This document shows positions 1 to 64,000 of a stretch of 64,000 bases of DNA, piece by piece. Origin of the DNA: Xanthostigma xanthostigma (lineage: Eukaryota > Arthropoda > Insecta > Raphidioptera > Raphidiidae); contig OY754466.1 in assembly GCA_963575645.1 (NCBI GenBank), positions 38,162,001-38,226,000 of the forward strand. Direction: 5' to 3'. Under the pieces are notes generated by a model. The model was not told where the DNA came from. It saw only the letters and a program-made list of their open reading frames with translations, and did no database searches. How positions within the stretch are numbered: the stretch's first letter is position 1; each line of letters opens with the position of its first letter. Both the position numbers and the translations under genes were made by a program.

Positions 1-58
1 AACATAACCTACAAAATAATATACAGATTAGTGATGTAACGAATGTCAATGTTTAGAC

Positions 59-595
59 CAGTGATTCCCAAAGTGGTCTATATCGACCCCCAGGAGTCGA
101 CGACAACTTGCAAGGGGTCCGTGTCAGCGGAAAAAAAAATTGGGGGTCTATGAAATGAAAATGGGGGTCAACGATAGTGAATCTCCTAGCAAAAAAAGGA
201 CCAAACTGAACATCGTTAACCGAAGACATTTAAGATTAAATCTAACTAAATTGATGCCAAATGTTGAAAATTTATTATTAAAGCATCAGGTTCATTCCTC
301 ACACTAAAAGCATTTATTTTTTGCTTAGTTATTTTATGTAACAGAAAGTAAATTTTAATTTGATTCGTTTAATTTGAATCTAATTAATAAATGTATAAAA
401 CTAAACATTTCACACTACATTTCACTTCAGTTATAAATTTAAATCGTTCAAAGTGAGTAGCACTATACCGGTTGTCAAAAATACATTTGAAAATAATGAA
501 TTTGCAAAAAATCAATATTAGATAAGCAGGGGGTCTACCCAAAACCGAAAAACATGGCAAGTGGTCTACGAGACAAAAAAGTTTGGGAACCTCTG
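59..595. mobile_element. Inner hAT-type non-autonomous element
   Basis: The terminal inverted repeat is CAGTGATTCCCAAAG on the left and CAGAGGTTCCCAAAC on the right (reverse complement), with subterminal GGTCTA/TAGACC motifs. It has a perfect 8-bp duplication, GTTTAGAC, at 51-58 and 596-603. The CAGNGRTTCCCAA end and 8-bp duplication are classic hAT features. The interior (537 bp) is AT-rich with no convincing transposase. A 73-codon minus-strand frame overlaps it but resembles nothing I know. It sits just inside the left end of the outer hAT element. Confidence 0.85.
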
Positions 596-878
596 GTTTA
601 GACATTCGCTAATGCGAATATCTGTTGCAAAGCGAATATATATCTGCAGTTTTCAAATCTGGAGTCATTTGTCCAGGGTTGAAGTTTGGCAGGTGATTGG
701 TTTAAATACTAGATTGATTAATCAATTTTGTTAATAAAGCTTTATTACCTAATGTTAAAAATGTTAAATGTTAAAAAAGCAGTAAAAAAAACAATTCTAA
801 TAAAAATGCTATTTAATTAATTATCTGTGTCTTATTTAATATTAGTTTAACATTTTTTTTAATAAAATATGATTTTTT

Positions 879-1492
879 CAATAAATAAAATTATCGACCA
901 ATTTTTCAGACAATATATTAACAAAAAAATATATAATAAATTGGTCGATAATTTTATTTATTCAACACGCGTGAGTAATATGTAATTTCGGGGCCCTGCT
1001 AAATTCGGGAGAAATAATAAATTACTTCATGTTGACGCGTAGAGTGCTAATAATGAGCCGTACTGTGCGATAATGAATTTTCTGGACCAATAGGAACGCA
1101 GTGGAAGCCCAAGCGTGCAATAATGAAAAAAAACTGCACTGCTTCTGGACCAATAGGAACGTGGTAGGCGGTATTGTATATATGAAAACAGCATCGCAAT
1201 TCAACGAAAGTCATGGCCATCTTGTATGCATCGAGGACGGTGTGTACGTCAATCAATGAAGTGATTTATTATTTTTCCCTCTTTTATCAGGGCCCCGATT
1301 ACATATTGCTCGTGCTAGTTGAATAAAATATTATGTGCGACCATTGATCGAAGGAGAATATTCCACTCGCGTGTTACCGCACTCGCTAGGCTCGTGCGGC
1401 AAATTTCACGCTTATGGAATCTTCTCCTTCTCTCACTAGTCGCACAATATACTATTATTGAAGAGTTCTAATCAGACGTTAATCAAAGATTT
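879..1492 (+). mobile_element. Long copy of the short retroposon-like family M
   Basis: It is bounded by the direct repeat AAAATATGATTTTTT at 864-878 and 1493-1507. It starts CAATAAATAAAATTATCGA and ends GACGTTAATCAAAGATTT, the same ends as three much shorter insertions at 14904-14966, 24317-24360 and 36571-36641. The first ~90 bp form a hairpin (about 26-bp arms around an AT-rich loop). The interior holds another inverted-repeat element and a further pair of imperfect arms near 1318-1462. No coding capacity. The 15-bp duplication starting with an A-run right after the 3' end suggests target-primed insertion by a LINE enzyme. Confidence 0.6.
966..1315. mobile_element. Inverted-repeat element nested in 879-1492
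   Basis: The left arm (about 966-1030) and right arm (about 1255-1315) are imperfect reverse complements. Both contain the TATGTAAT ... GGGGCCCTG block and an AATAATAAAT.ACTTCA block. Between them are two copies of TTCTGGACCAATAGGAACG (near 1080 and 1143), which contain an inverted CCAAT box. No ORF above 70 codons. Probably a MITE, superfamily unresolved. Confidence 0.5.
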
Positions 1493-1604
1493 AAAATATG
1501 ATTTTTTTCTGATATTAATATTTGCAAAATATTCGCAGGAATTTTAGCGTGTGCTAAATGACTGTCAAAAATATGCGAATATTCGTTACATCCCTAATAC
1601 TGAT

Positions 1605-2514
1605 TGCAATATTTTTATGGATTCTTTGACGTAAAAACTGCATTAAAAGAATTATTTAATAGTAGGTACACAGGACCTTGCACTTAATTTGGGTCCTTAG
1701 AAAAGTTATTGTAATTTCAAACTTTGTTCTTTTTTACCCAACTGCCCCAGAAGGAAGGTAATGTTTTTCGAATGTATATGTATGTAATCGTGTGAAGCGA
1801 ATACGTAAAAGCCATCACGAAATCGAGCGCCACAGCACGCTTGAAACCTAGCAGCCAAATCTAGCAAGGAATTAGTGGCGGATTTAATATGTGGACAAAG
1901 GAGCATTAATAACTGGACCCCCGACGGAAGGCATTAAGAGCCCGTCTTGCCAAAAGTTACTTTCGATTTTTGTTATTTTTTGAATAATATTTTTGAGAGT
2001 CCACTGCAGACAGTACAAGACAGATGTGCTCTCAGGGTCTCTGTTATTTAAACACACATTGAGTGGAAATACTTATAAATGAAATAAAAAATTAAAGGAT
2101 TTATGTATGTAATGAGTCACACAATCCACTAAAATAGGAAACGGGATGAATTGAGAATCAAACAGCGGTTCACGATGGCATCAAATCAAAAAATGTTTGG
2201 TACAAGAGTTGATCTCTTTGACCCAAAGAACAATAATCCTAGATAAAAAATACAGGGTCGTATTTAAGAAAGTGTAGGTGACCTTGATATTTTGGAGACA
2301 CCTCCACCAAACGAATAAAAAACTACATCATTGTTCTTTCCCCTTGATTCCCTGTAACTTTTGTCCGAAACTTTTTTTTCGAAAACTCTTCCTCTAAGAA
2401 ATAAAAGGGTGTTCGGTTTATAAAAAACCATACTGTAGGTATATAAAATTTCATCTATGAATTGAAAATTAATAAGGTAAAAGATCCGCCATATAACTAA
2501 CGGATACGGATCTT
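1605..2514. other. Unassigned AT-rich sequence
   Basis: No gene, no clear terminal repeats and no tandem array seen. The short open frames on the minus strand (near 1706-1906 and 2264-2554) have no recognisable domain. Confidence 0.5.
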
Positions 2515-2566
2515 TCTTCTCCCTCGGATATCCGCGGATACGGATATCCGGCACATCACTAATATT
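2515..2566 (-). mobile_element. hAT-like terminus
   Basis: Read on the minus strand this begins TTAGTGATGTGCCGGATATC and continues with repeated CGGATATCC/CGGATACGG motifs. A RGGGATGTGCCGGATATCC-type end is typical of some hAT families. I could not find the matching end or a target duplication, so only one end is supported. Confidence 0.4.
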
Positions 2567-3279
2567 CAGGTAATTATCAAAATCACTATTTTACATCTTT
2601 ATCTTCTGACTTCAACAGTTCTATCTTAATTTTCACCGTACTCTAATAGTGAAAAAGTTTGGTAGTTTATGTGTTCAATATCGTAGACAATAATCTATTT
2701 ATTGACTTTTTTATCAAAGTTTATGCTGGTCTAGTGTGCAGCATCGTACAGATTGCAGGTCTGTGCTGCGCTGGTCGTGCAGGTTTATGCTTGACAAGCG
2801 TTCGTGATCTTTAACAGTATTACGAATGTCACCTTTAACTTATCTCTTTAGCTCCGTCATCTTTTTACATTCTATAGTAAAAGATTTTATGGTTTATTAA
2901 TGTTTGCATAATAACAACACTTCAATACATTTTCCAGATAATAATGTATTTAATGATGTTTTTGTACAAAAAAGAGTACAAACAAATGCCAACTATACTC
3001 ACCGAATGACAACTTAATTACGAGAGTTGTATTATATTATGTATAAAAAGACCTGACGGGTCAATGCAGACTGCAGAGTGTTCTGTTGTAGGAGGAACGA
3101 TTTCGATCTCGTACAACATTACTGCTCATTAAGGAAACATGGTATTAATACATAGAGGTACCATGGCAATCCACAGTAGTAACTGCTACTAGCCTACTAT
3201 CATCTTTCAACGTGCATATGTTATAGTCAAATCCTAGGATAGCGGAAAAGTCACGCATTTTGATCTAAGCCTGAAATAG
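2567..3279. other. Unassigned AT-rich sequence
   Basis: No coding frame, RNA gene or bounded repeat could be identified. Confidence 0.5.
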
Positions 3280-3281
3280 TA

Positions 3282-4431
3282 GGGGAGACCGGGTACAAAA
3301 GTAACATTTTGTATATTTACCTTAGTTTCTGGTTAGGTGTTATTATTTTAATGAAATTAATATAGCCATATATAAATTCCGTTCATGTTATTTACATTAG
3401 TGTCTTGATTTACCTTATTATTGTGTATTTTGTATGAATTACAGAGACTTAAAAAAAATTCGTCAGTTGTTACTTTCGACCACGCTAGCAGGTCGAAAGT
3501 AACAGAACAAAGGGGTTTGTAATGAATATGATATGACATGTTAAATCAACAAATTATTTATTAGAAAACTTAGTATTAATAACACAAATAAACATTTGCA
3601 TTTTAAATACTCAAAAATTATATATTTTATGAAAACAAATCAATATTATTAACTCCTCGTTAGAAACTATTCTTAGTTTAAGTATGTATGTATAACGAGA
3701 TCAATTATTATTATATGATAATCATTTTTTATAATCAGACTATTCAGTATCTGTCTTCTATTCAGACTCGCAATTATGGCACACATAATTTGCATCATCA
3801 TTGATGCATTCAGAATGTGCCCACATTTTACATTCGATGCATTGTATCCATTTGGTCGACTATCGCTAAAAGTTTCTAAGCAAACGAGACAAACTATCTT
3901 TGTCAGATTTATTTTCTTTGTTTTTGGCTGCCTTCTTTGACTTTATTCCTTTTCTCTTTCCTTTCGTGAATATCAACATAAAAAGATTAGGTAAGTAAAT
4001 CAATGCGGGGACAAAAGTAACGTGTTACTTGTGTACCCATAGGGCTATGTTACTTTTGTACCCCACCACATTTTTGTTAAAATATGAAAGATAACTTTGA
4101 AACGGAACGTGCTAGACAAAAACGAATTAAAACACTGTGTAATCAATCTAATCAAGTATTACTATGCAAATATACAGATTAATATAATCCTTTTAATACT
4201 AAGTAAACACTAAATAAGTTAAAGTCAAAAAACTTACTTTTGATGTGTGAAATCACGTATTCTCTTCTCACACAACTTAACAGCGCGCGGCATGCGCAAT
4301 TATTGAATACAAGTGAGAGGGGAACCACCAACTATCGCCTGAGGGCAGCGAAGTGGTTTTTTGACTATTGGATAAACCTACAGAACATTTGTTACTTTCG
4401 ACCCGCTGTTACTTTTGTACCCGGTCTCCCC
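3282..4431 (-). mobile_element. Pogo-type (Tc1/mariner superfamily) element, decayed
   Basis: The terminal inverted repeats begin GGGGAGACCGGGTACAAAAG at both ends. They are flanked by TA at 3280-3281 and 4432-4433, the target used by Tc1/mariner elements. Related motifs (TACAAAAGTAAC, GTTACTTTCGACC) recur inside, for example at 3470-3505 and 4005-4067. The minus strand encodes a lysine-rich stretch followed by a PHD-like zinc finger (3758-3905), which is the C-terminal end of many insect pogo transposases. The catalytic domain is missing, so this is an internally deleted copy of about 1.15 kb. Confidence 0.75.
3758..3905 (-). pseudogene. Pogo transposase C-terminal PHD-like zinc finger, frameshifted
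   Basis: The minus-strand translation gives a CLVC pair, then after a frameshift WIQCIECKMWAHSEC and YVCHNC before a stop. The spacing C-x2-C ... W-I-Q-C-x2-C-x2-W-A-H-x2-C ... C-x2-C is that of the cysteine-rich tail on insect Tigger/pogo-like transposases. The lysine-rich segment upstream (to about 3970) is in another frame, so there are at least two frameshifts. It cannot make a working protein. Confidence 0.7.
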
Positions 4432-4649
4432 TACTGCGTATCTTATTTTTTAGGAAATCCTATAGGAATGACTAAGAGACGCTGCACACGAGACTGAATT
4501 TGCCGCTAGATTCCTTGCTAGAGTTGACATTTAGTTTTCTAGCGCTGGTTTTCATAATTGCTAATTTGTGTGCTTGCTTCACACGAGACGTCTTTTCAAG
4601 TTTGTTTTGTGGATAGATCTGGTGCGCGCGCAGTGACAGTTCAAATATA

Positions 4650-5185
4650 AAAAACTCGGGTCGCAGTGCGAAACCCTGCCGACAATATAGTGTATTTGCT
4701 TTTATAAGCAGTGTGGCTCTATTGTATGAACTTAACTTTGTTTTTGGACAAAATAAAAAAAATTACCCTCTAATACACCCCTTAAAACAACATTTTTTTA
4801 CTTAATTTCAATGCTACATACCAATTCAACATCTGTACCAAATTATATACACCCTTCAGTATGTAAATCCATATCAGTAAACTTGCGTTTTCATAAAATT
4901 TGTAAGTCCGGTCCTGTCGGGCCGATTTTATTTAAATTTTAGCAGCACATTTCAATAATTACTAAAGGGTTAAATTTCAAATTTGAAGTGATTCTGAAAA
5001 TTTTTTCCGTATTTTTGGGCCCAAAAACATTTTTCAACCCCTAAATACCCCCCTTAAAATGGCCCGATCGGGCCCATTTTAAATAGGCTTCTTGCGATGA
5101 TGGATTCCAACATGTGGACCAAATTTCGTTTAAATCGATTAAGTCTGTCGAGAGTTATCGTGGTCACACATATATATATATATAA

Positions 5186-5238
<53 letters not shown>

Positions 5239-5368
5239 TATATAAACATTTCCAAAAATGGTGCCAAACTTCTTAGAAACTTATGAAACGTCGAGAAATT
5301 TTGGTCCGGCCCCTAGGTCCCGCCATCCGACCGACGCCAATAGTGTAAGTGCCTTATGGCAAATACAC
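4650..5368 (+). mobile_element. Family C element inserted in family E
   Basis: It starts AAAAACTCGGGTCGCAGTG and ends near GGCAAATACAC, with TA on each side (4648-4649 and 5369-5370). The uninterrupted family E copy near 40075-40090 reads through this junction and so serves as an empty site. Other copies: 19552-20060 (+), 29226-29830 (-), 37185-37690 (+), and an end fragment at 30433-30478. It contains the conserved block around GTCCGGTCCTGTCGGGCCGA and a GGGCCC-rich segment. No protein is apparent and the superfamily is unknown. Confidence 0.6.
5168..5245. repeat. (TA)n microsatellite within family C
   Basis: A nearly pure TA dinucleotide run with a few interruptions. It lies right after the GAGAGTTATCGTGGTCACA block of family C. 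At the same point in the reverse-oriented copy (near 29360-29380) the tract is mixed TA and GT, so the element carries a seed that expanded differently. Confidence 0.85.
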
Positions 5369-5851
5369 TAACAAAGAGCAAAACGTATCCGGTGTCTGAT
5401 TCTGAGCAGAATGACGCCATGTTGGTTTGTGGGCGTTTGTTCATGTCGCCCACATGACAAGATACTGTTTCCTGATTGGTTCTTGCTCGGAGCAAGCAGA
5501 GAACCTAGCAAGCAAAATAGCCCCTGTTCTATTTTTAAAATCTATCTTGTAAGCTAGCAGACGAGTTCGCAGTGATTTCCAGCCTAGTACCCAGCCTGCC
5601 GGCCAGCAGAATTCCAAGCAGTGTGCAGCGGCTTTATAGGTTGCTGCACACGAGGCTGGTTTTGCCGCTAGATTTGGCTGCTACGTTTCGAGTCAGTTTT
5701 GTTTTATATATTCATTATTCTTCTTTGATTAGCGTTAATAAGCGAGATGTTTACCTTAGTTATCTATACTCAACTGTAACTATGAGTGTCAAAATCCGAA
5801 ACACAAAACTTTTTTTCGGATTTTGACCAAAACGAGCAGTTGTTCTGTATA

Positions 5852-6077
5852 GTACACGCCACGAATCTAAAAGGCTCGGAAGTTGACAATAGCGACTGTA
5901 CTTTAAAGCAAGAAAGCGACAAGTGACAAAGGCAACGAGCGATCACGCCCAATCACCGACAATCGCACGTTCCGTGCAGATAGCTGGGAGGTGGTGGGAG
6001 TATCAACGGCTCTAAAATGTGCCTTTGCGACGCTGTTTGTGACTAACTTCCGAACCTTTTAGATTCGTGGCGCGTAC
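5852..6077. mobile_element. TA-flanked MITE, family N, copy 1
   Basis: The long terminal inverted repeats (about 36 bp) read GTACRCGCCACGAATCTAAA at each end. TA flanks at 5850-5851 and 6078-6079 fit a Tc1/mariner-type target. The interior (226 bp in all) is non-coding. A second copy lies at 58280-58591 with the interior in the opposite orientation. Confidence 0.8.
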
Positions 6078-6720
6078 TACACACTAATCGGTAAAACCTA
6101 AGACCGCCCTCTCCTCTAACTTCGTCTTCAACACATACATATTGCGTGTTATAAACAACACCATAGACAAGTGCGTACTTCTATTATTTATCTATTTTTA
6201 AAAAGGGTGACAAAAAATGCATATTCTTTTAAATTCAGGTTTTATATAAATTCATTCGAATGAAATGACAGTATGATCACAAATATCTGAAAAAAATCTG
6301 CAATGAACAACCGGAGCAATTTTTTTTTTTTTTAATTTTAAAAGGAGCGAATCGGCTTCTATGGCCATTATCGCGTAATATTTACAAATGTATATGTACA
6401 TAGGCATGATAATATCTAAGGTAAGTACATATTATATTACATATTATATCACAAATGTTAATGGTAATTAATAAGGTAAGTAGAATGAGTTGATATTTTT
6501 AAATGTCTTTGTATTTATTTATACTTTTTAGATAATTAATAGTTGACTTTATGTTGTTCTCTTCATTATTTAAAATTGTTTCCAGATCCTGTGGAAGTTC
6601 AGTATCCATCCGTTGGACATCGTATAGTGGGCAGGTCACCAAAAGGTGTGGAGCAATTTTTAAGAGTTGAAAAAAAAGGGTCCGAAAATATATGACTTCA
6701 AAAGAAATAAAATTTCTTTC
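6078..6720. other. Unassigned AT-rich sequence
   Basis: Contains a T-run near 6321 and no recognisable feature. A 94-codon minus-strand frame (6499-6783) overlaps the start of a family B repeat and has no known domain. Confidence 0.5.
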
Positions 6721-6721
6721 A

Positions 6722-7110
6722 ACACGGTAAAGTTTCTTGCGTTCAGGCGCTGTTCTGCGCTTCGAAGCAGCACATAAATCCACAATTTATAGCGTGTTAT
6801 TTAGATCGTCAACACATAAGCATCTATCGCTGTCATATGCCAGGAGTGTTCACTGAGTCTATCTCATTCAGTCAACACATTTGACGACTTTGACTCGGCG
6901 GTACGCATGTCGGTACATACAGGACACTCGGTTTATAGCAGTAGTGATTAGTGTTACAGTGTGTTTTGTAGTTGGCAACAGTGTTTCATGAACATGGATT
7001 TGATAAATCATTTTATTAGCGACTCCTCTCATTCCTAGCTCATATTTGGAAGTATCTCCGGTTGACCTTGCAGAACACCCATTTTAAATGTTCACACGCC
7101 GCCACTGCTG
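6722..7110 (+). repeat. Family B dispersed repeat, copy 1
   Basis: Shares long stretches with 18088-18750 and 25295-25955: the TTCTTGCGTTCAGGCGCT block, the TGACTCGGCGGTACG block, TAGTGATTAGTGTTACAG and the closing GCAGAACACCCATTTTAAAT. This copy lacks the 5' part (GAGCGCTGCAGAACTGC). No TIR or target duplication found. Ends are approximate. Confidence 0.6.
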
Positions 7111-8200
7111 CACTGCAGAAGTCACCGACACATAGGCGGGTGCTACAAGAGGTATTTTTATATACTATTTATAATAGTGCATAGCTCGGTAATGACTGCA
7201 TGTGTAAACATACAGGATAGACGCATTGAGCGCATCAAATAGGTAGAAATGCGTTCATTACTATAGCTACTTAAAAAGGAACGACCTTTTCACGACCGAC
7301 ATTACACCAGAGGCAGTCAACACAAACACAGCACATAAATCAACAGTTTAGATGTTTTGTTCTTAACTGAAATTGTCGAGGTCACATTACACTGGCCACA
7401 CTATTTACAATAGTGATCAATGTTTCTGGAGTGTTGATTTAATAAACAGTCAATTATTTTTTATCCAATTGGGATCCTTTATAGGGATTACTCTATCTGG
7501 CGGCGAAACTTACAACTATAATCAGGTAAACATGATTATGACTCGTACTGAGAATCGGTACTGTTAATCGTTAATTTTTTTTTATTATAATAATAAAAAG
7601 CGTTGAATAAATTAAATAAATGACTTATTATGGAACCTGCGAAGTTTTCACCTCGTGCAAACACAAATAAAAAATTAGTAAAAGGTTGTAATAGTACCAC
7701 GTCATTTTAATACAGATGATTAAATATTTTACCAAGTAGTTAATATTGGAAACTTAATGTATTAATTGAATAACATTAGGAATTTTGATAGAAAAAAAAT
7801 AAAGTTAACTTCAAACTGAAAATACATTTTGACAGATGACTATTTTTAGCTTAGGACCTTACCTGTTGCAATAAAGTAATGTTTCAATAATATGTTTGCA
7901 ACATTCATCTACACTGCATTGATATAATATCTCTATTTTAAGGTACTACTTTTATTTCATGTGGATTACTCTTTAAATCGGAAGTTTATAAATAGAAAGC
8001 ATTAAAATTCACTCAATCTGAATGCTCTGTTTCAGGAGACATTTTTCCTAATTTTATGATATGACCGACATTAAATACATATTCCTTCTTCGATGATCGG
8101 TATCAGCCTAATCACATATTGTGCTGGTACTTATCCTTTTATTGCATTTCAAAAAATTCTCAATTGCACTGTATTCTGTAGGGACTATGGGAAATTATAC
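7111..8200. other. Unassigned, with a short family B-like fragment
   Basis: A weak echo of family B (CAGCACATAAATCAACAG, later a CCACACTATTTACAATAGTGATCAAT stretch) lies at about 7320-7420. The rest is AT-rich without a supported feature. Confidence 0.45.
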
Positions 8201-8284
8201 CCCATCGTCGCCATGTTTTTAAAGCTCCGCCCATTTAATGGAACCCAATAGAGCTAAAAAAATTATGTCTATTTTTTTATGTAA

Positions 8285-8640
8285 TTTTCAATATTTTTGT
8301 ATCTTTTAGCTTGTAAAAAAATAAAAAAAAATGTTTAGCCCTATTTTAACCTCTAAATTAAAATTAGAAATATTGGTGGTAGAGTTCCGGGAGATGGGAC
8401 TTTTCTGTAGGAAATTTCCTGTACTTACAGATATCTGCAATAGTTTTTGAGGTAATCGCAAAAAACTAAACCCCTCTTTTTTCTTTTACTAACATGTTTA
8501 TATCTTTTGCAATTTTTTTGTCCCCCACTTCAATTTTTCAGAAAGTTTCTAGATGTCATTCCGAATCGAATGACACCATGATCATAATTTTCGGTGAAGT
8601 AGGATTGGAAATCATCAAAAAGGAACATGTGAACTAGACT
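8285..8640 (+). repeat. Family D repeat, single half
   Basis: Runs from an AT-rich segment (TTTTCAATATTTTTGT) through AGAAATATTGGTGGTAGA, GGAAATTTCCTG and ATGTCATTCCGAATCGAATG to about GAACATGTGAACTAG. The same sequence appears twice, as opposed arms, in the foldback at 38736-39434. This single copy shows the repeat also exists unpaired. Confidence 0.65.
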
Positions 8641-9211
8641 CTATACAGCATGCCATTAGTTCCGGAAATCCGAGTTTGATACTACAAATCAGTGAAGTCA
8701 GTGAAGCATCATTTAATATTTCAAAGAGTATTATTGTAGATTATTCATATGGTGCTTTGCAATATTTGTCAGCCTCACACAGGGTTGCAGAAGGGTCATT
8801 TAATTTGACAATGGCCTTAGAACGGATCATACATTTACAGTTTCCATACCGAACCCTAAATAGCCATTTACCGACTGGTGACAATTACTTGTCATAACTC
8901 AATGAAGATTCCTACTAGCTCGGCCATTGTGGAGTAATGAAAATAAACGTAACTATTTTCTGAGTCGTAACGAAATAGTAGGTAACAACAACTCTGTTGT
9001 TACCCATTGAGGCTAAAATTGAGAGGCCGAATGTTTTCGACATGGAGTTTATTCATAACCGGCTAATCTCAAACCAAAACATTGAATCGTGCTGTTTGGT
9101 GCTGTTAGTACTGACAGTTTTTTTTTTATAAAGAAATAAATAGATATTTACAACATCTCATTAATAACAATAAATAAAACATGAATAACGCGCAATTGTT
9201 GAATAAAATTA

Positions 9212-9282
9212 TGGGCGTAACTTGTAGGCTAAGTCATGACCTGTCAGCGCGATGAATGACTTAGACTACTAGTTACGCCAAT
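9212..9282. repeat. Short inverted repeat (mini-foldback)
   Basis: GGGCGTAACTTGTAGGCTAA on the left pairs with TTAGACTACTAGTTACGCC on the right around a loop of about 20 bp (TGACCTGTCAGCGCGATG). Total about 70 bp, which would suit a tiny MITE. No duplication assigned. Confidence 0.55.
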
Positions 9283-9309
9283 AACTATTTTAAGTTTTTA
9301 GTGAGCTTT

Positions 9310-9500
9310 ATTAAAAGTGCGATTTGCATCCGTACGAAAGCCAGACCGGTCAGTTAGTTATTGTAATATTGTATTGTCATCGGAACTACCATACGTATGC
9401 AAAAGTTCAGCTCAATCGGATAACGGGAAGTGGGTCAAATTTAACTTGCAAGATTGGATTTCAGACAGACAGACAAGTGAAACTAAATAAAAGCTTGTAA
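9310..9500 (-). repeat. Dispersed repeat also present at 47040-47400
   Basis: Contains GTCATCGGAACTACCATACG, GCTCAATCGGATAACGGAA-like sequence and CAAATTTAACTTGCAAGATT. Its reverse complement recurs at 47075-47255, where the second half is duplicated. It resembles LINE-derived 3' sequence common in insect genomes, but no coding part is attached. Confidence 0.5.
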
Positions 9501-9591
9501 AAATGTTTTGGGTCATAAGTCGTAAATATCCACAAATTGACTGTTTTTAGGCGCGAATAGCGTAAGCTAAAGCGCCTATATGTACTCGCTT

Positions 9592-9649
9592 TGTCTGTGA
9601 ATCTGTGAATCTGTGAATCTGTGAATCTGTGAATCTGTGAATCTGTGAG
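9592..9649 (+). repeat. 8-bp tandem repeat (CTGTGAAT)n
   Basis: About seven successive 8-bp units follow CTCGCTTTGT and end in GTGAGTCACGC. Simple tandem repeat with no associated gene. Confidence 0.9.
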
Positions 9650-10620
9650 TCACGCTTTTTGTATCCAGCGTACAGCCCAAACGCCTTAACCGATTTTAAA
9701 AAACTTTTTTTTGTTCGATTCGTCTCCGGGTAACTTAAATCCTAACGTCGCCCGATTTTTGAATTTTTGTCCCAGACGGGAGAAAATTAGGAAAAAAAAA
9801 GTTTTTTGCTTATTTCTCGCTCAATTTAAATCAGATCGGTTTGAAACCAGTCTTAAACGAAAGAGGAGAACATTTTACATATATTTCGTGTAACAGAATT
9901 TGCCCAAACAGTTTTTTTATCCCGATTTATATAGAAATAAATTCATTTTATACATAATTATATAGAAATGAATTCAATTTAATTGTTGCACGGTTTAACA
10001 TGACAATTTAAAATACGAGCACCAAGGTAATTTGAAATAGAAAGGATTGATTTTTTTTTTAAGTTGGACTAAGTCTAAACCAATTCTGAAAATTTTAGGG
10101 GGGGTTGCCCGATTATTTATATAAATAAATGACTTCAAAAGTAGGCATATTTAACATCGGCTTTATGGTAAAACGGTAGATGGATGATATGTTTTCATTG
10201 ATTTCTCCAAAACTAGTCGGTGGAAATTAAAAAAAAACTATTTAAATTAAAATTAAAACATTAATAAATTATTGAAAACAAAAAAACCCGTTGTGCCCGA
10301 CTAATTAAAAAGATATTTAATTAAATAAATATCTTTTTAATTATAAATAAATATTAAAAAAGGCAAGCCTTTCATTTAAAATTGCCTTGGTAGTACTAAA
10401 ATAAAAAGTTTGCATTTGTTCAAAAACGAATGCCATTATAAATATTGGTAAAATGCAACGCCTTCTGAGTTAACAATTTGAATAACTAATTTAGAACATA
10501 AAACTTTGACAGTTGCAAACGTCATTTTTGACATTTCTTACCATTCCGACACAACGGATGATCGGATTGTAACCAAATTTTGGGAGGATGTTTGATATGC
10601 AAATATAAAGTGATTTATTG
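9650..10620. other. Unassigned AT-rich sequence
   Basis: No bounded element identified. The phrase CAGCCCAAACGCCTTAACCG resembles LINE 3' untranslated sequence but is not enough for a call. The 60-codon plus frame at 9711-9893 is probably fortuitous. Confidence 0.45.
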
Positions 10621-10694
10621 TTTTTTTGGGGAACATCGGCGCATGCGCAAAAGAGTATATATTTTATAATGTTGTTTTATAAAATAATAATATA

Positions 10695-10880
10695 GTTTTT
10701 GACGTGATAACGTCTTATAAATTGATGAAACACCAATCTTATAAATTGATAAAACACCGGCTGCATGTACGAAAAAGTGTCACGTTCCGAAATCTGTCCC
10801 GTTCCGAAATCTGTACCGTTCCAAAATCTGTCCCGTTCCGAAATGTGTCACGTTCCGCCTGACTTAAATATGATATTCGA
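10695..10880 (+). mobile_element. Family K MITE, truncated by satellite
   Basis: Starts GTTTTTGACGTGATAACGTC like the copies at 12856-13017 and 20648-21184. It holds a small internal expansion of CCGTTCCGAAATCTGTC units. The expected right end (ACGTTATCACGTAAAAC) is missing and the sequence passes into the satellite array near 10885. Confidence 0.65.
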
Positions 10881-10958
10881 GCGGCAGATATCATCAACCG
10901 ATTGAGATGAAAATTTGTATACACGTTTAGTTTGAATGACAATGCATGGTTAGCTGTA

Positions 10959-12838
10959 TGACGTCACTCTAAATCCAATATGGCGGACTTCTAAAGATGG
11001 CGGAAATGCCTTCGGTAATTTTGAAGCAGATATCATCAACCGATTGGGATGAAAATTTGTATACAGGTTTAGTTTGAATGACAATGCATTGTTAGCTGTG
11101 TGACGTCACTCTAAATCAAATATGGCGAACTTCTAAAGATGGCGGACTAATTTTATTATGCTTTCCTACAATATGGGTATCAAATGAAAGGGCTTGCTGA
11201 GAATAACTCGAAAAATAAAGTGACGTCACTCTAAATCCAATATGGCGGACTTCTAAAGATGGCGGACTAATTTTATTATGCTTTCCTACAATATGGGTAT
11301 CAAATGAAAGGGCTTGCTGAGAATAACTCGAAAAATAAAGTGACGTCACTCTAAATCCAATATGGCGGACTTCTAAAGATGGCGGACTAATTTTATTATG
11401 CTTTCCTACAATATGGGTATCAAATGAAAGGGCTTGCTGAGAATAGCCCGAAAAATAAAGTGACGTCACTCTAAATCCAATATGGCGGACTTTTAAAGAT
11501 GGCGGACTAATTTTATTATGCTTTCCTACAATATGGGTATCAAATGAAAGGGCTTGCTGAGAATAACTCGAAAAATAAAGTGACGTTACACTAAATCCAA
11601 TATGGCGGACTTCTAAAGATGGCGGACTAATTTTATTATGCTTTCTTACAATATGGGTATCAAATGAAAGGGCTTGCTGGGAATAACTCGAAAAATATAG
11701 TGACGTCACTCTAATTCCAATATGGCGGACTTCTAAAGATGGCGGAAATGCCTTCGGTAATTTTGAAGCAGATATCATCAACCGATTGAGATGAAAATTT
11801 GTATACAGGTTTAGTTTGAATGACAATGCATTGTTAGCTGTGTGACGTCACTCTAAATCAAATATGGCGAACTTCTAAAGATGGCGGACTAATTTTATTA
11901 TGCTTTCCTACAATATGGGTATCAAATGAAAGGGCTTGCTGAGAATAACTCGAAAAATATAGTGACGTCACTCTAAATCCAATATGGCGGACTTCTAAAG
12001 ATGGCGGACTAATTTTATTATGCTTTCCTACAATATGGGTATCAAATAAAAGGGCTTGCTGAGAATAGCCCGAAAAATAAAGTGACGTCACTCTAAATCC
12101 AATATGGCGGACTTTTAAAGATGGCGGACTAATTTTATTATGCTTTCCTACAATATGGGTATCAAATGAAAGGGCTTGCTGAGAATAACTCGAAAAATAA
12201 AGTGACGTTACACTAAATCCAATATGGCGGACTTCTAAAGATGGCGGACTAATTTTATTATGCTTTCTTACAATATGGGTATCAAATGAAAGGGCTTGCT
12301 GGGAATAACTCGAAAAATATAGTGACGTCACTCTAATTCCAATATGGCGGACTTCTAAAGATGGCGGAAATGCCTTCGGTAATTTTGAAGCAGATATCAT
12401 CAACCGATTGAGATGAAAATTTGTATACAGGTTTAGTTTGAATGACAATGCATTGTTAGCTGTGTGACGTCACTCTATATCAAATATGGCGAACTTCTAA
12501 AGATGGCGGACTAATTTTATTATGCTTTCCTACAATATGGGTATCAAATGAAAGGGCTTGCTGAGAATAACTCGAAAAATAAAGTGACGTCACTCTAAAT
12601 CCAATATGGCGGACTTCTAAAGATGGCGGACTAATTTTATTGTGCTTTCCTACAATATGGGTATCAAATGAAAGGGCTTGCTGAGAATAACTCGAAAAAT
12701 AAAGTGACGTCAGTCTTAATCCAATATGGGTATCAAATGAAAGGGCTTGCTGAGAATAACTCGAAAAATAAAGTGACTTTAGTTTAAATCCAATATGGCG
12801 GACTTCTAAAGATGGCGGACTAAGTTTTTGACGTCAAG
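10959..12838. repeat. Two-component satellite array (120-bp and 142-bp units)
   Basis: B units of exactly 120 bp begin TGACGTCACTCTAAATCCAA at 11101, 11221, 11341, 11461 and 11581, at 11843, 11963, 12083 and 12203, and at 12465 and 12585. A units of 142 bp, which carry GCAGATATCATCAACCGATT, lie at 10959, 11701 and 12323. The pattern is A, B x5, A, B x4, A, B x2, then partial units. Private variants shared between the second and third groups (GTTACACTAAATCC, GAATAGCCCG, GACTTTTAAAG) show a recent block duplication with loss of one unit. Because 120 is a multiple of three, one minus-strand frame stays open as an artefact. Confidence 0.95.
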
Positions 12839-12855
12839 AGGGGTTTAAAAAAAAA

Positions 12856-13017
12856 GTTTTTGACGTGATAACGTCTTATAAATTGATGAAACACCAGCTG
12901 CACGCACGAAAAAGTGTAACGTTCCGTAACATTCCGCCTGACCCTGTGCGTGCAAGCGAGAGCGCAGTAATGTATTATTAAATATGATATTGAGCGGAAT
13001 ACGTTATCACGTAAAAC
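12856..13017 (+). mobile_element. Family K MITE, complete copy
   Basis: The ends GTTTTTGACGTGATAACGT and (reverse complement) GTTTTACGTGATAACGT form a TIR of about 17 bp. Interior about 125 bp, including AACGTTCCG and CCTGACCCTGTGCGTGC. Non-coding. It sits directly after the satellite, while a truncated copy sits directly before it. Confidence 0.65.
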
Positions 13018-13330
13018 TATCGTCCGTAAACCGACTTTACAAACAACCAATTTTTTATAACGGCTTATTATTCTGCATATTTTACTAGAAATTTTTGTAT
13101 TTTTTTTTGGGGATAATCGGCGCATGCGCAAAAGATATTATATGCTATGATGTTTTTTATATAATAATAGTAAACTTTTCATAAATGATTATTATTCTAT
13201 ATGTTTTACAAGAAAGTTTTGTAATTTATTTTTCGGGAAAATCGGCGCATGCGCAACAGAGAAAGAAGTACCTACCTTTCAATGTTGTTTTTTTATAATT
13301 ATGATATACTTACATGTCATAACAGTTTAT
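13018..13330 (+). repeat. Family J-related sequence, partly duplicated
   Basis: AATCGGCGCATGCGCAA occurs at about 13110 and again near 13240, each followed by an ATG-TTTTTTATA segment. The same block lies at 10630, 20110 and (as a variant) 62215. The direct duplication here has a period of about 135 bp. Confidence 0.5.
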
Positions 13331-14738
13331 TAGCCTGTATATTTTTACAAGATAGTCATGAAAAAATGTGTTTTTCTAAATTTGTACTTAGTTTCAGAAA
13401 TATTTTGAAAATAAAAAAAATCTAATGTTAGTTTGTTCCGTAGATGTTAGTTAGGTATTTGACAAGCATTCTTTGTTTATTTTTAACATCATAACGTGAT
13501 AACATATAGAAAACCATGAACACGAACAGCAAATTTTATAATGTTTAGTGGTAACTATACGCGTTACTATACGCGTTAACGGAAATTTTATTTTCTTTGT
13601 TATTATATGTCAAATGTCAATATTATAATTTATTAGTTGGAAAGGCCCCATAATCTAATTGCTGCAATTTGTTCGACTAGATTAAATTAACTAAAGCTTT
13701 GAAATTTCACACACATGCAAGTCTGGTGACAATGTATATATCCAATATGGCGGATGCCCCAAGATGACGGAATACCTTTTCCTTCTCAACCAACTTGAAT
13801 AAAATAATCAAATAATTTTTATAATTTATTGTCATAATAGTTAAAATTTTGAAAGACTATAAAAACAAGAAAAATAAAATACTAATAAAAAGAAAGTTTT
13901 TATTGAAATGTACCAAAAAGAAAATATAATTTTTATAATTTAGGGTCACAATTATATTATTAATTGTGACTAATAAACGATCATAGAGTTTACAGCTAAC
14001 GCTTTTATATTTATGAACCTAAATTAATTATTAATAAATTATTAAAATGATTTTTTCCTTTCTGTGTTTCAATACTTTCAACTGTTATTTTTTTATTAGA
14101 TTAAGTTAATTAAATTATATTATTAAGCTCAAAGCGTCGTTAAAAATATACATCAATTTTCGAACATAACGTTGGGGTATATTATGTAAAATTCGCGCCT
14201 TGTAATTCTTGAATTACTTGTGTCTTCAGACAATATTTTTTAAATGGAGAACCATTTTGTCAAAAAGCAAATTTTAGGTCATATAATAATGCATTCAAAT
14301 TTTAAAGGTCACAGTGTCTCGGTAAAGCTTTGCATTGCGATTCGAGTATTTTTTTATTTGGTGACATTTGTCTGAAATGTTTTTTGTATCTCTTCAGAAT
14401 TGAGTTATTAGATTTGCGTAGCACAGTTTTTGAAGACAGTCTCGAGAGAGTCAACAGTCTGGCATTTGTTTCCGGTTGATGGTCTCTGCTTTATGAAACT
14501 ATTATAGTTTTATGACGAGCTTTAAGTACACAGATAAAGTTATGAAATTATATACGCAAAGCTGTAAAAAGTTTCTAACAAGACGTAAGCATACATTATT
14601 TATAATTGTAATTGTTAACAACATGCTACAAAAATGCTGCTAACATTAACTCAGGTGCCAATGGCTGAATATAAACAATAAATCATAAGACGGTTTTAGT
14701 TTCATTTTTTAATTGACTTAAAAAAGAAGTTTATCAAG
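13331..14738. other. Unassigned AT-rich sequence with one stray satellite unit
   Basis: Near 13738-13775 there is a lone CCAATATGGCGGATG ... AAGATGACGGAA segment related to the satellite at 10959. The rest shows no supported feature. Confidence 0.5.
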
Positions 14739-14903
14739 GCGTCTGGGGGAAGTTCTTTAAAAAACAATTACGGGGTCGTGTCGAGGCGATGGCGTTTTTT
14801 TGCGCAGTGAAAAGAGGAAGGCATCTGGGGGGAGTTCTTTAAAGGACAATTACGGGGACGTGTCGATCCGATAGCGTTTTTTGCGCAGTGAAAAGGGGAG
14901 GGC

Positions 14904-14966
14904 TTCAATAAATAAAATTATCGATAATTTTATTTATTGAAGAGTTCAGACGTTAATCAAAGATTT
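14904..14966 (+). mobile_element. 63-bp insertion of family M
   Basis: Flanked by the perfect 13-bp direct repeat AAAAGGGGAGGGC at 14891-14903 and 14967-14979. The insert starts TTCAATAAATAAAATTATCG, folds back on itself (ATCGAT centre), and ends GACGTTAATCAAAGATTT. Removing it restores the repeated module of family H (compare 14742-14830). Confidence 0.8.
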
Positions 14967-15068
14967 AAAAGGGGAGGGCGTTTGGGGGAGTTCTTTAAAA
15001 AACAATTGTGGGGTCGTGTATATAAAGTGATATAGTAAAACAGTAATTCTACACCGTGTATACTGTAT

Positions 15069-15623
15069 CTTAAAAAAAAAACTTCGGAGAAGTGAAAACT
15101 TCGTTCTGTGCTAAATTCAAAAACTTGAGGCAACTGAATCTCAGAATTATAACTTAAAAAAAAAAGAATTTCGAGGCATACAAGAAATTGAAATCAAGCT
15201 CGAAATTCTGTGCCTAAGACGTCGAAAAAAAAATGAATTTTGAGGCAGAAAAGGAATTGAAATCCAACTTCGAAATTCTGTGCTTATAAAAGCTACAAGA
15301 GCAACAGTAAAAAAATGCAAAGACGGTGTTCGCATGACTCCTTTAGTTACCACTAAAAAAACGCCGTCTGTGCACTTTTTTTTGCTGTTGCTCTTGTAGC
15401 TTTTATAAGCACAGAATTTCGAAGTTGGATTTCAATTCCTTTTCTGCCTCAAAATTCATTTTTTTTTCGACGTCTTAGGCACAGAATTTCGAGCTTGATT
15501 TCAATTTCTTGTCTGCCTCGAAATTCTTTTTTTTTTAAGTTATAATTCTGAGATTCAGTTGCCTCAAGTTTTTGAATTTAGCACAGAACGAAGTTTTTAC
15601 TTCTCCGAAGTTTTTTTTTTAAG
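15069..15623. repeat. 555-bp near-perfect palindrome of family H
   Basis: The left arm (15069-15330) and right arm (15361-15623) are reverse complements with few mismatches around a loop of about 30 bp. Each arm holds two related units that begin GAATTTCGAGGCA or GAATTTTGAGGCA and end CGAAATTCTGTGC. The palindrome at 52843-53390 is the same sequence. A transcript of either strand would form a long double-stranded RNA. The open frames on both strands are mirror images and not genes. Confidence 0.9.
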
Positions 15624-16279
15624 ATTTCACGTCTTTTTCCAAAGTGTGAGACATTATTTTTATTTTTTCTCCAAAAAATAAACATATGTGCATTTTTAGA
15701 ATTAAGAGGCCACAGATTCCATGAAGGCCAATTTTGAAGGCATGAAAAAAAATCAATGAACAAGGCCAACCATTAAAAATACAAAATTTTTTTCATATCA
15801 TTTGTAAAATACTTATTTTGCATTAAAAAAAGAAGTTTCACTTTGAAAACTTTCCTCTTTTTAATTTTTGTTGCACTTTTTATGATAAATATGTTTTTTA
15901 ATAAATTAAATTATTTAAATCTAACTTCAATCATATATTTTGTTATTTTTTAATAAAAAATTTGACGAAAGTGTATTTTTCAAAAAACAAGAAAATAAAA
16001 AAAATTCAAAAAGAAATAAAAATAGTTGGCAAAACCAAAAGTGCACATCCCGCAAGTTTTCCACTGTATGATAAAAAAATAACAATTAAAAAATATTTTT
16101 AATAAATTTAAAAAGATTTAAAAATTTAAAGAAATAAATAATTAAAAATTGAAAAAATATTTTTTTTTAAGTTTGCAAAAATAAAAAAAATTAAGAACTA
16201 TACATAATATAATATATAATTAATATCAAGTGGAATAAAATAAAACAAAATAAAAAGAAAAAAAAAAGAAAAATATCAA

Positions 16280-16353
16280 TGATTTCGTAAGGAATCGAAC
16301 CCAGGACCTTGCCCTTGGGGATCCAACGGCATAACCATTACGCCACGGCGGCC
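16280..16353 (-). other. tRNA-like box (SINE head) in family H
   Basis: The minus strand reads GCCGCCGTGGCGTAATGGTT, then GGTCCTGGGTTCGATTCC, the positions and sequences of Pol III A and B boxes. It lacks a good acceptor stem and is followed by T-rich sequence and ATTCCACTTGATATT, which also occurs after the boxes at 17046-17128 and 56941-57012. It is tRNA-derived, not a tRNA gene. Confidence 0.6.
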
Positions 16354-17045
16354 TAATACCTGTAGTGTTGTTATCACGGTATAGAAGTGTAGCACTTGTT
16401 TTATGGATTACATTATATTTACACAGCAATTATTATATTGTTTTTAAACTAATAGCTGTCAAAAATAATAAAAAATAAAACTGTTTATAAAAATTAAACT
16501 ACTGAACAAATTTTAGTGAATTTAAATAGGGTTCTGGTCTGATAGTAAACAAAGTGAATAAAATATAACCTAAGGCAATCCGACCAAAATTGCGATCTGT
16601 AGAGTCGTGACGTACGTACATACGTACATACGTACATACGTACAGACCAACCGACAACTGCTGTTTGTAATTTTCAATTACAATTTTAATAGTATTTATG
16701 AACTCGAATTGATTTAAAAATGGTTCTGTTTTATAGATTAGAATCTCCTCTTTTCAAAAAGCTTCAATTTGAATGGATTTCGTGTGAAATTAACTTAGAT
16801 ATAACTTCTTATATGAACGAAAGTCAGCTCTGACGCACAAAGCGATAATAAAGCATATACCGCTAGTTTAGCGGTATGTGCAATATGCATATGAGAAAAA
16901 AATTGAGAAAATAAATAAAAAATAAAAAAAAACAATTAAAAATATAAAAAAAAATTAAAAATTAAAAAATAATAAAAATAAAAAATATGATTATATATAA
17001 ATATCAAGTGGAAATAAAATGGAATAGAAAAAAAAAAAATTTCCA

Positions 17046-17128
17046 ATGATGCTGGCGGGAATCGAGCCCGAGACCCTGTTATATTAGTTATTACTAGTCT
17101 AACGTCGTAACCGTTCGTCCACGGGCAC
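17046..17128 (-). other. tRNA-like box (SINE head) in family H
   Basis: The minus strand reads GCCCGTGGACGAACGGTTAC and GGTCTCGGGCTCGATTCCC (A- and B-box-like), then a T-run and CCACTTGATATTTATA. The copy in family H copy 3 (51727-51803) is about 85-90% similar by eye. Confidence 0.6.
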
Positions 17129-17344
17129 ATTTACAGTATAAGCTGTTATTGTGGTACAGAAGTATATATGGGTGATACGAAAAATCGGTCCTATGAAAGT
17201 CACGTGGTCACAGAACTATAAAACTTGGAAACTGGTCTCATATACACGGCGTTATATGGGAGCTAGGCAAAATCAATGTATAAGAATACGTTAGAGACAC
17301 GTCGGCATTTAGCACAGAAAAGAATCTCTAACGAGATTCTTCGA

Positions 17345-18085
17345 TATGTGATTTCTGTTTGGTTAGATTCAAAAAATGACAGTGAAAGGCGAAAAGTGGT
17401 TTTATTTTTTTTACGTATTTTTAAGGAAATTTGGAATAATCCGCAAAGTTTTTTTTTAGAACGTCAAAATTTGGCGTTTTCTGACTTAAAAAAAAGCCAA
17501 AATTTGGGCACATCGAGTTATCGTACTGGACCCAAGAAGCAGTACACCCAATTTCATACTTCTAGAAGCATTAGTTTTCAAGATACGAATGTCCAAAAAT
17601 CACGACTTTAGGCATTCTCTCACTGACTAATAGATCATAATTCATAAGCCTTAGTCGGCACTGGAATCATCGACCAGAATGCATCAATCGGTCGTTCTAG
17701 TCGGTGTTTGTATATATTATATGACTAGTGTTATGATCAAATATGGTATATAACTGTGTGTTTAAATAATATTTAAGTAGAATATGTAAGAATATAACTT
17801 TACAAAAAGTTTTGAAAGCTCACCAAAAACATAAATGTGAAAAAAGGGCCAAGTTCGATACAAAGAACCACTCAAAATATATAAACACACACTATAAATC
17901 GTCAAAACTGCATAATTATTTATCTTTTATCTATCAATCTGAACAAACCACGGTTCTTCTTGTATTAAGAAGTGCGTATTCCAACAAGGTCAAGTATTTA
18001 CAGGTATATAGGCAAGCGATAGCCTGCGTGCATTATGCTCGTACCTAGTTTGTTGCCTATAGTCGGTTTCAAAAATCATAACAAT
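17345..18085. other. Unassigned AT-rich sequence
   Basis: Holds a 111-codon plus-strand frame (17276-17611) that starts inside family H and has no recognisable domain. It is rich in Lys, Arg, Ser and Phe and is probably a chance ORF. Nothing else seen. Confidence 0.5.
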
Positions 18086-18087
18086 AC

Positions 18088-18750
18088 AGTGGCGGTTCCT
18101 CTGTAAGCGCTGCAGAACTGCAAAGCAACCAAAATCCTAGGCACTTCATAATTTTGGAATGAAATATATTTTCCATATATATTTATTGTTAGGAAATAAT
18201 GTAGGTAATAGTTAAAGTTTCACAGTCACTGACAGAATCACAGAAATCGTGTGTATTTTGTGTGGCAGACTTTCTTGCGTTCAGGCGCTATTCTGCACTC
18301 CAATACAGCACATGAAACGTCGTCATCAGACATCCAAGGTGTACACCGTGCAACTCCTGACCAACAAGTTACAGCGTGTTATTAAGATCGGCTTTGAGCT
18401 GCATTTACCGTCAGCACAATAGTACAAATTAACATCTATCACTGTCATATGCTAGAAGTGTTCGTTGAATGTATCTCATCTATCAACGCCTTTGGCTTGA
18501 CTCGGCGGTACGTAATAGTCGTGCATACACATGCATGATATACGACGCACGGTTTATGGCAGTAGTGACTAGTGTTACAGTGTATATTGTAGTTTGTTGT
18601 CAACCGTGTTTGAAAAAAGTTAATAATTAAGACATCATAAACATGGACGTAATTCATAATTTAATTATCCCACTCCCCCCTCATTGCTAGCACGTGGTAG
18701 GAGGTACCTTCAGTTGACCCTGCAGAACACCCATTCTGCAGTTTCTTCTG
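18088..18750 (+). repeat. Family B dispersed repeat, copy 2 (near full)
   Basis: Runs from GGCGGTTCCTCTGTAAGCGC through GTGTGGCAGACTTTCTTGCG, GAGCTGCATTTACCGTCAGC and TAGTGACTAGTGTTACAG to GCAGAACACCCATTCTGCAG. Co-linear with 25295-25955 over its whole length. No coding capacity or clear ends. A non-autonomous element about 660 bp long is likely. Confidence 0.65.
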
Positions 18751-18977
18751 GGTAGGGATGTTAGTTTTAGTTCATAGTTGGCATATTTTTTTTTTTTTTT
18801 TGAAGATTTCCGTCAAAATGACGGGAAGTGCATATAAGAACTATTAATAATAGCTGAATGGTATAGTATATGATAATTATTGTTGAACTAGTCATAGCTC
18901 ATATTTTTGTTTTACTTTATCACTAGTGATGAAAAGTAATTATTTTAGGGGAAGGATGTGCAAAAATATGAAATATT

Positions 18978-19061
18978 AATGTTCTCTGACAAATAACATG
19001 AACCAACATATTCGAGGTGTCAGACATTTTAAATGGCTCATACTATTTGTCAGAGAACATT
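18978..19061. mobile_element. 84-bp mini-foldback
   Basis: AATGTTCTCTGACAAATAAC on the left and its reverse complement on the right (CTATTTGTCAGAGAACATT), arms about 27 bp. The interior is only about 30 bp. It has the architecture of a very small MITE. Confidence 0.65.
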
Positions 19062-19551
19062 ATTTTAGCGTTTTGGTTGAAATTTTAAGCTATCCAATTA
19101 AAAAAAAAACAAACAGTATCTATAAATTTTTACATGTCGTCAAAACGACATCTTTCGGAAAAAGAGGGAAAACGCCCCAAAATCAAGAAAAGTCATAGAG
19201 GAAATAAATGTCAGACTAGGCCTAATGAAGCCATATACAAAGTTTGGGGAAGTATGTGTCAATAAAATTTTTGCCGACGGGCACTCTGACTATTAGTAGG
19301 TGCTGGTTTAAAAAAAGCTTAGTATTCGGCGAACCGACTTTACATTTGTGAGTTCAGCTACGTTCATGCTACAGGAATTTCCTACGCTGCACCCACGATG
19401 GATAAACGAGGCAAAAAAGCTCCAACAAAACCAATGTACCTATAATATAACCAGACAGGTATCAAAACATACAGATGTTTCAAAACATTTCGCGCAAAAT
19501 GAATTAAAATAGCTAAAAAATAAATTAAAATTATTGAATAAATACATAAGA

Positions 19552-20060
19552 ACTCGGATCGCAGTGGAAAACCCTGGCAACAATATAGTGTATTTGCTAA
19601 CACATACAGACAGTTTGGCTTTTTTATGTAAACTAAAGTTTTTTGTTTTTGGGCAAAATAAAAATTTAACCCCTTAGTACAATCTTTAAAATAATATTTT
19701 TTTTCTTAATTTCAATATTATTATCAATTTACCAAATTAAATTCACCCCTCACAAAGTAAATCCATATCTAATAACTAACGTTTTCATAAAATTTTTAAG
19801 TCCGGTCCTGTCGGGTTGATTTTAATGAAATTTTGGCAGCACATTTTTATCTTTACTAGCGGGTTAAATTTCAATTTTGACAAATTCTGACACTTTTTTC
19901 GGTATTTTTGGGCCCAATTTTTTTTTCAACCCCTAAAACCTAGCCTTAAAGTGCCTTGAGTGGGCCCATTTTAAATAGGCTTCGTGCGGTGATGGATTTT
20001 AACATGTGGTCCAAATTTCGTTAAAATCAATTAACTCCTTCGAAAGTTATTGCTAGTACC
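19552..20060 (+). mobile_element. Family C element, copy 2 (right-truncated)
   Basis: Starts with AACTCGGATCGCAGTGGAAA, follows the 4650 copy through GTCCGGTCCTGTCGGG and GGGCCCATTTTAAATAGGCT, and stops at the GAAAGTTATTG block where it abuts family J. The right end with the microsatellite is missing. Confidence 0.65.
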
Positions 20061-20065
20061 TATAT

Positions 20066-20560
20066 TTTTCAGATGATGTTTGGTATGCAAATATGAAGAG
20101 CCCTATTGTTTTTGGGGAAAATCGGCGCATGCGCAGAAGAGATATATGCTAAAGCGGTGTTTTTTATATAATAATGGTACAATTTTCATAACGGATTATT
20201 ATTCTATTTATTTTTTCAAGAAAGCTTTGTTTAAAACATTTTTTTCTAATCTTTATAGTTTCGGAAATATGTTGAAAATAAAAAAAATCAGCCGCTCTTT
20301 TGTTTTATGGGTCTGTCAGAAATAACCTAGTTCGGCATGCTTTGATTAATTTTGTACATGACGTGGAACATATTATGTAAGTAATCATGGCAACGAATAA
20401 TTAATATCATATTGAATACTAGCCATTACCCTCGTCACCTCACGCATTATCAGAAATTTTATTTTCTTTATTATAATCCATTTCAACATTTTTGAAGTTG
20501 GAATGCTCCCTTCGCCCAATTGGTTGGAATTTTTAATTAATTATTTATCTGAGGTCAGAC
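20066..20560 (+). repeat. Family J dispersed repeat, copy 1
   Basis: Co-linear with 62166-62640: TTTGGTATGCAAATATGAAG, GGCGCATGCGCAGAAGAGAT, CAGCCGCTCTTTTGTTTTAT, GGCATGCTTTGATTAATTTT, ATGACGTGGAACATAT. The longer version at 61980 adds a 5' part (GTGCGTCTGT ... GATGAGCGGATT) that also occurs alone at 48115-48270. Probably a LINE 3' remnant or non-autonomous derivative. Confidence 0.6.
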
Positions 20561-20647
20561 TCAACGAATGATCATCCAACGTAACGAGGAAACCTCTGTA
20601 ATCTACTACACTCTCGGTTATTCTCAAGGGCGTTTAATTTTCATTTT

Positions 20648-21184
20648 GTTTTGGACGTGATAACGTCTTTTAAATTGATGAATCACCAATCTTATAAATT
20701 GATAAAACACCGGCTGCATGCACGAAAAAGTGTAACGTTCCTAACGTTCCGCCTGACCCTGTGCGTGCTTTTCTCGAAAACGGCCCTAACGATTTGGATG
20801 AAATTTACTGAAAAGGGATTTTGGGGGGCAAAAAATCGTTTTAGCTAGGACTCATCTCTCGAAAAAATCGTTTTCATACAAATTTTATCATTATAAAAAT
20901 CAATTTTTTGACGTATGAAAATACTTAAATATTGTAAGTAGGTTTTGGAATTTTATATAAACAGTGAAACAATTGTTTTCAAAATATTATGACAGTTAAT
21001 CTTTGAGACTTAAAATAAATACGAAAGAAAGAAAGTTAAAAAAAAAAACAAATATATTATAGGTGGTGAGTAATTTTAATAAATAAAATTAACCTAAATT
21101 TGAAGCGAAAGATGCAATATCATAGATTCGAATTATTATAATTAATTTAGGTTATGTATTACGGAATACGTTATCACGTAAAAC
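20648..21184 (+). mobile_element. Family K MITE with enlarged interior
   Basis: Starts GTTTTGGACGTGATAACGTC and ends ACGTTATCACGTAAAAC. After CCTGTGCGTGC (20757-20768) it diverges from the 162-bp copy and carries about 370 bp of AT-rich sequence (TTTTCTCGAAAACGGCCCTAACG onward) before rejoining near 21160. Either the short copies are deletions of this or this copy took an insertion. Confidence 0.5.
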
Positions 21185-21522
21185 TATCGTCCGTAAACCG
21201 ACTTTACAGACAACCAATTTTTTACTGCGTATAATTGTAAATAACCTTCCGTTTTTTTTTTTTTTTTGGAGTTTAGTGTTTAGTAACTTATCGAACGACT
21301 TGTATTATAAATACGATACGCCGCTACAATATGATGCGTGCACTCTGTATTGCAATAAAAAGTACGGGGCTACTCACCGTGCAGGCATACGGTGCGCGCG
21401 AGCGTTGATACCGATCTCACGTTCTCAAATGCGAGCCGTGCTATTAAAACCCATTTTAAATACAAAAACAAACATTTTTTTAGTGTTCCGTCATCAAATA
21501 GCAAAAATAAGGAACCAGTTTT

Positions 21523-21740
21523 GTTGAAGTAAAACTTCTTTATGATCGACTGGAGAGTAATTCGGATCTTTTTTCGGACGGAAGTGACGTGTTTACGCAA
21601 TTTCCGCTATTTAAAGGGATCGACTGACAGATGGCGGCATCAAAATGCATGAACGAAAGGTGAAACACAGTTACGGACGCAAACCAATTTTGTAAGGGTC
21701 CCTCTATTTACATTTAGATGAATTTCTTGCGGCTGGCTCA
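21523..21740 (-). repeat. Family I segment with GAAGTAAAACTTC terminus
   Basis: Starts at the palindromic motif GAAGTAAAACTTCTTTA. Downstream material (GACGGAAGTGACGT, CAGTTACGGACGCAAACCAA) recurs in reverse orientation at about 48560-48735. The opposite end is not clear. Confidence 0.45.
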
Positions 21741-22002
21741 AAATATTTTTTTAAGTTTTTTTGCTCCATAGCCATCTATCCAATCAAGTAACAGTAATTT
21801 AATGACTTATTGCCTAGCTGCGACAAATTATACAGTCGCCGGTAATTGCTCGTATTATTTTCGGGAGAAGAAACTATTTTTCGACAAAATCTACTTCGGT
21901 TATTTTTTTTACAGAAATCCGAATTTTGGGAGTTAAAAATAAAAAAAAAATATTCTCACTTTTTAGCCTGAATTGTTCCATGATCCGATAGCTTACTGAT
22001 TC

Positions 22003-23254
22003 AGGTCCAACTCTGTGGAATATATTATACAACGGTCTTTTAGAAATGGAACTACCTGAAGGAGCAAACATGATAGGGTTTGCAGATGACGTAGCGTTAG
22101 TAGTGACTGCAAAGGAAGAGCAGCTACTAATGACTAGAGCGGATACAGCCCTACTAAGAGTGGTTAACTGGTTGGAAAGGAGGAGGCTACAGTTGGCACC
22201 GGAAAAAACAGAGTTGGTTCTTCTTACCACCAAACAAAAAATAGCACCGATTCACCTCAGTGTTAAAGGCGTGTGCATAAGACCACAGAAGGCCATAAAA
22301 TACTTAGGAGTGTAGATAGACACTAAACTAGTCTTTGCTGAACATACTCTCAAAACTGCTAAGAAAGCAGGTAAGACGGCAGCACTAATGCCTAGACTAA
22401 TGCCCAATACTGGAGGCCCGAGGGCATCAAAAAGAAGAGCGCTGTCGAATGTGATACATGCACAACTGCTATATGCAGCTCCGGCATGGTACCCCGCGAT
22501 CAAAAACAACAAACTAAGGCAGAAGCTTTTGAGTATACAACGGGTGATGTTAATAAGGATCTGCAGCGCCTACAAATCCATTAGCGCAGAGGGAGCCAAT
22601 GTAATTGCGGGAGTCCCTCCGATAGACCTACTCGCCCAGGAGAGAATTGAGAGATACAACGGTGTACAAGCTAAAGTGGCCAGGGAAAACGTCATAAGAC
22701 AGTGGCAGATGAAATGGGATACTGGGACTAAAGGTCGCTGGACACACCAATTAATCCCGAACATTAACAAGTGGATGAACAGGGCCGGCGGAGAGGTGGA
22801 CTATTATATGACACAAGCGCTATCTGGGCATGGATGTTTCAGAAAATATCTCTATGGTAAAAACAGGGCGGAATCAGACAAATGTCCATACTGCGGAGAA
22901 GTTGATGATGTTGAGCACACTTTGTTTATATGTCCCAGATGGGAGAATGCTCGAAACATATACCACCAAGACACGGGGAGAATATTTGACAAAAAAAACC
23001 TAGCAGAAGACATAGTGGGGCATGAGATGAGCTAGAGAGCGGCTTATAATGCTATCAGAACAATAATTGAGAGAAAAGACCACAGATGAATTTAAGACTG
23101 CCTCATGTTGAAGTAATGCGAAAGTGGTTCAGGCATGAAAGGCGTGACGAAAAGGGGGTGAGGTTTTAGCCAGTAGGAGTGTGGCACTACCCATTGGAGG
23201 ACCAATGGGTGTCCATGATGGATTTCCTCACCTCCGCAAAAAAAAAAAAAAAAA
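22003..23254 (+). mobile_element. 5'-truncated R1/Jockey-type LINE with target duplication
   Basis: A 13-bp target duplication, AGCTTACTGATTC, lies at 21990-22002 and 23254-23266 (its first A is shared with the tail). The insert begins inside the reverse transcriptase gene, continues through the C-terminal zinc knuckle and a 3' UTR of about 150 bp, and ends in a poly(A) run of about 17 (23238-23254). Truncation at the 5' end, poly(A) and a 13-bp duplication are what target-primed reverse transcription leaves. No homologous full copy is in the window, but a related C-terminal fragment lies at 63669-63867. Confidence 0.93.
22004..23089 (+). pseudogene. LINE ORF2 fragment: reverse transcriptase thumb/palm part and zinc knuckle
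   Basis: The frame is open from the insertion point. It reads GPTLWN, then the RT catalytic motif FADDVALVV (the DD pair of the active site), KYLGV, and a C-terminal knuckle CPYCGEVDDVEHTLFICPRW (C-x2-C-x7-H-x4-C), characteristic of R1-clade and other Jockey-superfamily LINEs. Two in-frame TAG stops break it, at 22313-22315 and 23033-23035. The frame is otherwise intact to a TGA at 23087-23089. The endonuclease, fingers domain and ORF1 are absent. The near-perfect frame suggests a fairly young insertion. Confidence 0.92.
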
Positions 23255-23266
23255 GCTTACTGATTC

Positions 23267-24095
23267 GCCAACCTTCCTAAAGCTAAAAAACACGAAATTT
23301 ACCATTAGATTATATATTGTGTGTTAAAAATTACAATAAGTAAAAAAATAAAATAAAAATTCTTCACAGAAGTGTCATTATCATCAAAAAAATGTATGGA
23401 ACTTATCGTAAAAAGCATTGAAATTACATCTTAGTATCCTCAGCTATCTAAAAAGGAGTGGAGCAAGGTAGGTACAATAATAGTGGAGTGGATTGGGAAA
23501 AAAGCCTTGAATTCGGTATGGCTCGAATAAAAAACTTTTTCCTATAAAAACTGTAGAGTTGAGTGCCCCCCCCCCAACATTTAGGTGTAGTTTCCCACCG
23601 ATTGTCGGCGAGGAAGGAGGGGGATATGCCGCTTAAAAGTTCCCAAAAAACTATTTATGCCTCATAACACGTCCATTATTATCTGGGGAAGGGGGAAAGT
23701 TCCAATAAAAATTGTATAGAAAAAGAATCCGCGTAAGCTCGTTCCAAACCGGGTCGGTTTGTATCCCGAGTCTGACTAGAACAGGAAAATGCAGCCTGTC
23801 TCCTTTTATTGCACGGCAATTTTTCTGGCCTGTTGAACGCTTAGTTCTGTACATCAGCGACTGTAAGATGATATTTTCTAATGGGCTACTCGGTGACATT
23901 ATAAGAACGAGGAGTATTCATTTACAGTCTTGATCTTTCCTGCATAATATAAATAGATGCACAACTTGCGCATATTTCACTATTTCCACTATATTTAAGC
24001 AAATTAAACGTAGTAACACAAGACAGATAAAAACTTTCACATTAATAACCTTGAACTTTCGTATTTACATTCGCAAATCTCGATGAGTGTTTTTT
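23267..24095. other. Unassigned sequence
   Basis: AT-rich with a C-run near 23568. Two overlapping opposite frames near 23651-23933 have no domain I recognise. No repeat boundary found. Confidence 0.45.
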
Positions 24096-24099
24096 TCCA

Positions 24100-24545
24100 T
24101 ATCCTTTTATTCTATAAGTACTGAGCATTGGAATAAAATCGCAATCGAACTATTAGGGTGCAAACATATACTTCTGTCTTTTTTACGCCGTAAGCTCTGG
24201 CGTATCCGGAGACCCGGCTTAAGAAATTTCTAATTTGCCCCCTCCTGGGCCAAAAGCTGGGTACGCCCATGTTAACGTCATAGAAAAAGACAAAGTTTTT
24301 GAAACAGAGATACTTTAAATCTTTGATTAACGTCTGATTGGTTGATAATTTTATTTATTGACAGAGATACTTTATTCAGATTGAATGCAAGTACATCAAC
24401 CAATCCTATCATCAGAGAAATCAGGGAATTACATCGAAGAAAGAGACGCAGATATATTTTCGATACGCATTGTTGCGTTCTCTCACCGCACAGTGAGTAG
24501 ATAGGTAATGATTCATATAGTTAATTAATAGATATATAGTTTTTT
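24100..24545 (+). repeat. Family F dispersed repeat, copy 1, with an insertion
   Basis: Co-linear with 57780-58165: CTGAGCATWGGAATAAAAT, TTTACGCCGTAAGCTCTGG, GGGTACGCCCATGTTA, GGGAATTACATCGAAGAAAG, ACGCAGATATATTTTCGATA. The only large difference is a 57-bp gain at 24304-24373 explained by the family M insertion. No coding. Confidence 0.7.
24317..24360 (-). mobile_element. 44-bp insertion of family M
   Basis: Flanked by the 13-bp direct repeat ACAGAGATACTTT (24304-24316 and 24361-24373). The minus strand reads from CAATAAATAAAATTATCAAC to GACGTTAATCAAAGATTT. The paralogous family F copy at 57984-58004 has a single uninterrupted GCAAAGATACTTTATTCAG, an empty site. Confidence 0.85.
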
Positions 24546-24828
24546 CATATTCCAAGGAGAACTGTACTTGCCTTAGCAAAGAAAACATGAATGTGTAGCT
24601 GCATCTATAAGATACTTTGCTTTGTCCAGAAAAAAATGTGAAATTAGGTATCAAAAATAGGCAGAATACACTAGAAATCCCTCTTAAGCTATTAAGCTAT
24701 TCAATATGCACATGAAATGGTGTAATAAAGCGTCCCTGTATAGCAGATCCTACAGTCTTAACTTTTGGAATACATTAATATCTTCATTACGTGTACTATC
24801 GTCTCGGTCAGTTTAATTTATTCAAGAC

Positions 24829-25203
24829 TAGTGGTCCCGCCCGGTTTCACCCGGGTGCAAAAGAACGAACGGGGGGAGGGACATGAGTACGCACGTTCAT
24901 CTTTGTGTACCCGCGAGATGACTGTTGTGTCCAAATTTCATGATGATCGGAATTACCGTTCAAAAGTTTTTGTCGGATGGACAAATTTTGAGTTATATTT
25001 TTCAACATTTTTCATTGATGCTCCGCTCCTATTGGTCGTATCGTGATATTATATAGCCTATAGCCTTCCTCGATAAATGGGCTATCCAACAAAAGAATTT
25101 TTTTCAACTCGAACCAATAGTTCCTGACATTAGCGCGTTCAACTAAACAAATAAACAAACAACCAAACAAACTCTTCAGCTTTATACCTATATTAGTATA
25201 GAT
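24829..25203 (+). mobile_element. Family A element, short form without SINE
   Basis: Starts ACTAGTGGTCCCGCCCGG and ends with a CAAACAAACAAAC-type run, CTCTTCAGCTTTATA and TATTAGTATAGAT. About 375 bp. Compared with 31432-32045 and 38065-38652 it lacks the AT-rich block with the tRNA-Lys-like sequence between TTTTTGTCGRT and the CATTTTTCAACATTTTTCAT block. Recognisable as a common lepidopteran-type dispersed repeat. Superfamily not determined. Confidence 0.65.
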
Positions 25204-25294
25204 TTGCCAGAGAACTTTCTATTGAAAGTTGCAATTAGTCCTCGAAGTTTAGATAATATAAGTTACATATGTACTTCACATATATTTTTGTCCA

Positions 25295-25955
25295 CTGGCG
25301 GTTCCTTTATGAGCGCTGCAGAGCTGCCAGAACAACCAAAATCTTAGGTACTTCGTAATTTTAGAATAAATTATATTTTTCATATTTAACCAATATTCAA
25401 TCTTAATAATTGTGTAATAGTTACACAATCAACGCTAAAGTTTAACAGCCACTGGCGGACCACAAAACTCGTATGTGTTCCGTGTGGCAGACTTTCTTGC
25501 AATCAGGCGCTATTCTACACTCCGAAGCATCATCATTTACCCCCCGGTATACACACAGTGTACGGCCCACAAATTATAGCGTGTTATTTAGAGCGACTTT
25601 GAGCTGCATTTACCGTCAGCACATTAGTACAAATAGCCATCTATGACTGTCATGTTATGCTAGAAGTGTTCACTAAATCTATCTCATTCACCTTTGATGG
25701 CTTTGACTCGGCAGTATGTAATATGTATATCGCACATGCACATACATGATACACGGCTTATGGCAGTAGTGACTAGTGTTACAACGTATAATGTAGTTTG
25801 TTGTCAACAGTGTTTGAAAAAAGTTAATACATAATCATAAACATGGATGTGATTCATAATTTCCTAGGCTGCTGCTGTGTTAGGAGGTACTTTTGGTTAT
25901 GACTCTGCAGAACATCCATTTAAAATGTTCACGCATTGCTACTGGTTTTGTCCTT
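25295..25955 (+). repeat. Family B dispersed repeat, copy 3
   Basis: Same order of blocks as 18088-18750, from GGCGGTTCCTTTATGAGCGC to GCAGAACATCCATTTAAAAT, with small gaps. Confidence 0.65.
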
Positions 25956-27180
25956 TACTTGTTTACTAATGAAATAAAATATGTTGTTATAATTTATTAA
26001 TATATGTGATTATAAACAAACTATAAATCCAAATTCTCACCACTTCAAGCGTTTATTACTATTTGCACGTATTCGAAAGAATAATTTATAACGCAAAAAT
26101 CTTATTTTCAACTTGGCTCAGATAAATAATATTGGATTGATAGTCGGAAACATTTTTCCGTGCTGTATAACTTTAAAATTCGAACAGAAATCTCGCCCGA
26201 ACGCTCCCCGGACGACCTTAAAAAGAGGACGATTTTGGGGGAAATCCGGACGGATGGCAACCTATATAATAATAAACTAAATCAACAAGCACACGAGGGC
26301 AATATTATCCTTGTAAAAGTTTCTGCAGCCTTGGCCTTTGGTGAGCATTAGCGGATGCATAATATGTTTGTGTGTGTTTGTCTGCTCCCTCCTTGTTTAA
26401 CAATCGCCTTGGCCGTCAACGAATGGAATCTTTGTTTACCAACACATAGTCCTAGAGCTCGTGGTCAAAAACTGCAACATTTTTGCGAAGGCTAATATAG
26501 ACAGTCGATGTTGTTCCAAGTCTTCTTGGTTTCCGGGTTTGTAGACCGTGGCCCATTGGTTTTTCTACCTGTCGTTTCGTCTACAACTGCTATACTGCCC
26601 TAAAAAGGCAAAGCGCACTAAGTGACATTTGTTGAAAAATGAGTTCATACTGAAGCCAACGACAGCAGTAAGTGCTGCAGCAATAATTTTATTGTCTTTA
26701 AAAAATGTTTCCCCCATGTTTTGGTTTCCATAATCTAAAATTCTGGACGGTCAAGACATTTTTAGTAAATCTTAATTTACTCAAATTCATAAGTTGGTCA
26801 CTTACTGCCTTTTACCTTTTCACGGCAGTATATGTGGCAGCGAACTAAGTGCTCTTCTAGATGGCTCACAGGTAAGTGTCTCGTAGAGTTGAGGAATAAA
26901 TAACTTCACGATGAAAAAATCACTGTGCCAGAAGTCCAAAATGATTTCTGTGATCTGACAAGAGGTAACTGCGTTCCAAAGTAACGTATGTTGTTCCATG
27001 TCACCGCTATCACGACGGTCGCTCCAACCGAGTAGCCGACGTAACGTCCGACCGAGTGCATTGCTCGGTCGGGTTAGACTTGATAAAGTCACGATGATTT
27101 TTCACTGTGATTTTTGTGTAACTGGAATAACAGTCACTGTGATCCCTTGTCTAGTGTGTCTACGACTGCTGTACTTTTAT
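25956..27180. other. Unassigned, containing a fragment of the 49863-type insert
   Basis: 26525-26562 matches one arm of the small insertion at 49863-49993 (TTCTTGGTTTCCGGGTTTGT, CGTGGYCCATTGG). The 90-codon minus frame at 26820-27092 has no recognisable domain. The rest shows no bounded feature. Confidence 0.45.
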
Positions 27181-27181
27181 G

Positions 27182-27262
27182 CTTAGCGTGTGAGTGTTCT
27201 CTGCTCGGTCGTAGTTTGCTCTTCTGTAACTGAGCAGAGAACACTAGCACACTGAGCTTAAA
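27182..27262. repeat. Inverted repeat around GTGTTCTCTGCTC
   Basis: GCGTGTGAGTGTTCTCTGCTCGG pairs with the later CTGAGCAGAGAACACTAGCA around a short loop. Arms about 24 bp. Possible mini-MITE. Confidence 0.5.
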
Positions 27263-27432
27263 AGAAGGGCGAGCAGAGCTCGTTGACAAATGACAGACTT
27301 ACCTGTAAACCGTCTAGAAAGACACTTCTCCCGCTGCAACATTGCCCTTGATAACGTCTACCGAAGTTGTAGATGCTCATTTGTACTAATGTGCTGACGA
27401 TAACTGCAGCTCAAAGCCGCTGTAACTTGAGG

Positions 27433-27720
27433 ATCAAAAGTTGCACGCTGTATACCGGGAGTTTTCTGATGATGACGTTTTATGTGCTGCTTCGGAGCGC
27501 AGAAGAGCGCCTGTATGCAAGAAAGTTTGCCGCGCAAAACACACGAGTTTTGTGTTCCGCCAGTGGCTGTTAAACTTACGCATTGATTGTGTAACTATTA
27601 AATTATTTCTTATCATTAAATGTGAAAAATAGAATTATATCTAAAAGTATGAAATACTAAGATTTTGGTGGTTCTGCATCTCTGCAGCGCTTATTGGGGA
27701 TCAGCCACTGCAGAAACCTT
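27433..27720 (-). repeat. Family B fragment, reverse orientation
   Basis: On the minus strand it reads GAGATGCAGAACCACCAAAATC and later GGCAAACTTTCTTGCATACAGGCGC, matching the 5' part of family B. The left part carries unrelated sequence. Confidence 0.5.
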
Positions 27721-29220
27721 GCAGTATTTGATCACGCGAGCTCTTGGACTAAACTGAATACTGACTTCACGAAATACTCACACATATTTACAGATGTGCA
27801 CAAATCTATACGCTCACTGAATGCTAAACAGTGTTTATGTGTATCTTAATATACGAAGGTATAATGTATATAAAAAGAGAGCATTGAGAATTACATACTG
27901 AAATGACATAATAATATGCTGGCTTTGTTTTTTTCGTGTTGTAATGTGAGATTTTATATTTATTGCTCCTTAGTAGAATGCAGTTCCGGCACCGAACAAA
28001 ATTTATTTATAAAATATCTAGTATATTTCGCGACATCTCGATCGTCACACCTAAATGCTATTTTTAACTACGTTTTGCAAATGTTTTTATTCTTGTATAA
28101 GCTTATTATAATATACGTAAATTTTATGCTAGTTTCAAAGTCACATTTCATTACAAGTTTGCTGACAAGACCAGCTATACATGTAATTTTTGAACGTATA
28201 ATTAATACATTATTTTGAAAAATTTATGTTTAAAGAATGTGGAAAAATATTATTATATTATTAGGTACATAATGTTACACATTTCCCCCCCAGATGATGC
28301 ACCAATGCTTTCTGTAGAATGTTCTCGACGACAACAACAATGCCTGCAGGTAGCATGTTTTTGTAAAGCAGGGAGAAAATTGCCTGAAGAAGGCAATGCA
28401 GGTATAGAAAGAACCAGAACATTCTGGAAAGCGTACCCAGCGGATATAAATACGATCAAGTGAGCTCGGTGAGTGAGTCAGAGTTCGTGTGTGAGTGAGT
28501 TCGTGCAAACGTACAGTGGGTTACAAATAGCTGCGACATACATTGTTCAGTCGGTGCAGTAATACCGAGGTAACTGTAGAGATAGAAGATACATGAACTG
28601 TGCGGAGTGCGGTTTAATAGACCATTGATTTCGATTATATAAAATCTAGTTTAACATAAATAACCTCTTGCATATAGTTAATAGTTAAGTGTGCTGAATA
28701 AACTTTGGCGTGTTTATGTGTTGTAAATATTTCGTGTACATAATTAGTGACTTTATAATCTTCATTACTTGTCCTCTTATTTTATTAGTTAGAATTTGTT
28801 GTTTTGTTTCTGTTACGTTAAAGAAGTAATTTCGTTTGTGTGTTTAACTGTTTTGTTAACGTTTCACTCTTGTAAATAAATATTTTCCACCACGAATTAG
28901 GACAGTTTTGTTACAATATTGCAGGTCCGAATTGTTTGAAATACGAGACTTTTTTCACTCTTATGGTCGATCAAAAGTGAAAGAAAGACAGTTTAGATTA
29001 TAGACGCTCGAAAACTGTGGTAATTAACGTCAGTGAAAGTAACAATTATCCCGCGATCCTCCTAGCTGACATCATTGTAGTAGCTGTGCCAAGTTCGCAG
29101 TGTCAATGACAAATGACGTGACTGTCCATATCTCATTCGCAAAATGCACTTTTTGCACAATAAATTTGTGATTAATGACAATGGAAGTGACTAGGGCAGT
29201 CAGCAATAATTTAAAAACAG
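27721..29220. other. Unassigned, possible LTR-like stretch at about 28300-28930
   Basis: The stretch has a TATATAAAA box near 28636, AATAAA signals at about 28698 and 28876, and GT-rich sequence, as in some LTRs. I could not find paired TG...CA ends, a target duplication or a primer-binding site, so no element is called. Overlapping frames at 28215-28508 show no known domain. Confidence 0.3.
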
Positions 29221-29225
29221 GTTTT

Positions 29226-29830
29226 TTTAGTGTATTTGCCATAAGGCACTTACACTATTGGCGTCGGTCGGATGGCGGGACCTAGGGGTCGGACCAAAAT
29301 TTCTCGACGTTTCATAACTTCCTAAGAAGTTTGGCACCATTTTTGGAAATGTTTAGGTATATATACGTGTGTGTGTGTGTGACCACGATAACTCTCGACA
29401 GACTTAATCGATTTAAACGAAATTTAGTCCAAATGTTGGAATCCATCATCGCAAGAAGCCATCGGGCCATTTAAAGGGGGGTATTTAGGGGTTGAAAAAT
29501 GGTTTTGGGCCCAAAAATACGGAAAAAATTCTCAGAATCGTTTCAAATTTGAAATTTAACCCTTTAGTTATTATTGAAATGTGCTGCTAAAATTTTAATA
29601 AAATCGGCCGGCAGGACCGAACTTACAAATTTTATGAAAACGCAAGTTTACTGATATGGATTTATATACTGAAGGGTATAATTTGGTACAGATGTTGAAT
29701 TGATATGTAGTATTGAAATTAAGTTAAAAAATGTTGTTCTAAGGGGTGTATTAAGGGGTAATTTTTTTTTGGTCCAAAAACAAAGTTAAGTTCATACAAT
29801 AGAGCCACACTGCGTATAAAAGCAAACTAG
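29226..29830 (-). mobile_element. Family C element, copy 3 (reverse)
   Basis: Starts (plus strand) TAGTGTATTTGCCATAAGGC and runs as the reverse complement of 4687-5370, ending near GTATAAAAGCAAACTA where it abuts family G. The TIR-like ends read GTGTATTTGC on each side. A mixed TA/GT tract near 29360 occupies the place of the (TA)n at 5168. A small separate end fragment lies at 30433-30478. Confidence 0.65.
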
Positions 29831-29831
29831 A

Positions 29832-30430
29832 GTGACCTGTGCGAATTATTCGCACTAAATAAGTATAATAATTCTCACTTTACAAAATTATTTTTTAAAT
29901 ATGATTGCAGGTATTCAATTCGTTTCTAATTTTGCACACTGCTTATAACGTTCTTCTTTTTGTTGTATTACAATATATGAAGCTCAGATGACAGATCGAA
30001 GAAATATTTTACTAAAATTGTTATATAGAGGCGCAAGTAGCAAAAGCGTTGAGCTAAGCCGTCAGATGGCATCATGAAGCATTGCTGTGACGTTGTTCAG
30101 CGTTGCTGCTGTTTCAAAATTAAAGCCGTCAGGTGGCAGTATGCAGTATTGTGTCTGTTGTATTACAATATGAAGGTCAGATGACAGATCGAAGTGTTGA
30201 CGTTGTTTCAAAATTAAAGCCGTCAGATGGCAGACGTTGTTCAGCGTTGCTGTATTTTAATTAATTTACAAAAACAAAAGCAATAATAAATTTTTTAGTT
30301 GTCGATGTCAATAGAGCAAGCAATTATCTGTAAAATGATATATTATTTATGTGAAGAAATTGTGAGGTTTTCTCTAAAAAGGGAGGCAAACATCTTTAAC
30401 CTTAGCGTATTAATATATTATATGATACTT
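29832..30430 (+). repeat. Family G dispersed repeat, copy 1
   Basis: Co-linear with 59777-60260: GTGACCTGTGCGAATTATTC, AAATATGATTGCAGGTATTC, TATAGAGGCGCAAGTAGC. Several degenerate GCCGTCAGATGGCAG units alternate with CAGATGACAGATCGAAG here. This copy has more of those internal units than the other, a local expansion. No coding. Confidence 0.6.
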
Positions 30431-30485
30431 ACACTATATTGTCGGCAGGGGTTCGCACTGCGACCCGAGTTTTTTATTTTCAATT

Positions 30486-30779
30486 AATAGGTGTTTACAG
30501 CATCGATGCGAAAGAACAGACTAACAAGAGAGAGAAAAGATACAAATTAAGACATGTTTATGATCTAATATTAAACTGTCTCTAAATAAATTAATATATT
30601 ATCTTATTATTGGAACTAATTAGTTAGATTGTCGACCAAATAATTATAGAAGCGGCGTATGTGATGTACTGAGCCGCGGGAAATAATATTATTGGTAATG
30701 AAATTGAAGAAAAAAACGTGAGATTCTCACCTCTTAAGAAAGGTATTTTTTATCAAATACGCATCCTGCACCGTTTCTC
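30486..30779. other. Unassigned AT-rich sequence
   Basis: No supported feature. Confidence 0.5.
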
Positions 30780-31235
30780 AGCTCTTGTCACTGCACAAGC
30801 GGCTGGTTTTGCCCTTGGATGTGCCCAAGTGTGCTGTTGGGCTGGGTTTCGTTTTACGATGCGTGTATTGAAAGTAGATTTGGTGCGCGTGAAGTGACAG
30901 TTCGAATATTGACAAAAGTAGACATTCATTGTCTCTGAACAGAACACACGCTATATGACGCCATGTTTGTTTGTGGACGTTTGCCCATGTCGTGACAAGA
31001 TACTGTTTTCTGATCGATTCTTGCTCAAAACGAGCAGAGAAACAGGCACGAAAGATAGTCCCGGTTCTAATTTTGAAGTCCATCTTGCGACGGCATTTCC
31101 ATCTTCGCAGCCAGCGCGCGAGACATCACAAGTTCCAACAGTGATTCCAGCGAAAAAACCAGCATCGTATTCGTGTGCAGCGGCCTTTATTAGACCCCTA
31201 GCTGTCTACTAAAGGTCGCTGCACACGATGCTGGT
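30780..31235 (+). mobile_element. Family E (Harbinger-like) element, diverged copy
   Basis: Shares with 39908-40493 the blocks GTGACAGTTCGAATAT, GACGCCATGTTTGTTTGTGG, GTGACAAGATACTGTTTTCT and the right end AACCAGCATCGTATTCGTGT then GTGCAGCGGCC. A second family E end in the opposite sense follows immediately (GGTCGCTGCACACGATGCTG, about 31213-31232). Confidence 0.55.
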
Positions 31236-31431
31236 TTTGTCTTTTCGTATGAAACTGCAGTCAGGGCCGTCTTTAATCTATTGGAGGCCCTGGGCACATT
31301 AGGATAATGGGGCCCCTATGACCTTGACAGAGGATTATTTTGTTAGAATAGACAAAGGAAGTAGACAAGCAGCGTTCTAGATTTATTTTTATTTCTTTAC
31401 AGTCACAATGAATAGATAATATAATATAACT

Positions 31432-32045
31432 AGCGGTCTCGTCCGGTTTCGAACGGGTGTAAAAGAATGAATGGGGAAGGGAGGAACATGAGTACACACA
31501 TTCATCTTAGTTTACCGAGATGAATGTTGTGTCCAAATTTCATGATGATCGAAGTAACCGTTCAAAAGTTTTTGTCGATAAAAAGCAGTATTTAAACTGT
31601 TCTTAACTAATAATTTTTTTTAAATTAGTTAAATAAAATTAAAATTTTAAATGTAAGCCTTAAAAGAAAGCAATGTAGAAAATAAAAAAAAAATAAAAAT
31701 ATATTGGCCCAACGTGGGGCTCGAACCCACGACCCTGATATTGACAGTCGTATGCTCTACCGATTGAGTTAGCCGACGTTGTATTCTGACAACGCTAATA
31801 TGAGTATATTTAGTTAGTGCATTTCACCTGAATAGAAGCTTATTTTTGAGATACATTTTTCAACATTTTTCATTAATGCTCCGCTCCTAATAGTCGTAGC
31901 CTGATTTTATATAACCTATAGCCTTCCTCGATAAATGAGCTATCCAACAAAAAATGTTTTTTTCAATTTGAACCAGTAGTTCCTGAGATTAGCGCGTTCA
32001 AACAAACAAACAAACAAACTCTTCAGGTTTATATATTAGTATAGA
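31432..32045 (+). mobile_element. Family A element, long form containing a tRNA-Lys-derived SINE
   Basis: Starts ACTAGCGGTCTCGTCCGG and ends TATTAGTATAGATT. The middle (about 31580-31835) holds AT-rich sequence plus a reverse-oriented tRNA-Lys-like region that the short form at 24829-25203 lacks. The same arrangement, whole and inverted, is at 38065-38652, so the SINE-bearing form was itself copied. Confidence 0.65.
31706..31781 (-). other. tRNA-Lys-derived sequence (SINE head)
   Basis: The minus strand contains CGGCTAACTCAATCGGTAGA and GGGTCGTGGGTTCGAGCCCC then CACGTTGGGCC, very close to the D-arm, T-arm and 3' end of animal tRNA-Lys. The anticodon loop reads CTGTCAA instead of CTCTTAA or CTTTTAA, and the 5' acceptor side (ACGTCGG) no longer pairs with CGTTGGGC. 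It is therefore a tRNA-derived repeat and not a working tRNA-Lys gene. Confidence 0.75.
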
Positions 32046-33090
32046 TTCACAAAAGTAACTCTTAGATCTATGTTGATTGAAGAGGTACCTACGCTTCTAG
32101 ATTTGAGATGGAAAAAACCGTTAATCACTTCTTCAAAATCAATTTTTTTAGCATATCACATTCTATGGACGTCAGCCACCAACTAGTTAAATTGAATTTT
32201 TATATATTTAAATTTACCTAACATGCTGAAATCGGAAAGCCTGATTTTCGGGCGAAAGTAGAGTAGCTTAATTGCGCATGCAAAAGCTAATCAGCAAATT
32301 GGTATTGTAATCAGTCATTACCGTTTGATTTTTTCGAAATAAATATATTTTTCGGTAATAAATATCAGTTATCTGACAGGAAATAGGGGGTCCTTATTGA
32401 TCGCGGGGCTTGACTGCAGTATCGAAAGACGTGCGCTTCAAAATTCGCGCGTTCACCCTTCCACTGCGAGAAAAGTCTAATATGACAGAAAATAAAAATG
32501 CAAATAAAGCTCTAAACATAAATAGTAAAAGAGTGCTGACACTCGGTAAGTACCACTTGAAAGCACACGCATAAAGTGCAACGCATGACAGCTATATTGC
32601 ATGTGTGTATGTATATTGTATACATTGTGGATGACTGTGGATTGTGGAAGTACAATGGAAGCTGGAGAAATGGCATACCGTGTAGGCGCGTGATTCACGC
32701 TTCACTGTTTACACACTGAAACCTACATCGTTCATTTTGTTTTACATTATATTAAAATGCAGCGTTTTTGCATTCAGGTCACCGGTCGAATATAATTAAA
32801 CATATCATCGCTTTTTTTTAGTGTGAGGAAGCAGATTTGGCCACTTTGGTTATTGTTTTATTGTAATTGAGGATATGTTGAAAAACAGCTTTACCTACTT
32901 TGAAATTTATGTGCATTATATAATAATAGAAAGGGGCATACCTTCGCTCACATTTTTTGCTACCCGCAACTAAACACATTCTAAACGAACTAGGTGAAAA
33001 CAAATCTATATCAATGTTGCCAAACTGCAACTGATCATTGAATGATGTAATTGATTAATTAAAACAGTTAATCAGTTGTAATTGAAGTTA
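32046..33090. other. Unassigned sequence
   Basis: No gene or bounded repeat. The 73-codon minus frame at 32477-32698 has no recognisable domain. Confidence 0.5.
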
Positions 33091-33094
33091 TCAA

Positions 33095-33195
33095 TGATAA
33101 TAATAATAATATATTTATTTCTTAAAAACTGCTCCCAAGAATGGGAAAAGGACAATACAAGTCAATACAATACAAATAAAATACAATACTAAAAA
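33095..33195 (-). repeat. Likely LINE 3' tail in reverse: (ATT)n and following sequence
   Basis: The minus strand shows TTGTATTG repeats, CCTTTTCCCATTCTTGGGAG, then AAATAAATATATTATTATTATTATC. A short 3' UTR ending in an (ATT)n microsatellite is typical of some insect LINE 3' ends. No coding part attached. Weak call. Confidence 0.35.
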
Positions 33196-33815
33196 AAATT
33201 CATTAATTGAATAAAAAGTTTTCTCCAATAAAAATAATTTAAGTTATAAGAGATATAAGTAGATAAAATAAAATAAAATTTGAAATGAACAGAGACAGTT
33301 GCACCCGACACTATTACTTTCCTTTTTCTCTGAAGCAACATTTGTTAACGGTGTGATCTATCAAATTACCATGTTACTATTTTTATTTAATATTTTTTCT
33401 AAAGTGAATAAATAATTTTTGCCAAAGTTTTTATGAGTTAAATTTGATTCAACAAATCTAAAATATATTTTTATCAACAAATAAAATTTATAAATCCTAC
33501 TAATTATCGTTTTTATATCCTTCAAAACTGCACACCTATATATGGTTTCGGTATTTAGAAAAAGATGCGAACTTCTCTCTTATAGGTACTCATATTGCAT
33601 GTTGTCATTACTATATATTAACTATTATAGGAAAAATAAATATAAAATAAATAATAAAACACTTGAAAATTTATATTAATCATGTTCTACCAAGTGCCGA
33701 GTGAAAAATCAGTGCAAATTATATTATAGGAAATGCTAGGTCAATTTATATATTTTAAAGCCTTTGGTTAGACTTAAGTGATTTTAAAAATTGCGTCTGT
33801 CAAAAATTACACAAT
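33196..33815. other. Unassigned AT-rich sequence
   Basis: No supported feature. Confidence 0.5.
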
Positions 33816-33963
33816 TAGGCCCCGGGCACGATACGAGCGGTGAGCGTTGAGCGGCGAGCGTCGAGCGGCACTCGAGCGTCACCAGAGCGGCGAGGGTGGT
33901 CACGATACAAGCGGCGTTAGAGCGGCAACCTTGATTTGTATCCAGCCACCAGTGTGTCGTAAT

Positions 33964-34045
33964 ATGCCTTCGAGTGAGGACCTAGTACATCTTCTGTTGT
34001 TATCGGAAAATTCAATATTGAAAAGGCGTGTAGTTCGGGGGTGCA
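33964..34045 (+). pseudogene. Start of probable Harbinger transposase ORF
   Basis: The plus-strand frame MPSSEDLVHLLLLSENS runs about 27 residues to the deletion junction near 34045. The leucine-rich opening fits the start of DDE_Tnp_4-type transposases, but it is too short to be sure. Its placement opposite the MADF ORF inside Harbinger ends supports the call. Confidence 0.4.
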
Positions 34046-34221
34046 AGCTTCCTTGTCAACGTAGTGTTCTTGAAGTTGTCTTTATCATTCCACAATGTTG
34101 AACGACACTGAACTTCACATATCAAACTTTCCATTTGAGTATCTCTAAGCTTTTTCAAAGCAACAATGTCCTTTTTCTTAAGTTTAGCCGGAGGCCCACG
34201 TGGTTCTTGCTCCTCTGACAT
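34031..34221 (-). pseudogene. N-terminal fragment of a MADF-domain protein (Harbinger second ORF)
   Basis: The minus-strand ORF starts MSEEQEPRGPPAKLKKKD and contains LICEVQCRSTLWNDKDNF then KN. The pattern LI..V...P.LW....D.F/YKN is the start of the MADF (Myb/SANT-like) DNA-binding domain found in the accessory protein of PIF/Harbinger elements. The frame reaches the deletion junction after about 55-60 residues and loses the second half of the domain. Known role of the family: DNA binding and partner of the transposase. This copy cannot function. Confidence 0.7.
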
Positions 34222-34479
34222 CTTGAACTAGACTGAAAACCGTGGGAAGAAGCATGACTCATCTGAGCGTCGAGCGTCGTACAAAAAGTAATCGGGCAGG
34301 GTTTGGCGGTGCCTTCGACGCTAAGCGGCGCCGCTCACTGTCGCTCACCGCTCACGTCTATCGTGACACCCCTCTTCAAATTTGCACGGCAACATATGGA
34401 GCCCGATTGCAGAGCGGTGGCAGAGCGATGCCGCTCTGACGCTCGACGCTCACCGCTCGTATCGTGCCCGGGGCCTAAC

Positions 34480-34771
34480 TTGACGTTTAAAAATTTAAGA
34501 CATAATATCTTTGTATCAAGGTGAGTGTATAAAAGAAAACTACGGATGTCTGAAGAATAGGTGTTGTAAATGTAAATTTGTATAAATTAAAAATAGTTCC
34601 GTAATAAAATTTAACGTGATTCAATCGAATAATAAGTAATTTCAAGAACATTTTTATCAGCGTCATTACCCTTAATTCCACTCCGATAATTGGAAAATTC
34701 GTTTTCAAAACACTGTTTAGCTCTGATTTCAAGATATTAGACGTGTTACAAATTGGCGCCCAACGTGGGGC
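34480..34771 (+). mobile_element. LTR retrotransposon remnant ending in a primer-binding site
   Basis: The 18-nt TGGCGCCCAACGTGGGGC at 34754-34771 is the exact complement of the 3' end of tRNA-Lys including CCA, the primer-binding site of gypsy-type LTR elements. The preceding ~270 bp hold a TATAAAAG (34529) and AATAAAA (about 34603) as expected of an LTR, and end ...TTACAAAT. No gag or pol follows and no second LTR was found. The left boundary is uncertain. Confidence 0.5.
34754..34771 (+). promoter_or_regulatory. tRNA-Lys primer-binding site
   Basis: 18 of 18 positions match the complement of the tRNA-Lys 3' end (acceptor stem plus CCA). It also forms a 22-nt inverted repeat with the next GCCA, so chance or a palindrome is the alternative explanation. 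Confidence 0.6.
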
Positions 34772-35392
34772 GCCATTTTCTATATTTCTATTTAATAATG
34801 TTTTCAATAAATTACACTGATACCAATAAATATACGTATTACATTGTGTTTAATTAACAGTATAGATGTAAAGATAAACTGTCACATTCTGATGTCTTTG
34901 TTAATTTAACCAGTAGGTAGCGTTTTAACGAGAACTCATCATAAGTGCATAATAATGACTGAGTAATTTACTAAATACGATTCGTATTGTATGGTCACAT
35001 AAATAACATGAATGCTCAGCAGAGTTCAAACGTTTTTATGTAAAAAAAAGGAAGTAGTGGAAACAATGATGAGATAAATACTCGTGCAGGATAGGAGATA
35101 TAAATGCAGCAATTTGTCATTCGCATGAATATAGGTGGGACCGTTATACACTAATAAATTGCATCAGTTTTATTATAAAAATATTATAGTGGATTACTGG
35201 TGCACTTGACGTTATTTTTCTAACTTTTTACATCGTTGGACAGATTGCTCTACTATTAATGGATTGGCGTTATATTTTAAAATTTTCTATCACTTTTTAA
35301 ACGAACTTCGATTAGAAATTGATAGTGTCCATTTGTGCAGTGATGTTAGATTAATACGCTACAAACTAGAGACGTATCATTCACATCATTTT
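34772..35392. other. Unassigned AT-rich sequence
   Basis: No gag/pol-like frame follows the primer-binding site. No other feature seen. Confidence 0.5.
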
Positions 35393-35466
35393 TAGGGTTC
35401 CGTACCTCAAAAGGAAAAAGGAAAATTTCTAAAATCACTTTGTTGTCCGTCTGTCTGTCAAGACTC
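35393..35466 (+). repeat. Family L repeat, left part
   Basis: TTAGGGTTCCGTACCTCAAA then ATCACTTTGTTGTCCGTCTG and TCTGTCAAGA. This is a very common lepidopteran repeat start. The same block lies at 40750-40762 plus 42025-42100, where it is split by a pogo element. Right-end pieces (TGTACGGMACMCTCGGWGCG) occur at 50138, 63457 and 42528. Confidence 0.6.
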
Positions 35467-36031
35467 TTAAAGTATTAATAGACGATCGAACTTGGTACGG
35501 GCCGACAACGGACATGGTACGGCGGATCAAGTTCACTGGTTGCAATAGACGACCGAATCTGTCAGTCTCCTTGTGTACACAGGTACGTAAATATCATGCC
35601 TCCGATTAAGCGCGCGCAAATTGCGATTGTTCTAGCGGCAACGTTAATGCCGCCACAAACAACAAAGAAGAAAAGAAAGGAGTGGGCAAAATTCTATTTG
35701 AAAGATCGCGATGAATTTAGTCATATGTGAAGTTAATAAAATCGCTTGATAGTGAAGATCATATTTTGAATAACACTCCCGAAGACTTTCTAGAGCGTTG
35801 TTACGCGCTTCTCTGTTACAATATAACTTATCTGTCAAAATTTTGCACAACGTTTTGAATTACAATGATGTCGTTATACGGATATTAGTACGAACCGGAC
35901 CAAGTACTATGTGCATCCCATCGAACCGCGCGGACACGCAGACTACTGTCTAGACGAGCAGATTTGGTACGGAGCGGACCATATCCGCTGTCCGGCCCGT
36001 ACCATGTTCGATCGTGTGTTAATACTTAAGG
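35467..36031 (+). mobile_element. Second internally deleted PIF/Harbinger element
   Basis: The ends share GACGATCGAACWTGGTACGG (reverse complement at about 35990-36016), preceded on each side by a TTAATA/TATTAA stretch that includes TTA copies. The interior encodes the N-terminal part of a Harbinger-type transposase (35596-35858). It was inserted into a family L repeat just after CTGTCTGTCAAGA. Exact outer bases are uncertain because target and TIR overlap. Confidence 0.65.
35596..35858 (+). pseudogene. Harbinger transposase N-terminal fragment, frameshifted
   Basis: The first frame (35596-35730) contains KKKRKEWAKFYLKDRDEFSHM. After a frame change the next frame (from 35730) continues KLIKSLDSEDHILNNTPEDF and ends in a stop at 35856-35858. 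The pattern W...(Y/W)L..R.EF....L...L...D......N.....F is the conserved segment ahead of the DDE domain in PIF/Harbinger transposases. The DDE catalytic core is missing. The call rests on pattern recognition. Confidence 0.65.
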
Positions 36032-36212
36032 AATCAATACCTATAATGATGACGAACCATTTTGAGAAGTGGGTCAAATTTTTATTTTTTTTAGTACTAG
36101 CTTGTGGGCCACTAAGTCAGTGACGTTACTTGTAAAGGGAGAGGGGGGATGGTTAAATACTATTTCTTTTAGTTCGAACTTTTTTTGGACGACACTCGAC
36201 GTTTTACGACCA

Positions 36213-36755
36213 TGCTGAATTCAGTGTGTTTTTTCTATAAGCATGATGATTTTGCCAAAGCTCCGAAAGATTTCGGTTTTCGTCAAAAAGTGCATTTTTT
36301 TGAAGGGGTATGCCTTGAAAAAAATGCCAAAAACGAATTCTTTAATATACATTTGAAATTGAGAATGCTTACAGAAAAAAAAAAACGCTGAATTCAATGA
36401 GCGTAAGCAAACGTCTGTATCTCCCTTAGTTTGGAAACTACGGTCATTCGAAGGTTTTGTATGATTTTCTGAAAACTATAAACGCAAATAACTTCTAAAT
36501 CAAAAGGCATACAGACGTTTGTTTGTGCTCATTGGATTCAGCGTGTTTTTTCTATAAGCATGATGATTTTATTGTCTGAAAAATTGGTCGATAATTTTAT
36601 TTATTGAAGAGTTCTAATCAGACGTTAATCAAAGATTTGAACATGATGATTTTGCCAAAGTTCCGAAAGATTTCGGTTTTCGTACAAAATCGCATTTTTT
36701 AAAGGGGTATGCCTTGAAAAAATTGAAAACATCGAATTCTTTAATGTACTATAAT
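36213..36755 (+). repeat. Local direct duplication, second copy carrying a family M insertion
   Basis: The block TGTTTTTTCTATAAGCATGATGATTTTGCC ... GGGGTATGCCTTGAAAAAA occurs at about 36220-36325 and again at about 36540-36725. The second is interrupted after GATGATTTT by the 71-bp insert described separately. Between them is TTTGCGT-type inverted sequence around CATACAGACGTTTG. Confidence 0.7.
36571..36641 (+). mobile_element. 71-bp insertion of family M
   Basis: Flanked by CATGATGATTTT at 36559-36570 and 36642-36653 (12 bp, extendable to 15 with two mismatches). The insert reads ATTGTCTGAAAAATTGGTCG to GACGTTAATCAAAGATTTGAA. The empty site is the first copy of the local duplication at 36238-36260, where AAGCATGATGATTTTGCC is uninterrupted. 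Confidence 0.85.
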
Positions 36756-36839
36756 ATAGAATAGTTATTTTTGTTTCAACCACAGTGCTCTTAATATTTG
36801 TATTTTGTATAAACTTATTTTGAAAAAAAAAAATCAATT

Positions 36840-37180
36840 TTAAAATTTCTCACCACAGTGAAAAGTATCATAACATGGATGTTTTTGTCGTTATAAATAG
36901 TTGCTGTGCTGATATATTTAATTTGGTCAATGTGGCGTCTAGGATACACATTTTATGCATTAAACTGTCATTTCTTTTTAAAATGGTGAAATGACAGCGC
37001 AGTTATCCCTATAATAAACGGAAAATCGTAGAAATAGAAATTCTTTAGAGACAATCCTCAAAGAAATAGTGAGTATTGATGACAATCATTCCAATCTAAC
37101 ATGAATCATGTAGACAAAGATGTGTTCTAAAATCGACTTTTCACATAAAAAAGTAGGTAACACTACTACAGGGATAATAA
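36840..37180. other. Unassigned AT-rich sequence
   Basis: No supported feature. Confidence 0.5.
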
Positions 37181-37184
37181 TTGA

Positions 37185-37690
37185 AAAAAAAACTCGGGTC
37201 GCAGTGCCAAACCCTGTCGATAGTATCCATAGTGTAATTGCTAGTGCAGGTATTATGGCCTTGTTTTGTGAACTTAAGTTTGTTTTTGGACAAAATAAAA
37301 AAAATTATCCCTTAATATAATCCTTGAAACATTTTTTTATAATTTCAATATTATTAATTTCAAATCTGTACCAAATTAAATACGCACCCTTCAGTAAGTA
37401 AATCCGTATCCGCGAACTAGTGTTTTCACAAAATTTATAAATCCGGTCCTGCCGGGCTGTTTTTATTAAAAATTTTGCAGCATATTTAAATTTTCATTAT
37501 AGGTTAAATTTCAAATTTAAAACGGTTCTGAGAATTTTTTCGGTATTTTTGAAACCAATAACCTTTTTCAACCCCTAAATACCACCCTGAAAATGGCCTG
37601 ATTAGACCAACCTTCGTCTGGTAATGAATTCGAACATGTGAACGAAATTTCATTTAAATCGAATAAGTCCTTCGCTAATTTGCATGCCTA
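37185..37690 (+). mobile_element. Family C element, copy 4
   Basis: Starts AAACTCGGGTCGCAGTGCCA, follows through CCGGTCCTGCCGGGCTG and stops in the AATAAGTCCTTCGCTAA block. More diverged than the copies at 4650 and 29226 and truncated at the right. Confidence 0.6.
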
Positions 37691-38060
37691 TCATGTTCGT
37701 TGTTATCATTGAAACAATAATTATTTTTGAGCTATCTAAAACCGTACGATCTATGGATATATTATGTACATACAAGTGACCTTTGACATACTTAGGATCA
37801 CAAAGAGACATTTTTAAGAAGAAAAACAAGGAAGGCAACAGAGTCGTTTGTACGTTAACCGAGTGAACATTATTCCAGATTACATTACTGATCTATGGAA
37901 TACGGGCGCCTTCAAAAGTCAACGCTAAACATTAGTCAATAGCTAAATATTTAGGTATTATTTAAAAATCATCCGAAAAAACTGCAATATACAATTTAAT
38001 TCGGGAACTACAATATTTAGACCAGAGATTTTTTGGAAATGGTTCCGCGAAATTTTAATT
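37691..38060. other. Unassigned sequence
   Basis: No supported feature. Confidence 0.5.
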
Positions 38061-38064
38061 TAAT

Positions 38065-38652
38065 CTATACTAATATAGGTATTAAGTTTGTTTGTTTGAA
38101 CGCGCTAATCTCAGGAACTACTGGTTCAAATTAAAAAAAATTGTTTTTGTTGGATAGCCCATTTATCGAGGAAGCCTATAGAGTATAGGCTATATAAAAT
38201 CACGCTACGACCATTAGGAGCGGAGCATTAAAAAAAATGTTGCAAAATGTATCTCAAAAATAAGGTGAAATACACTAACTAAATATACTCACATTAGCGT
38301 GTGAGTATACAACCCCAAATGGCTTAATGCGACAGTCAATATCAGGGTCGTGAGTCCGAGCCCTACGTTAGGCGGATATATTTTTATTTTTTTTTTTAAT
38401 TTCCTACATTGCTTTCTTCTAAGGCTTACATTTAAATTTATTTTAATTTTATTTAATTAATTAAAAAAAAAATTATTAAAAAAAGCATAAATACTGCTTT
38501 TTATCGACAAAAGCTTTTGAACGGTAACTCCGACCATGAAATTTGGACACAACATTCATCTCGGTAAACTAATACAAATGTGTGTACTCATGTTCCTCCC
38601 TTCCCCATTCGTTCTTTTACACCCGGGTGAAACCGGACGGGACCGCTAGTAT
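38065..38652 (-). mobile_element. Family A element, long form, reverse orientation
   Basis: Reverse complement of the 31432-32045 arrangement. It begins (plus) ATCTATACTAATATAGG and ends GGTGAAACCGGACGGGACCGCTAGT. It includes the tRNA-Lys-like SINE at 38308-38376. Confidence 0.65.
38308..38376 (+). other. tRNA-Lys-derived sequence, decayed
   Basis: ATGGCTTAATGCGACAGTCA and CAGGGTCGTGAGTCCGAGCC then CTACGTTAGGCGG correspond to the minus-strand sequence at 31706-31781. The D-arm is deleted, so this copy is more decayed. Confidence 0.6.
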
Positions 38653-38735
38653 TAGTATATAATTGTAACAGAACAATTTCCAGAAATTACGTTCACTTAC
38701 GAATTTTTTGTGACACTATAGTCTAAAGTCTAGAT

Positions 38736-39434
38736 TCTAGTTCCCGTTTCGATGAATTCCAGTCCTCCTTCACCGAATCTTATGATCATGGTGTCATTCG
38801 ATTTGGAATGACATCTAGAAACTTTTTGAAAACATTGAAGTGAGGGACGTAAAAATTGCAAAAATTATAAACATTTTAGTAAAATAAAAAAGAGGGGTTT
38901 GGTTTTTTTGCGAATATCTCAAAAACTATTGCAGATATTTGAAATCACAAAAAAGATTCTGAAAAAGCAGGAAATTTCCTACAAAAAGTCTCATCGCCCG
39001 GAACTCTGCCGCCAATATTTCTAATTTTAATTTAGAGGTGAAAATAGGGCTATTTTTTTTCTATTTTTTATATAATTTTCAATATTTTTGTGTCTTTTTG
39101 CTTGTCGTATAAAAAATAGAAAAAAATGTAGCCCTATTTTCACCTCTAAATTACATTTAGAAATATTGGTGGTAGATGTCCGGGAGATGAGACTTTTTTA
39201 GGAAATTTCCTGCTCTTTCAGAATCTTTTTTGTGATTTCAGATATATGCAATAGTTTTTGAGATATTCTCAAGAAACCAAATCCGTCTTTTTTCTTTTAC
39301 TAAAATGTTTATAACTTTACCCACTTTTCAAAAAGTTTCTAGATGTTATTCCGAATCGAATGACACCATGATCATAATTTTCGGTGAAGGAGAACTGAAA
39401 TTCATCACAAAGGGACATGTGAACTGGACTACTA
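38736..39434. repeat. Foldback element of family D
   Basis: The left arm (about 38745-39050) and right arm (about 39115-39430) are imperfect reverse complements. They share GATCATGGTGTCATTCGATT, GGAAATTTCC, CTATTGCAGATAT and CCCTATTTTCACCTCTAAAT in opposite senses around an AT-rich centre (39050-39115). One arm-equivalent stands alone at 8285-8640. Non-coding. Confidence 0.8.
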
Positions 39435-39542
39435 GATGATGTATGACCCATATTTTTACATATTTTTTTTATCTTTTGGTTTGTTTGTACCATAGCGTTA
39501 ATTTGATGATTATAATTTATTTTATGCTTTATTTGTAAAACA

Positions 39543-39690
39543 GCACCATCTGTTGGACGTTAACGCAACACTCTATATACAAAATATTTTACAGCAATGG
39601 AAGCGACATCTGTTGAACATAACAGCAATATACGCAAACCGGACTGAGTCACAGCAAGGCGTAGCCAGATATACAGCTAGTTGTAGAAAT
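39543..39690 (+). repeat. Two-unit tandem of the CCATCTGTTGRACGTTAA block
   Basis: CACCATCTGTTGGACGTTAA and CGACATCTGTTGAACATAAC are spaced about 60 bp apart with CAAYAYWCKMWATAY between. The same paired block, more complete, is at 61080-61200, at the end of a 60470-61210 repeat with a LINE-like 3' UTR look. Confidence 0.5.
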
Positions 39691-39907
39691 AGAAGTCTTT
39701 GTTTTGAGATGACCTGTATGTTTATGAGAATGCAGAGATCGTGGCCCTGTATTCATATGGCTACTTCGACAAACTGACTGAGTTTGTGTACTTTACTGAT
39801 ATGGCGTTGCATTACTGGAATTGAAGTACCCAGTGTAATAATGGTCTTGCATGTACCAGAGACAGCTGTCTCCTTATCTCTCCCCGTCTTTCTCTTAGCG
39901 CATCTTA

Positions 39908-40493
39908 AGGCCGCTGCACACGAGGCTGGATTTGCCGCTAGATTCCTTGTTAGATTTGACTACTAGTTTTCTAGCGCTGGTTTTCTTAATTGCTTTTATG
40001 TGCTCGCTTCACACGTGACGACTTTTCAAGCTTGTTTCGGGATAGATCTGGTGCGCGCGCGGAGTGATAGTTCAAATATAAACACAGAGCAAAAGGTGTC
40101 TGTTGTCTGACTCTAAGCAGAATAACGCCATGTTGGTTTGTGGGCGTTTGTTCATGTCGTCTACGTGACAAGATACTGTTATCTGATTAGTTATTGCTCA
40201 GAGCAAGCAGAGGACCTAGCAAGAAAAATAGCCCCTGTTCTAATTTTAAAATTCATCTTGTGAGCTAGCAGGCGAGCCCGCAGTGACGTCATTTCCAGCC
40301 TCGTACCCAGCCTGCCGGCCAGCAGAAGTCCAAGCAGTGTTTCCAGCAGGCTGGTTTTGCCGCTGGAATCACTTCTGAAACTTGTACTAGCTGTCGTGCT
40401 GGCTGTGTGGTTGGAAATGACGTCCCTGCGGAACCTAGCTGCGAAGCCAAGCAGCGAATCTAGCGGGAAAACCAGCTTTGTGTGCAGCGGCCT
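39908..40493. mobile_element. Family E MITE (Harbinger-like), intact copy
   Basis: The TIRs begin AGGCCGCTGCACAC at both ends and are flanked by TTA at 39905-39907 and 40494-40496, the 3-bp target of PIF/Harbinger. Length 586 bp, GC-richer than the flanks, no transposase. Internal copies of the end-like motif (GCTGGTTTTGCCGCT near 40348) suggest rearrangement. Confidence 0.8.
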
Positions 40494-40762
40494 TTAAACT
40501 CTAATCGCTGTGACAAAAATTCAAGGTAATGTGGACGAAACTGTTATTTTTGAAGTAAAGCTTCTTTAGCTACGGATTTACTTGAATTGTTCTGCGCCAT
40601 TGAAGGTGCAATCCGTAATCTTAAAGAGGAAAGGATTCAACCTTGTTGGCTCATAGTTCACTTAATTAAACTTAGATCGGTTCTCTGAAACGAATGAAGC
40701 AAAATTTTTATATACATTTCGTATAATAAAATGTGTCTAAACATTTTTATAAGGGTTCAGTA

Positions 40763-42024
40763 CCGTAAAATGGGGTGACTTTGACCAATTTTTAGGTTTG
40801 AACTAAAATTTCTATGTGAAGACTACAAAAATTCAGGGATATTGTTTTTTGACAACATGGGTATTAGGTAGTACTAGCGTTAAGGGAAAGTAGTATCTTT
40901 AGTTTGTTTACCATTATCAAGAAAAAAATAAAATGGCGTAATAGTCAACTTCACCCCAAATGGGGTGAAGTTGACCACAGCTTTAATTTTCATTCTAATT
41001 GTTTATTTTAGCTAGTTGGGGTTAGTTTGTCCACAGGAAAATGAAAAGAACATTTTATGAAACATTTATTTTAAAAAAAAAACGAACATTAAAGTCCGAA
41101 CAACCTAAATAATGCAAAAAAGTCGAAATTAAACAGTTTACTTTAAATCAGATTGAAATTAAGCAGTTTACGTCAACAAAAATGTATATAAATATCACTA
41201 AAACTACTTTCAAATATAAAAAAACATTTTAGCTAAAATTAAACGCCGAAAGGTCCAAATTAAACAAAAATTCCCCTCTGCGACCGGTTTTGGGTTCGTA
41301 CAATTAATATTAATTAATATGTAGGTATTTATTAATATTTTTTTAGAAGCCTGAGTTACACTTATCTTTCCTTCTAAAACCTCTTCTAAGCATGTTTCTA
41401 ATGTTTCTTCACTATAATCTTTAAAAACTCGAGCACCTAAATATATTCTCGGCATATCGTCAAATTACACTTTTAAATAATTAAGAACTCAATTTTACAA
41501 CCACTCACATTCATTCATCAGAACAAACCGCGTTGCTAGAACAGTACAGACACACAAGACTGCAAGTTTTTGCAAGACTCTGCAAGCTAGTCAACTTCAC
41601 CCAGGCGGTCAAGTTAACCCCAAAATCGTAAAAATATTGTCAAAGTTGAATATTTAGAATACTGCGATCCAGTTATTAAAGTTATGTAAAATATGATAAT
41701 AAAGTGTTGACACAGAAAAATCACGTTATTAAAATAACGAAACATATTAGTCGTAAAGTTTCTGGTTTTGCAAATATTAATGATAGTTTGAGCACTACGA
41801 ATTTTCATTAACTTTCATATATGACTTTGGCTTCGTATGTATCATGTATAGATAAAAATTAAAACATTTTGTTTACATGAAAACTTTTGACAATATATTA
41901 GCTTAATATTTAAGCAATAAAACTTCCGAATAATTATATCAATACGGAAAGTATTTAGCACTGAAACATTTTTTTAGTTTTTGGTCAACTTCACCCCAGT
42001 GGTCAAAGTCACCCCATTTTACGG
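40763..42024 (-). mobile_element. Pogo-type element inserted in a family L repeat
   Basis: The TIR CCGTAAAATGGGGTGACTTT (about 26 bp, nearly perfect) is flanked by TA at 40761-40762 and 42025-42026. Motifs GTCAACTTCACCCC and GGGGTGAAGTTGACC recur inside (about 40945-40980 and 41588-41620). The minus strand at 41338-41455 encodes the start of a pipsqueak-type HTH transposase. Joining the flanks recreates the family L start (GGGTTCAGTA then CATCAAAAG). Confidence 0.8.
41338..41455 (-). pseudogene. Pogo-like transposase N-terminus (pipsqueak-type HTH), truncated
   Basis: The minus-strand ORF starts MPRIYLGARVFKDY and continues SEETLETCLEEVLEGKISV then TQASKK. The pattern Y..E.L..A...V..GK.S...A(A/S)KK is the first helices of the HTH_psq domain at the start of insect pogo/Tigger transposases. 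Homology ends at SKK, where the frame runs into AT-rich sequence. The rest of the HTH, the CENP-B domain and the DDE core are gone. Start chosen at the Met of 41453-41455. Confidence 0.7.
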
Positions 42025-42026
42025 TA

Positions 42027-42570
42027 CATCAAAAGAAAAAAAAGGAACACATACGATCACTTCGTTATCCGTCTGTCTGTCAAGATCCTTTTACTCAGGA
42101 ACGCGTGGAGGTATCAAGTTGAAATTTATATCAAATACTGAGGTCTATAATCTCTTGAAGCTGTAAAAAAATCAAACTTATAACTCAACGCAATCAAAAG
42201 ATGTGGCCGTTTATGTTACCTATTTTGACACTCGCAAGGGAATCAAAACCTATAGGTTACTTCCCGTTGACCTAGAGTCATGAAATTTGGCAAGAAGCAA
42301 TGTCTTATAGCACAAGTAAAGGGAAAAAACCGAAAACCGTTAATTTGTAGTTACATCACAAACAAAATATTTTTTATACTGACTCACTATCAAAGCCTTT
42401 AATGTTCACCGTTAACCTAGAATCTTGTTTGGCATAGCACAAGTGAAGAAAAAATCATCAATTTCTGATTTTATATAGAATTACTACATGACAAATTTTA
42501 TAATTTTATTTTTATGAAATAACGGTACGGAACCCTCAGGGCGCGAGTTCTACTCGCACTTGTCCATTTT
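42027..42570 (+). repeat. Family L repeat, right part
   Basis: Continues the repeat interrupted by the pogo element: GATCACTTCGTTATCCGTCT, AACGCGTGGAGGTATCAAG, and the end GGTACGGAACCCTCAGGGCG then CGAGTTCTACTCGCACTTGTCC. This is the classical layout of a frequent lepidopteran repeat. Confidence 0.6.
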
Positions 42571-43330
42571 TTTACTTTACTTGATCATTATTATTAAAAG
42601 TTCGACTATGTCATGCCATAGCCTTAAATTCTCTAGCCTTAATTAATATGCTTTTAAAATAAGGCCTTTTCCACGTACATTTTAAAAAATTAGAAAATCA
42701 TAAAAACAGAATATTTTACGTAGAATTGTCCCGCGAGAAATTGTCGTAGTGACGAATTGACGGATTATCTGGAGAAAGTTGATGCTGTGGATTTCTAGGA
42801 TCCCACTTGTAAAATCCCAATAAACAATCTACCTCACGCCTTGTCTGATAACATGTTCTATAAAACAGTTCTTAAATATAAATAAATCGTAAAGTTTTAA
42901 CAATTGTCATATTAGGGCGGGATACAGACTAGCAAAAGCATGGCATAAAATCCAATATCAGTCATTGAAATTAAATTATATATTATGCATAAATCATGCA
43001 TGTTACGTTTTCATGCAACTATCGATAGAAGAATTTACTTCTCACGTTTAGAATCTTGTTTGAAATTTATAACACTGTATAACATTTACAGTCAAGTCTC
43101 AATTATCTGACACTCTGTTATTTGTCTAATTTATGTGATAGTGATGTAATTTTCTTTATATTGACCGTGAAAAAATTTTGAGTTTTTCACATTTTCAAGT
43201 TTTCTGAACTTAAAAATTGTTTTTTTATGTGAAACATAATGTCGCGTCTGGTTGGAAGGAAAGCCGTGCAAGTGGGACGTGTTAGTTTCGATTAGCGTGA
43301 CGCTATTCGTGGGACGTGTTACGTGTCATT
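42571..43330. other. Unassigned AT-rich sequence
   Basis: No supported feature. GC rises slightly after 43245 just before the satellite. Confidence 0.5.
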
Positions 43331-43369
43331 TCCGCTTGCTGTGTGTATGCGTTGGACAGCTAAATTTAG

Positions 43370-44115
43370 TTACAGGACGAAATTCAGTTACTAGAATTTC
43401 GTTAGAATAAGGGCGAAATTTAGTCCCTGGACGAAATTTAAATACTAGAATGTCGTTAGAGTATGGACGACATTTAGTTACTAGAATTTCGTTTTATGAC
43501 AGGGCGAAATTTAGTTACTAGAATTTCGTTAAATGACAAGGCGAAATTTAGTTACTAGAATTCGTTGGATCATTGGATGGCAGGGCTAAATTTTGTTACA
43601 GGACGAAATTTAGTTACTAGAATTTCGTTAGAATAAGGGCGAAATTTAGTCACAGGATGAAATTTAGTTACTAGAATTTCGTATCTTACAGGGCGAAATT
43701 TAGTTACTAGAATTTCGTTTTATGACGGCGAAATTAAGTTACTGGATTTTCGTTATATGACAGTGCGAAATTTAGTCACTAGAATTCGTTGGATGGCAGG
43801 GCTAAATTTAGTTACAGGACGAAATTTAGTCACTAGAATTTCGTTAGAATAAGGGCGAAATTTAGTTACTAGAATTTCGTTCTCTCACAGGGCGAAATTT
43901 AGTTACTAGATTTTTGTTATAATATGACAAGTCAAAACTTAGTTACTAGAATTCGTTGGATGGCAGGGCTAAATTTAGTTGCAGGACGAAATTTAGTTAC
44001 TAGAATTTCGTTAGAATAAGGGCAAAATTTAGATACTAGAATTTCGTATCTCACAGGGTGAAATTTAGTTACTAGAATTTCGTTAGATGATGGGGCGAAA
44101 TTTAGTTACTATAGC
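43370..44115. repeat. Palindromic-unit satellite, period about 33-37 bp
   Basis: About twenty units of CGAAATTTAGTTACTAGAATTTCG (each itself an inverted repeat: CGAAATT ... AATTTCG) are separated by linkers of about 10-14 bp such as TTAGAATAAGGG, TTTTATGACAGGG and GGATGGCAGGGCTAAA. The linkers recur in a repeating order (GGATGGCAGGGCTAAATTT at about 43566, 43791 and 43958), so there is a higher-order period near 170-230 bp. No ORF. Confidence 0.9.
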
Positions 44116-44355
44116 ATTTTGCATAAAATCTTTCACATTTTTTTAAATATATCCGCGAATTGTCTGTCTCTGAGTCAATTTTGCTCATTTTGAATGCGTG
44201 TTTAGTATAAATATTAAATATCTGGAAGGGGGTTCTCACAGTCAAAATGTATTTTGAAGTATATAAATTCTTAGTTCTTGTCAATGTCCATCCGATTTCT
44301 TTATTTATTGCATTAGCATCTAACTACTTCAAATAAAATTGAAGGACATATTGAA

Positions 44356-44432
44356 ACATATGTGAGCAGGATGGAATTCGAACCCGCGACATTTTGATCC
44401 AAAGACCAGATCGCTATCCATTCTATTTATGC
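44356..44432 (-). other. tRNA-like sequence (possible tRNA-Gln-derived SINE head)
   Basis: The minus strand shows GGATAGCGATCTGGTCTTTG and GTCGCGGGTTCGAATTCC then ATCCTGCTCAC. The B-box is good. The segment TCTGGTCTTTGGATC resembles a tRNA-Gln anticodon arm. Acceptor pairing is poor, so a pseudo-tRNA or SINE is likelier than a gene. Confidence 0.5.
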
Positions 44433-44955
44433 TGGATAATCGAAACTATACTGCTGTATAAATGAAGTCGATCGAAAGTTCTCACAATTTTCTTTACTGT
44501 ATAAAAATAATCTAAATAAAATATAAGTAAATATTGGAAAGAATAGTATTATAAAATATTCACAAATCTGATCTGTTATATTTTTAATGCTAACCTATAC
44601 CAGTTAAATTCAAGCTGACTACAAACCGCATGTAGAATGTCCCGTTTCCTTTTTTTTTAATAATAAATGCCTCGCACTAACCATTAGAATAAAAAATAGT
44701 GCCCAGTGCTCAAATTTTGACTTTTTTTGTCATAGAAAACGCTAAATTTTCACGATCGAAAAAAAAAACTGCGGATTATTCACAAATTATCTCAAAAATA
44801 TGTAAAAAAATGGAATTACTTTTCGTCTTTCACTGTCATTTTACATGCTTTATATTAACTTCACTTGTAAGTTTGTATGTACGTATGTATGTTTGTTTGT
44901 AACCTTCGTTTGGACTACAGCAAGTGGTTTATTACTGTAGTATAATATGCCGGCA
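44433..44955. other. Unassigned AT-rich sequence
   Basis: Contains a GTATGTACGTATGTATGTTTG simple stretch near 44875. No other feature. Confidence 0.5.
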
Positions 44956-44972
44956 CTGTAACTACAGTGGTT

Positions 44973-45405
44973 AGCCGTGCGGTCTAATGCGGTGTTTACA
45001 CGGGTGACTAAAGCCGCACGATTTCCGCCGCACGGCGAAAATCGACCGTCTAAATGGCAATTCGGCTAGGCCGCAAGTGACTAAAATCGCAAGCCCCAAA
45101 GTAGACTAGCATCCGACTTTTGCCGCGCGGCGACCGGCCGCATGCGGCTGGTGACTAAAATCGACCGTGAAAATGCTCATTCGCAGGCGACCGTGCTGAT
45201 CGACATTTTGATGCCAAATGAACTAGTCACCCGCGATTTTCATCGACTCGTGTAAATCGGGTAGCGATTCGGCTAGGACAGGCGATGCGACTGGTGACTT
45301 GCCGCACGGCTAAAATCGACCCGTGTAAACACCCCATAAGGCACGAGTCTTCGCTAACGTCAACTCTCGGAATCACGGGTCGTGGGTTCTAATCCCATCC
45401 ACGCC
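44973..45405 (+). other. tRNA-like head interrupted by a MITE
   Basis: GTTAGCCGTGCGGTCTAA (A-box region) is followed after the insert by TAAGGCACGAGTCTTCGCTA and GGGTCGTGGGTTCTAATCCC then ATCCACGCC (B-box and T-arm). Without the insert it is about 85 bp and folds like a tRNA-Leu or tRNA-Ser-type long tRNA. Acceptor complementarity is poor. Confidence 0.6.
44988..45336. mobile_element. Harbinger-like MITE inserted in a tRNA-like head
   Basis: TIRs TGCGGTGTTTACACGGGT and TGGGGTGTTTACACGGGT, flanked by TAA at 44985-44987 and 45337-45339. It is GC-rich, unlike its neighbours, with repeated GACTAAAATCG and GCCGCACGGC motifs. 349 bp, non-coding. The TWA target and TIR suggest PIF/Harbinger. Confidence 0.8.
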
Positions 45406-45480
45406 GAAAAAAATTGTTTTTTTTTCGGCAAATTTTTGACAATAAATCGAACTAAAAAGTGGAAAATAAATATAGTTTAA

Positions 45481-45752
45481 AAAAAACTAAAAAACACGCT
45501 TTATATCGAACTAAAAAGTAAAAAATATTTTTTTACAAATAGGCTTAAAACAATAATGAATAAAAAATACAAGTATTATTGTGAAAAAAGCGTGGGGCGC
45601 TTTGTTCCACATTTTCGTACATCGAGCGCCCCACGCTTTTTTCACAATAATACTTGTATTTTTTATTCATTATTATTTTAAGCTTATTTAAAAAAAAATA
45701 TTTTTTACTTTTTAGTTCGATATAAAGCGTGTTTTTTAGTTTTTTTTTAAGT
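45481..45752. repeat. Near-perfect palindrome, about 272 bp
   Basis: The left arm to 45600 (ending GCGTGGGGCGC) and the right arm from 45625 (AGCGCCCCACGC) are reverse complements with few gaps. The loop is about 23 bp. A GC-rich tip caps AT-rich arms. Confidence 0.9.
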
Positions 45753-46005
45753 ATATTTTTTTTAATCTAACCAATCAGAAATCACATATACACATCATAG
45801 TAACAGGTGTAGAATTACTGTAGGTATTATTATGTCACTTTTTATACACGACCCCGAAATTGTCCCTTAAAGTACTCCCCCAAACGCTCTCCCATTTTCA
45901 CTGCGCAAAAAAACGACAGTGCATCGACACGACCCTGTAATTGTTTTTTAAAGAACTCCCTCCAAACGCCTTCCCTTTTTCACTCCGCAAAAAAAAATTA
46001 TTTAT

Positions 46006-47035
46006 AAAAATCAATCCAGTGAATATTTTACGCATCGAGTTACCTATCGTACTCTAACCTAAAAATATATATACATGTCTCGTTTTTGTATGTAGCAATA
46101 GTGCCTTGAATTTAAAATAAAAATTTATTGTGATATTCTTATTTGGGAAAGATTGGTCAGCAATCGGTAGAAATTTCAAATTTTTATCTGACGGTTTTTT
46201 TCCATAAATTATACTCAATAAATTAACCCTATGTTAAATTTCAGCTCTTAAAAATCACTATTTTTTAAGATTCCTTTAAGCGCCCTGACTCCACCTGACC
46301 CGACTGACCTGACTTGCTGACTGTTTTTGTACACCCTAGTTACTAGGTATTCTCAAAATAGTAGCGTTTACTAAAATCATGCAATTTTTAATCACGAGCT
46401 CTCAGCTATTTATGTGGCCACTGCGTGATTTGCGTAGGAGAAACAACGTGTTCGTTACTCTTCAACGGAGCTGATTTGACCTTTTGACTGAACTTCGATA
46501 GATATATGAATTAATGCGAGATTTCCGATCTGGATTCTGATGAAATTTAATATGGAGAGAGTTTGAAGTCTAGGGAAGGACATAGGCTACTTTTAAAAAA
46601 AAATTAAGTGCCTTTGGGGTTAAACGCCTTCTCATAAATTAAGGTTGATACTTTTAATGCGAAATCTTGATGCGCCCAAATTGTGTAATGATTCACGTTT
46701 TACATTTGGGTCGAAATATTGTTAAGGGCTATTATTATTAGTGGCAAATCTAAAGGAGACAGTGTTTTAATACTACGAATACCAATTATACCAACGGATT
46801 TGCCTTTTTAATTTAAAAGATTACACTTTCCAGTTTCCATTAAAAACTGCTTTCGGAATAAATATTACTTAACAAAGCGTCGGGACAAACGCTTAAGGTA
46901 GCTGGCATTCGTTTAGAAAAAACATGTTTTTCGCACAACCTGTATGTGGCTGCTCACGTGTATCGAATCCACAAACTATTGTGAAACAAAAAACATTGTT
47001 TATAGGGCCGTCTCATTTAGAATCTTGCTTAAATT
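46006..47035. other. Unassigned sequence
   Basis: No gene or bounded repeat. CCTGACTCCACCTGACCCGA-type pseudo-repeats near 46280 are minor. Confidence 0.5.
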
Positions 47036-47039
47036 TAGG

Positions 47040-47420
47040 AATCTTTTACAAGTTTTTATTTAGTTTCATCTGTTCCGGCGTCTGTCTGTCTGAAATCAAA
47101 TCTTGCAAGTTAAATTTGACCCACTTTCCGTTTTGCGATTGAGCTGAAATTTTGCATACGCATGTAGTTCCGATGACAATACAGTATTATAATAACTAAT
47201 TGACTGGTCCGGCTTTCGTCCGGATGCAAATTTAACTTTTAATTAAGCACACTAAAAACTTAAAAATGAAATAGGTTAAAAAGCTTTGTAAGTTCAACGG
47301 TTTTTAGTTCCGATGACAATGCAATATTATAATAATTAACTGGCCGGTCGGGTTTTCGTCCGGAAGCAAATCGCACTTTTAGTAAAGCACGCTAAAAACT
47401 TAAAAATAAAATTAATAGTA
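47040..47420 (+). repeat. Dispersed repeat with internal duplication
   Basis: Reverse-complement relative of 9310-9500. The block TAGTTCCGATGACAATRCARTATTATAATAA then CTGGYCGGTTTTCGTCCGGA-like occurs twice, near 47165 and 47308 (period about 143 bp). Confidence 0.55.
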
Positions 47421-47453
47421 AAAAATATTTTTGGAAACAAGCTTTTATTTAAA

Positions 47454-47742
47454 TAAAAAGAAGAAAATAAACTTGAAATTAAATCAAACCTAACCATTCA
47501 TTACACAATACGATTTATATGATCTAAAAGCTTGTCGCGAGATTTTCCTGTGTAAATAAACAAGAATACAATACCTAACTTGATCTTGACACAAGTAATT
47601 CTAAAAAAAGTATGTATTTCTTAAAATAAATTTACTCAGGAAAATTTCGCGACAAGATTTTATATCATATAATTTGTATTATGTACTGAACGGTTGGGTT
47701 TGATTTAATTTAAAGTTTATTTTCTTCTTTTTAGTGCATGTA
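47454..47742. repeat. Foldback, about 100-bp arms
   Basis: AAAAAGAAGAAAATAAACTT at the left and AGTTTATTTTCTTCTTTTT at the right. Inner arm boundary at CTTGTCGCGAGATTTTCCTG versus CAGGAAAATTTCGCGACAAG. Arms about 90% identical by eye, loop about 90 bp. Confidence 0.75.
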
Positions 47743-47769
47743 AATGCGAAATGTTTTTTTACAATTAAT

Positions 47770-47845
47770 TTCATTAATTAATCAATTATATCAATTGTAC
47801 ACACTGATTCCACGCGGATGAAGTCGCGGGTAAATGCTAGTCAAA
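47770..47845 (+). repeat. Lepidopteran-type repeat tail
   Basis: Ends CCACGCGGATGAAGTCGCGGG then TAAATGCTAGT. This tail is frequent in moth and butterfly dispersed repeats. Only the tail is recognisable here. Confidence 0.45.
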
Positions 47846-48114
47846 TATAAAAACGATAAAGCGTTAGAATGGAATGGAGAGTTATTAATATAGATACTTA
47901 GTTATAATTACTACTAACAAGTTTATTAATAAAGTAATTGCTTCATGTATGCTTTTAGTAACACACCATTCATAGGCATGATGCATCCTTGTGCTGCATA
48001 GACTGCATATTATGCATGCATATATAGGGATGGGGTACCTGTTTTTATTAACCGATGTTCACCCGTTAACATTAATCTCTCAATAAATAAGGCAGATCAT
48101 CAAAGTTTTTACCA

Positions 48115-48276
48115 TTTCAACATCACAAGTGGTCGGAATGGTACTAATTTCGGTCAAAATTCACTTTTCAAATTTTTTTCGTTTGAGGTCCTCCGAATCC
48201 AAAAAACATATTTTTGGAAAAAGTCTGTGCGTCTGTGAACACGATGAGCGGATTGAAACCAAATTTTACTCGCGAT
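48115..48276 (+). repeat. 5' part of family J
   Basis: CACAAGTGGTCGGAATGGTA, TTTTCGTTTGAGGTCCTCCG, GTGCGTCTGTGAACACGATG and GAGCGGATTGAAACC match 61990-62165, but the sequence then switches to family I at GCAGTAAAACTTC. Confidence 0.55.
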
Positions 48277-48735
48277 TGCAGTAAAACTTCTTTAATATAT
48301 TAATTCAACATGTTTATTAACGCAAGTTTGTAACATGACTATTATTTAATTCAACACATTTATTAATTTAACATGAGCACTACTTCCTAGTTCATACGCT
48401 CCGCTGCCATCTTGCCTCTGTTTCTTCACATGACCACCAGGGTACACCAGTGACGGTGTGGCTTTTTAAGAGGTGGTATTACATATTTATATATAATAAA
48501 TAGTATTTTTTATAAATCATAATTGTTATAAATATAATTATGTGTTTCGTCAACCTTTGCTAAAATTGGTTTGCGTCCGTAGTTATGTTTCATCTTTCGT
48601 TCAAGATGGTTTCTACAGGTACCATCTGTGAGGTGTTCTTATTACTACGGTGGCGGAAACAGACGTTACTGAACGTTACTTTCGTCGAAAAAAGATCTAA
48701 GCTACTCTCGTCACGCCTAAAGAAGTTTTACTTCA
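48277..48735 (+). mobile_element. Family I element with GAAGT...ACTTC ends
   Basis: Left end AGTAAAACTTCTTTAATA, right end CCTAAAGAAGTTTTACTTC. The interior carries CAACCTTTGCTAAAATTGGTT, TTGCGTCCGTAGTTATGTTTC and CGTTACTTTCGTCGAAAAAA, which recur reversed at 21523-21740. The end motif is self-palindromic, so orientation is not resolved by the ends alone. Confidence 0.5.
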
Positions 48736-48739
48736 TAAA

Positions 48740-49780
48740 TGTTTTGAGAAACATTAATTTACTGGTTTAAATTGTAGTACAAGATCCCGATTTGGCTCTG
48801 TCTTCACCCATAGAGTTTTCTAATGAAATTGCTATTCGTTTCCATGGTTACATACATATAATATGTTCCACATGTTCGTTATAAAATTATTTTCTTTTTC
48901 ATATATGACAATATATAGAAAATCCTTTAACTGCAAAATGCTAATTCGAAGGTGCTTATCTACCTGGTTTTATGTTAGGAATCAAAATTTTTAAAATTTT
49001 ACTTTAGATTGGTAATAAATTCTGAAAACTCAATAACTACATTTCTGAAATAAAATTAACAATTTTATTTTTTTATTAAAAATAGGTGTGCCAAGAAATT
49101 GAATGACAACCAAAACAATTTTTCTTTATTAATACAATATCATATTATCAAAATTCAAATTATGTTTTCTGTTTTGATACAACTGGATATCGAATAAATA
49201 AAAACAGAGTCAAAATCCACAAATCTAACTCTAACGGGTTACCCGTCATCTTTCTGAATGTAAAGAGGTATATTATAAGTACCGACAGTACTACAAGAGT
49301 GCATAGGGGAGCTTGCTACAGGGAAATGAGTACCATCAAGACAAAAAGACAGGAATGAGAAACTTCAATAGCCGTGTTCACAGCAGGTTCACGCAATACG
49401 AAATAAGGTCGAGGCAAAATTGAAAGTTTGCATGTTTGTCCGAAAAAGAAAACCAGCTTCTAAATGAACTAACATACTTAGAGGCGGTGCCCCTAAACAA
49501 ACGGGGAAAAAATCGAAAAAATCGGAAATTCTTATATCAAAGAGTGTGAAGCAGTAGAAAGACGGTGTTGTGATGTTTATCTCAAGATAGATAGATTTTA
49601 AATTATAGACGCGTTGAGGTCATCAACGGCTATGTGTGATTAGAGAATCTACCAGCCGGTATACGCTAGGAAAGTATCTTTTGACACGCGATCTTTGCGC
49701 CCTGTCGTGTTTTTTTTTAATTCTGGTTCAGTCAAAACCTTAGTGTCATATGTTATACCTACATTTTCATAAAGACTAAT
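48740..49780. other. Unassigned AT-rich sequence
   Basis: No supported feature. The minus-strand frame at 49649-49849 overlaps the THAP fragment in the wrong strand and is a shadow. Confidence 0.5.
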
Positions 49781-49806
49781 TGTTAAATAAAATAGGCAAA
49801 AAGCTA

Positions 49807-50038
49807 TCAAATCGGAAGTGCTGTGTTGTTGATTGTAAAGATACACCAACTAAAAATCCAGATGTGTAGCCTTCACGGCCGGTGTTGATCCAAATATTCT
49901 TGGTTTCCGGGTTTGTATGCCGTGGTCCATTGGTATTAGAAGAAATACCAATGGACCACGGCATCAAGCCCGGAACCAAAGAAGATTTGGTTTAAAAATC
50001 CAGAATTACAATTCCACCGTTTTCCTGGATTTTCTTAT
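49807..50038 (+). pseudogene. THAP-domain fragment split by a small insertion
   Basis: Plus strand, first part (49807-49862): SNRKCCVVDCKDTPTKNP, with the C-x4-C pair that opens a THAP zinc finger. Second part (49994-50038): KNPELQFHRFPGFSY, carrying the conserved FHRFP motif in the usual place after the cysteines. Between them is a 131-bp insert with an 11-bp duplication. The frame is kept across the insertion if one copy of the duplication is removed. The rest of the domain (AVPTF box, second Cys-His pair) is absent. THAP domains occur in P-element-like transposases and in host DNA-binding proteins. Which this was cannot be told. Confidence 0.6.
49863..49993 (+). mobile_element. 131-bp foldback insertion with 11-bp duplication
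   Basis: Flanked by AAAAATCCAGA at 49852-49862 and 49994-50004. The interior is a hairpin: CTTGGTTTCCGGGTTTGTAT ... GGTCCATTGGTAT against ATACCAATGGACC ... AAGCCCGGAACCAAAG, loop about 8 bp. A related half-arm is at 26525-26562. The duplication begins with A5, as for family M. Confidence 0.75.
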
Positions 50039-50074
50039 GATGCATGAGGTCAGCAGTTTTCCAACGGCAAAGCG

Positions 50075-50178
50075 GGAAAAATCTTCGAGACTCGATTCCC
50101 GTGCTGGAGGAATTATTTACGTACCTACAAGTTTGTACGGAACACTCGGTGCGCGAGTCTGACTCGCATTTAACCATT
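50075..50178 (+). repeat. Family L right-end fragment
   Basis: GCGGGAAAAATCTTCGAGAC, CGTACCTACAAGTTTGTACG and GGTGCGCGAGTCTGACTCGC match 63390-63485 and, for the last part, 42528-42560. Confidence 0.55.
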
Positions 50179-50179
50179 T

Positions 50180-51090
50180 TTTAAATAATAGAACGGAGAA
50201 TTTAGATTTATAAACAAGTGTGACAATTTCACATTCCTTGTGAATAAAACAATCTACATTAGCGTATCTACAAATTTTTTAGATAATGTAGATATGGTGC
50301 ACAAAACGTATTATTACAAAATTGCATATAGAGAAAAAAGATTGGATCAATTAGTCACAAACCGTTGTATAATAATATTTCTGTTTGTGTTTCTTTAAGT
50401 GACAGTGTTAATTACATCGAATCCGTCACTGTTAGGAAATAATTAATTAATTAATACTTGAATTGTCTTAACAAAAGAATATATTATTAATGTATCGTTG
50501 TATACATTTAAAACAATATAATTGTATATAACAACTAAGCATTAAAAACATTTAAGGTACGTTCACTTTTCAACTATAACTATCTATTTGAATGTGCATA
50601 GTCTTTACCTTTTTACAAGATCTATGTCAGGTCAAAATCCTGATAGTCACAACTTGAAGTCAGTTGTAGGTTATGTCGCTATTTTATTATGAAGACTGGA
50701 ACAAAATGGTACGTCGCAAAAAAGACGCCTTGAGGGTTCCATATCGTTATAATTAACAATTTATTACTTTATCGAGATTGATATACATTTTTTAGGGTTT
50801 GATTCTGCGTTGCAGATAATAAAACAATGTTTCGGAAGCTTTTTCATACAAGCGTGTATTTTTCAGTAGCTAGAAAGAATAATCCCGCTACGGAAATATG
50901 TCATCGCTGGTTGGCTGCTTATAGTTAAATCACGCCCACTGGTTCTTTAGACTTGAATCACCGATCAGATTATAATATAATATATAATATATACATCTCT
51001 TTACATAGACATGCCTCTCTTCAGCTTTGACATAATATATGGCGTCTAAATTCATCCGTTTGAAATGAACACATCAGTAGCGGAAACTAC
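50180..51090. other. Unassigned AT-rich sequence
   Basis: No supported feature. Confidence 0.5.
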
Positions 51091-51097
51091 GTATCAT

Positions 51098-51175
51098 ATT
51101 TTTCGGACTATAAGACGCACCTTTTTACATAGAAAAATGGATTCAAATTTTGGGTGCGTCTTATGGTCCGAAGTT
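51098..51175. repeat. Short inverted repeat TTTTTCGGACTATAAGACGC
   Basis: TTTTTCGGACTATAAGACGCAC at the left and GTGCGTCTTATGGTCCGAAG at the right of a 75-bp unit. A related pair of motifs in the reverse sense (GTGCGTCTTATCGTCC, GTGCGTCTTGTAGTCCGAAA) lies at 54049-54093. This TIR type (CCGTATTTTTCGGACTATAAG) is widespread in animal genomes. The two places may be ends of one element later filled by family H and hAT insertions. Confidence 0.55.
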
Positions 51176-51726
51176 AACATTAAAATATTTTTGAAGTAAA
51201 ACTTCTTTACGCACGCTTGACTTGGGGAGTAAGCTGGTGAATGAGTGACGAGAACCTTGCGAAAAGTGTGATAATAGCCAGTTACGTTTCGTATATCGAA
51301 GACACAGTCCAGGCCTATTGTCTGTACCACACTGTAGGAGCAAGAGAGAACAGTGCGCGCGCACAGTTTCTTTCTCTCTTCCTCTCATTGCCAGTACATG
51401 AAATATGTATATATCTCAGTCAGTAGTTCGTTTGCGAGTTTGCTAGCGGTGATTTCTTTATTATTTCGTAATTTCATTTTGTTCTTGAACAATTTTATAT
51501 ACATATGTATCGAAGAATCTCGCTAGAGATTCTTTTCTGTGCTAAATGCCAACGAATCTCTAGCGTATTCTTATACATTGATTTTGCCTTTGTCCCATAT
51601 AACGCCGTGTATATGAAGCAAGTTTCCAAGTTTTATAGTTCTGTGACCACGTGACTTTCATAGGACCGATTTTTCGTATCACCCATATATACTTCTGTAC
51701 CACAATAACAGCTTATAGTCTGAGTG

Positions 51727-51803
51727 TGCCCGTGGACTAGCGGTAACGACGTTAGGCTAGTAATAACTAATAACAGGGTCTTGAGTTCGATTCCCGCCAG
51801 CAT
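51727..51803 (+). other. tRNA-like box (SINE head) in family H
   Basis: GCCCGTGGACTAGCGGTAAC and CAGGGTCTTGAGTTCGATTC then CCGCCAGC, corresponding to 17046-17128. It has A- and B-box-like elements but no acceptor pairing. Confidence 0.6.
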
Positions 51804-52402
51804 CATTGGAAAATTTGTTTTTCAATTTTTAATTTGTTTTTATGTTTTTAATTGTTTTTTTAGTTTTAATTTATTTTCTCAATTTTTTCTCATATATTTT
51901 TATTTCTTTTTTAATTTTTAATTTTTATTATTTTCTTGTTTTTTGAAAAATTCACTTTCGTCAAATCTTTTATTAAAAAATAACAAAATATATGATTGAA
52001 GTTAGATTTAAATAAATTAATTTATTAAAAAACATATTTATCATAAAAAGTGCAACAAAAATTAAAAAGTGAAAAGATTACGAAGTGAAACTTCTTTTTT
52101 TAATGCAAAATAAGTATTTTACAAATGATATGAAAAAAATTTGTATTTTTAATGGTGGGCTTTGTTCATTGATTTTTTTTCCATGCCTTCAAAATGTGCC
52201 TTCATGGAATCTTCAAGAATATCCATATTTCAAATGAATATAAAAAAGAATCATGTATCACAGAGCATAGACTTGTTATAGCTCATTTTTATTTTTAATA
52301 GACTTCACATGGATTGTTTACAAATTGAATGTCATGGTATTCGCATGGAGGTGTGATGAGCCGATTGCACCACTAGGTGTTGCACCGCGACAGCACTGAA
52401 CT

Positions 52403-52550
52403 ACGCGGCAAAATATAAATGCACTTTTGTAGTACTGTTTGTTAAATGAGAAGTAAAAATCAAAAGTCGATTATTGCAATTTCTATAAGCGACTTTTGAT
52501 TGTTACTTCTTATTTAACAAACTACAAAAGTGCATTTATATTTGGCGCGT
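52403..52550. repeat. Foldback inserted inside family H copy 3
   Basis: ACGCGGCAAAATATAAATGC on the left and GCATTTATATTTGGCGCGT on the right. Arms about 65 bp, loop about 20 bp. It lies within the segment (52213-52768) that copy 1 lacks. Next to it are three direct copies of a 33-bp unit (ATTGCATTTAAATACAACAA) starting at 52681, 52714 and 52747. Confidence 0.8.
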
Positions 52551-52842
52551 AATCAAGTGCTGCCACGATATAACTTACATGTCACGCCCACAAATACATG
52601 AGAGACGCGCTCGAAACCACAGTTGCATGGAGTAAGGATCGTGTTGTTTTTTACAATACATATTCTAATTTCGGAGATTCATTGCATTTAAATACAACAA
52701 TATGAACACTTTTATTGCATTTAAATACAACAATATGAACACTTTTATTGCATTTAAATACAACAATATAAAAAATGCACATATGCTTATTTTGGAGGAA
52801 AAATAAAAATAATGTCTCACACTTTGGAAAAAGACGTGAAAT

Positions 52843-53390
52843 CTTAAAAAAAAAACTTCGGAGAAGTAAAAACTTCGTTCTGTGCTAAATTCAAAAACTT
52901 GAGGCGACTGAATCTTAAGATTATAACTTAAAAAAAAAGAATTTCGAGGCAGACAAGAAATTGAAATCAAGCTCGAAATTCTGTGCGTAAGACGTCGAAA
53001 AAAAATGAATTTCGAGGCAGACAAGGAATTGAAATCCAACCTTGAAATTCTGTGCTTATAAAAGCTACAAGAGCAACAGCAAAAAAAAGTGCACAGACGG
53101 CGTTTTTTTAGTAGTAACTAAAGTTATGCGAACACCGTCTTTGCATTTTTTTGCTGTTGCTCTTGTAGCTTTTATAAGCACAGAATTTCAAGGTTGGATT
53201 TCAATTCCTTGTCTGCCTCGAAATTCATTTTTTTTCGACGTCTTACGCACAGAATTTCGAGCTTGATTTCAATTTCTTGTCTGCCTCGAAATTCTTTTTT
53301 TTTAAGTTATAATCTTAAGATTCAGTCGCCTCAAGTTTTTGAATTTAGCACAGAACGAAGTTTTTACTTCTCCGAAGTTTTTTTTTTAAG
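52843..53390. repeat. 548-bp near-perfect palindrome of family H
   Basis: Same sequence as 15069-15623 (AACTTCGGAGAAGTAAAAAC at the outside, GCTACAAGAGCAACAGC near the centre). The arms differ at very few positions by eye. Open frames on both strands (52665-53039, 53194-53475) are mirror artefacts of the palindrome. Confidence 0.9.
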
Positions 53391-53425
53391 ATATGTATAT
53401 ACATGGATATATTATACATATAGAT

Positions 53426-53975
53426 CAGCGTTGCCAGTTTTTTTTTTGCCAAGTCGGGATTTTGGAACTCTTTGAGTGAAAACAGCGGGATTCTTTCGTC
53501 GAAAGCGGGACATAGTAAAAAAACGTATATAATCAGAAGTTTTCAAATACCTATTTATCTTTTTATTTGAATTAAAATTACATTTACGTGACGATAGATA
53601 GCAAAAATAGCCATAGAAAATGTATTTTAATAAAAATATAATATTTTAAATCAGATTTACCCTATCGTTAAATAGTTGAGTCTTATTCGTCTTCAAAATA
53701 ATAAAAAAAAAAAAACAGAAATCAAAATCAAAAAAGTTTTATTCATTAGAAAAATATGGCGTTTCAAACAATAGTCTGTGGAGTGTTACAAATTGCAACT
53801 TACAATAAGAGAATAATTATTTATAAGAATTACTTATTCATGATATTTCTTTGAAGATTTAACTTCTTCTAAAGTTATCCCCGAAAAGCGGGACTGAGCC
53901 TGTCCCGCGCGGGACATTTAATTTTGATTTAAAAATCGGGACGTCCCACCAAAATCGGGACGTCTGGCAACGCTA
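53426..53975. mobile_element. hAT-type MITE with 8-bp duplication
   Basis: Ends CAGCGTTGCCAG and (reverse complement) TAGCGTTGCCAG, with GTCGGGA and GCGGGAC-type subterminal repeats on both sides. Perfect 8-bp duplication ATATAGAT at 53418-53425 and 53976-53983. 550 bp, non-coding. Confidence 0.85.
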
Positions 53976-53983
53976 ATATAGAT

Positions 53984-54785
53984 GGAGCTAAAGAAGTTTT
54001 ACTTCAGTCGTGTGGTCTAAAGCACACTCGTTTTTTTATAAATTTTAGGTGCGTCTTATCGTCCTGTGCGTCTTGTAGTCCGAAAAATACGGTAAATAGA
54101 TTATAGACTTTACTTAACGTTACTTACGTAACTACGTCCGAAAAAATGTTATTCCTAAGTCGTGCCTAAAAGTTTTACTTCAAAAAATAGTTTTTGCTGC
54201 ACACTATACCACGGTGTGCATATAATCAGAATGCGATGTACGCAATATGTGTTATTATATGAAGTACAATATTATGTACATACCTACTATGTTGTGCCTA
54301 TCAACGTGGGATAGCCGAGCTGAAGAAGAGGTCGCGTGATGCTCCTCCAACTATACGTACATAAAGACGACCAGGCCAGAACGTTAGCCGTGCCAGCAGA
54401 TAACTCCAGGCTTCAGACTCTAGTTGAAGAACGTTGCTGATGTAATACTGTGCTCTATTCGTAACGGGTTTTGAAACAATCAATCGTTAGAGAACGTAAA
54501 ATTATCTAGGAGTTTTTGTTGAAGCACGTTATTTTGACGTGATACGTCAATTGAAAAACGTTTAATTCATTGCATAAATTACAAAACTATTTTTAAGGTT
54601 CCCTGAACAATCATTTGCGATTGTTAGTATTTGGAGATTTCAATTGATGCTCCAATTGAAGGTCGATTGTTGAACTGTGTTGAGAAATTGCCATCAATCA
54701 AAATTTTTATCATTTGCTGCAAATCCCGTAGTAATATTGACAATCGCTTCAATTGCCTAAATACACCGTAAAAAAACATTTAATG
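53984..54785. other. Family I end motif, TIR fragment and unassigned sequence
   Basis: AAAGAAGTTTTACTTCAGTC at 53990 and again CCTAAAAGTTTTACTTCAAA at about 54168 are family I ends. 54049-54093 is the reverse of 51098-51175. The rest to 54785 has no supported feature. Confidence 0.45.
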
Positions 54786-54786
54786 T

Positions 54787-55090
54787 AGGCGAATAATAAC
54801 CTACATTAAATGTGGTAATTATACATTGTAAAGTAATTTTAGAATGGAAATATATTTTTAATAAACGATTTTTATTATTACATGCTTAGTTGGAATAATA
54901 CACACAATAATGTAAATTTAAAACTTGTGCTGTAAATTTAGAAATAACTGTGCAATTTTACAATAGCATCTTTAATGTTACATTTCTTATTTGTAATTTT
55001 ACAAACGCTTTTTTATTTTTACATTGTCGGTTTGTAAATTTAATATAACGGTCCTATTTTTATAATTAGTAGTATACTACTAATTATTAG
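54787..55090. repeat. AT-rich block of degenerate TGTAAATTTA units
   Basis: TGTAAATTTA, TGCAATTTTACA, TGTAATTTTACA and TGTAAATTTAAT recur about every 25-30 bp, alternating with poly(T) segments. The end TAGTATAATACTAATTATAA is palindromic. Looks like a decayed short satellite. Confidence 0.45.
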
Positions 55091-55151
55091 TATAATACTA
55101 ATTATAAAATGACGATGTTTTTACAAGTTCCAAATATTAAATAGTTTTTTA

Positions 55152-56080
55152 ACTTCCCGCTATAAAAATAAAAATTTTTTTTTTTTTTTCAAAAATCGGG
55201 AAGTTATTGGTTTCACTCCGATTTTCGAAAATCGAGTTTTCGTCAGATCTCGACGTTTTGAGGTCCTAGGAAGCTATTGAAACTATTTTGGCGATGATGT
55301 CCGTAGGGCTGTATGTGTGTGTGTATACGTGTGTGTGTGTGTGTATGTATGTATGTAAACCTTTTATATCTTTTGAACGGAGTGTCCGACTGAAACGCGG
55401 ATTGCGGCGTCTGACGTAATCTTGGTGAACTTAGACTTCCTGAAAATTTGAAATGATTCGGCCCAAAAAATTTTGAGAAATCTTAAAAAAACAAGTTTCA
55501 AAAATTTTTTAAAAATTGTATTTGTAATATATTTTCTAAACTACTAAACCGATTAATTCCAAAATCTAATCAGCTCTTCTCCTTAACAAACTGCGTCGAT
55601 TTCCGCAAACCGCATCAAAATCGGTTCATTTGTTCACGAGATACTGTGAACGAAAAAATCGTAAAAAAGTGTTTTTTTAAAATGACTCTTAAAATAGTTA
55701 TCAGATCGATTTTTTTGTAATAAATTACTTTCTTAGGCTAAAAAAACTGTGTCGATCGCCGCAAACCAGATCAAAATTGGTTCATTTGTTCATGAGATAA
55801 CGTGAACGAAAGATTAGGAAAAAAGTAATTTTTTAAAATTACTCGTAAAATTCTTATCAAATCGATTTTTTTGTAATAATTTACTTTTTTAGGTTAAAAA
55901 AACTGCGTCGATCTCCGCAAACCGCATCAAAATCGGCTCATTTGTTCATGAGATATCGTGAACGAAAATTTCGTAACAAAGTGTTTTTTTTTTTTTTTTG
56001 AGCTCGAAGAGCTAAAAAATAGACTTCTTGCTATATTTTATATATTTTTGAGCGTTTTGAACTCGAAAATAGCGGGAAGT
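55152..56080. mobile_element. TA-flanked element with ACTTCCCGCTAT ends and internal triplication
   Basis: ACTTCCCGCTAT at the left and ATAGCGGGAAGT at the right are flanked by TA (55150-55151, 56081-56082). It contains TTTTCGAAAATCGAGTTTTC, a GT-rich microsatellite (about 55315-55358) and three copies of a unit of about 150 bp starting CTGYGTCGATYKCCGCAAAC near 55601, 55748 and 55901. The end sequence is widespread in insect genomes. No transposase. Confidence 0.7.
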
Positions 56081-56192
56081 TACAGGGTTGGCCTGCAGGG
56101 TCAAACTTCTTTTCAATTTTTTTCCTATATTTTTAAGACAAATGCAATAATTAATTTACACTGTCAGGAATTTTACTTGAAACAATTTATAA

Positions 56193-56804
56193 GGGCCATT
56201 CAAGTATTACGTAAGCAGAATTTCAGTAATTTTTGACCCCCCTCCCCCTTGTCTGCAAAAGTAAGCGAAGCTCTTACCCCCCCCCCTTCTATGCTTACGT
56301 AAACATTGGTATATATTTTTTAAAATCTGTTCAAGTTTTCAAGTAATTGTTGTCGGCGTGAACGTTGCTTTTCGGTTTCATTAGACACTAAAAACTTAAA
56401 AATAACAATCTTTTTAAAAAAATGTAACCTCCTTCAAAAAAGTGTTACTAAATAGGGTAAAATAACAAAGTGTTGAGGTCGGCACCAATTTGATATACTT
56501 AAGTAGGTACATAAAACGTGGCAGATTTTACCCTTTTCAGTGACCCTTTTTCGAAGGAGGATGCATTTTTTAAAAAACAATTTTTTTAGGGAATTCCTGA
56601 GCATGCTTTTCGTTTTTTGAGCATAGACAAGTAGAGCTGCCATATCATAATCCATTAAATTTTGCACAAAAATCAGAAAAAGTAAATAAATAAGTATTAT
56701 GCTGACGTTATCACCATCTAGACCACCCCGTCCCCCATGTTACCAAATAAAGCTAAGCATAGACCCCTACCCCCTTTGATGCTTACGTAATACTTGAATA
56801 ACCC
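56193..56804. mobile_element. Element with GGGYCATTCAAGTATTACGT ends
   Basis: GGGCCATTCAAGTATTACGT and GTAAGCA at the left, TGCTTACGTAATACTTGAAT then AACCC at the right. C-rich tracts follow each TIR (CCCCCCTCCCCC, CCCCTACCCCC in opposite sense). The TIR type is common in animals. The target duplication is not resolved. The 77-codon minus frame inside is unrecognised. Confidence 0.7.
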
Positions 56805-56940
56805 CTAAGTGAAACTACGAATTTCTATAAAAACCAGTTTAATCGTTAGGCAAAATTTTCGTAAAAACGTAATAAGTACCTAATGGTTAACAAATTTTAT
56901 TATTATACCATAAAAATAGTAGTAAATCAGTTATATACGG

Positions 56941-57070
56941 CTATGATAGCTGAATATAGCGTCTACTTCGCACACAAAACATCGCTGGTTCAATTCCGGT
57001 CGACACCAGTATTCTGTTTTTTTTTTACAACTATTACATATTCCACTTGATATTTATGTGTATATTTTTT
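56941..57070 (+). repeat. tRNA-derived SINE
   Basis: The head TATGATAGCTGAATATAGCG (A-box-like) and CGCTGGTTCAATTCCGGTCG (B-box) is followed by a T-run and ATTCCACTTGATATTTATGT. The same body follows the tRNA-like boxes at 16280 and 17046 on the minus strand, which ties these as one SINE family. Confidence 0.6.
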
Positions 57071-57196
57071 TCAATTTTTTCAATATTGTCTTGACTCTTG
57101 ATATTTTTTCATTATTATTAAACTTAGCAGTGTTGTTTTTTTTTTTGGTTTGCTCAATGAAAAACCGATAGTTCTAATCATAGAGATATTATATTA

Positions 57197-57375
57197 GAGT
57201 ACGCAAGTGAGCCATGTAAGTGTCTGCCATTCAGAGAGAGAAAAGTTCCTTATATCCATGATACAAAACAATGCTAATTTGAGTAAACATATATAATGAT
57301 ACGGAACGTTTGCAGCGTTCTCTCTCTGAACGGCAGACACTTCCACTTATGGTAAGCATACCCGCTAGCGTACTC
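57197..57375. mobile_element. TA-flanked MITE with GAGTACGC ends
   Basis: GAGTACGC at both ends, flanked by TA (57195-57196 and 57376-57377). A second inner block AGTGTCTGCCATTCAGAGAG pairs with CTCTCTGAACGGCAGACACT. 179 bp, non-coding. Confidence 0.75.
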
Positions 57376-57778
57376 TAGTACTTATATCTTAATGGTTCTA
57401 ATTAACCATGAATAACAGTGCCTTGAATAAATATTAATAATTTTCTCTTTTTTTTTATCTTTACAGTCGAGCGTAGTCCACGCCGATTTTCATCTTGTTC
57501 TTAGGTAGCTGGTGAAGCGGCCCAATATATTTTGGTGAGTATTTGTTTATAAATAAAAATGTGTATGTTTGTTGTAAACAGTCTCCAGAACTACTGCACC
57601 AATTAATAACATTATTTTACTGTTTAAAAGCCTACGCCTTCTCGAGTGATATTTATTTACGCATTAGACTCCGTTAATTGGTTATTCATTTATGTAAAAT
57701 GGGACGTCGTGACGCGGTGCCGCGGCGAGCGTGTGCATTTTTCTCCCTCATTCTAGTAATCTCTGCGACCATTCGTAT
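57376..57778. other. Unassigned sequence
   Basis: No supported feature. Confidence 0.5.
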
Positions 57779-57779
57779 T

Positions 57780-58165
57780 TACCATAAACTTTAATTCTAT
57801 ACTGAGCATAGGAATAAAATAAACATAATATACTTCTGTTTTTTTTAAGCCGTAAGCACTGGCGTATCTAGGAGGGTAAAACAAGCACGAGGGACCTGGT
57901 TTAAAAAATTTCTAATTTGCCTCCTTCTGGGCCAAAATCTGGGTACGCCCATGTTAGCGTCATAGAAAAATACAAAGTTTTTGAAGCAAAGATACTTTAT
58001 TCAGATTGAATGTAAGTACATCAACCAATCCTATCATCGGAGAAATTAGGGAATTACATCGAAGAAAGAGACGCAGATATATTTTCGATACGCTTTGTTG
58101 CTTTCACTCATCGCACATTGAGTAGATAGACAATGATTCATATAGTAAATTATTAAATATATGGT
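57780..58165 (+). repeat. Family F dispersed repeat, copy 2 (empty site for family M)
   Basis: Co-linear with 24100-24545 but without the 44-bp insertion. GCAAAGATACTTTATTCAG at about 57985-58003 is uninterrupted. Confidence 0.7.
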
Positions 58166-58279
58166 ATTTACCAACAACCATAATCGTTCACCTCTATTGC
58201 GCAGGTTTTACATTTTGATCTTTTGTCGCCGTAACCGGTCTAAAAATTTCCTGCAACCGTTTAAAAAATTGCTTATATA

Positions 58280-58591
58280 GTACGCGCCACGGATCTAAAA
58301 GGTTCGGAAGTTAGTCATAAACAACGTCGCAAAGGCACATTTTAGAGCCGTTGATCACCTCCCAGTTACCTGCACGGAACGTGCGCTCGTCGGTGATTGG
58401 CCGTGATCGCTCGTTGCCTTTGTCACTTGTCGCTTTCCTGCTTTAAAGTACAGTCGAGTACGCTATTGTCAAGTTGTTATTGCTATGTTAGTTTAGTTGA
58501 GTTGCGAGTTTTTTAGTTTTTCAACAGACTGTACAAGCGCAAGCCTGCATTCGCATCTAACTTCCGAGCCTTTTAGATTCGTGGCGCGTAC
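58280..58591. mobile_element. TA-flanked MITE, family N, copy 2
   Basis: TIR GTACGCGCCACGGATCTAAA at each end, TA at 58278-58279 and 58592-58593. 312 bp, against 226 bp in copy 1. The extra part is TTGAGTTGCGAGTTTTTTAG-type sequence near 58500. The interior is inverted relative to copy 1. Confidence 0.8.
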
Positions 58592-58904
58592 TATACGCTT
58601 GGAGTTGTTGAGCTTCGGTATTGAAGTTTAGAAACCCAGGTATGTGTATCTATTAGAGGCAAGGTATTTTGCGCACATTTTTTGTGCACGAATTATCATG
58701 CACGACGGCTTCGACGACTGTTGTAGGATGAATACGGCGCGGGAGCAAGACGATGCGCTTTGCGATTCGTGGACTATTACAATGCAGATATACAACGTGT
58801 ACCTTACCTATAGCATTATTCTACACGTTGGTGATACAGGTGCGTTCACGAAACGGTCACAAACACCTGAAATCAAATATAATTTTTAAAACTTGAGGCA
58901 GTGC

Positions 58905-58982
58905 CGGTTCCTCTATGAGCGCTGCAGAACAACCAAAATCTTAGGTAATTCATAATTTTCGAATGAATTAATTATATTTCTA
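58905..58982 (+). repeat. Family B 5' fragment
   Basis: GTGCCGGTTCCTCTATGAGCG then AGAACAACCAAAATCTTAGG. A second such fragment is at 61776-61850. Both end in the AT-rich part. Confidence 0.5.
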
Positions 58983-59050
58983 GCATTGGCGTAGCAAGAG
59001 GGGGTGTTCAATTATTAATTATTTACTAAGTAAAGAACAAGCGATCCAAA

Positions 59051-59513
59051 AATTAGTTGTTAACAATTTTGTAGACAACGTCTACAGTAGCCAAAGGATC
59101 CTGAATAATGCAATTACAGATGTCTTCAGTTAAAGTAGTGTTGATCCAATAGAATATTAAGATGAAGGAAGGTTTTTGGTTGAGGATCGCAAAATAAGCT
59201 TTACCAGTGTTTCGCTAGTGGCCAACGTTTCGAAAAATTTATTTTCATCTTCAGGGCCTCAAGCTGGTCAAGTAGTTAAGATGAAAATAAATTTTTCGAA
59301 ACGTTGGCCACTAGCGAAACACTGGTAAAGCTTATTTTGCGATCCTCAACCAAAAACCTTCCTTCATCGCAATTACAGATATTAAATTTGCATTTATTCA
59401 CTAACGTTTTGAAACGTTAGTCAATAAATGCAAATTTAATATCTGTAATTGCGTTTTTAACTGGATTCTTTGGCCACTGTAGACGTTGTCTACAAAATTG
59501 TTAACAATTAATT
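59051..59513. mobile_element. Nested foldback elements
   Basis: The outer foldback has arms at about 59051-59121 and 59441-59513 (GTTAACAATTTTGTAGACAA and reverse complement), with a second hairpin at its centre (59369-59452). Into the left arm is inserted 59122-59368, flanked by the 12-bp repeat GCAATTACAGAT (59110-59121, 59369-59380). The insert contains a perfect-length palindrome, arms 59161-59251 and 59278-59368 (91 bp each, loop 26). Non-coding. Confidence 0.85.
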
Positions 59514-59776
59514 ATTCGTATTTGCGTATTGTAAGCACTAAATAAAATTCTTACTTTAAAATAAATAAAACACTTAGCCTTGAATTATAAAAAAATCGTT
59601 ATGAATTGTTTTCTCAAGTTCAAATTAATTCGATTGATTTTTTCCAAATTGTTTTCCAAATTGACAACAACATTCATTTTTCCTGCGGAGCTAAGGAAAA
59701 CTACTTTTGACAATATTACAAAAGAGAGAGAGAGAGAGTTAATGTAACAATGCTTGCTACAGTACAAATAAGATAA

Positions 59777-60260
59777 ACTAGCGTGACCTGTGCGAATTAT
59801 TCGCACTTAATAAGCATAATAATCATTACTTTACAAAATTATTTTTTAAATATGATTGCAGGTATTCAATTCGTTTCTAATTTTGCACACTGCTTGTAAC
59901 GTTCTTCTTTTTGTTGTAAAAGAAATATTTTACTAAAATTATTGTCATATAGAGGCGCAAGTAGCAAAAGCGTTGTTCAGCGTTGCCCGTCAGATGGCAG
60001 TATGCAGTATTTACAACATGAAGGTCAGATGACAGATCGAAGTGTTAACGTTACGCCGTCAGATGGCAGACGTTGTTCAGAGTTTAATTAATTTAATTAA
60101 TTTACAAAAACAATAGCAATAATAAATTTTTTAGTTGTCGATGTCAGTAGAGCAAGCGATTATCTGTAAAATGATATATAATTTATGTGGAGAAATTGTG
60201 TGGTTTTTTTCTAAAAAGGGAGGCAAACATCTTAAACCTTAGCGTATTAATATATATGAT
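59777..60260 (+). repeat. Family G dispersed repeat, copy 2
   Basis: Same blocks as 29832-30430, with fewer GCCGTCAGATGGCAG units. Ends at the TTAGCGTATTAATATAT block. Confidence 0.6.
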
Positions 60261-60469
60261 TTACAATCATCTACGTTTTCTTTGTCGTGTTGATCAATTT
60301 CGCTTCTATGAACAGTTTTATGTATAAGTAGCAGCTGGTAATGGTAGGTAGAGTTGAAAATTTGGCCCTCCCTAGGATAAAATTGTTGCTACGCTTATGA
60401 TTTCTAGTTCGTGTTATAATTATCTGTCTTACGAGCTCTGAGATCTACCAATCGCTTTGATATTTACTG

Positions 60470-61210
60470 ACTGACCGATCTATCAACGCACAGCTCAAAC
60501 CGCTGGACGAATTGGGCTGAAATTTGGCACACAGATAGGTATTATGACGCTATGAACAGATTTTTTGGAAATTCAAACCTTAAAAAGGTATCACGGTGGT
60601 TCAAAATTTGCATTGAGAAATCATATAAGATAGATGTATCAATTCGAAAATACGCAGGGACTCCTGTCAATAAATAAAGAAACACGTGTTTCATGCTTTT
60701 TCAAAACAGCCCCTCCAGAGAGTGAAAAGAAGTAAATAATCTAAAAATAAACATGGTTTGTCAGGACGTTGATCACGTGAATATCACCAAATTTTGAAAT
60801 TAGGGAGGTCTACGTCGAGAAAAGAGTAACTATGCCAAATAATGGGAATGCATTCATCTCAATCGCGTGCGATGCCGCTGGTAACGGCTAGTAATTCATA
60901 TAAATAAACATGTAATGTTTGTTTGCTCGAAATCTTAAATGTCCGAAAGTTCTTCATCGAATGTTTTGAAATTTTGACACAGTCACACAATGTTGCGTCC
61001 GAATACGCGCGTGTTTTTATGTAGGTACCTACTTTTATATAGAGGTCACACGTGTGGCAGGTGTAAAAATGCTTTTTTAACAGCGCCATCCGGTGAACGT
61101 TAACGCAACACACGCTATACTTAAATCTTAATATCTTACGAAAATGGAAGCGCCATCTGTTGAAAGTTAAAGCAACACACGCTATACTAAATATTTGACA
61201 GCAACGCGTC
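60470..61210 (+). repeat. LINE 3' UTR-like dispersed repeat
   Basis: GACTGACCGATCTATCAACG, GGCTGAAATTTGGCACACAG and CGCTGGTAACGGCTAGT are phrases often seen in insect non-LTR 3' regions. It ends with two CGCCATCYGKTGAACGTTAA units about 65 bp apart (61082, 61149), as at 39543. No coding sequence attached. Confidence 0.5.
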
Positions 61211-61975
61211 GCCGGGTACAACTATACATAAGTAACTTCAACACGGATGTTGTTTTGATCTAAGATTAATGCGAGTAACAAATTAAAAACGGCCTGTATA
61301 TTACAATGCGTTGCATTGAAATACATTTTTTTTTATTTTGCTACATCTCCAGCTCAACTATATAGTAGGTCGTTCATACTGCGTACAACTTAGTGTCCCG
61401 GCACATCGCAGTGTACGGTTATACAATACTATAAAGTTTGCTTCACAATGACAGTTATGTAACCGTAGTGTTACACATAAAATTTTATACGGATCAGGCA
61501 GCCCCGGATCTAGTGGGGGGGGATAAATCGGAGCACCCGCCCCGGGTGGCAGTTTCAGTTATCTGTGGTTGAAAACCACACCTAATCTATCCTTTTTCCG
61601 ATTTACTCAATCTGTTTGTGTTCTGACGGTTTCCGGTTTACGAAAAACGCTAGTTATTATATATTTTTGAGCTTTTTTAAGTAATTTAGAGAGGGAGTCC
61701 TGGTTCGAAAAAATCCTAGATACGGGGCTGAGATACCTAACCGGTTGCTACAACCAAATTTGTAGGGCGTATGTAGCTTATGAGCGCTGCAGGCCTGCAG
61801 AATAATCATAATTCATAATCTTAGGTTGATATTTCATAATTTTAGAATTATTATATATTATAATAGTATTATTATAATTATTATTATAGGTGTACAAATA
61901 TGGTAAAGAGGTAAAGTTTGTAAGTTTGGATGTACTGGGAGGTAATCTCCGAAACTACTCATCCGATTTCAAATT
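61211..61975. other. Mostly unassigned; family B fragment at 61776-61850
   Basis: A G-run (GGGGGGG near 61517) and ATT/TAT-rich simple sequence near 61850-61885. No gene. Confidence 0.45.
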
Positions 61976-61979
61976 GTTT

Positions 61980-62640
61980 ACTATTATAACCCACAAGTGG
62001 GGAATGGTACTAGTTTAGGTAAAAAATCACTTTTCAAAAATTTTACAATATCTTTCCGTTTTGAGGTCCCCGAATACAAAAAACATATTTTTGGAAAAAC
62101 TCTGTGCGTCTGTTAGTCTGTGAACACGATACAGGTCAAACGGATGAGCGGATTGACACCAAATTTTGGGAGGATATTTGGTATGCAAATATGAAGAGCC
62201 CTATTGTTTTTGTGGAAAATCTGCGCATGTGCAGAAGAGATATATGCTATAACGGTGTTTTTTATATAATAATGGTATACTTTTTATAACGGCCTATTAT
62301 TTTATTTATTTTTTCAAGAAAGTTTCGTTAAACATTTTTTTTCTAAACTTTATATTTTTGGAAATATTTTGAAAATAAAAAAAAATCAGCCGCTCTTTTG
62401 TTTTATGGATCTGTCAGAAAGAAACTAGTTAGGCATGCTTTGATTAATTTTTACATGACGTGGAACATATATGTGGGTAACCATGGCAACGAAAGCAAAT
62501 ATCAAATTGAATACTAGCCCGCGTCACCACACGCAATATCATAAATTTTATTTTCTTTATTATAATCAAATGTCAACATTTTTGAAGTTGGAATGGTCCC
62601 GTCGCTCAATTGGCTGGAATTTTTCACCAATATTTAGAAT
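61980..62640 (+). repeat. Family J dispersed repeat, long copy
   Basis: Contains the 5' part (CACAAGTGGGGAATGGTACT, TTGAGGTCCCCGAATAC, GAACACGATACAGGTCAAAC, GAGCGGATTGACACC) continuous with the 20066-20560 type body (GGTATGCAAATATGAAGAGC to TTTTTGAAGTTGGAATGGTC). This copy shows that the pieces at 48115 and 20066 belong together. Confidence 0.65.
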
Positions 62641-63384
62641 GGAACTTCGAGATGGACATAGGCTGTATATTATCGCGTTAAAATAACAGCGAGATCAATT
62701 TTGCAATGTGAGTCGACTAAAAAACGGTGTTAATCTATACAAATTCGGGAGAAGCCGGACCGGACCGCCAGCATTTAATATTCGGAAGCAGTATTGTCAC
62801 AAAAACGAGAACGACCGCGACAAAACGTCTCGTTTATAACGTTTGGGAAAGAATGTTCACGGCATATCAACTGTGTACCCTAAAATAATAGATTGTAAGA
62901 CAGTTTTCCGGACAATAAAACCGTTCGAAATCGATTCTTTTCCAGTTAACATCAGGAAGACAGCGATCACTGAGACAAACGATCTGTGTACAAATTTTGC
63001 AAAGAAATAAAACATGTTTATCATTCTCTGATTCGCCTCCGTGCTGCGTGTGCCTTGTCGCAAGTAAGTTACATTCGCTATTCACGATTGTATTTAAAAG
63101 CTGAAGCACGCTTCATAATAGCCGTAAAGAAAAAAAGTGCTATAAATAATCAGAATCTGTAGCCACCAGATGCATATTTACTCCCAACATCCTCCCCCCA
63201 TCCTTACCTCCGAAACTACTGAGCCTAAATAGATGCTAAAGAACTCAGGTGTTGAGCGTCTATAATTTATAATTCAGTACAATACTGAGCTTAAAATATA
63301 GGGCCTTACTAATAGTTTACAGGAAAACCTAAACGATAATACTAAGTCTTAAAGTTCTCGCAGTTGGTAAACCTATGTCGATGT

Positions 63385-63485
63385 ATACACTAAGCGGGAA
63401 AAACCTTCGAGACTCGATTCCCGTAATGAACGATGAGTTTACATACCTACAAGTTTGTACGGCACCCTCGGAGCGCGAGTCGTTT
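63385..63485 (+). repeat. Family L right-end fragment
   Basis: GCGGGAAAAACCTTCGAGAC, TACATACCTACAAGTTTGTA and CGGCACCCTCGGAGCGCGAG. Parallel to 50075-50178. Confidence 0.55.
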
Positions 63486-63668
63486 TATTATTGAACTGTA
63501 TATGAGATACTGAAAGTAAAAAAATGATTTAAAAAAATCGAATTAGTCTGCCACCAATGTAATGTTTTCCACACACATGATTTGGTAAATTCACTAATAA
63601 AATTTTAGAAGTGTCATAGGACCTCAGACTATATGGCGGCTCACTTAAATGGGAAAATGATGCTTACA

Positions 63669-63867
63669 GAGGACTTGATCAAACTCAGTAGACCTAAACT
63701 GAGGAAAGTGGTTTTTAGTCGGTCATACACCCCTGAAAAAGCGTCTACACACGATGGGGATACGTCAGAAATCGACACAGTGTAGATTTTGCGAAATGGA
63801 GGACGAAACATCCAACCGTTTACTGTTCGAATGCGAGGCCCTAGCCTACAGGAGAACGGTGACATGA
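63669..63867 (+). pseudogene. LINE C-terminal fragment (RNase H tail and zinc knuckle), frameshifted
   Basis: The first frame gives EDLIKLSRPKLRKVV. After a frameshift near 63712 it continues VGHTPLKKRLHTMGIRQ, then CRFCEMEDETSNRLLFECEA and LAYRR before a TGA at 63865-63867. The pattern L..L(S/T)R..LR.V...(T/V)GH..L..HL..(M/L)G......CR.C.....E....(L/F).C.AL...R is the C-terminus of RNase H-bearing LINE polyproteins (R1/Jockey-type neighbours). One His of the knuckle is replaced by Asn (SNR for EH). It is distinct from the LINE at 22003. Confidence 0.7.
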
Positions 63868-63975
63868 CACTATCCCCGAACCATTATCCCCGACGACAAT
63901 ATCCCGGTTTTAATCCCCGAAAGACATTATCCCCAACGACAATAATTGTATTGAAGGATGGCACAATGCCTTCAT
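63868..63975 (+). repeat. Degenerate repeats of TTATCCCCGAC / ATCCCCGAA
   Basis: ACTATCCCCGAACC, TTATCCCCGACGACAATATC, TAATCCCCGAAAGACATT and ATCCCCAACGACAATAAT: four imperfect 15-25 bp units. Purpose unknown. Runs close to the window end. Confidence 0.5.
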
Positions 63976-64000
63976 AAACCGTGTTGGTAAACATCATATT

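What the first reader, a model, noticed from the sequence alone, without database searches (positions are those of the whole stretch)
879..36641. Family M: ultra-short retroposon-like insertions (44-71 bp) with fixed ends and 12-15 bp target duplications
Four insertions share one pair of ends: 5' CAATAAATAAAATTATCGA and 3' GACGTTAATCAAAGATTT (the 71-bp copy keeps only the 3' one). They are 879-1492 (614 bp, duplication AAAATATGATTTTTT), 14904-14966 (63 bp, AAAAGGGGAGGGC), 24317-24360 (44 bp, minus, ACAGAGATACTTT) and 36571-36641 (71 bp, CATGATGATTTT). Two have a paralogous empty site in this same window (57984-58004 and 36238-36260). In each case except one the duplication begins with an A-run directly after the element's 3' GATTT, the footprint of an L1-type endonuclease and target-primed reverse transcription. 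Copies differ mainly by interior loss, while both ends are kept in three of the four. A 44-bp mobile unit is far below the size of known SINEs, and the only obvious internal structure is a hairpin. I do not recognise it.
Basis: partly seen in the sequence, partly recalled or inferred. Interest (0 to 1): 0.88.

Follow-up and report, generated by a model that had tools for sequence, protein, structure and literature searches.

The report
Tiny scars of Penelope-like retroelement insertion
The very short inserted pieces are minimal copies of a Penelope-like jumping gene, apparently made when both cut DNA ends each copied a little of its RNA and were then glued together, and they record how this poorly understood group of elements inserts itself.

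Summary
All four insertions are real, with the reported ends and target duplications. They are not an unknown 44-bp mobile unit but minimal copies of a Penelope-like element (PLE). The 623-Mb assembly holds 20,663 matches to the 3' 18-mer, against 109 for the reversed control. A full-length copy (L092) has a 14-bp duplication, pLTRs, an intact 821-aa RT/GIY-YIG frame and the family's 3' end. The "5' end" is an inverted piece of the same pLTR lacking its last ~32-34 nt, the PLE "tail". A typical copy is therefore two antisense cDNA arms, one started at site A (tail end) and one at site B (tail start), joined in the middle. Copies run from 28 bp to ~3 kb. One tail per insertion is nearly strict: 48 of 50 palindromic short copies checked; 93 B-A loci against 3 A-A, of which at most one could be a real A-A insertion. 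Junctions show microhomology (mean 2.7 nt, 0.9 expected). Duplications are most often 13 nt. This fits two-strand target-primed reverse transcription from two adjacent internal RNA sites, as shown in vitro for a lizard PLE. It is a new member of a known kind with an unusually rich record of the mechanism.

The parts
864..878 (+). left target duplication AAAATATGATTTTTT of copy 1
   Evidence: (15 nt, 0 mismatches)
879..962 (+). copy 1, left arm (antisense pLTR from site B, from 879) meeting the right arm (939-962 ...ATTTATT)
963..1459 (+). foldback element F nested in copy 1 (not part of the family); TTATT at 958-962 and 1455-1459
   Evidence: relatives in L022, L025, L026, L037, L063; L037 and L063 show no family-M sequence in the upstream stretch printed
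1460..1492 (+). copy 1, tail (GAAGAGTTCTAATCAGACGTTAATCAAAGATTT) ending at site A
1493..1507 (+). right target duplication of copy 1
14891..14903 (+). left target duplication AAAAGGGGAGGGC of copy 2
14904..14966 (+). copy 2 (63 bp): left arm TTCAATAAATAAAATTATCGA joined through TCGA to the right arm and tail; 34-bp palindrome 14906-14939
   Evidence: same palindrome at other loci
14967..14979 (+). right target duplication of copy 2
24304..24316 (-). target duplication ACAGAGATACTTT of copy 3
24317..24360 (-). copy 3 (44 bp): left arm CAATAAATAAAATTATCAACC[AAT] joined to tail CAGACGTTAATCAAAGATTT
24361..24373 (-). second target duplication of copy 3
36559..36570 (+). left target duplication CATGATGATTTT of copy 4
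36571..36641 (+). copy 4 (71 bp): right arm only, ATTGTCTGAAAAATTGG... tail ...GATTTGAA; no left arm
36642..36653 (+). right target duplication of copy 4
36242..36253 (+). paralogous empty site of copy 4
57986..57998 (+). paralogous empty site of copy 3 (two mismatches)

Best explanation
Family M is the terminal part of an endonuclease-bearing Penelope-like retroelement. Shown: the ends, duplications, two-arm structure, one-tail rule, junction microhomology, and linkage to an RT/GIY-YIG frame. Inferred: the element's protein, probably as a dimer, cuts both target strands about 13 nt apart before NTT, leaving 3' overhangs. The free 3' end of one strand primes reverse transcription inside the RNA at site A (..AUUUGAA^); the other primes at site B (..UUAUUGAA^), ~32-34 nt upstream. 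Two antisense cDNAs grow from the two sides and their free ends are joined, mostly through 1-6 nt of microhomology. Filling the overhangs makes the duplication, and the offset between A and B is the PLE tail. When both cDNAs stop early the insertion is only 28-80 bp. When one runs the whole length a full element results (L092: ~41-nt left arm plus a full-length right part, 2,954 bp).
For: Full-length copy L092 with 14-bp duplication, inverted 5' arm, direct pLTR repeats (97.9%), 821-aa frame and family 3' end. Relatives: 368 proteins, best E 4.9e-235; all but one of the 120 listed carry precomputed RVT_1, counted by eye. 29% identity over 771 positions to the second PLE of the genome, which hits RVT_1 and GIY-YIG. 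L055 links GIY-YIG, UTR and tail in one copy. Two-arm copies: 47 of 56 copies with a duplication start with the site-B arm. Ultra-short: 65+73 = 138 copies of 28-58 bp, 0 in the reversed control. Junction microhomology mean 2.71 vs 0.93 nt, >=2 nt in 46 of 56 vs 23%. One tail: 48 of 50 palindromic copies checked; B-A 93 loci vs A-A 3, at most one A-A possibly genuine. AAN before the duplication in 22 of 46 (2-6 of 46 at the eight upstream offsets); NTT after it in 17 of 46 (4-10 at the eight downstream offsets). Duplications: 26 of 56 are 13 nt. In vitro precedent: PMC11167929 (parts 1-3 of 4 read) reports cutting and extension of both strands, two adjacent internal RT starts that bound the tail, and 5'-ATT sites.
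Against: 27 of 83 sampled copies gave no duplication at the thresholds used, and two of the 56 counted ones (22 and 24 nt) may be false. 9 of 56 do not begin with the strict site-B motif; by eye four of these have a clipped or mutated arm, one starts elsewhere in the arm, two have no arm and two are unclear. The target motif is weak on the right: NTT at 17 of 46 compares with up to 14 of 46 at offsets inside the duplication; AA inside the duplication reaches 16 of 46; both edges fit in only 7 of 46. Rfam reports no hammerhead in 20 loci at gathering threshold and stem I looks weak by eye, so the ribozyme is a core motif only. Pfam gives no family for the L092 frame itself at E<=0.01. Microhomology would also arise from later internal deletion. 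Two tail-less palindromes exist among 50; one (L075) has an 8-bp duplication and may be a true B-B event. 44 of the 100 listed ultra-short copies were not exact joins and were left out of the microhomology count. The tail fold is only modestly better than shuffles in subfamily I (z -2.2) and not in II (z 0.1). The short-copy counts are for subfamily I only. No PLE biochemistry was done in this species.
Confidence: 0.86

Rival explanations
1. An autonomous or SINE-like ultra-short unit (44-71 bp) that moves as such by L1-type target-primed reverse transcription.
For: Very short copies with clean duplications; five identical 28-bp copies at unrelated sites; A-rich start of the duplication.
Against: Same ends bound a 3-kb PLE with RT and GIY-YIG. 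Sizes are continuous and interiors differ. Recurrent forms sit at microhomologies. No poly(A) tail by eye.
Confidence: 0.03
2. The inverted arm arises by self-priming (snap-back) of one cDNA or antisense template, as discussed for A. vaga Penelope, not by priming from the second target strand.
For: Many copies are head-to-head palindromes; PMC3846280 (passages read) argues for self-priming from such palindromes.
Against: In the shortest copies the left arm (CAATAAAT..., 7-30 nt) contains sequence absent from the right arm, which holds only part of the tail (copy 3 of the window; 28-bp copies). A snap-back can only copy what the right arm holds. The left arm starts at one fixed place next to the duplication in 47 of 56 copies of very different lengths.
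Confidence: 0.06
3. Ultra-short copies are ordinary two-arm copies that later lost their interiors by deletion between short repeats.
For: Junction microhomology is also a deletion signature; some copies carry small mutations. The pattern searches select copies that kept both ends, so copies that lost an end by deletion would not be counted.
Against: Of six ultra-short copies (28 or 48 bp) whose flanks I read, four have exact 13-14-nt duplications (L017, L088, L089, L091) and two imperfect ones (L087, L090). The same 28-bp product is found at five unrelated sites.
Confidence: 0.09
4. A foldback/MITE DNA transposon.
For: Inverted arms and palindromes.
Against: The two outer ends are not inverted repeats of each other (one has the tail). 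Duplications vary around 13 nt. Linked ORF is an RT.
Confidence: 0.01

Closest known systems
Poseidon of Anolis carolinensis (PAc), Penelope/Poseidon clade; PMC11167929 (parts 1-3 of 4 read)
   Same: RT + GIY-YIG in one frame; pLTR with hammerhead; internal RT initiation at two adjacent sites that bound a 30-40-nt tail; both target strands cut and extended; ATT/AT-rich target
   Different: There the RT starts lie ~111-118 nt inside the ORF; here both lie upstream of the ATG (site A ~24 nt before it, L092). The paper saw no difference in start site between strands; genomic short copies here nearly always have one A and one B end. No ultra-short copies described in the parts read.
Penelope families of Adineta vaga; PMC3846280 (passages read)
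   Different: Few copies there; inverted structure attributed to self-priming. Here thousands of copies, most often 13-nt duplications, and short copies that self-priming cannot easily make.
Second PLE of the same genome (L071, 782-aa frame)
   Same: Tandem pLTRs, hammerhead-core motif, tail; its arms are nested in L005 with, by eye, the same asymmetry, one arm with tail and one without
   Different: 29% protein identity, different pLTR and tail; GIY-YIG found at many places with the same score
L1 twin priming (recalled; PMC2837659 seen in a search listing with the start of its abstract only)
   Same: Both target strands prime, giving an inverted 5' segment
   Different: In L1 (recalled) the second priming place varies and the first is the poly(A) tail; here both places are fixed

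Membership tests
Penelope-like elements (EN+) | Single frame with telomerase-like RT and C-terminal GIY-YIG | tested here: met
   L092 821-aa frame with YVDD and GIY-YIG segments aligned to L071, which hits RVT_1 2.9e-11 and GIY-YIG 1.1e-5; 368 relatives; L055 GIY-YIG 3e-4, just under Pfam's cut-off. L092 itself gave no Pfam hit at 0.01.
Penelope-like elements (EN+) | pLTRs in direct and/or inverted orientation | tested here: met
   L092: direct repeat 660-756 / 3490-3585, 97.9%, plus inverted 5' arm; L093 two long inverted arms
Penelope-like elements (EN+) | 30-40-bp tail on one of the inverted pLTRs | tested here: met
   32-34-nt tail, or a mutated or shortened form of it, at exactly one end in 48 of 50 palindromic copies checked of 156
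Penelope-like elements (EN+) | Hammerhead ribozyme motif in the pLTR | tested here: inconclusive
   CTGAAGA...GAAAC core with, by eye, a paired stem II in most of 55 loose motif hits, some of them of other PLEs; Rfam finds none at gathering threshold in 20 loci. PLE hammerheads are reported as minimal, lacking helix III (PMC7761336, passages read).
Penelope-like elements (EN+) | Target-site duplication on insertion | tested here: met
   45 of 83 copies with score >=12 vs 1.2% of mispaired flanks; paralogous empty sites
Penelope-like elements (EN+) | Two adjacent internal RT initiation sites; both strands cut and extended | not testable with these tools
   Biochemical; genomic ends are as this predicts
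L1-type (APE endonuclease) retroposon | APE endonuclease, poly(A) or simple-repeat tail | tested here: not met
   Linked frame carries a GIY-YIG segment; element ends GATTT(GAA) with no A tail by eye. No APE model was searched on its own; the Pfam scan of L092 hit nothing.
SINE | Pol III promoter and body of >80 bp | not tested
   No promoter-box scan was run; copies of 28-80 bp have no room for it and the parent is a PLE
Retrozyme (HHR circRNA retroposon) | Non-coding unit bounded by functional hammerheads, circular RNA | not testable with these tools
   No RNA data

The most novel reading that the evidence does not exclude
PLE insertion is an obligate, asymmetric two-strand reaction: within one complex the first strand always uses RNA site A and the second always site B. 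The tail is therefore the mechanical signature of a coordinated dimer rather than an optional extension, and every insertion, from 28 bp to full length, is two cDNAs joined by microhomology. The ultra-short copies are its zero-extension limit.
Probability: 0.6. Interest if true: 0.75.

Novelty: new member of a known kind. Interest (0 to 1): 0.6.

Why it matters
[quoted passage not shown] This genome is a natural library of thousands of products in which cut sites, both RT starts, both cDNA lengths and the join can be read from 28-60 bp. It gives sharp predictions: one A and one B start per insertion, ~13-nt stagger before NTT, microhomology joining. It helps to separate two-strand priming from self-priming. 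It also warns annotators that 28-80-bp dispersed insertions with duplications can be PLE scars rather than new mobile units.

Tried and rejected
Rejected: chance (genome counts); autonomous mini-element, foldback DNA transposon and self-priming (see rivals). The idea that F (963-1459) was part of a chimeric RNA marking site B was dropped: in two of the six F copies seen (L037, L063) the upstream stretch printed shows no family-M sequence, and F has TTATT at both edges in the window copy. Rfam did not find the hammerhead. The Pfam scan of L055 RT pieces gave nothing useful. An automatic duplication for the 36,638 copy picked up a paralogous repeat; it was set by hand.

Not obtained: the same end counts for subfamily II. 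Papers: searches of the open library listed no report, by title and start of abstract, of ultra-short two-arm PLE insertions; that library lacks most subscription journals and Craig 2021 was not held. PMC12910113 (passages on Penelope) gave nothing on this point.
Full report
WHAT WAS CHECKED. The four insertions are at the stated places with the stated duplications, and two have a paralogous empty site in the window. The window lies in a 623-Mb eukaryotic assembly of 28 contigs. The 3' 18-mer with up to two mismatches has 10,326 + 10,337 matches there, against 43 + 66 for the reversed pattern. I examined 83 copies: 79 in loci L001-L070, all from the first 6 Mb of contig 1, and the 4 of the window. 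Of these, 45 of 83 show a duplication with score 12 or more somewhere in 1,450 nt upstream, against 1.2% when flanks are mispaired. Combining this with arm-anchored duplications of score 8 or more (99th percentile of mispaired flanks 7.8) and one set by hand, 56 of 83 have one. Of these 26 are 13 nt long, two (22 and 24 nt) may be false, and 12 of the 56 insertions are under 80 bp.

WHAT THE ENDS ARE. Longer copies show that the family's 3' part is a Penelope-type pLTR: a hammerhead-core motif (CTGAAGAAG-stem II-GAAACGT, 55 loose motif hits, some from other PLEs), then ...ATTGTCTGAAAAATTGGTCGATAATTTTATTTATTG, then AAGAGTTCTAATCAGACGTTAATCAAAGATTT(GAA). So a typical copy is two antisense arms placed head to head. 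The right arm ends at site A (after GATTTGAA or a few nt less); the left arm starts at site B (TTCAATAAAT or a few nt less, i.e. RNA ..UUAUUGAA). The 32-34 nt between A and B is the PLE 'tail'. Of the 56 copies with a duplication, 47 begin with the B-started arm within a few nt of the duplication. Of the 9 others, by eye, L028, L031, L041 and L062 have a clipped or mutated arm, L060 starts further in, L023 and window copy 4 have no arm, and L022 and L067 are unclear.

THE FULL-LENGTH ELEMENT. One search lists 150 scored matches (815 candidates) to a PLE coding piece found in L055, some in open frames above 800 aa and several in pairs whose strands and places suggest head-to-head arms. L092 is one of them: a 14-nt duplication (GTATATGTGTGTAT) encloses 2,954 bp with a ~41-nt inverted left arm, pLTR and tail, an ATG ~24 nt after site A, an 821-aa frame, a 336-nt 3' part with the hammerhead core, and the family's pLTR and tail at the very end. 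The protein has 368 relatives at E<=0.001, the best at 4.9e-235; the organisms named among the 120 listed are ants. It aligns over 771 positions (29%) to a second PLE of this genome, L071, which hits RVT_1 and GIY-YIG. L092 itself gave no Pfam hit at 0.01, so assignment rests on these alignments, on the YVDD and GIY-YIG segments, and on the GIY-YIG piece of L055 (E 3e-4, 1.1 bits under the cut-off). L093 is a ~3-kb copy with both arms long. The insect host is an inference from the relatives; the assembly is unnamed.

ULTRA-SHORT COPIES. The pattern CAATAAATN{0,30}CAGACGTTAATCAAAGATTT (28-58 bp in all) has 65 + 73 matches, none for the reversed control. Of the 100 listed, 56 are exact joins of a left arm and a right arm; the other 44 carry changes and were left out. 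In the 56 the shared nucleotides at the join average 2.71 against 0.93 for random joins in the same length range; 46 of 56 have two or more against 23% expected. Counting each of the 24 distinct products once gives 2.17, against 0.52 over distinct random products. The 28-bp product CAATAAATCAGACGTTAATCAAAGATTT occurs at five unrelated sites among the 100 listed; three have exact 13-14-nt duplications (L017, L088, L089) and two imperfect ones by eye (L087, L090). In these copies the left arm holds sequence that the right arm lacks, so snap-back of a single cDNA cannot have made it.

ONE TAIL PER INSERTION. With equal arm-length requirements, tail-at-both-ends (A-A) matches at 3 loci and B-A of subfamily I at 43 + 50 = 93. 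Of the 3 A-A loci, two have flanks that mirror each other, i.e. an inverted duplication of the site rather than an insertion, and the third has no clear duplication. The palindromic pattern that would include B-B matches 156 loci. I cross-matched by hand the 50 listed loci: 38 have the tail start on one side. I fetched the other 12: 10 have a mutated or shortened tail on one side and 2 have none; one of those (L075) has an 8-bp duplication. So 48 of 50 have exactly one tail. Independent choice with the same odds on both strands could give at most 50% mixed copies. In the fetched loci and window 54 of 57 outward B ends have an A end within 1,500 nt; two of the other three lie at a locus edge and one is the junction with F in the window. 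Those loci were chosen by an A end, so this last count is biased.

TARGET SITE. For 46 copies with exact duplications, AA at the third and second base before the duplication occurs in 22 (2-6 of 46 at the eight offsets further upstream), and TT at the second and third base after it in 17 (4-10 at the eight offsets further downstream). Inside the A-rich or T-rich duplication edges the same counts reach 16 and 14, so the right-hand signal is modest. Both edges fit in 7, either in 32. Read on the cut strands this is the same site twice..TTTT^NTT. Such symmetry fits one endonuclease cutting both strands, and the pattern resembles the 5'-ATT preference reported for PAc.

MECHANISM. PMC11167929 (parts 1-3 of 4 read) reports that PAc protein cuts and extends both strands, that RT starts internally at two adjacent places, and that these bound the genomic tail. 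PMC3846280 (passages read) describes inverted pLTRs with a 31-bp tail on one of them and favours self-priming. The present data fit the first and go further: two arms, one from each start, joined by microhomology, most simply at the time of insertion. Shown here are structures and counts; cutting, priming order and dimer action are inferred. The RNA folds with a stem closing around site B and a small hairpin whose 3' side carries site A in both subfamilies and in the second PLE, but the energy is convincing only in part (z -2.2, 0.1, -1.6).

VERDICT. A new PLE family, whose shortest insertions are by-products of an already proposed kind of reaction. The value lies in the number and clarity of the products, in the near-strict one-tail rule, and in short copies that argue against self-priming.

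The left arm of L092 is ~41 nt, the upstream AAN background is 2-6 of 46, and the relatives lacking RVT_1 are one of the 120 listed; offsets inside the duplication and the selection of both ends in the pattern searches are now told.

Noticed in passing
window 963-1459; L022, L025, L026, L037, L063: A ~500-bp foldback element with internal palindromes, 5' end CAACACGYGTGAG preceded by ATT, apparently with TTATT duplicated in the window copy; three copies (window, L025, L026) sit at the site-B junction of family M and L022 lies beside family-M sequence, perhaps because that site reads TTTATT (loci were chosen for family M).
   Followed up: partly
window 36778-36799: Exact 22-nt match to the tail of the second PLE family (L071), ~124 bp to the right of copy 4.
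   Followed up: partly
L071 (680-3028, minus): A second PLE family with tandem pLTRs and an intact 782-aa frame; GIY-YIG matches of the same score occur at many places, which suggests recent activity.
   Followed up: partly
window 11116-12448 (minus): Two nearly identical open frames built of repeats such as ISPPSLEVRHIGFRVTSLYFSSYSQQALSFDTHIVGKHNK.
   Followed up: no
L084, L085: Inverted duplications centred on a family-M tail, including the flanking DNA.
   Followed up: no
L005 1283-1487: Arms of the second PLE nested in a family-M copy, by eye one arm with its tail and one without: the same one-tail geometry in another family.
   Followed up: partly
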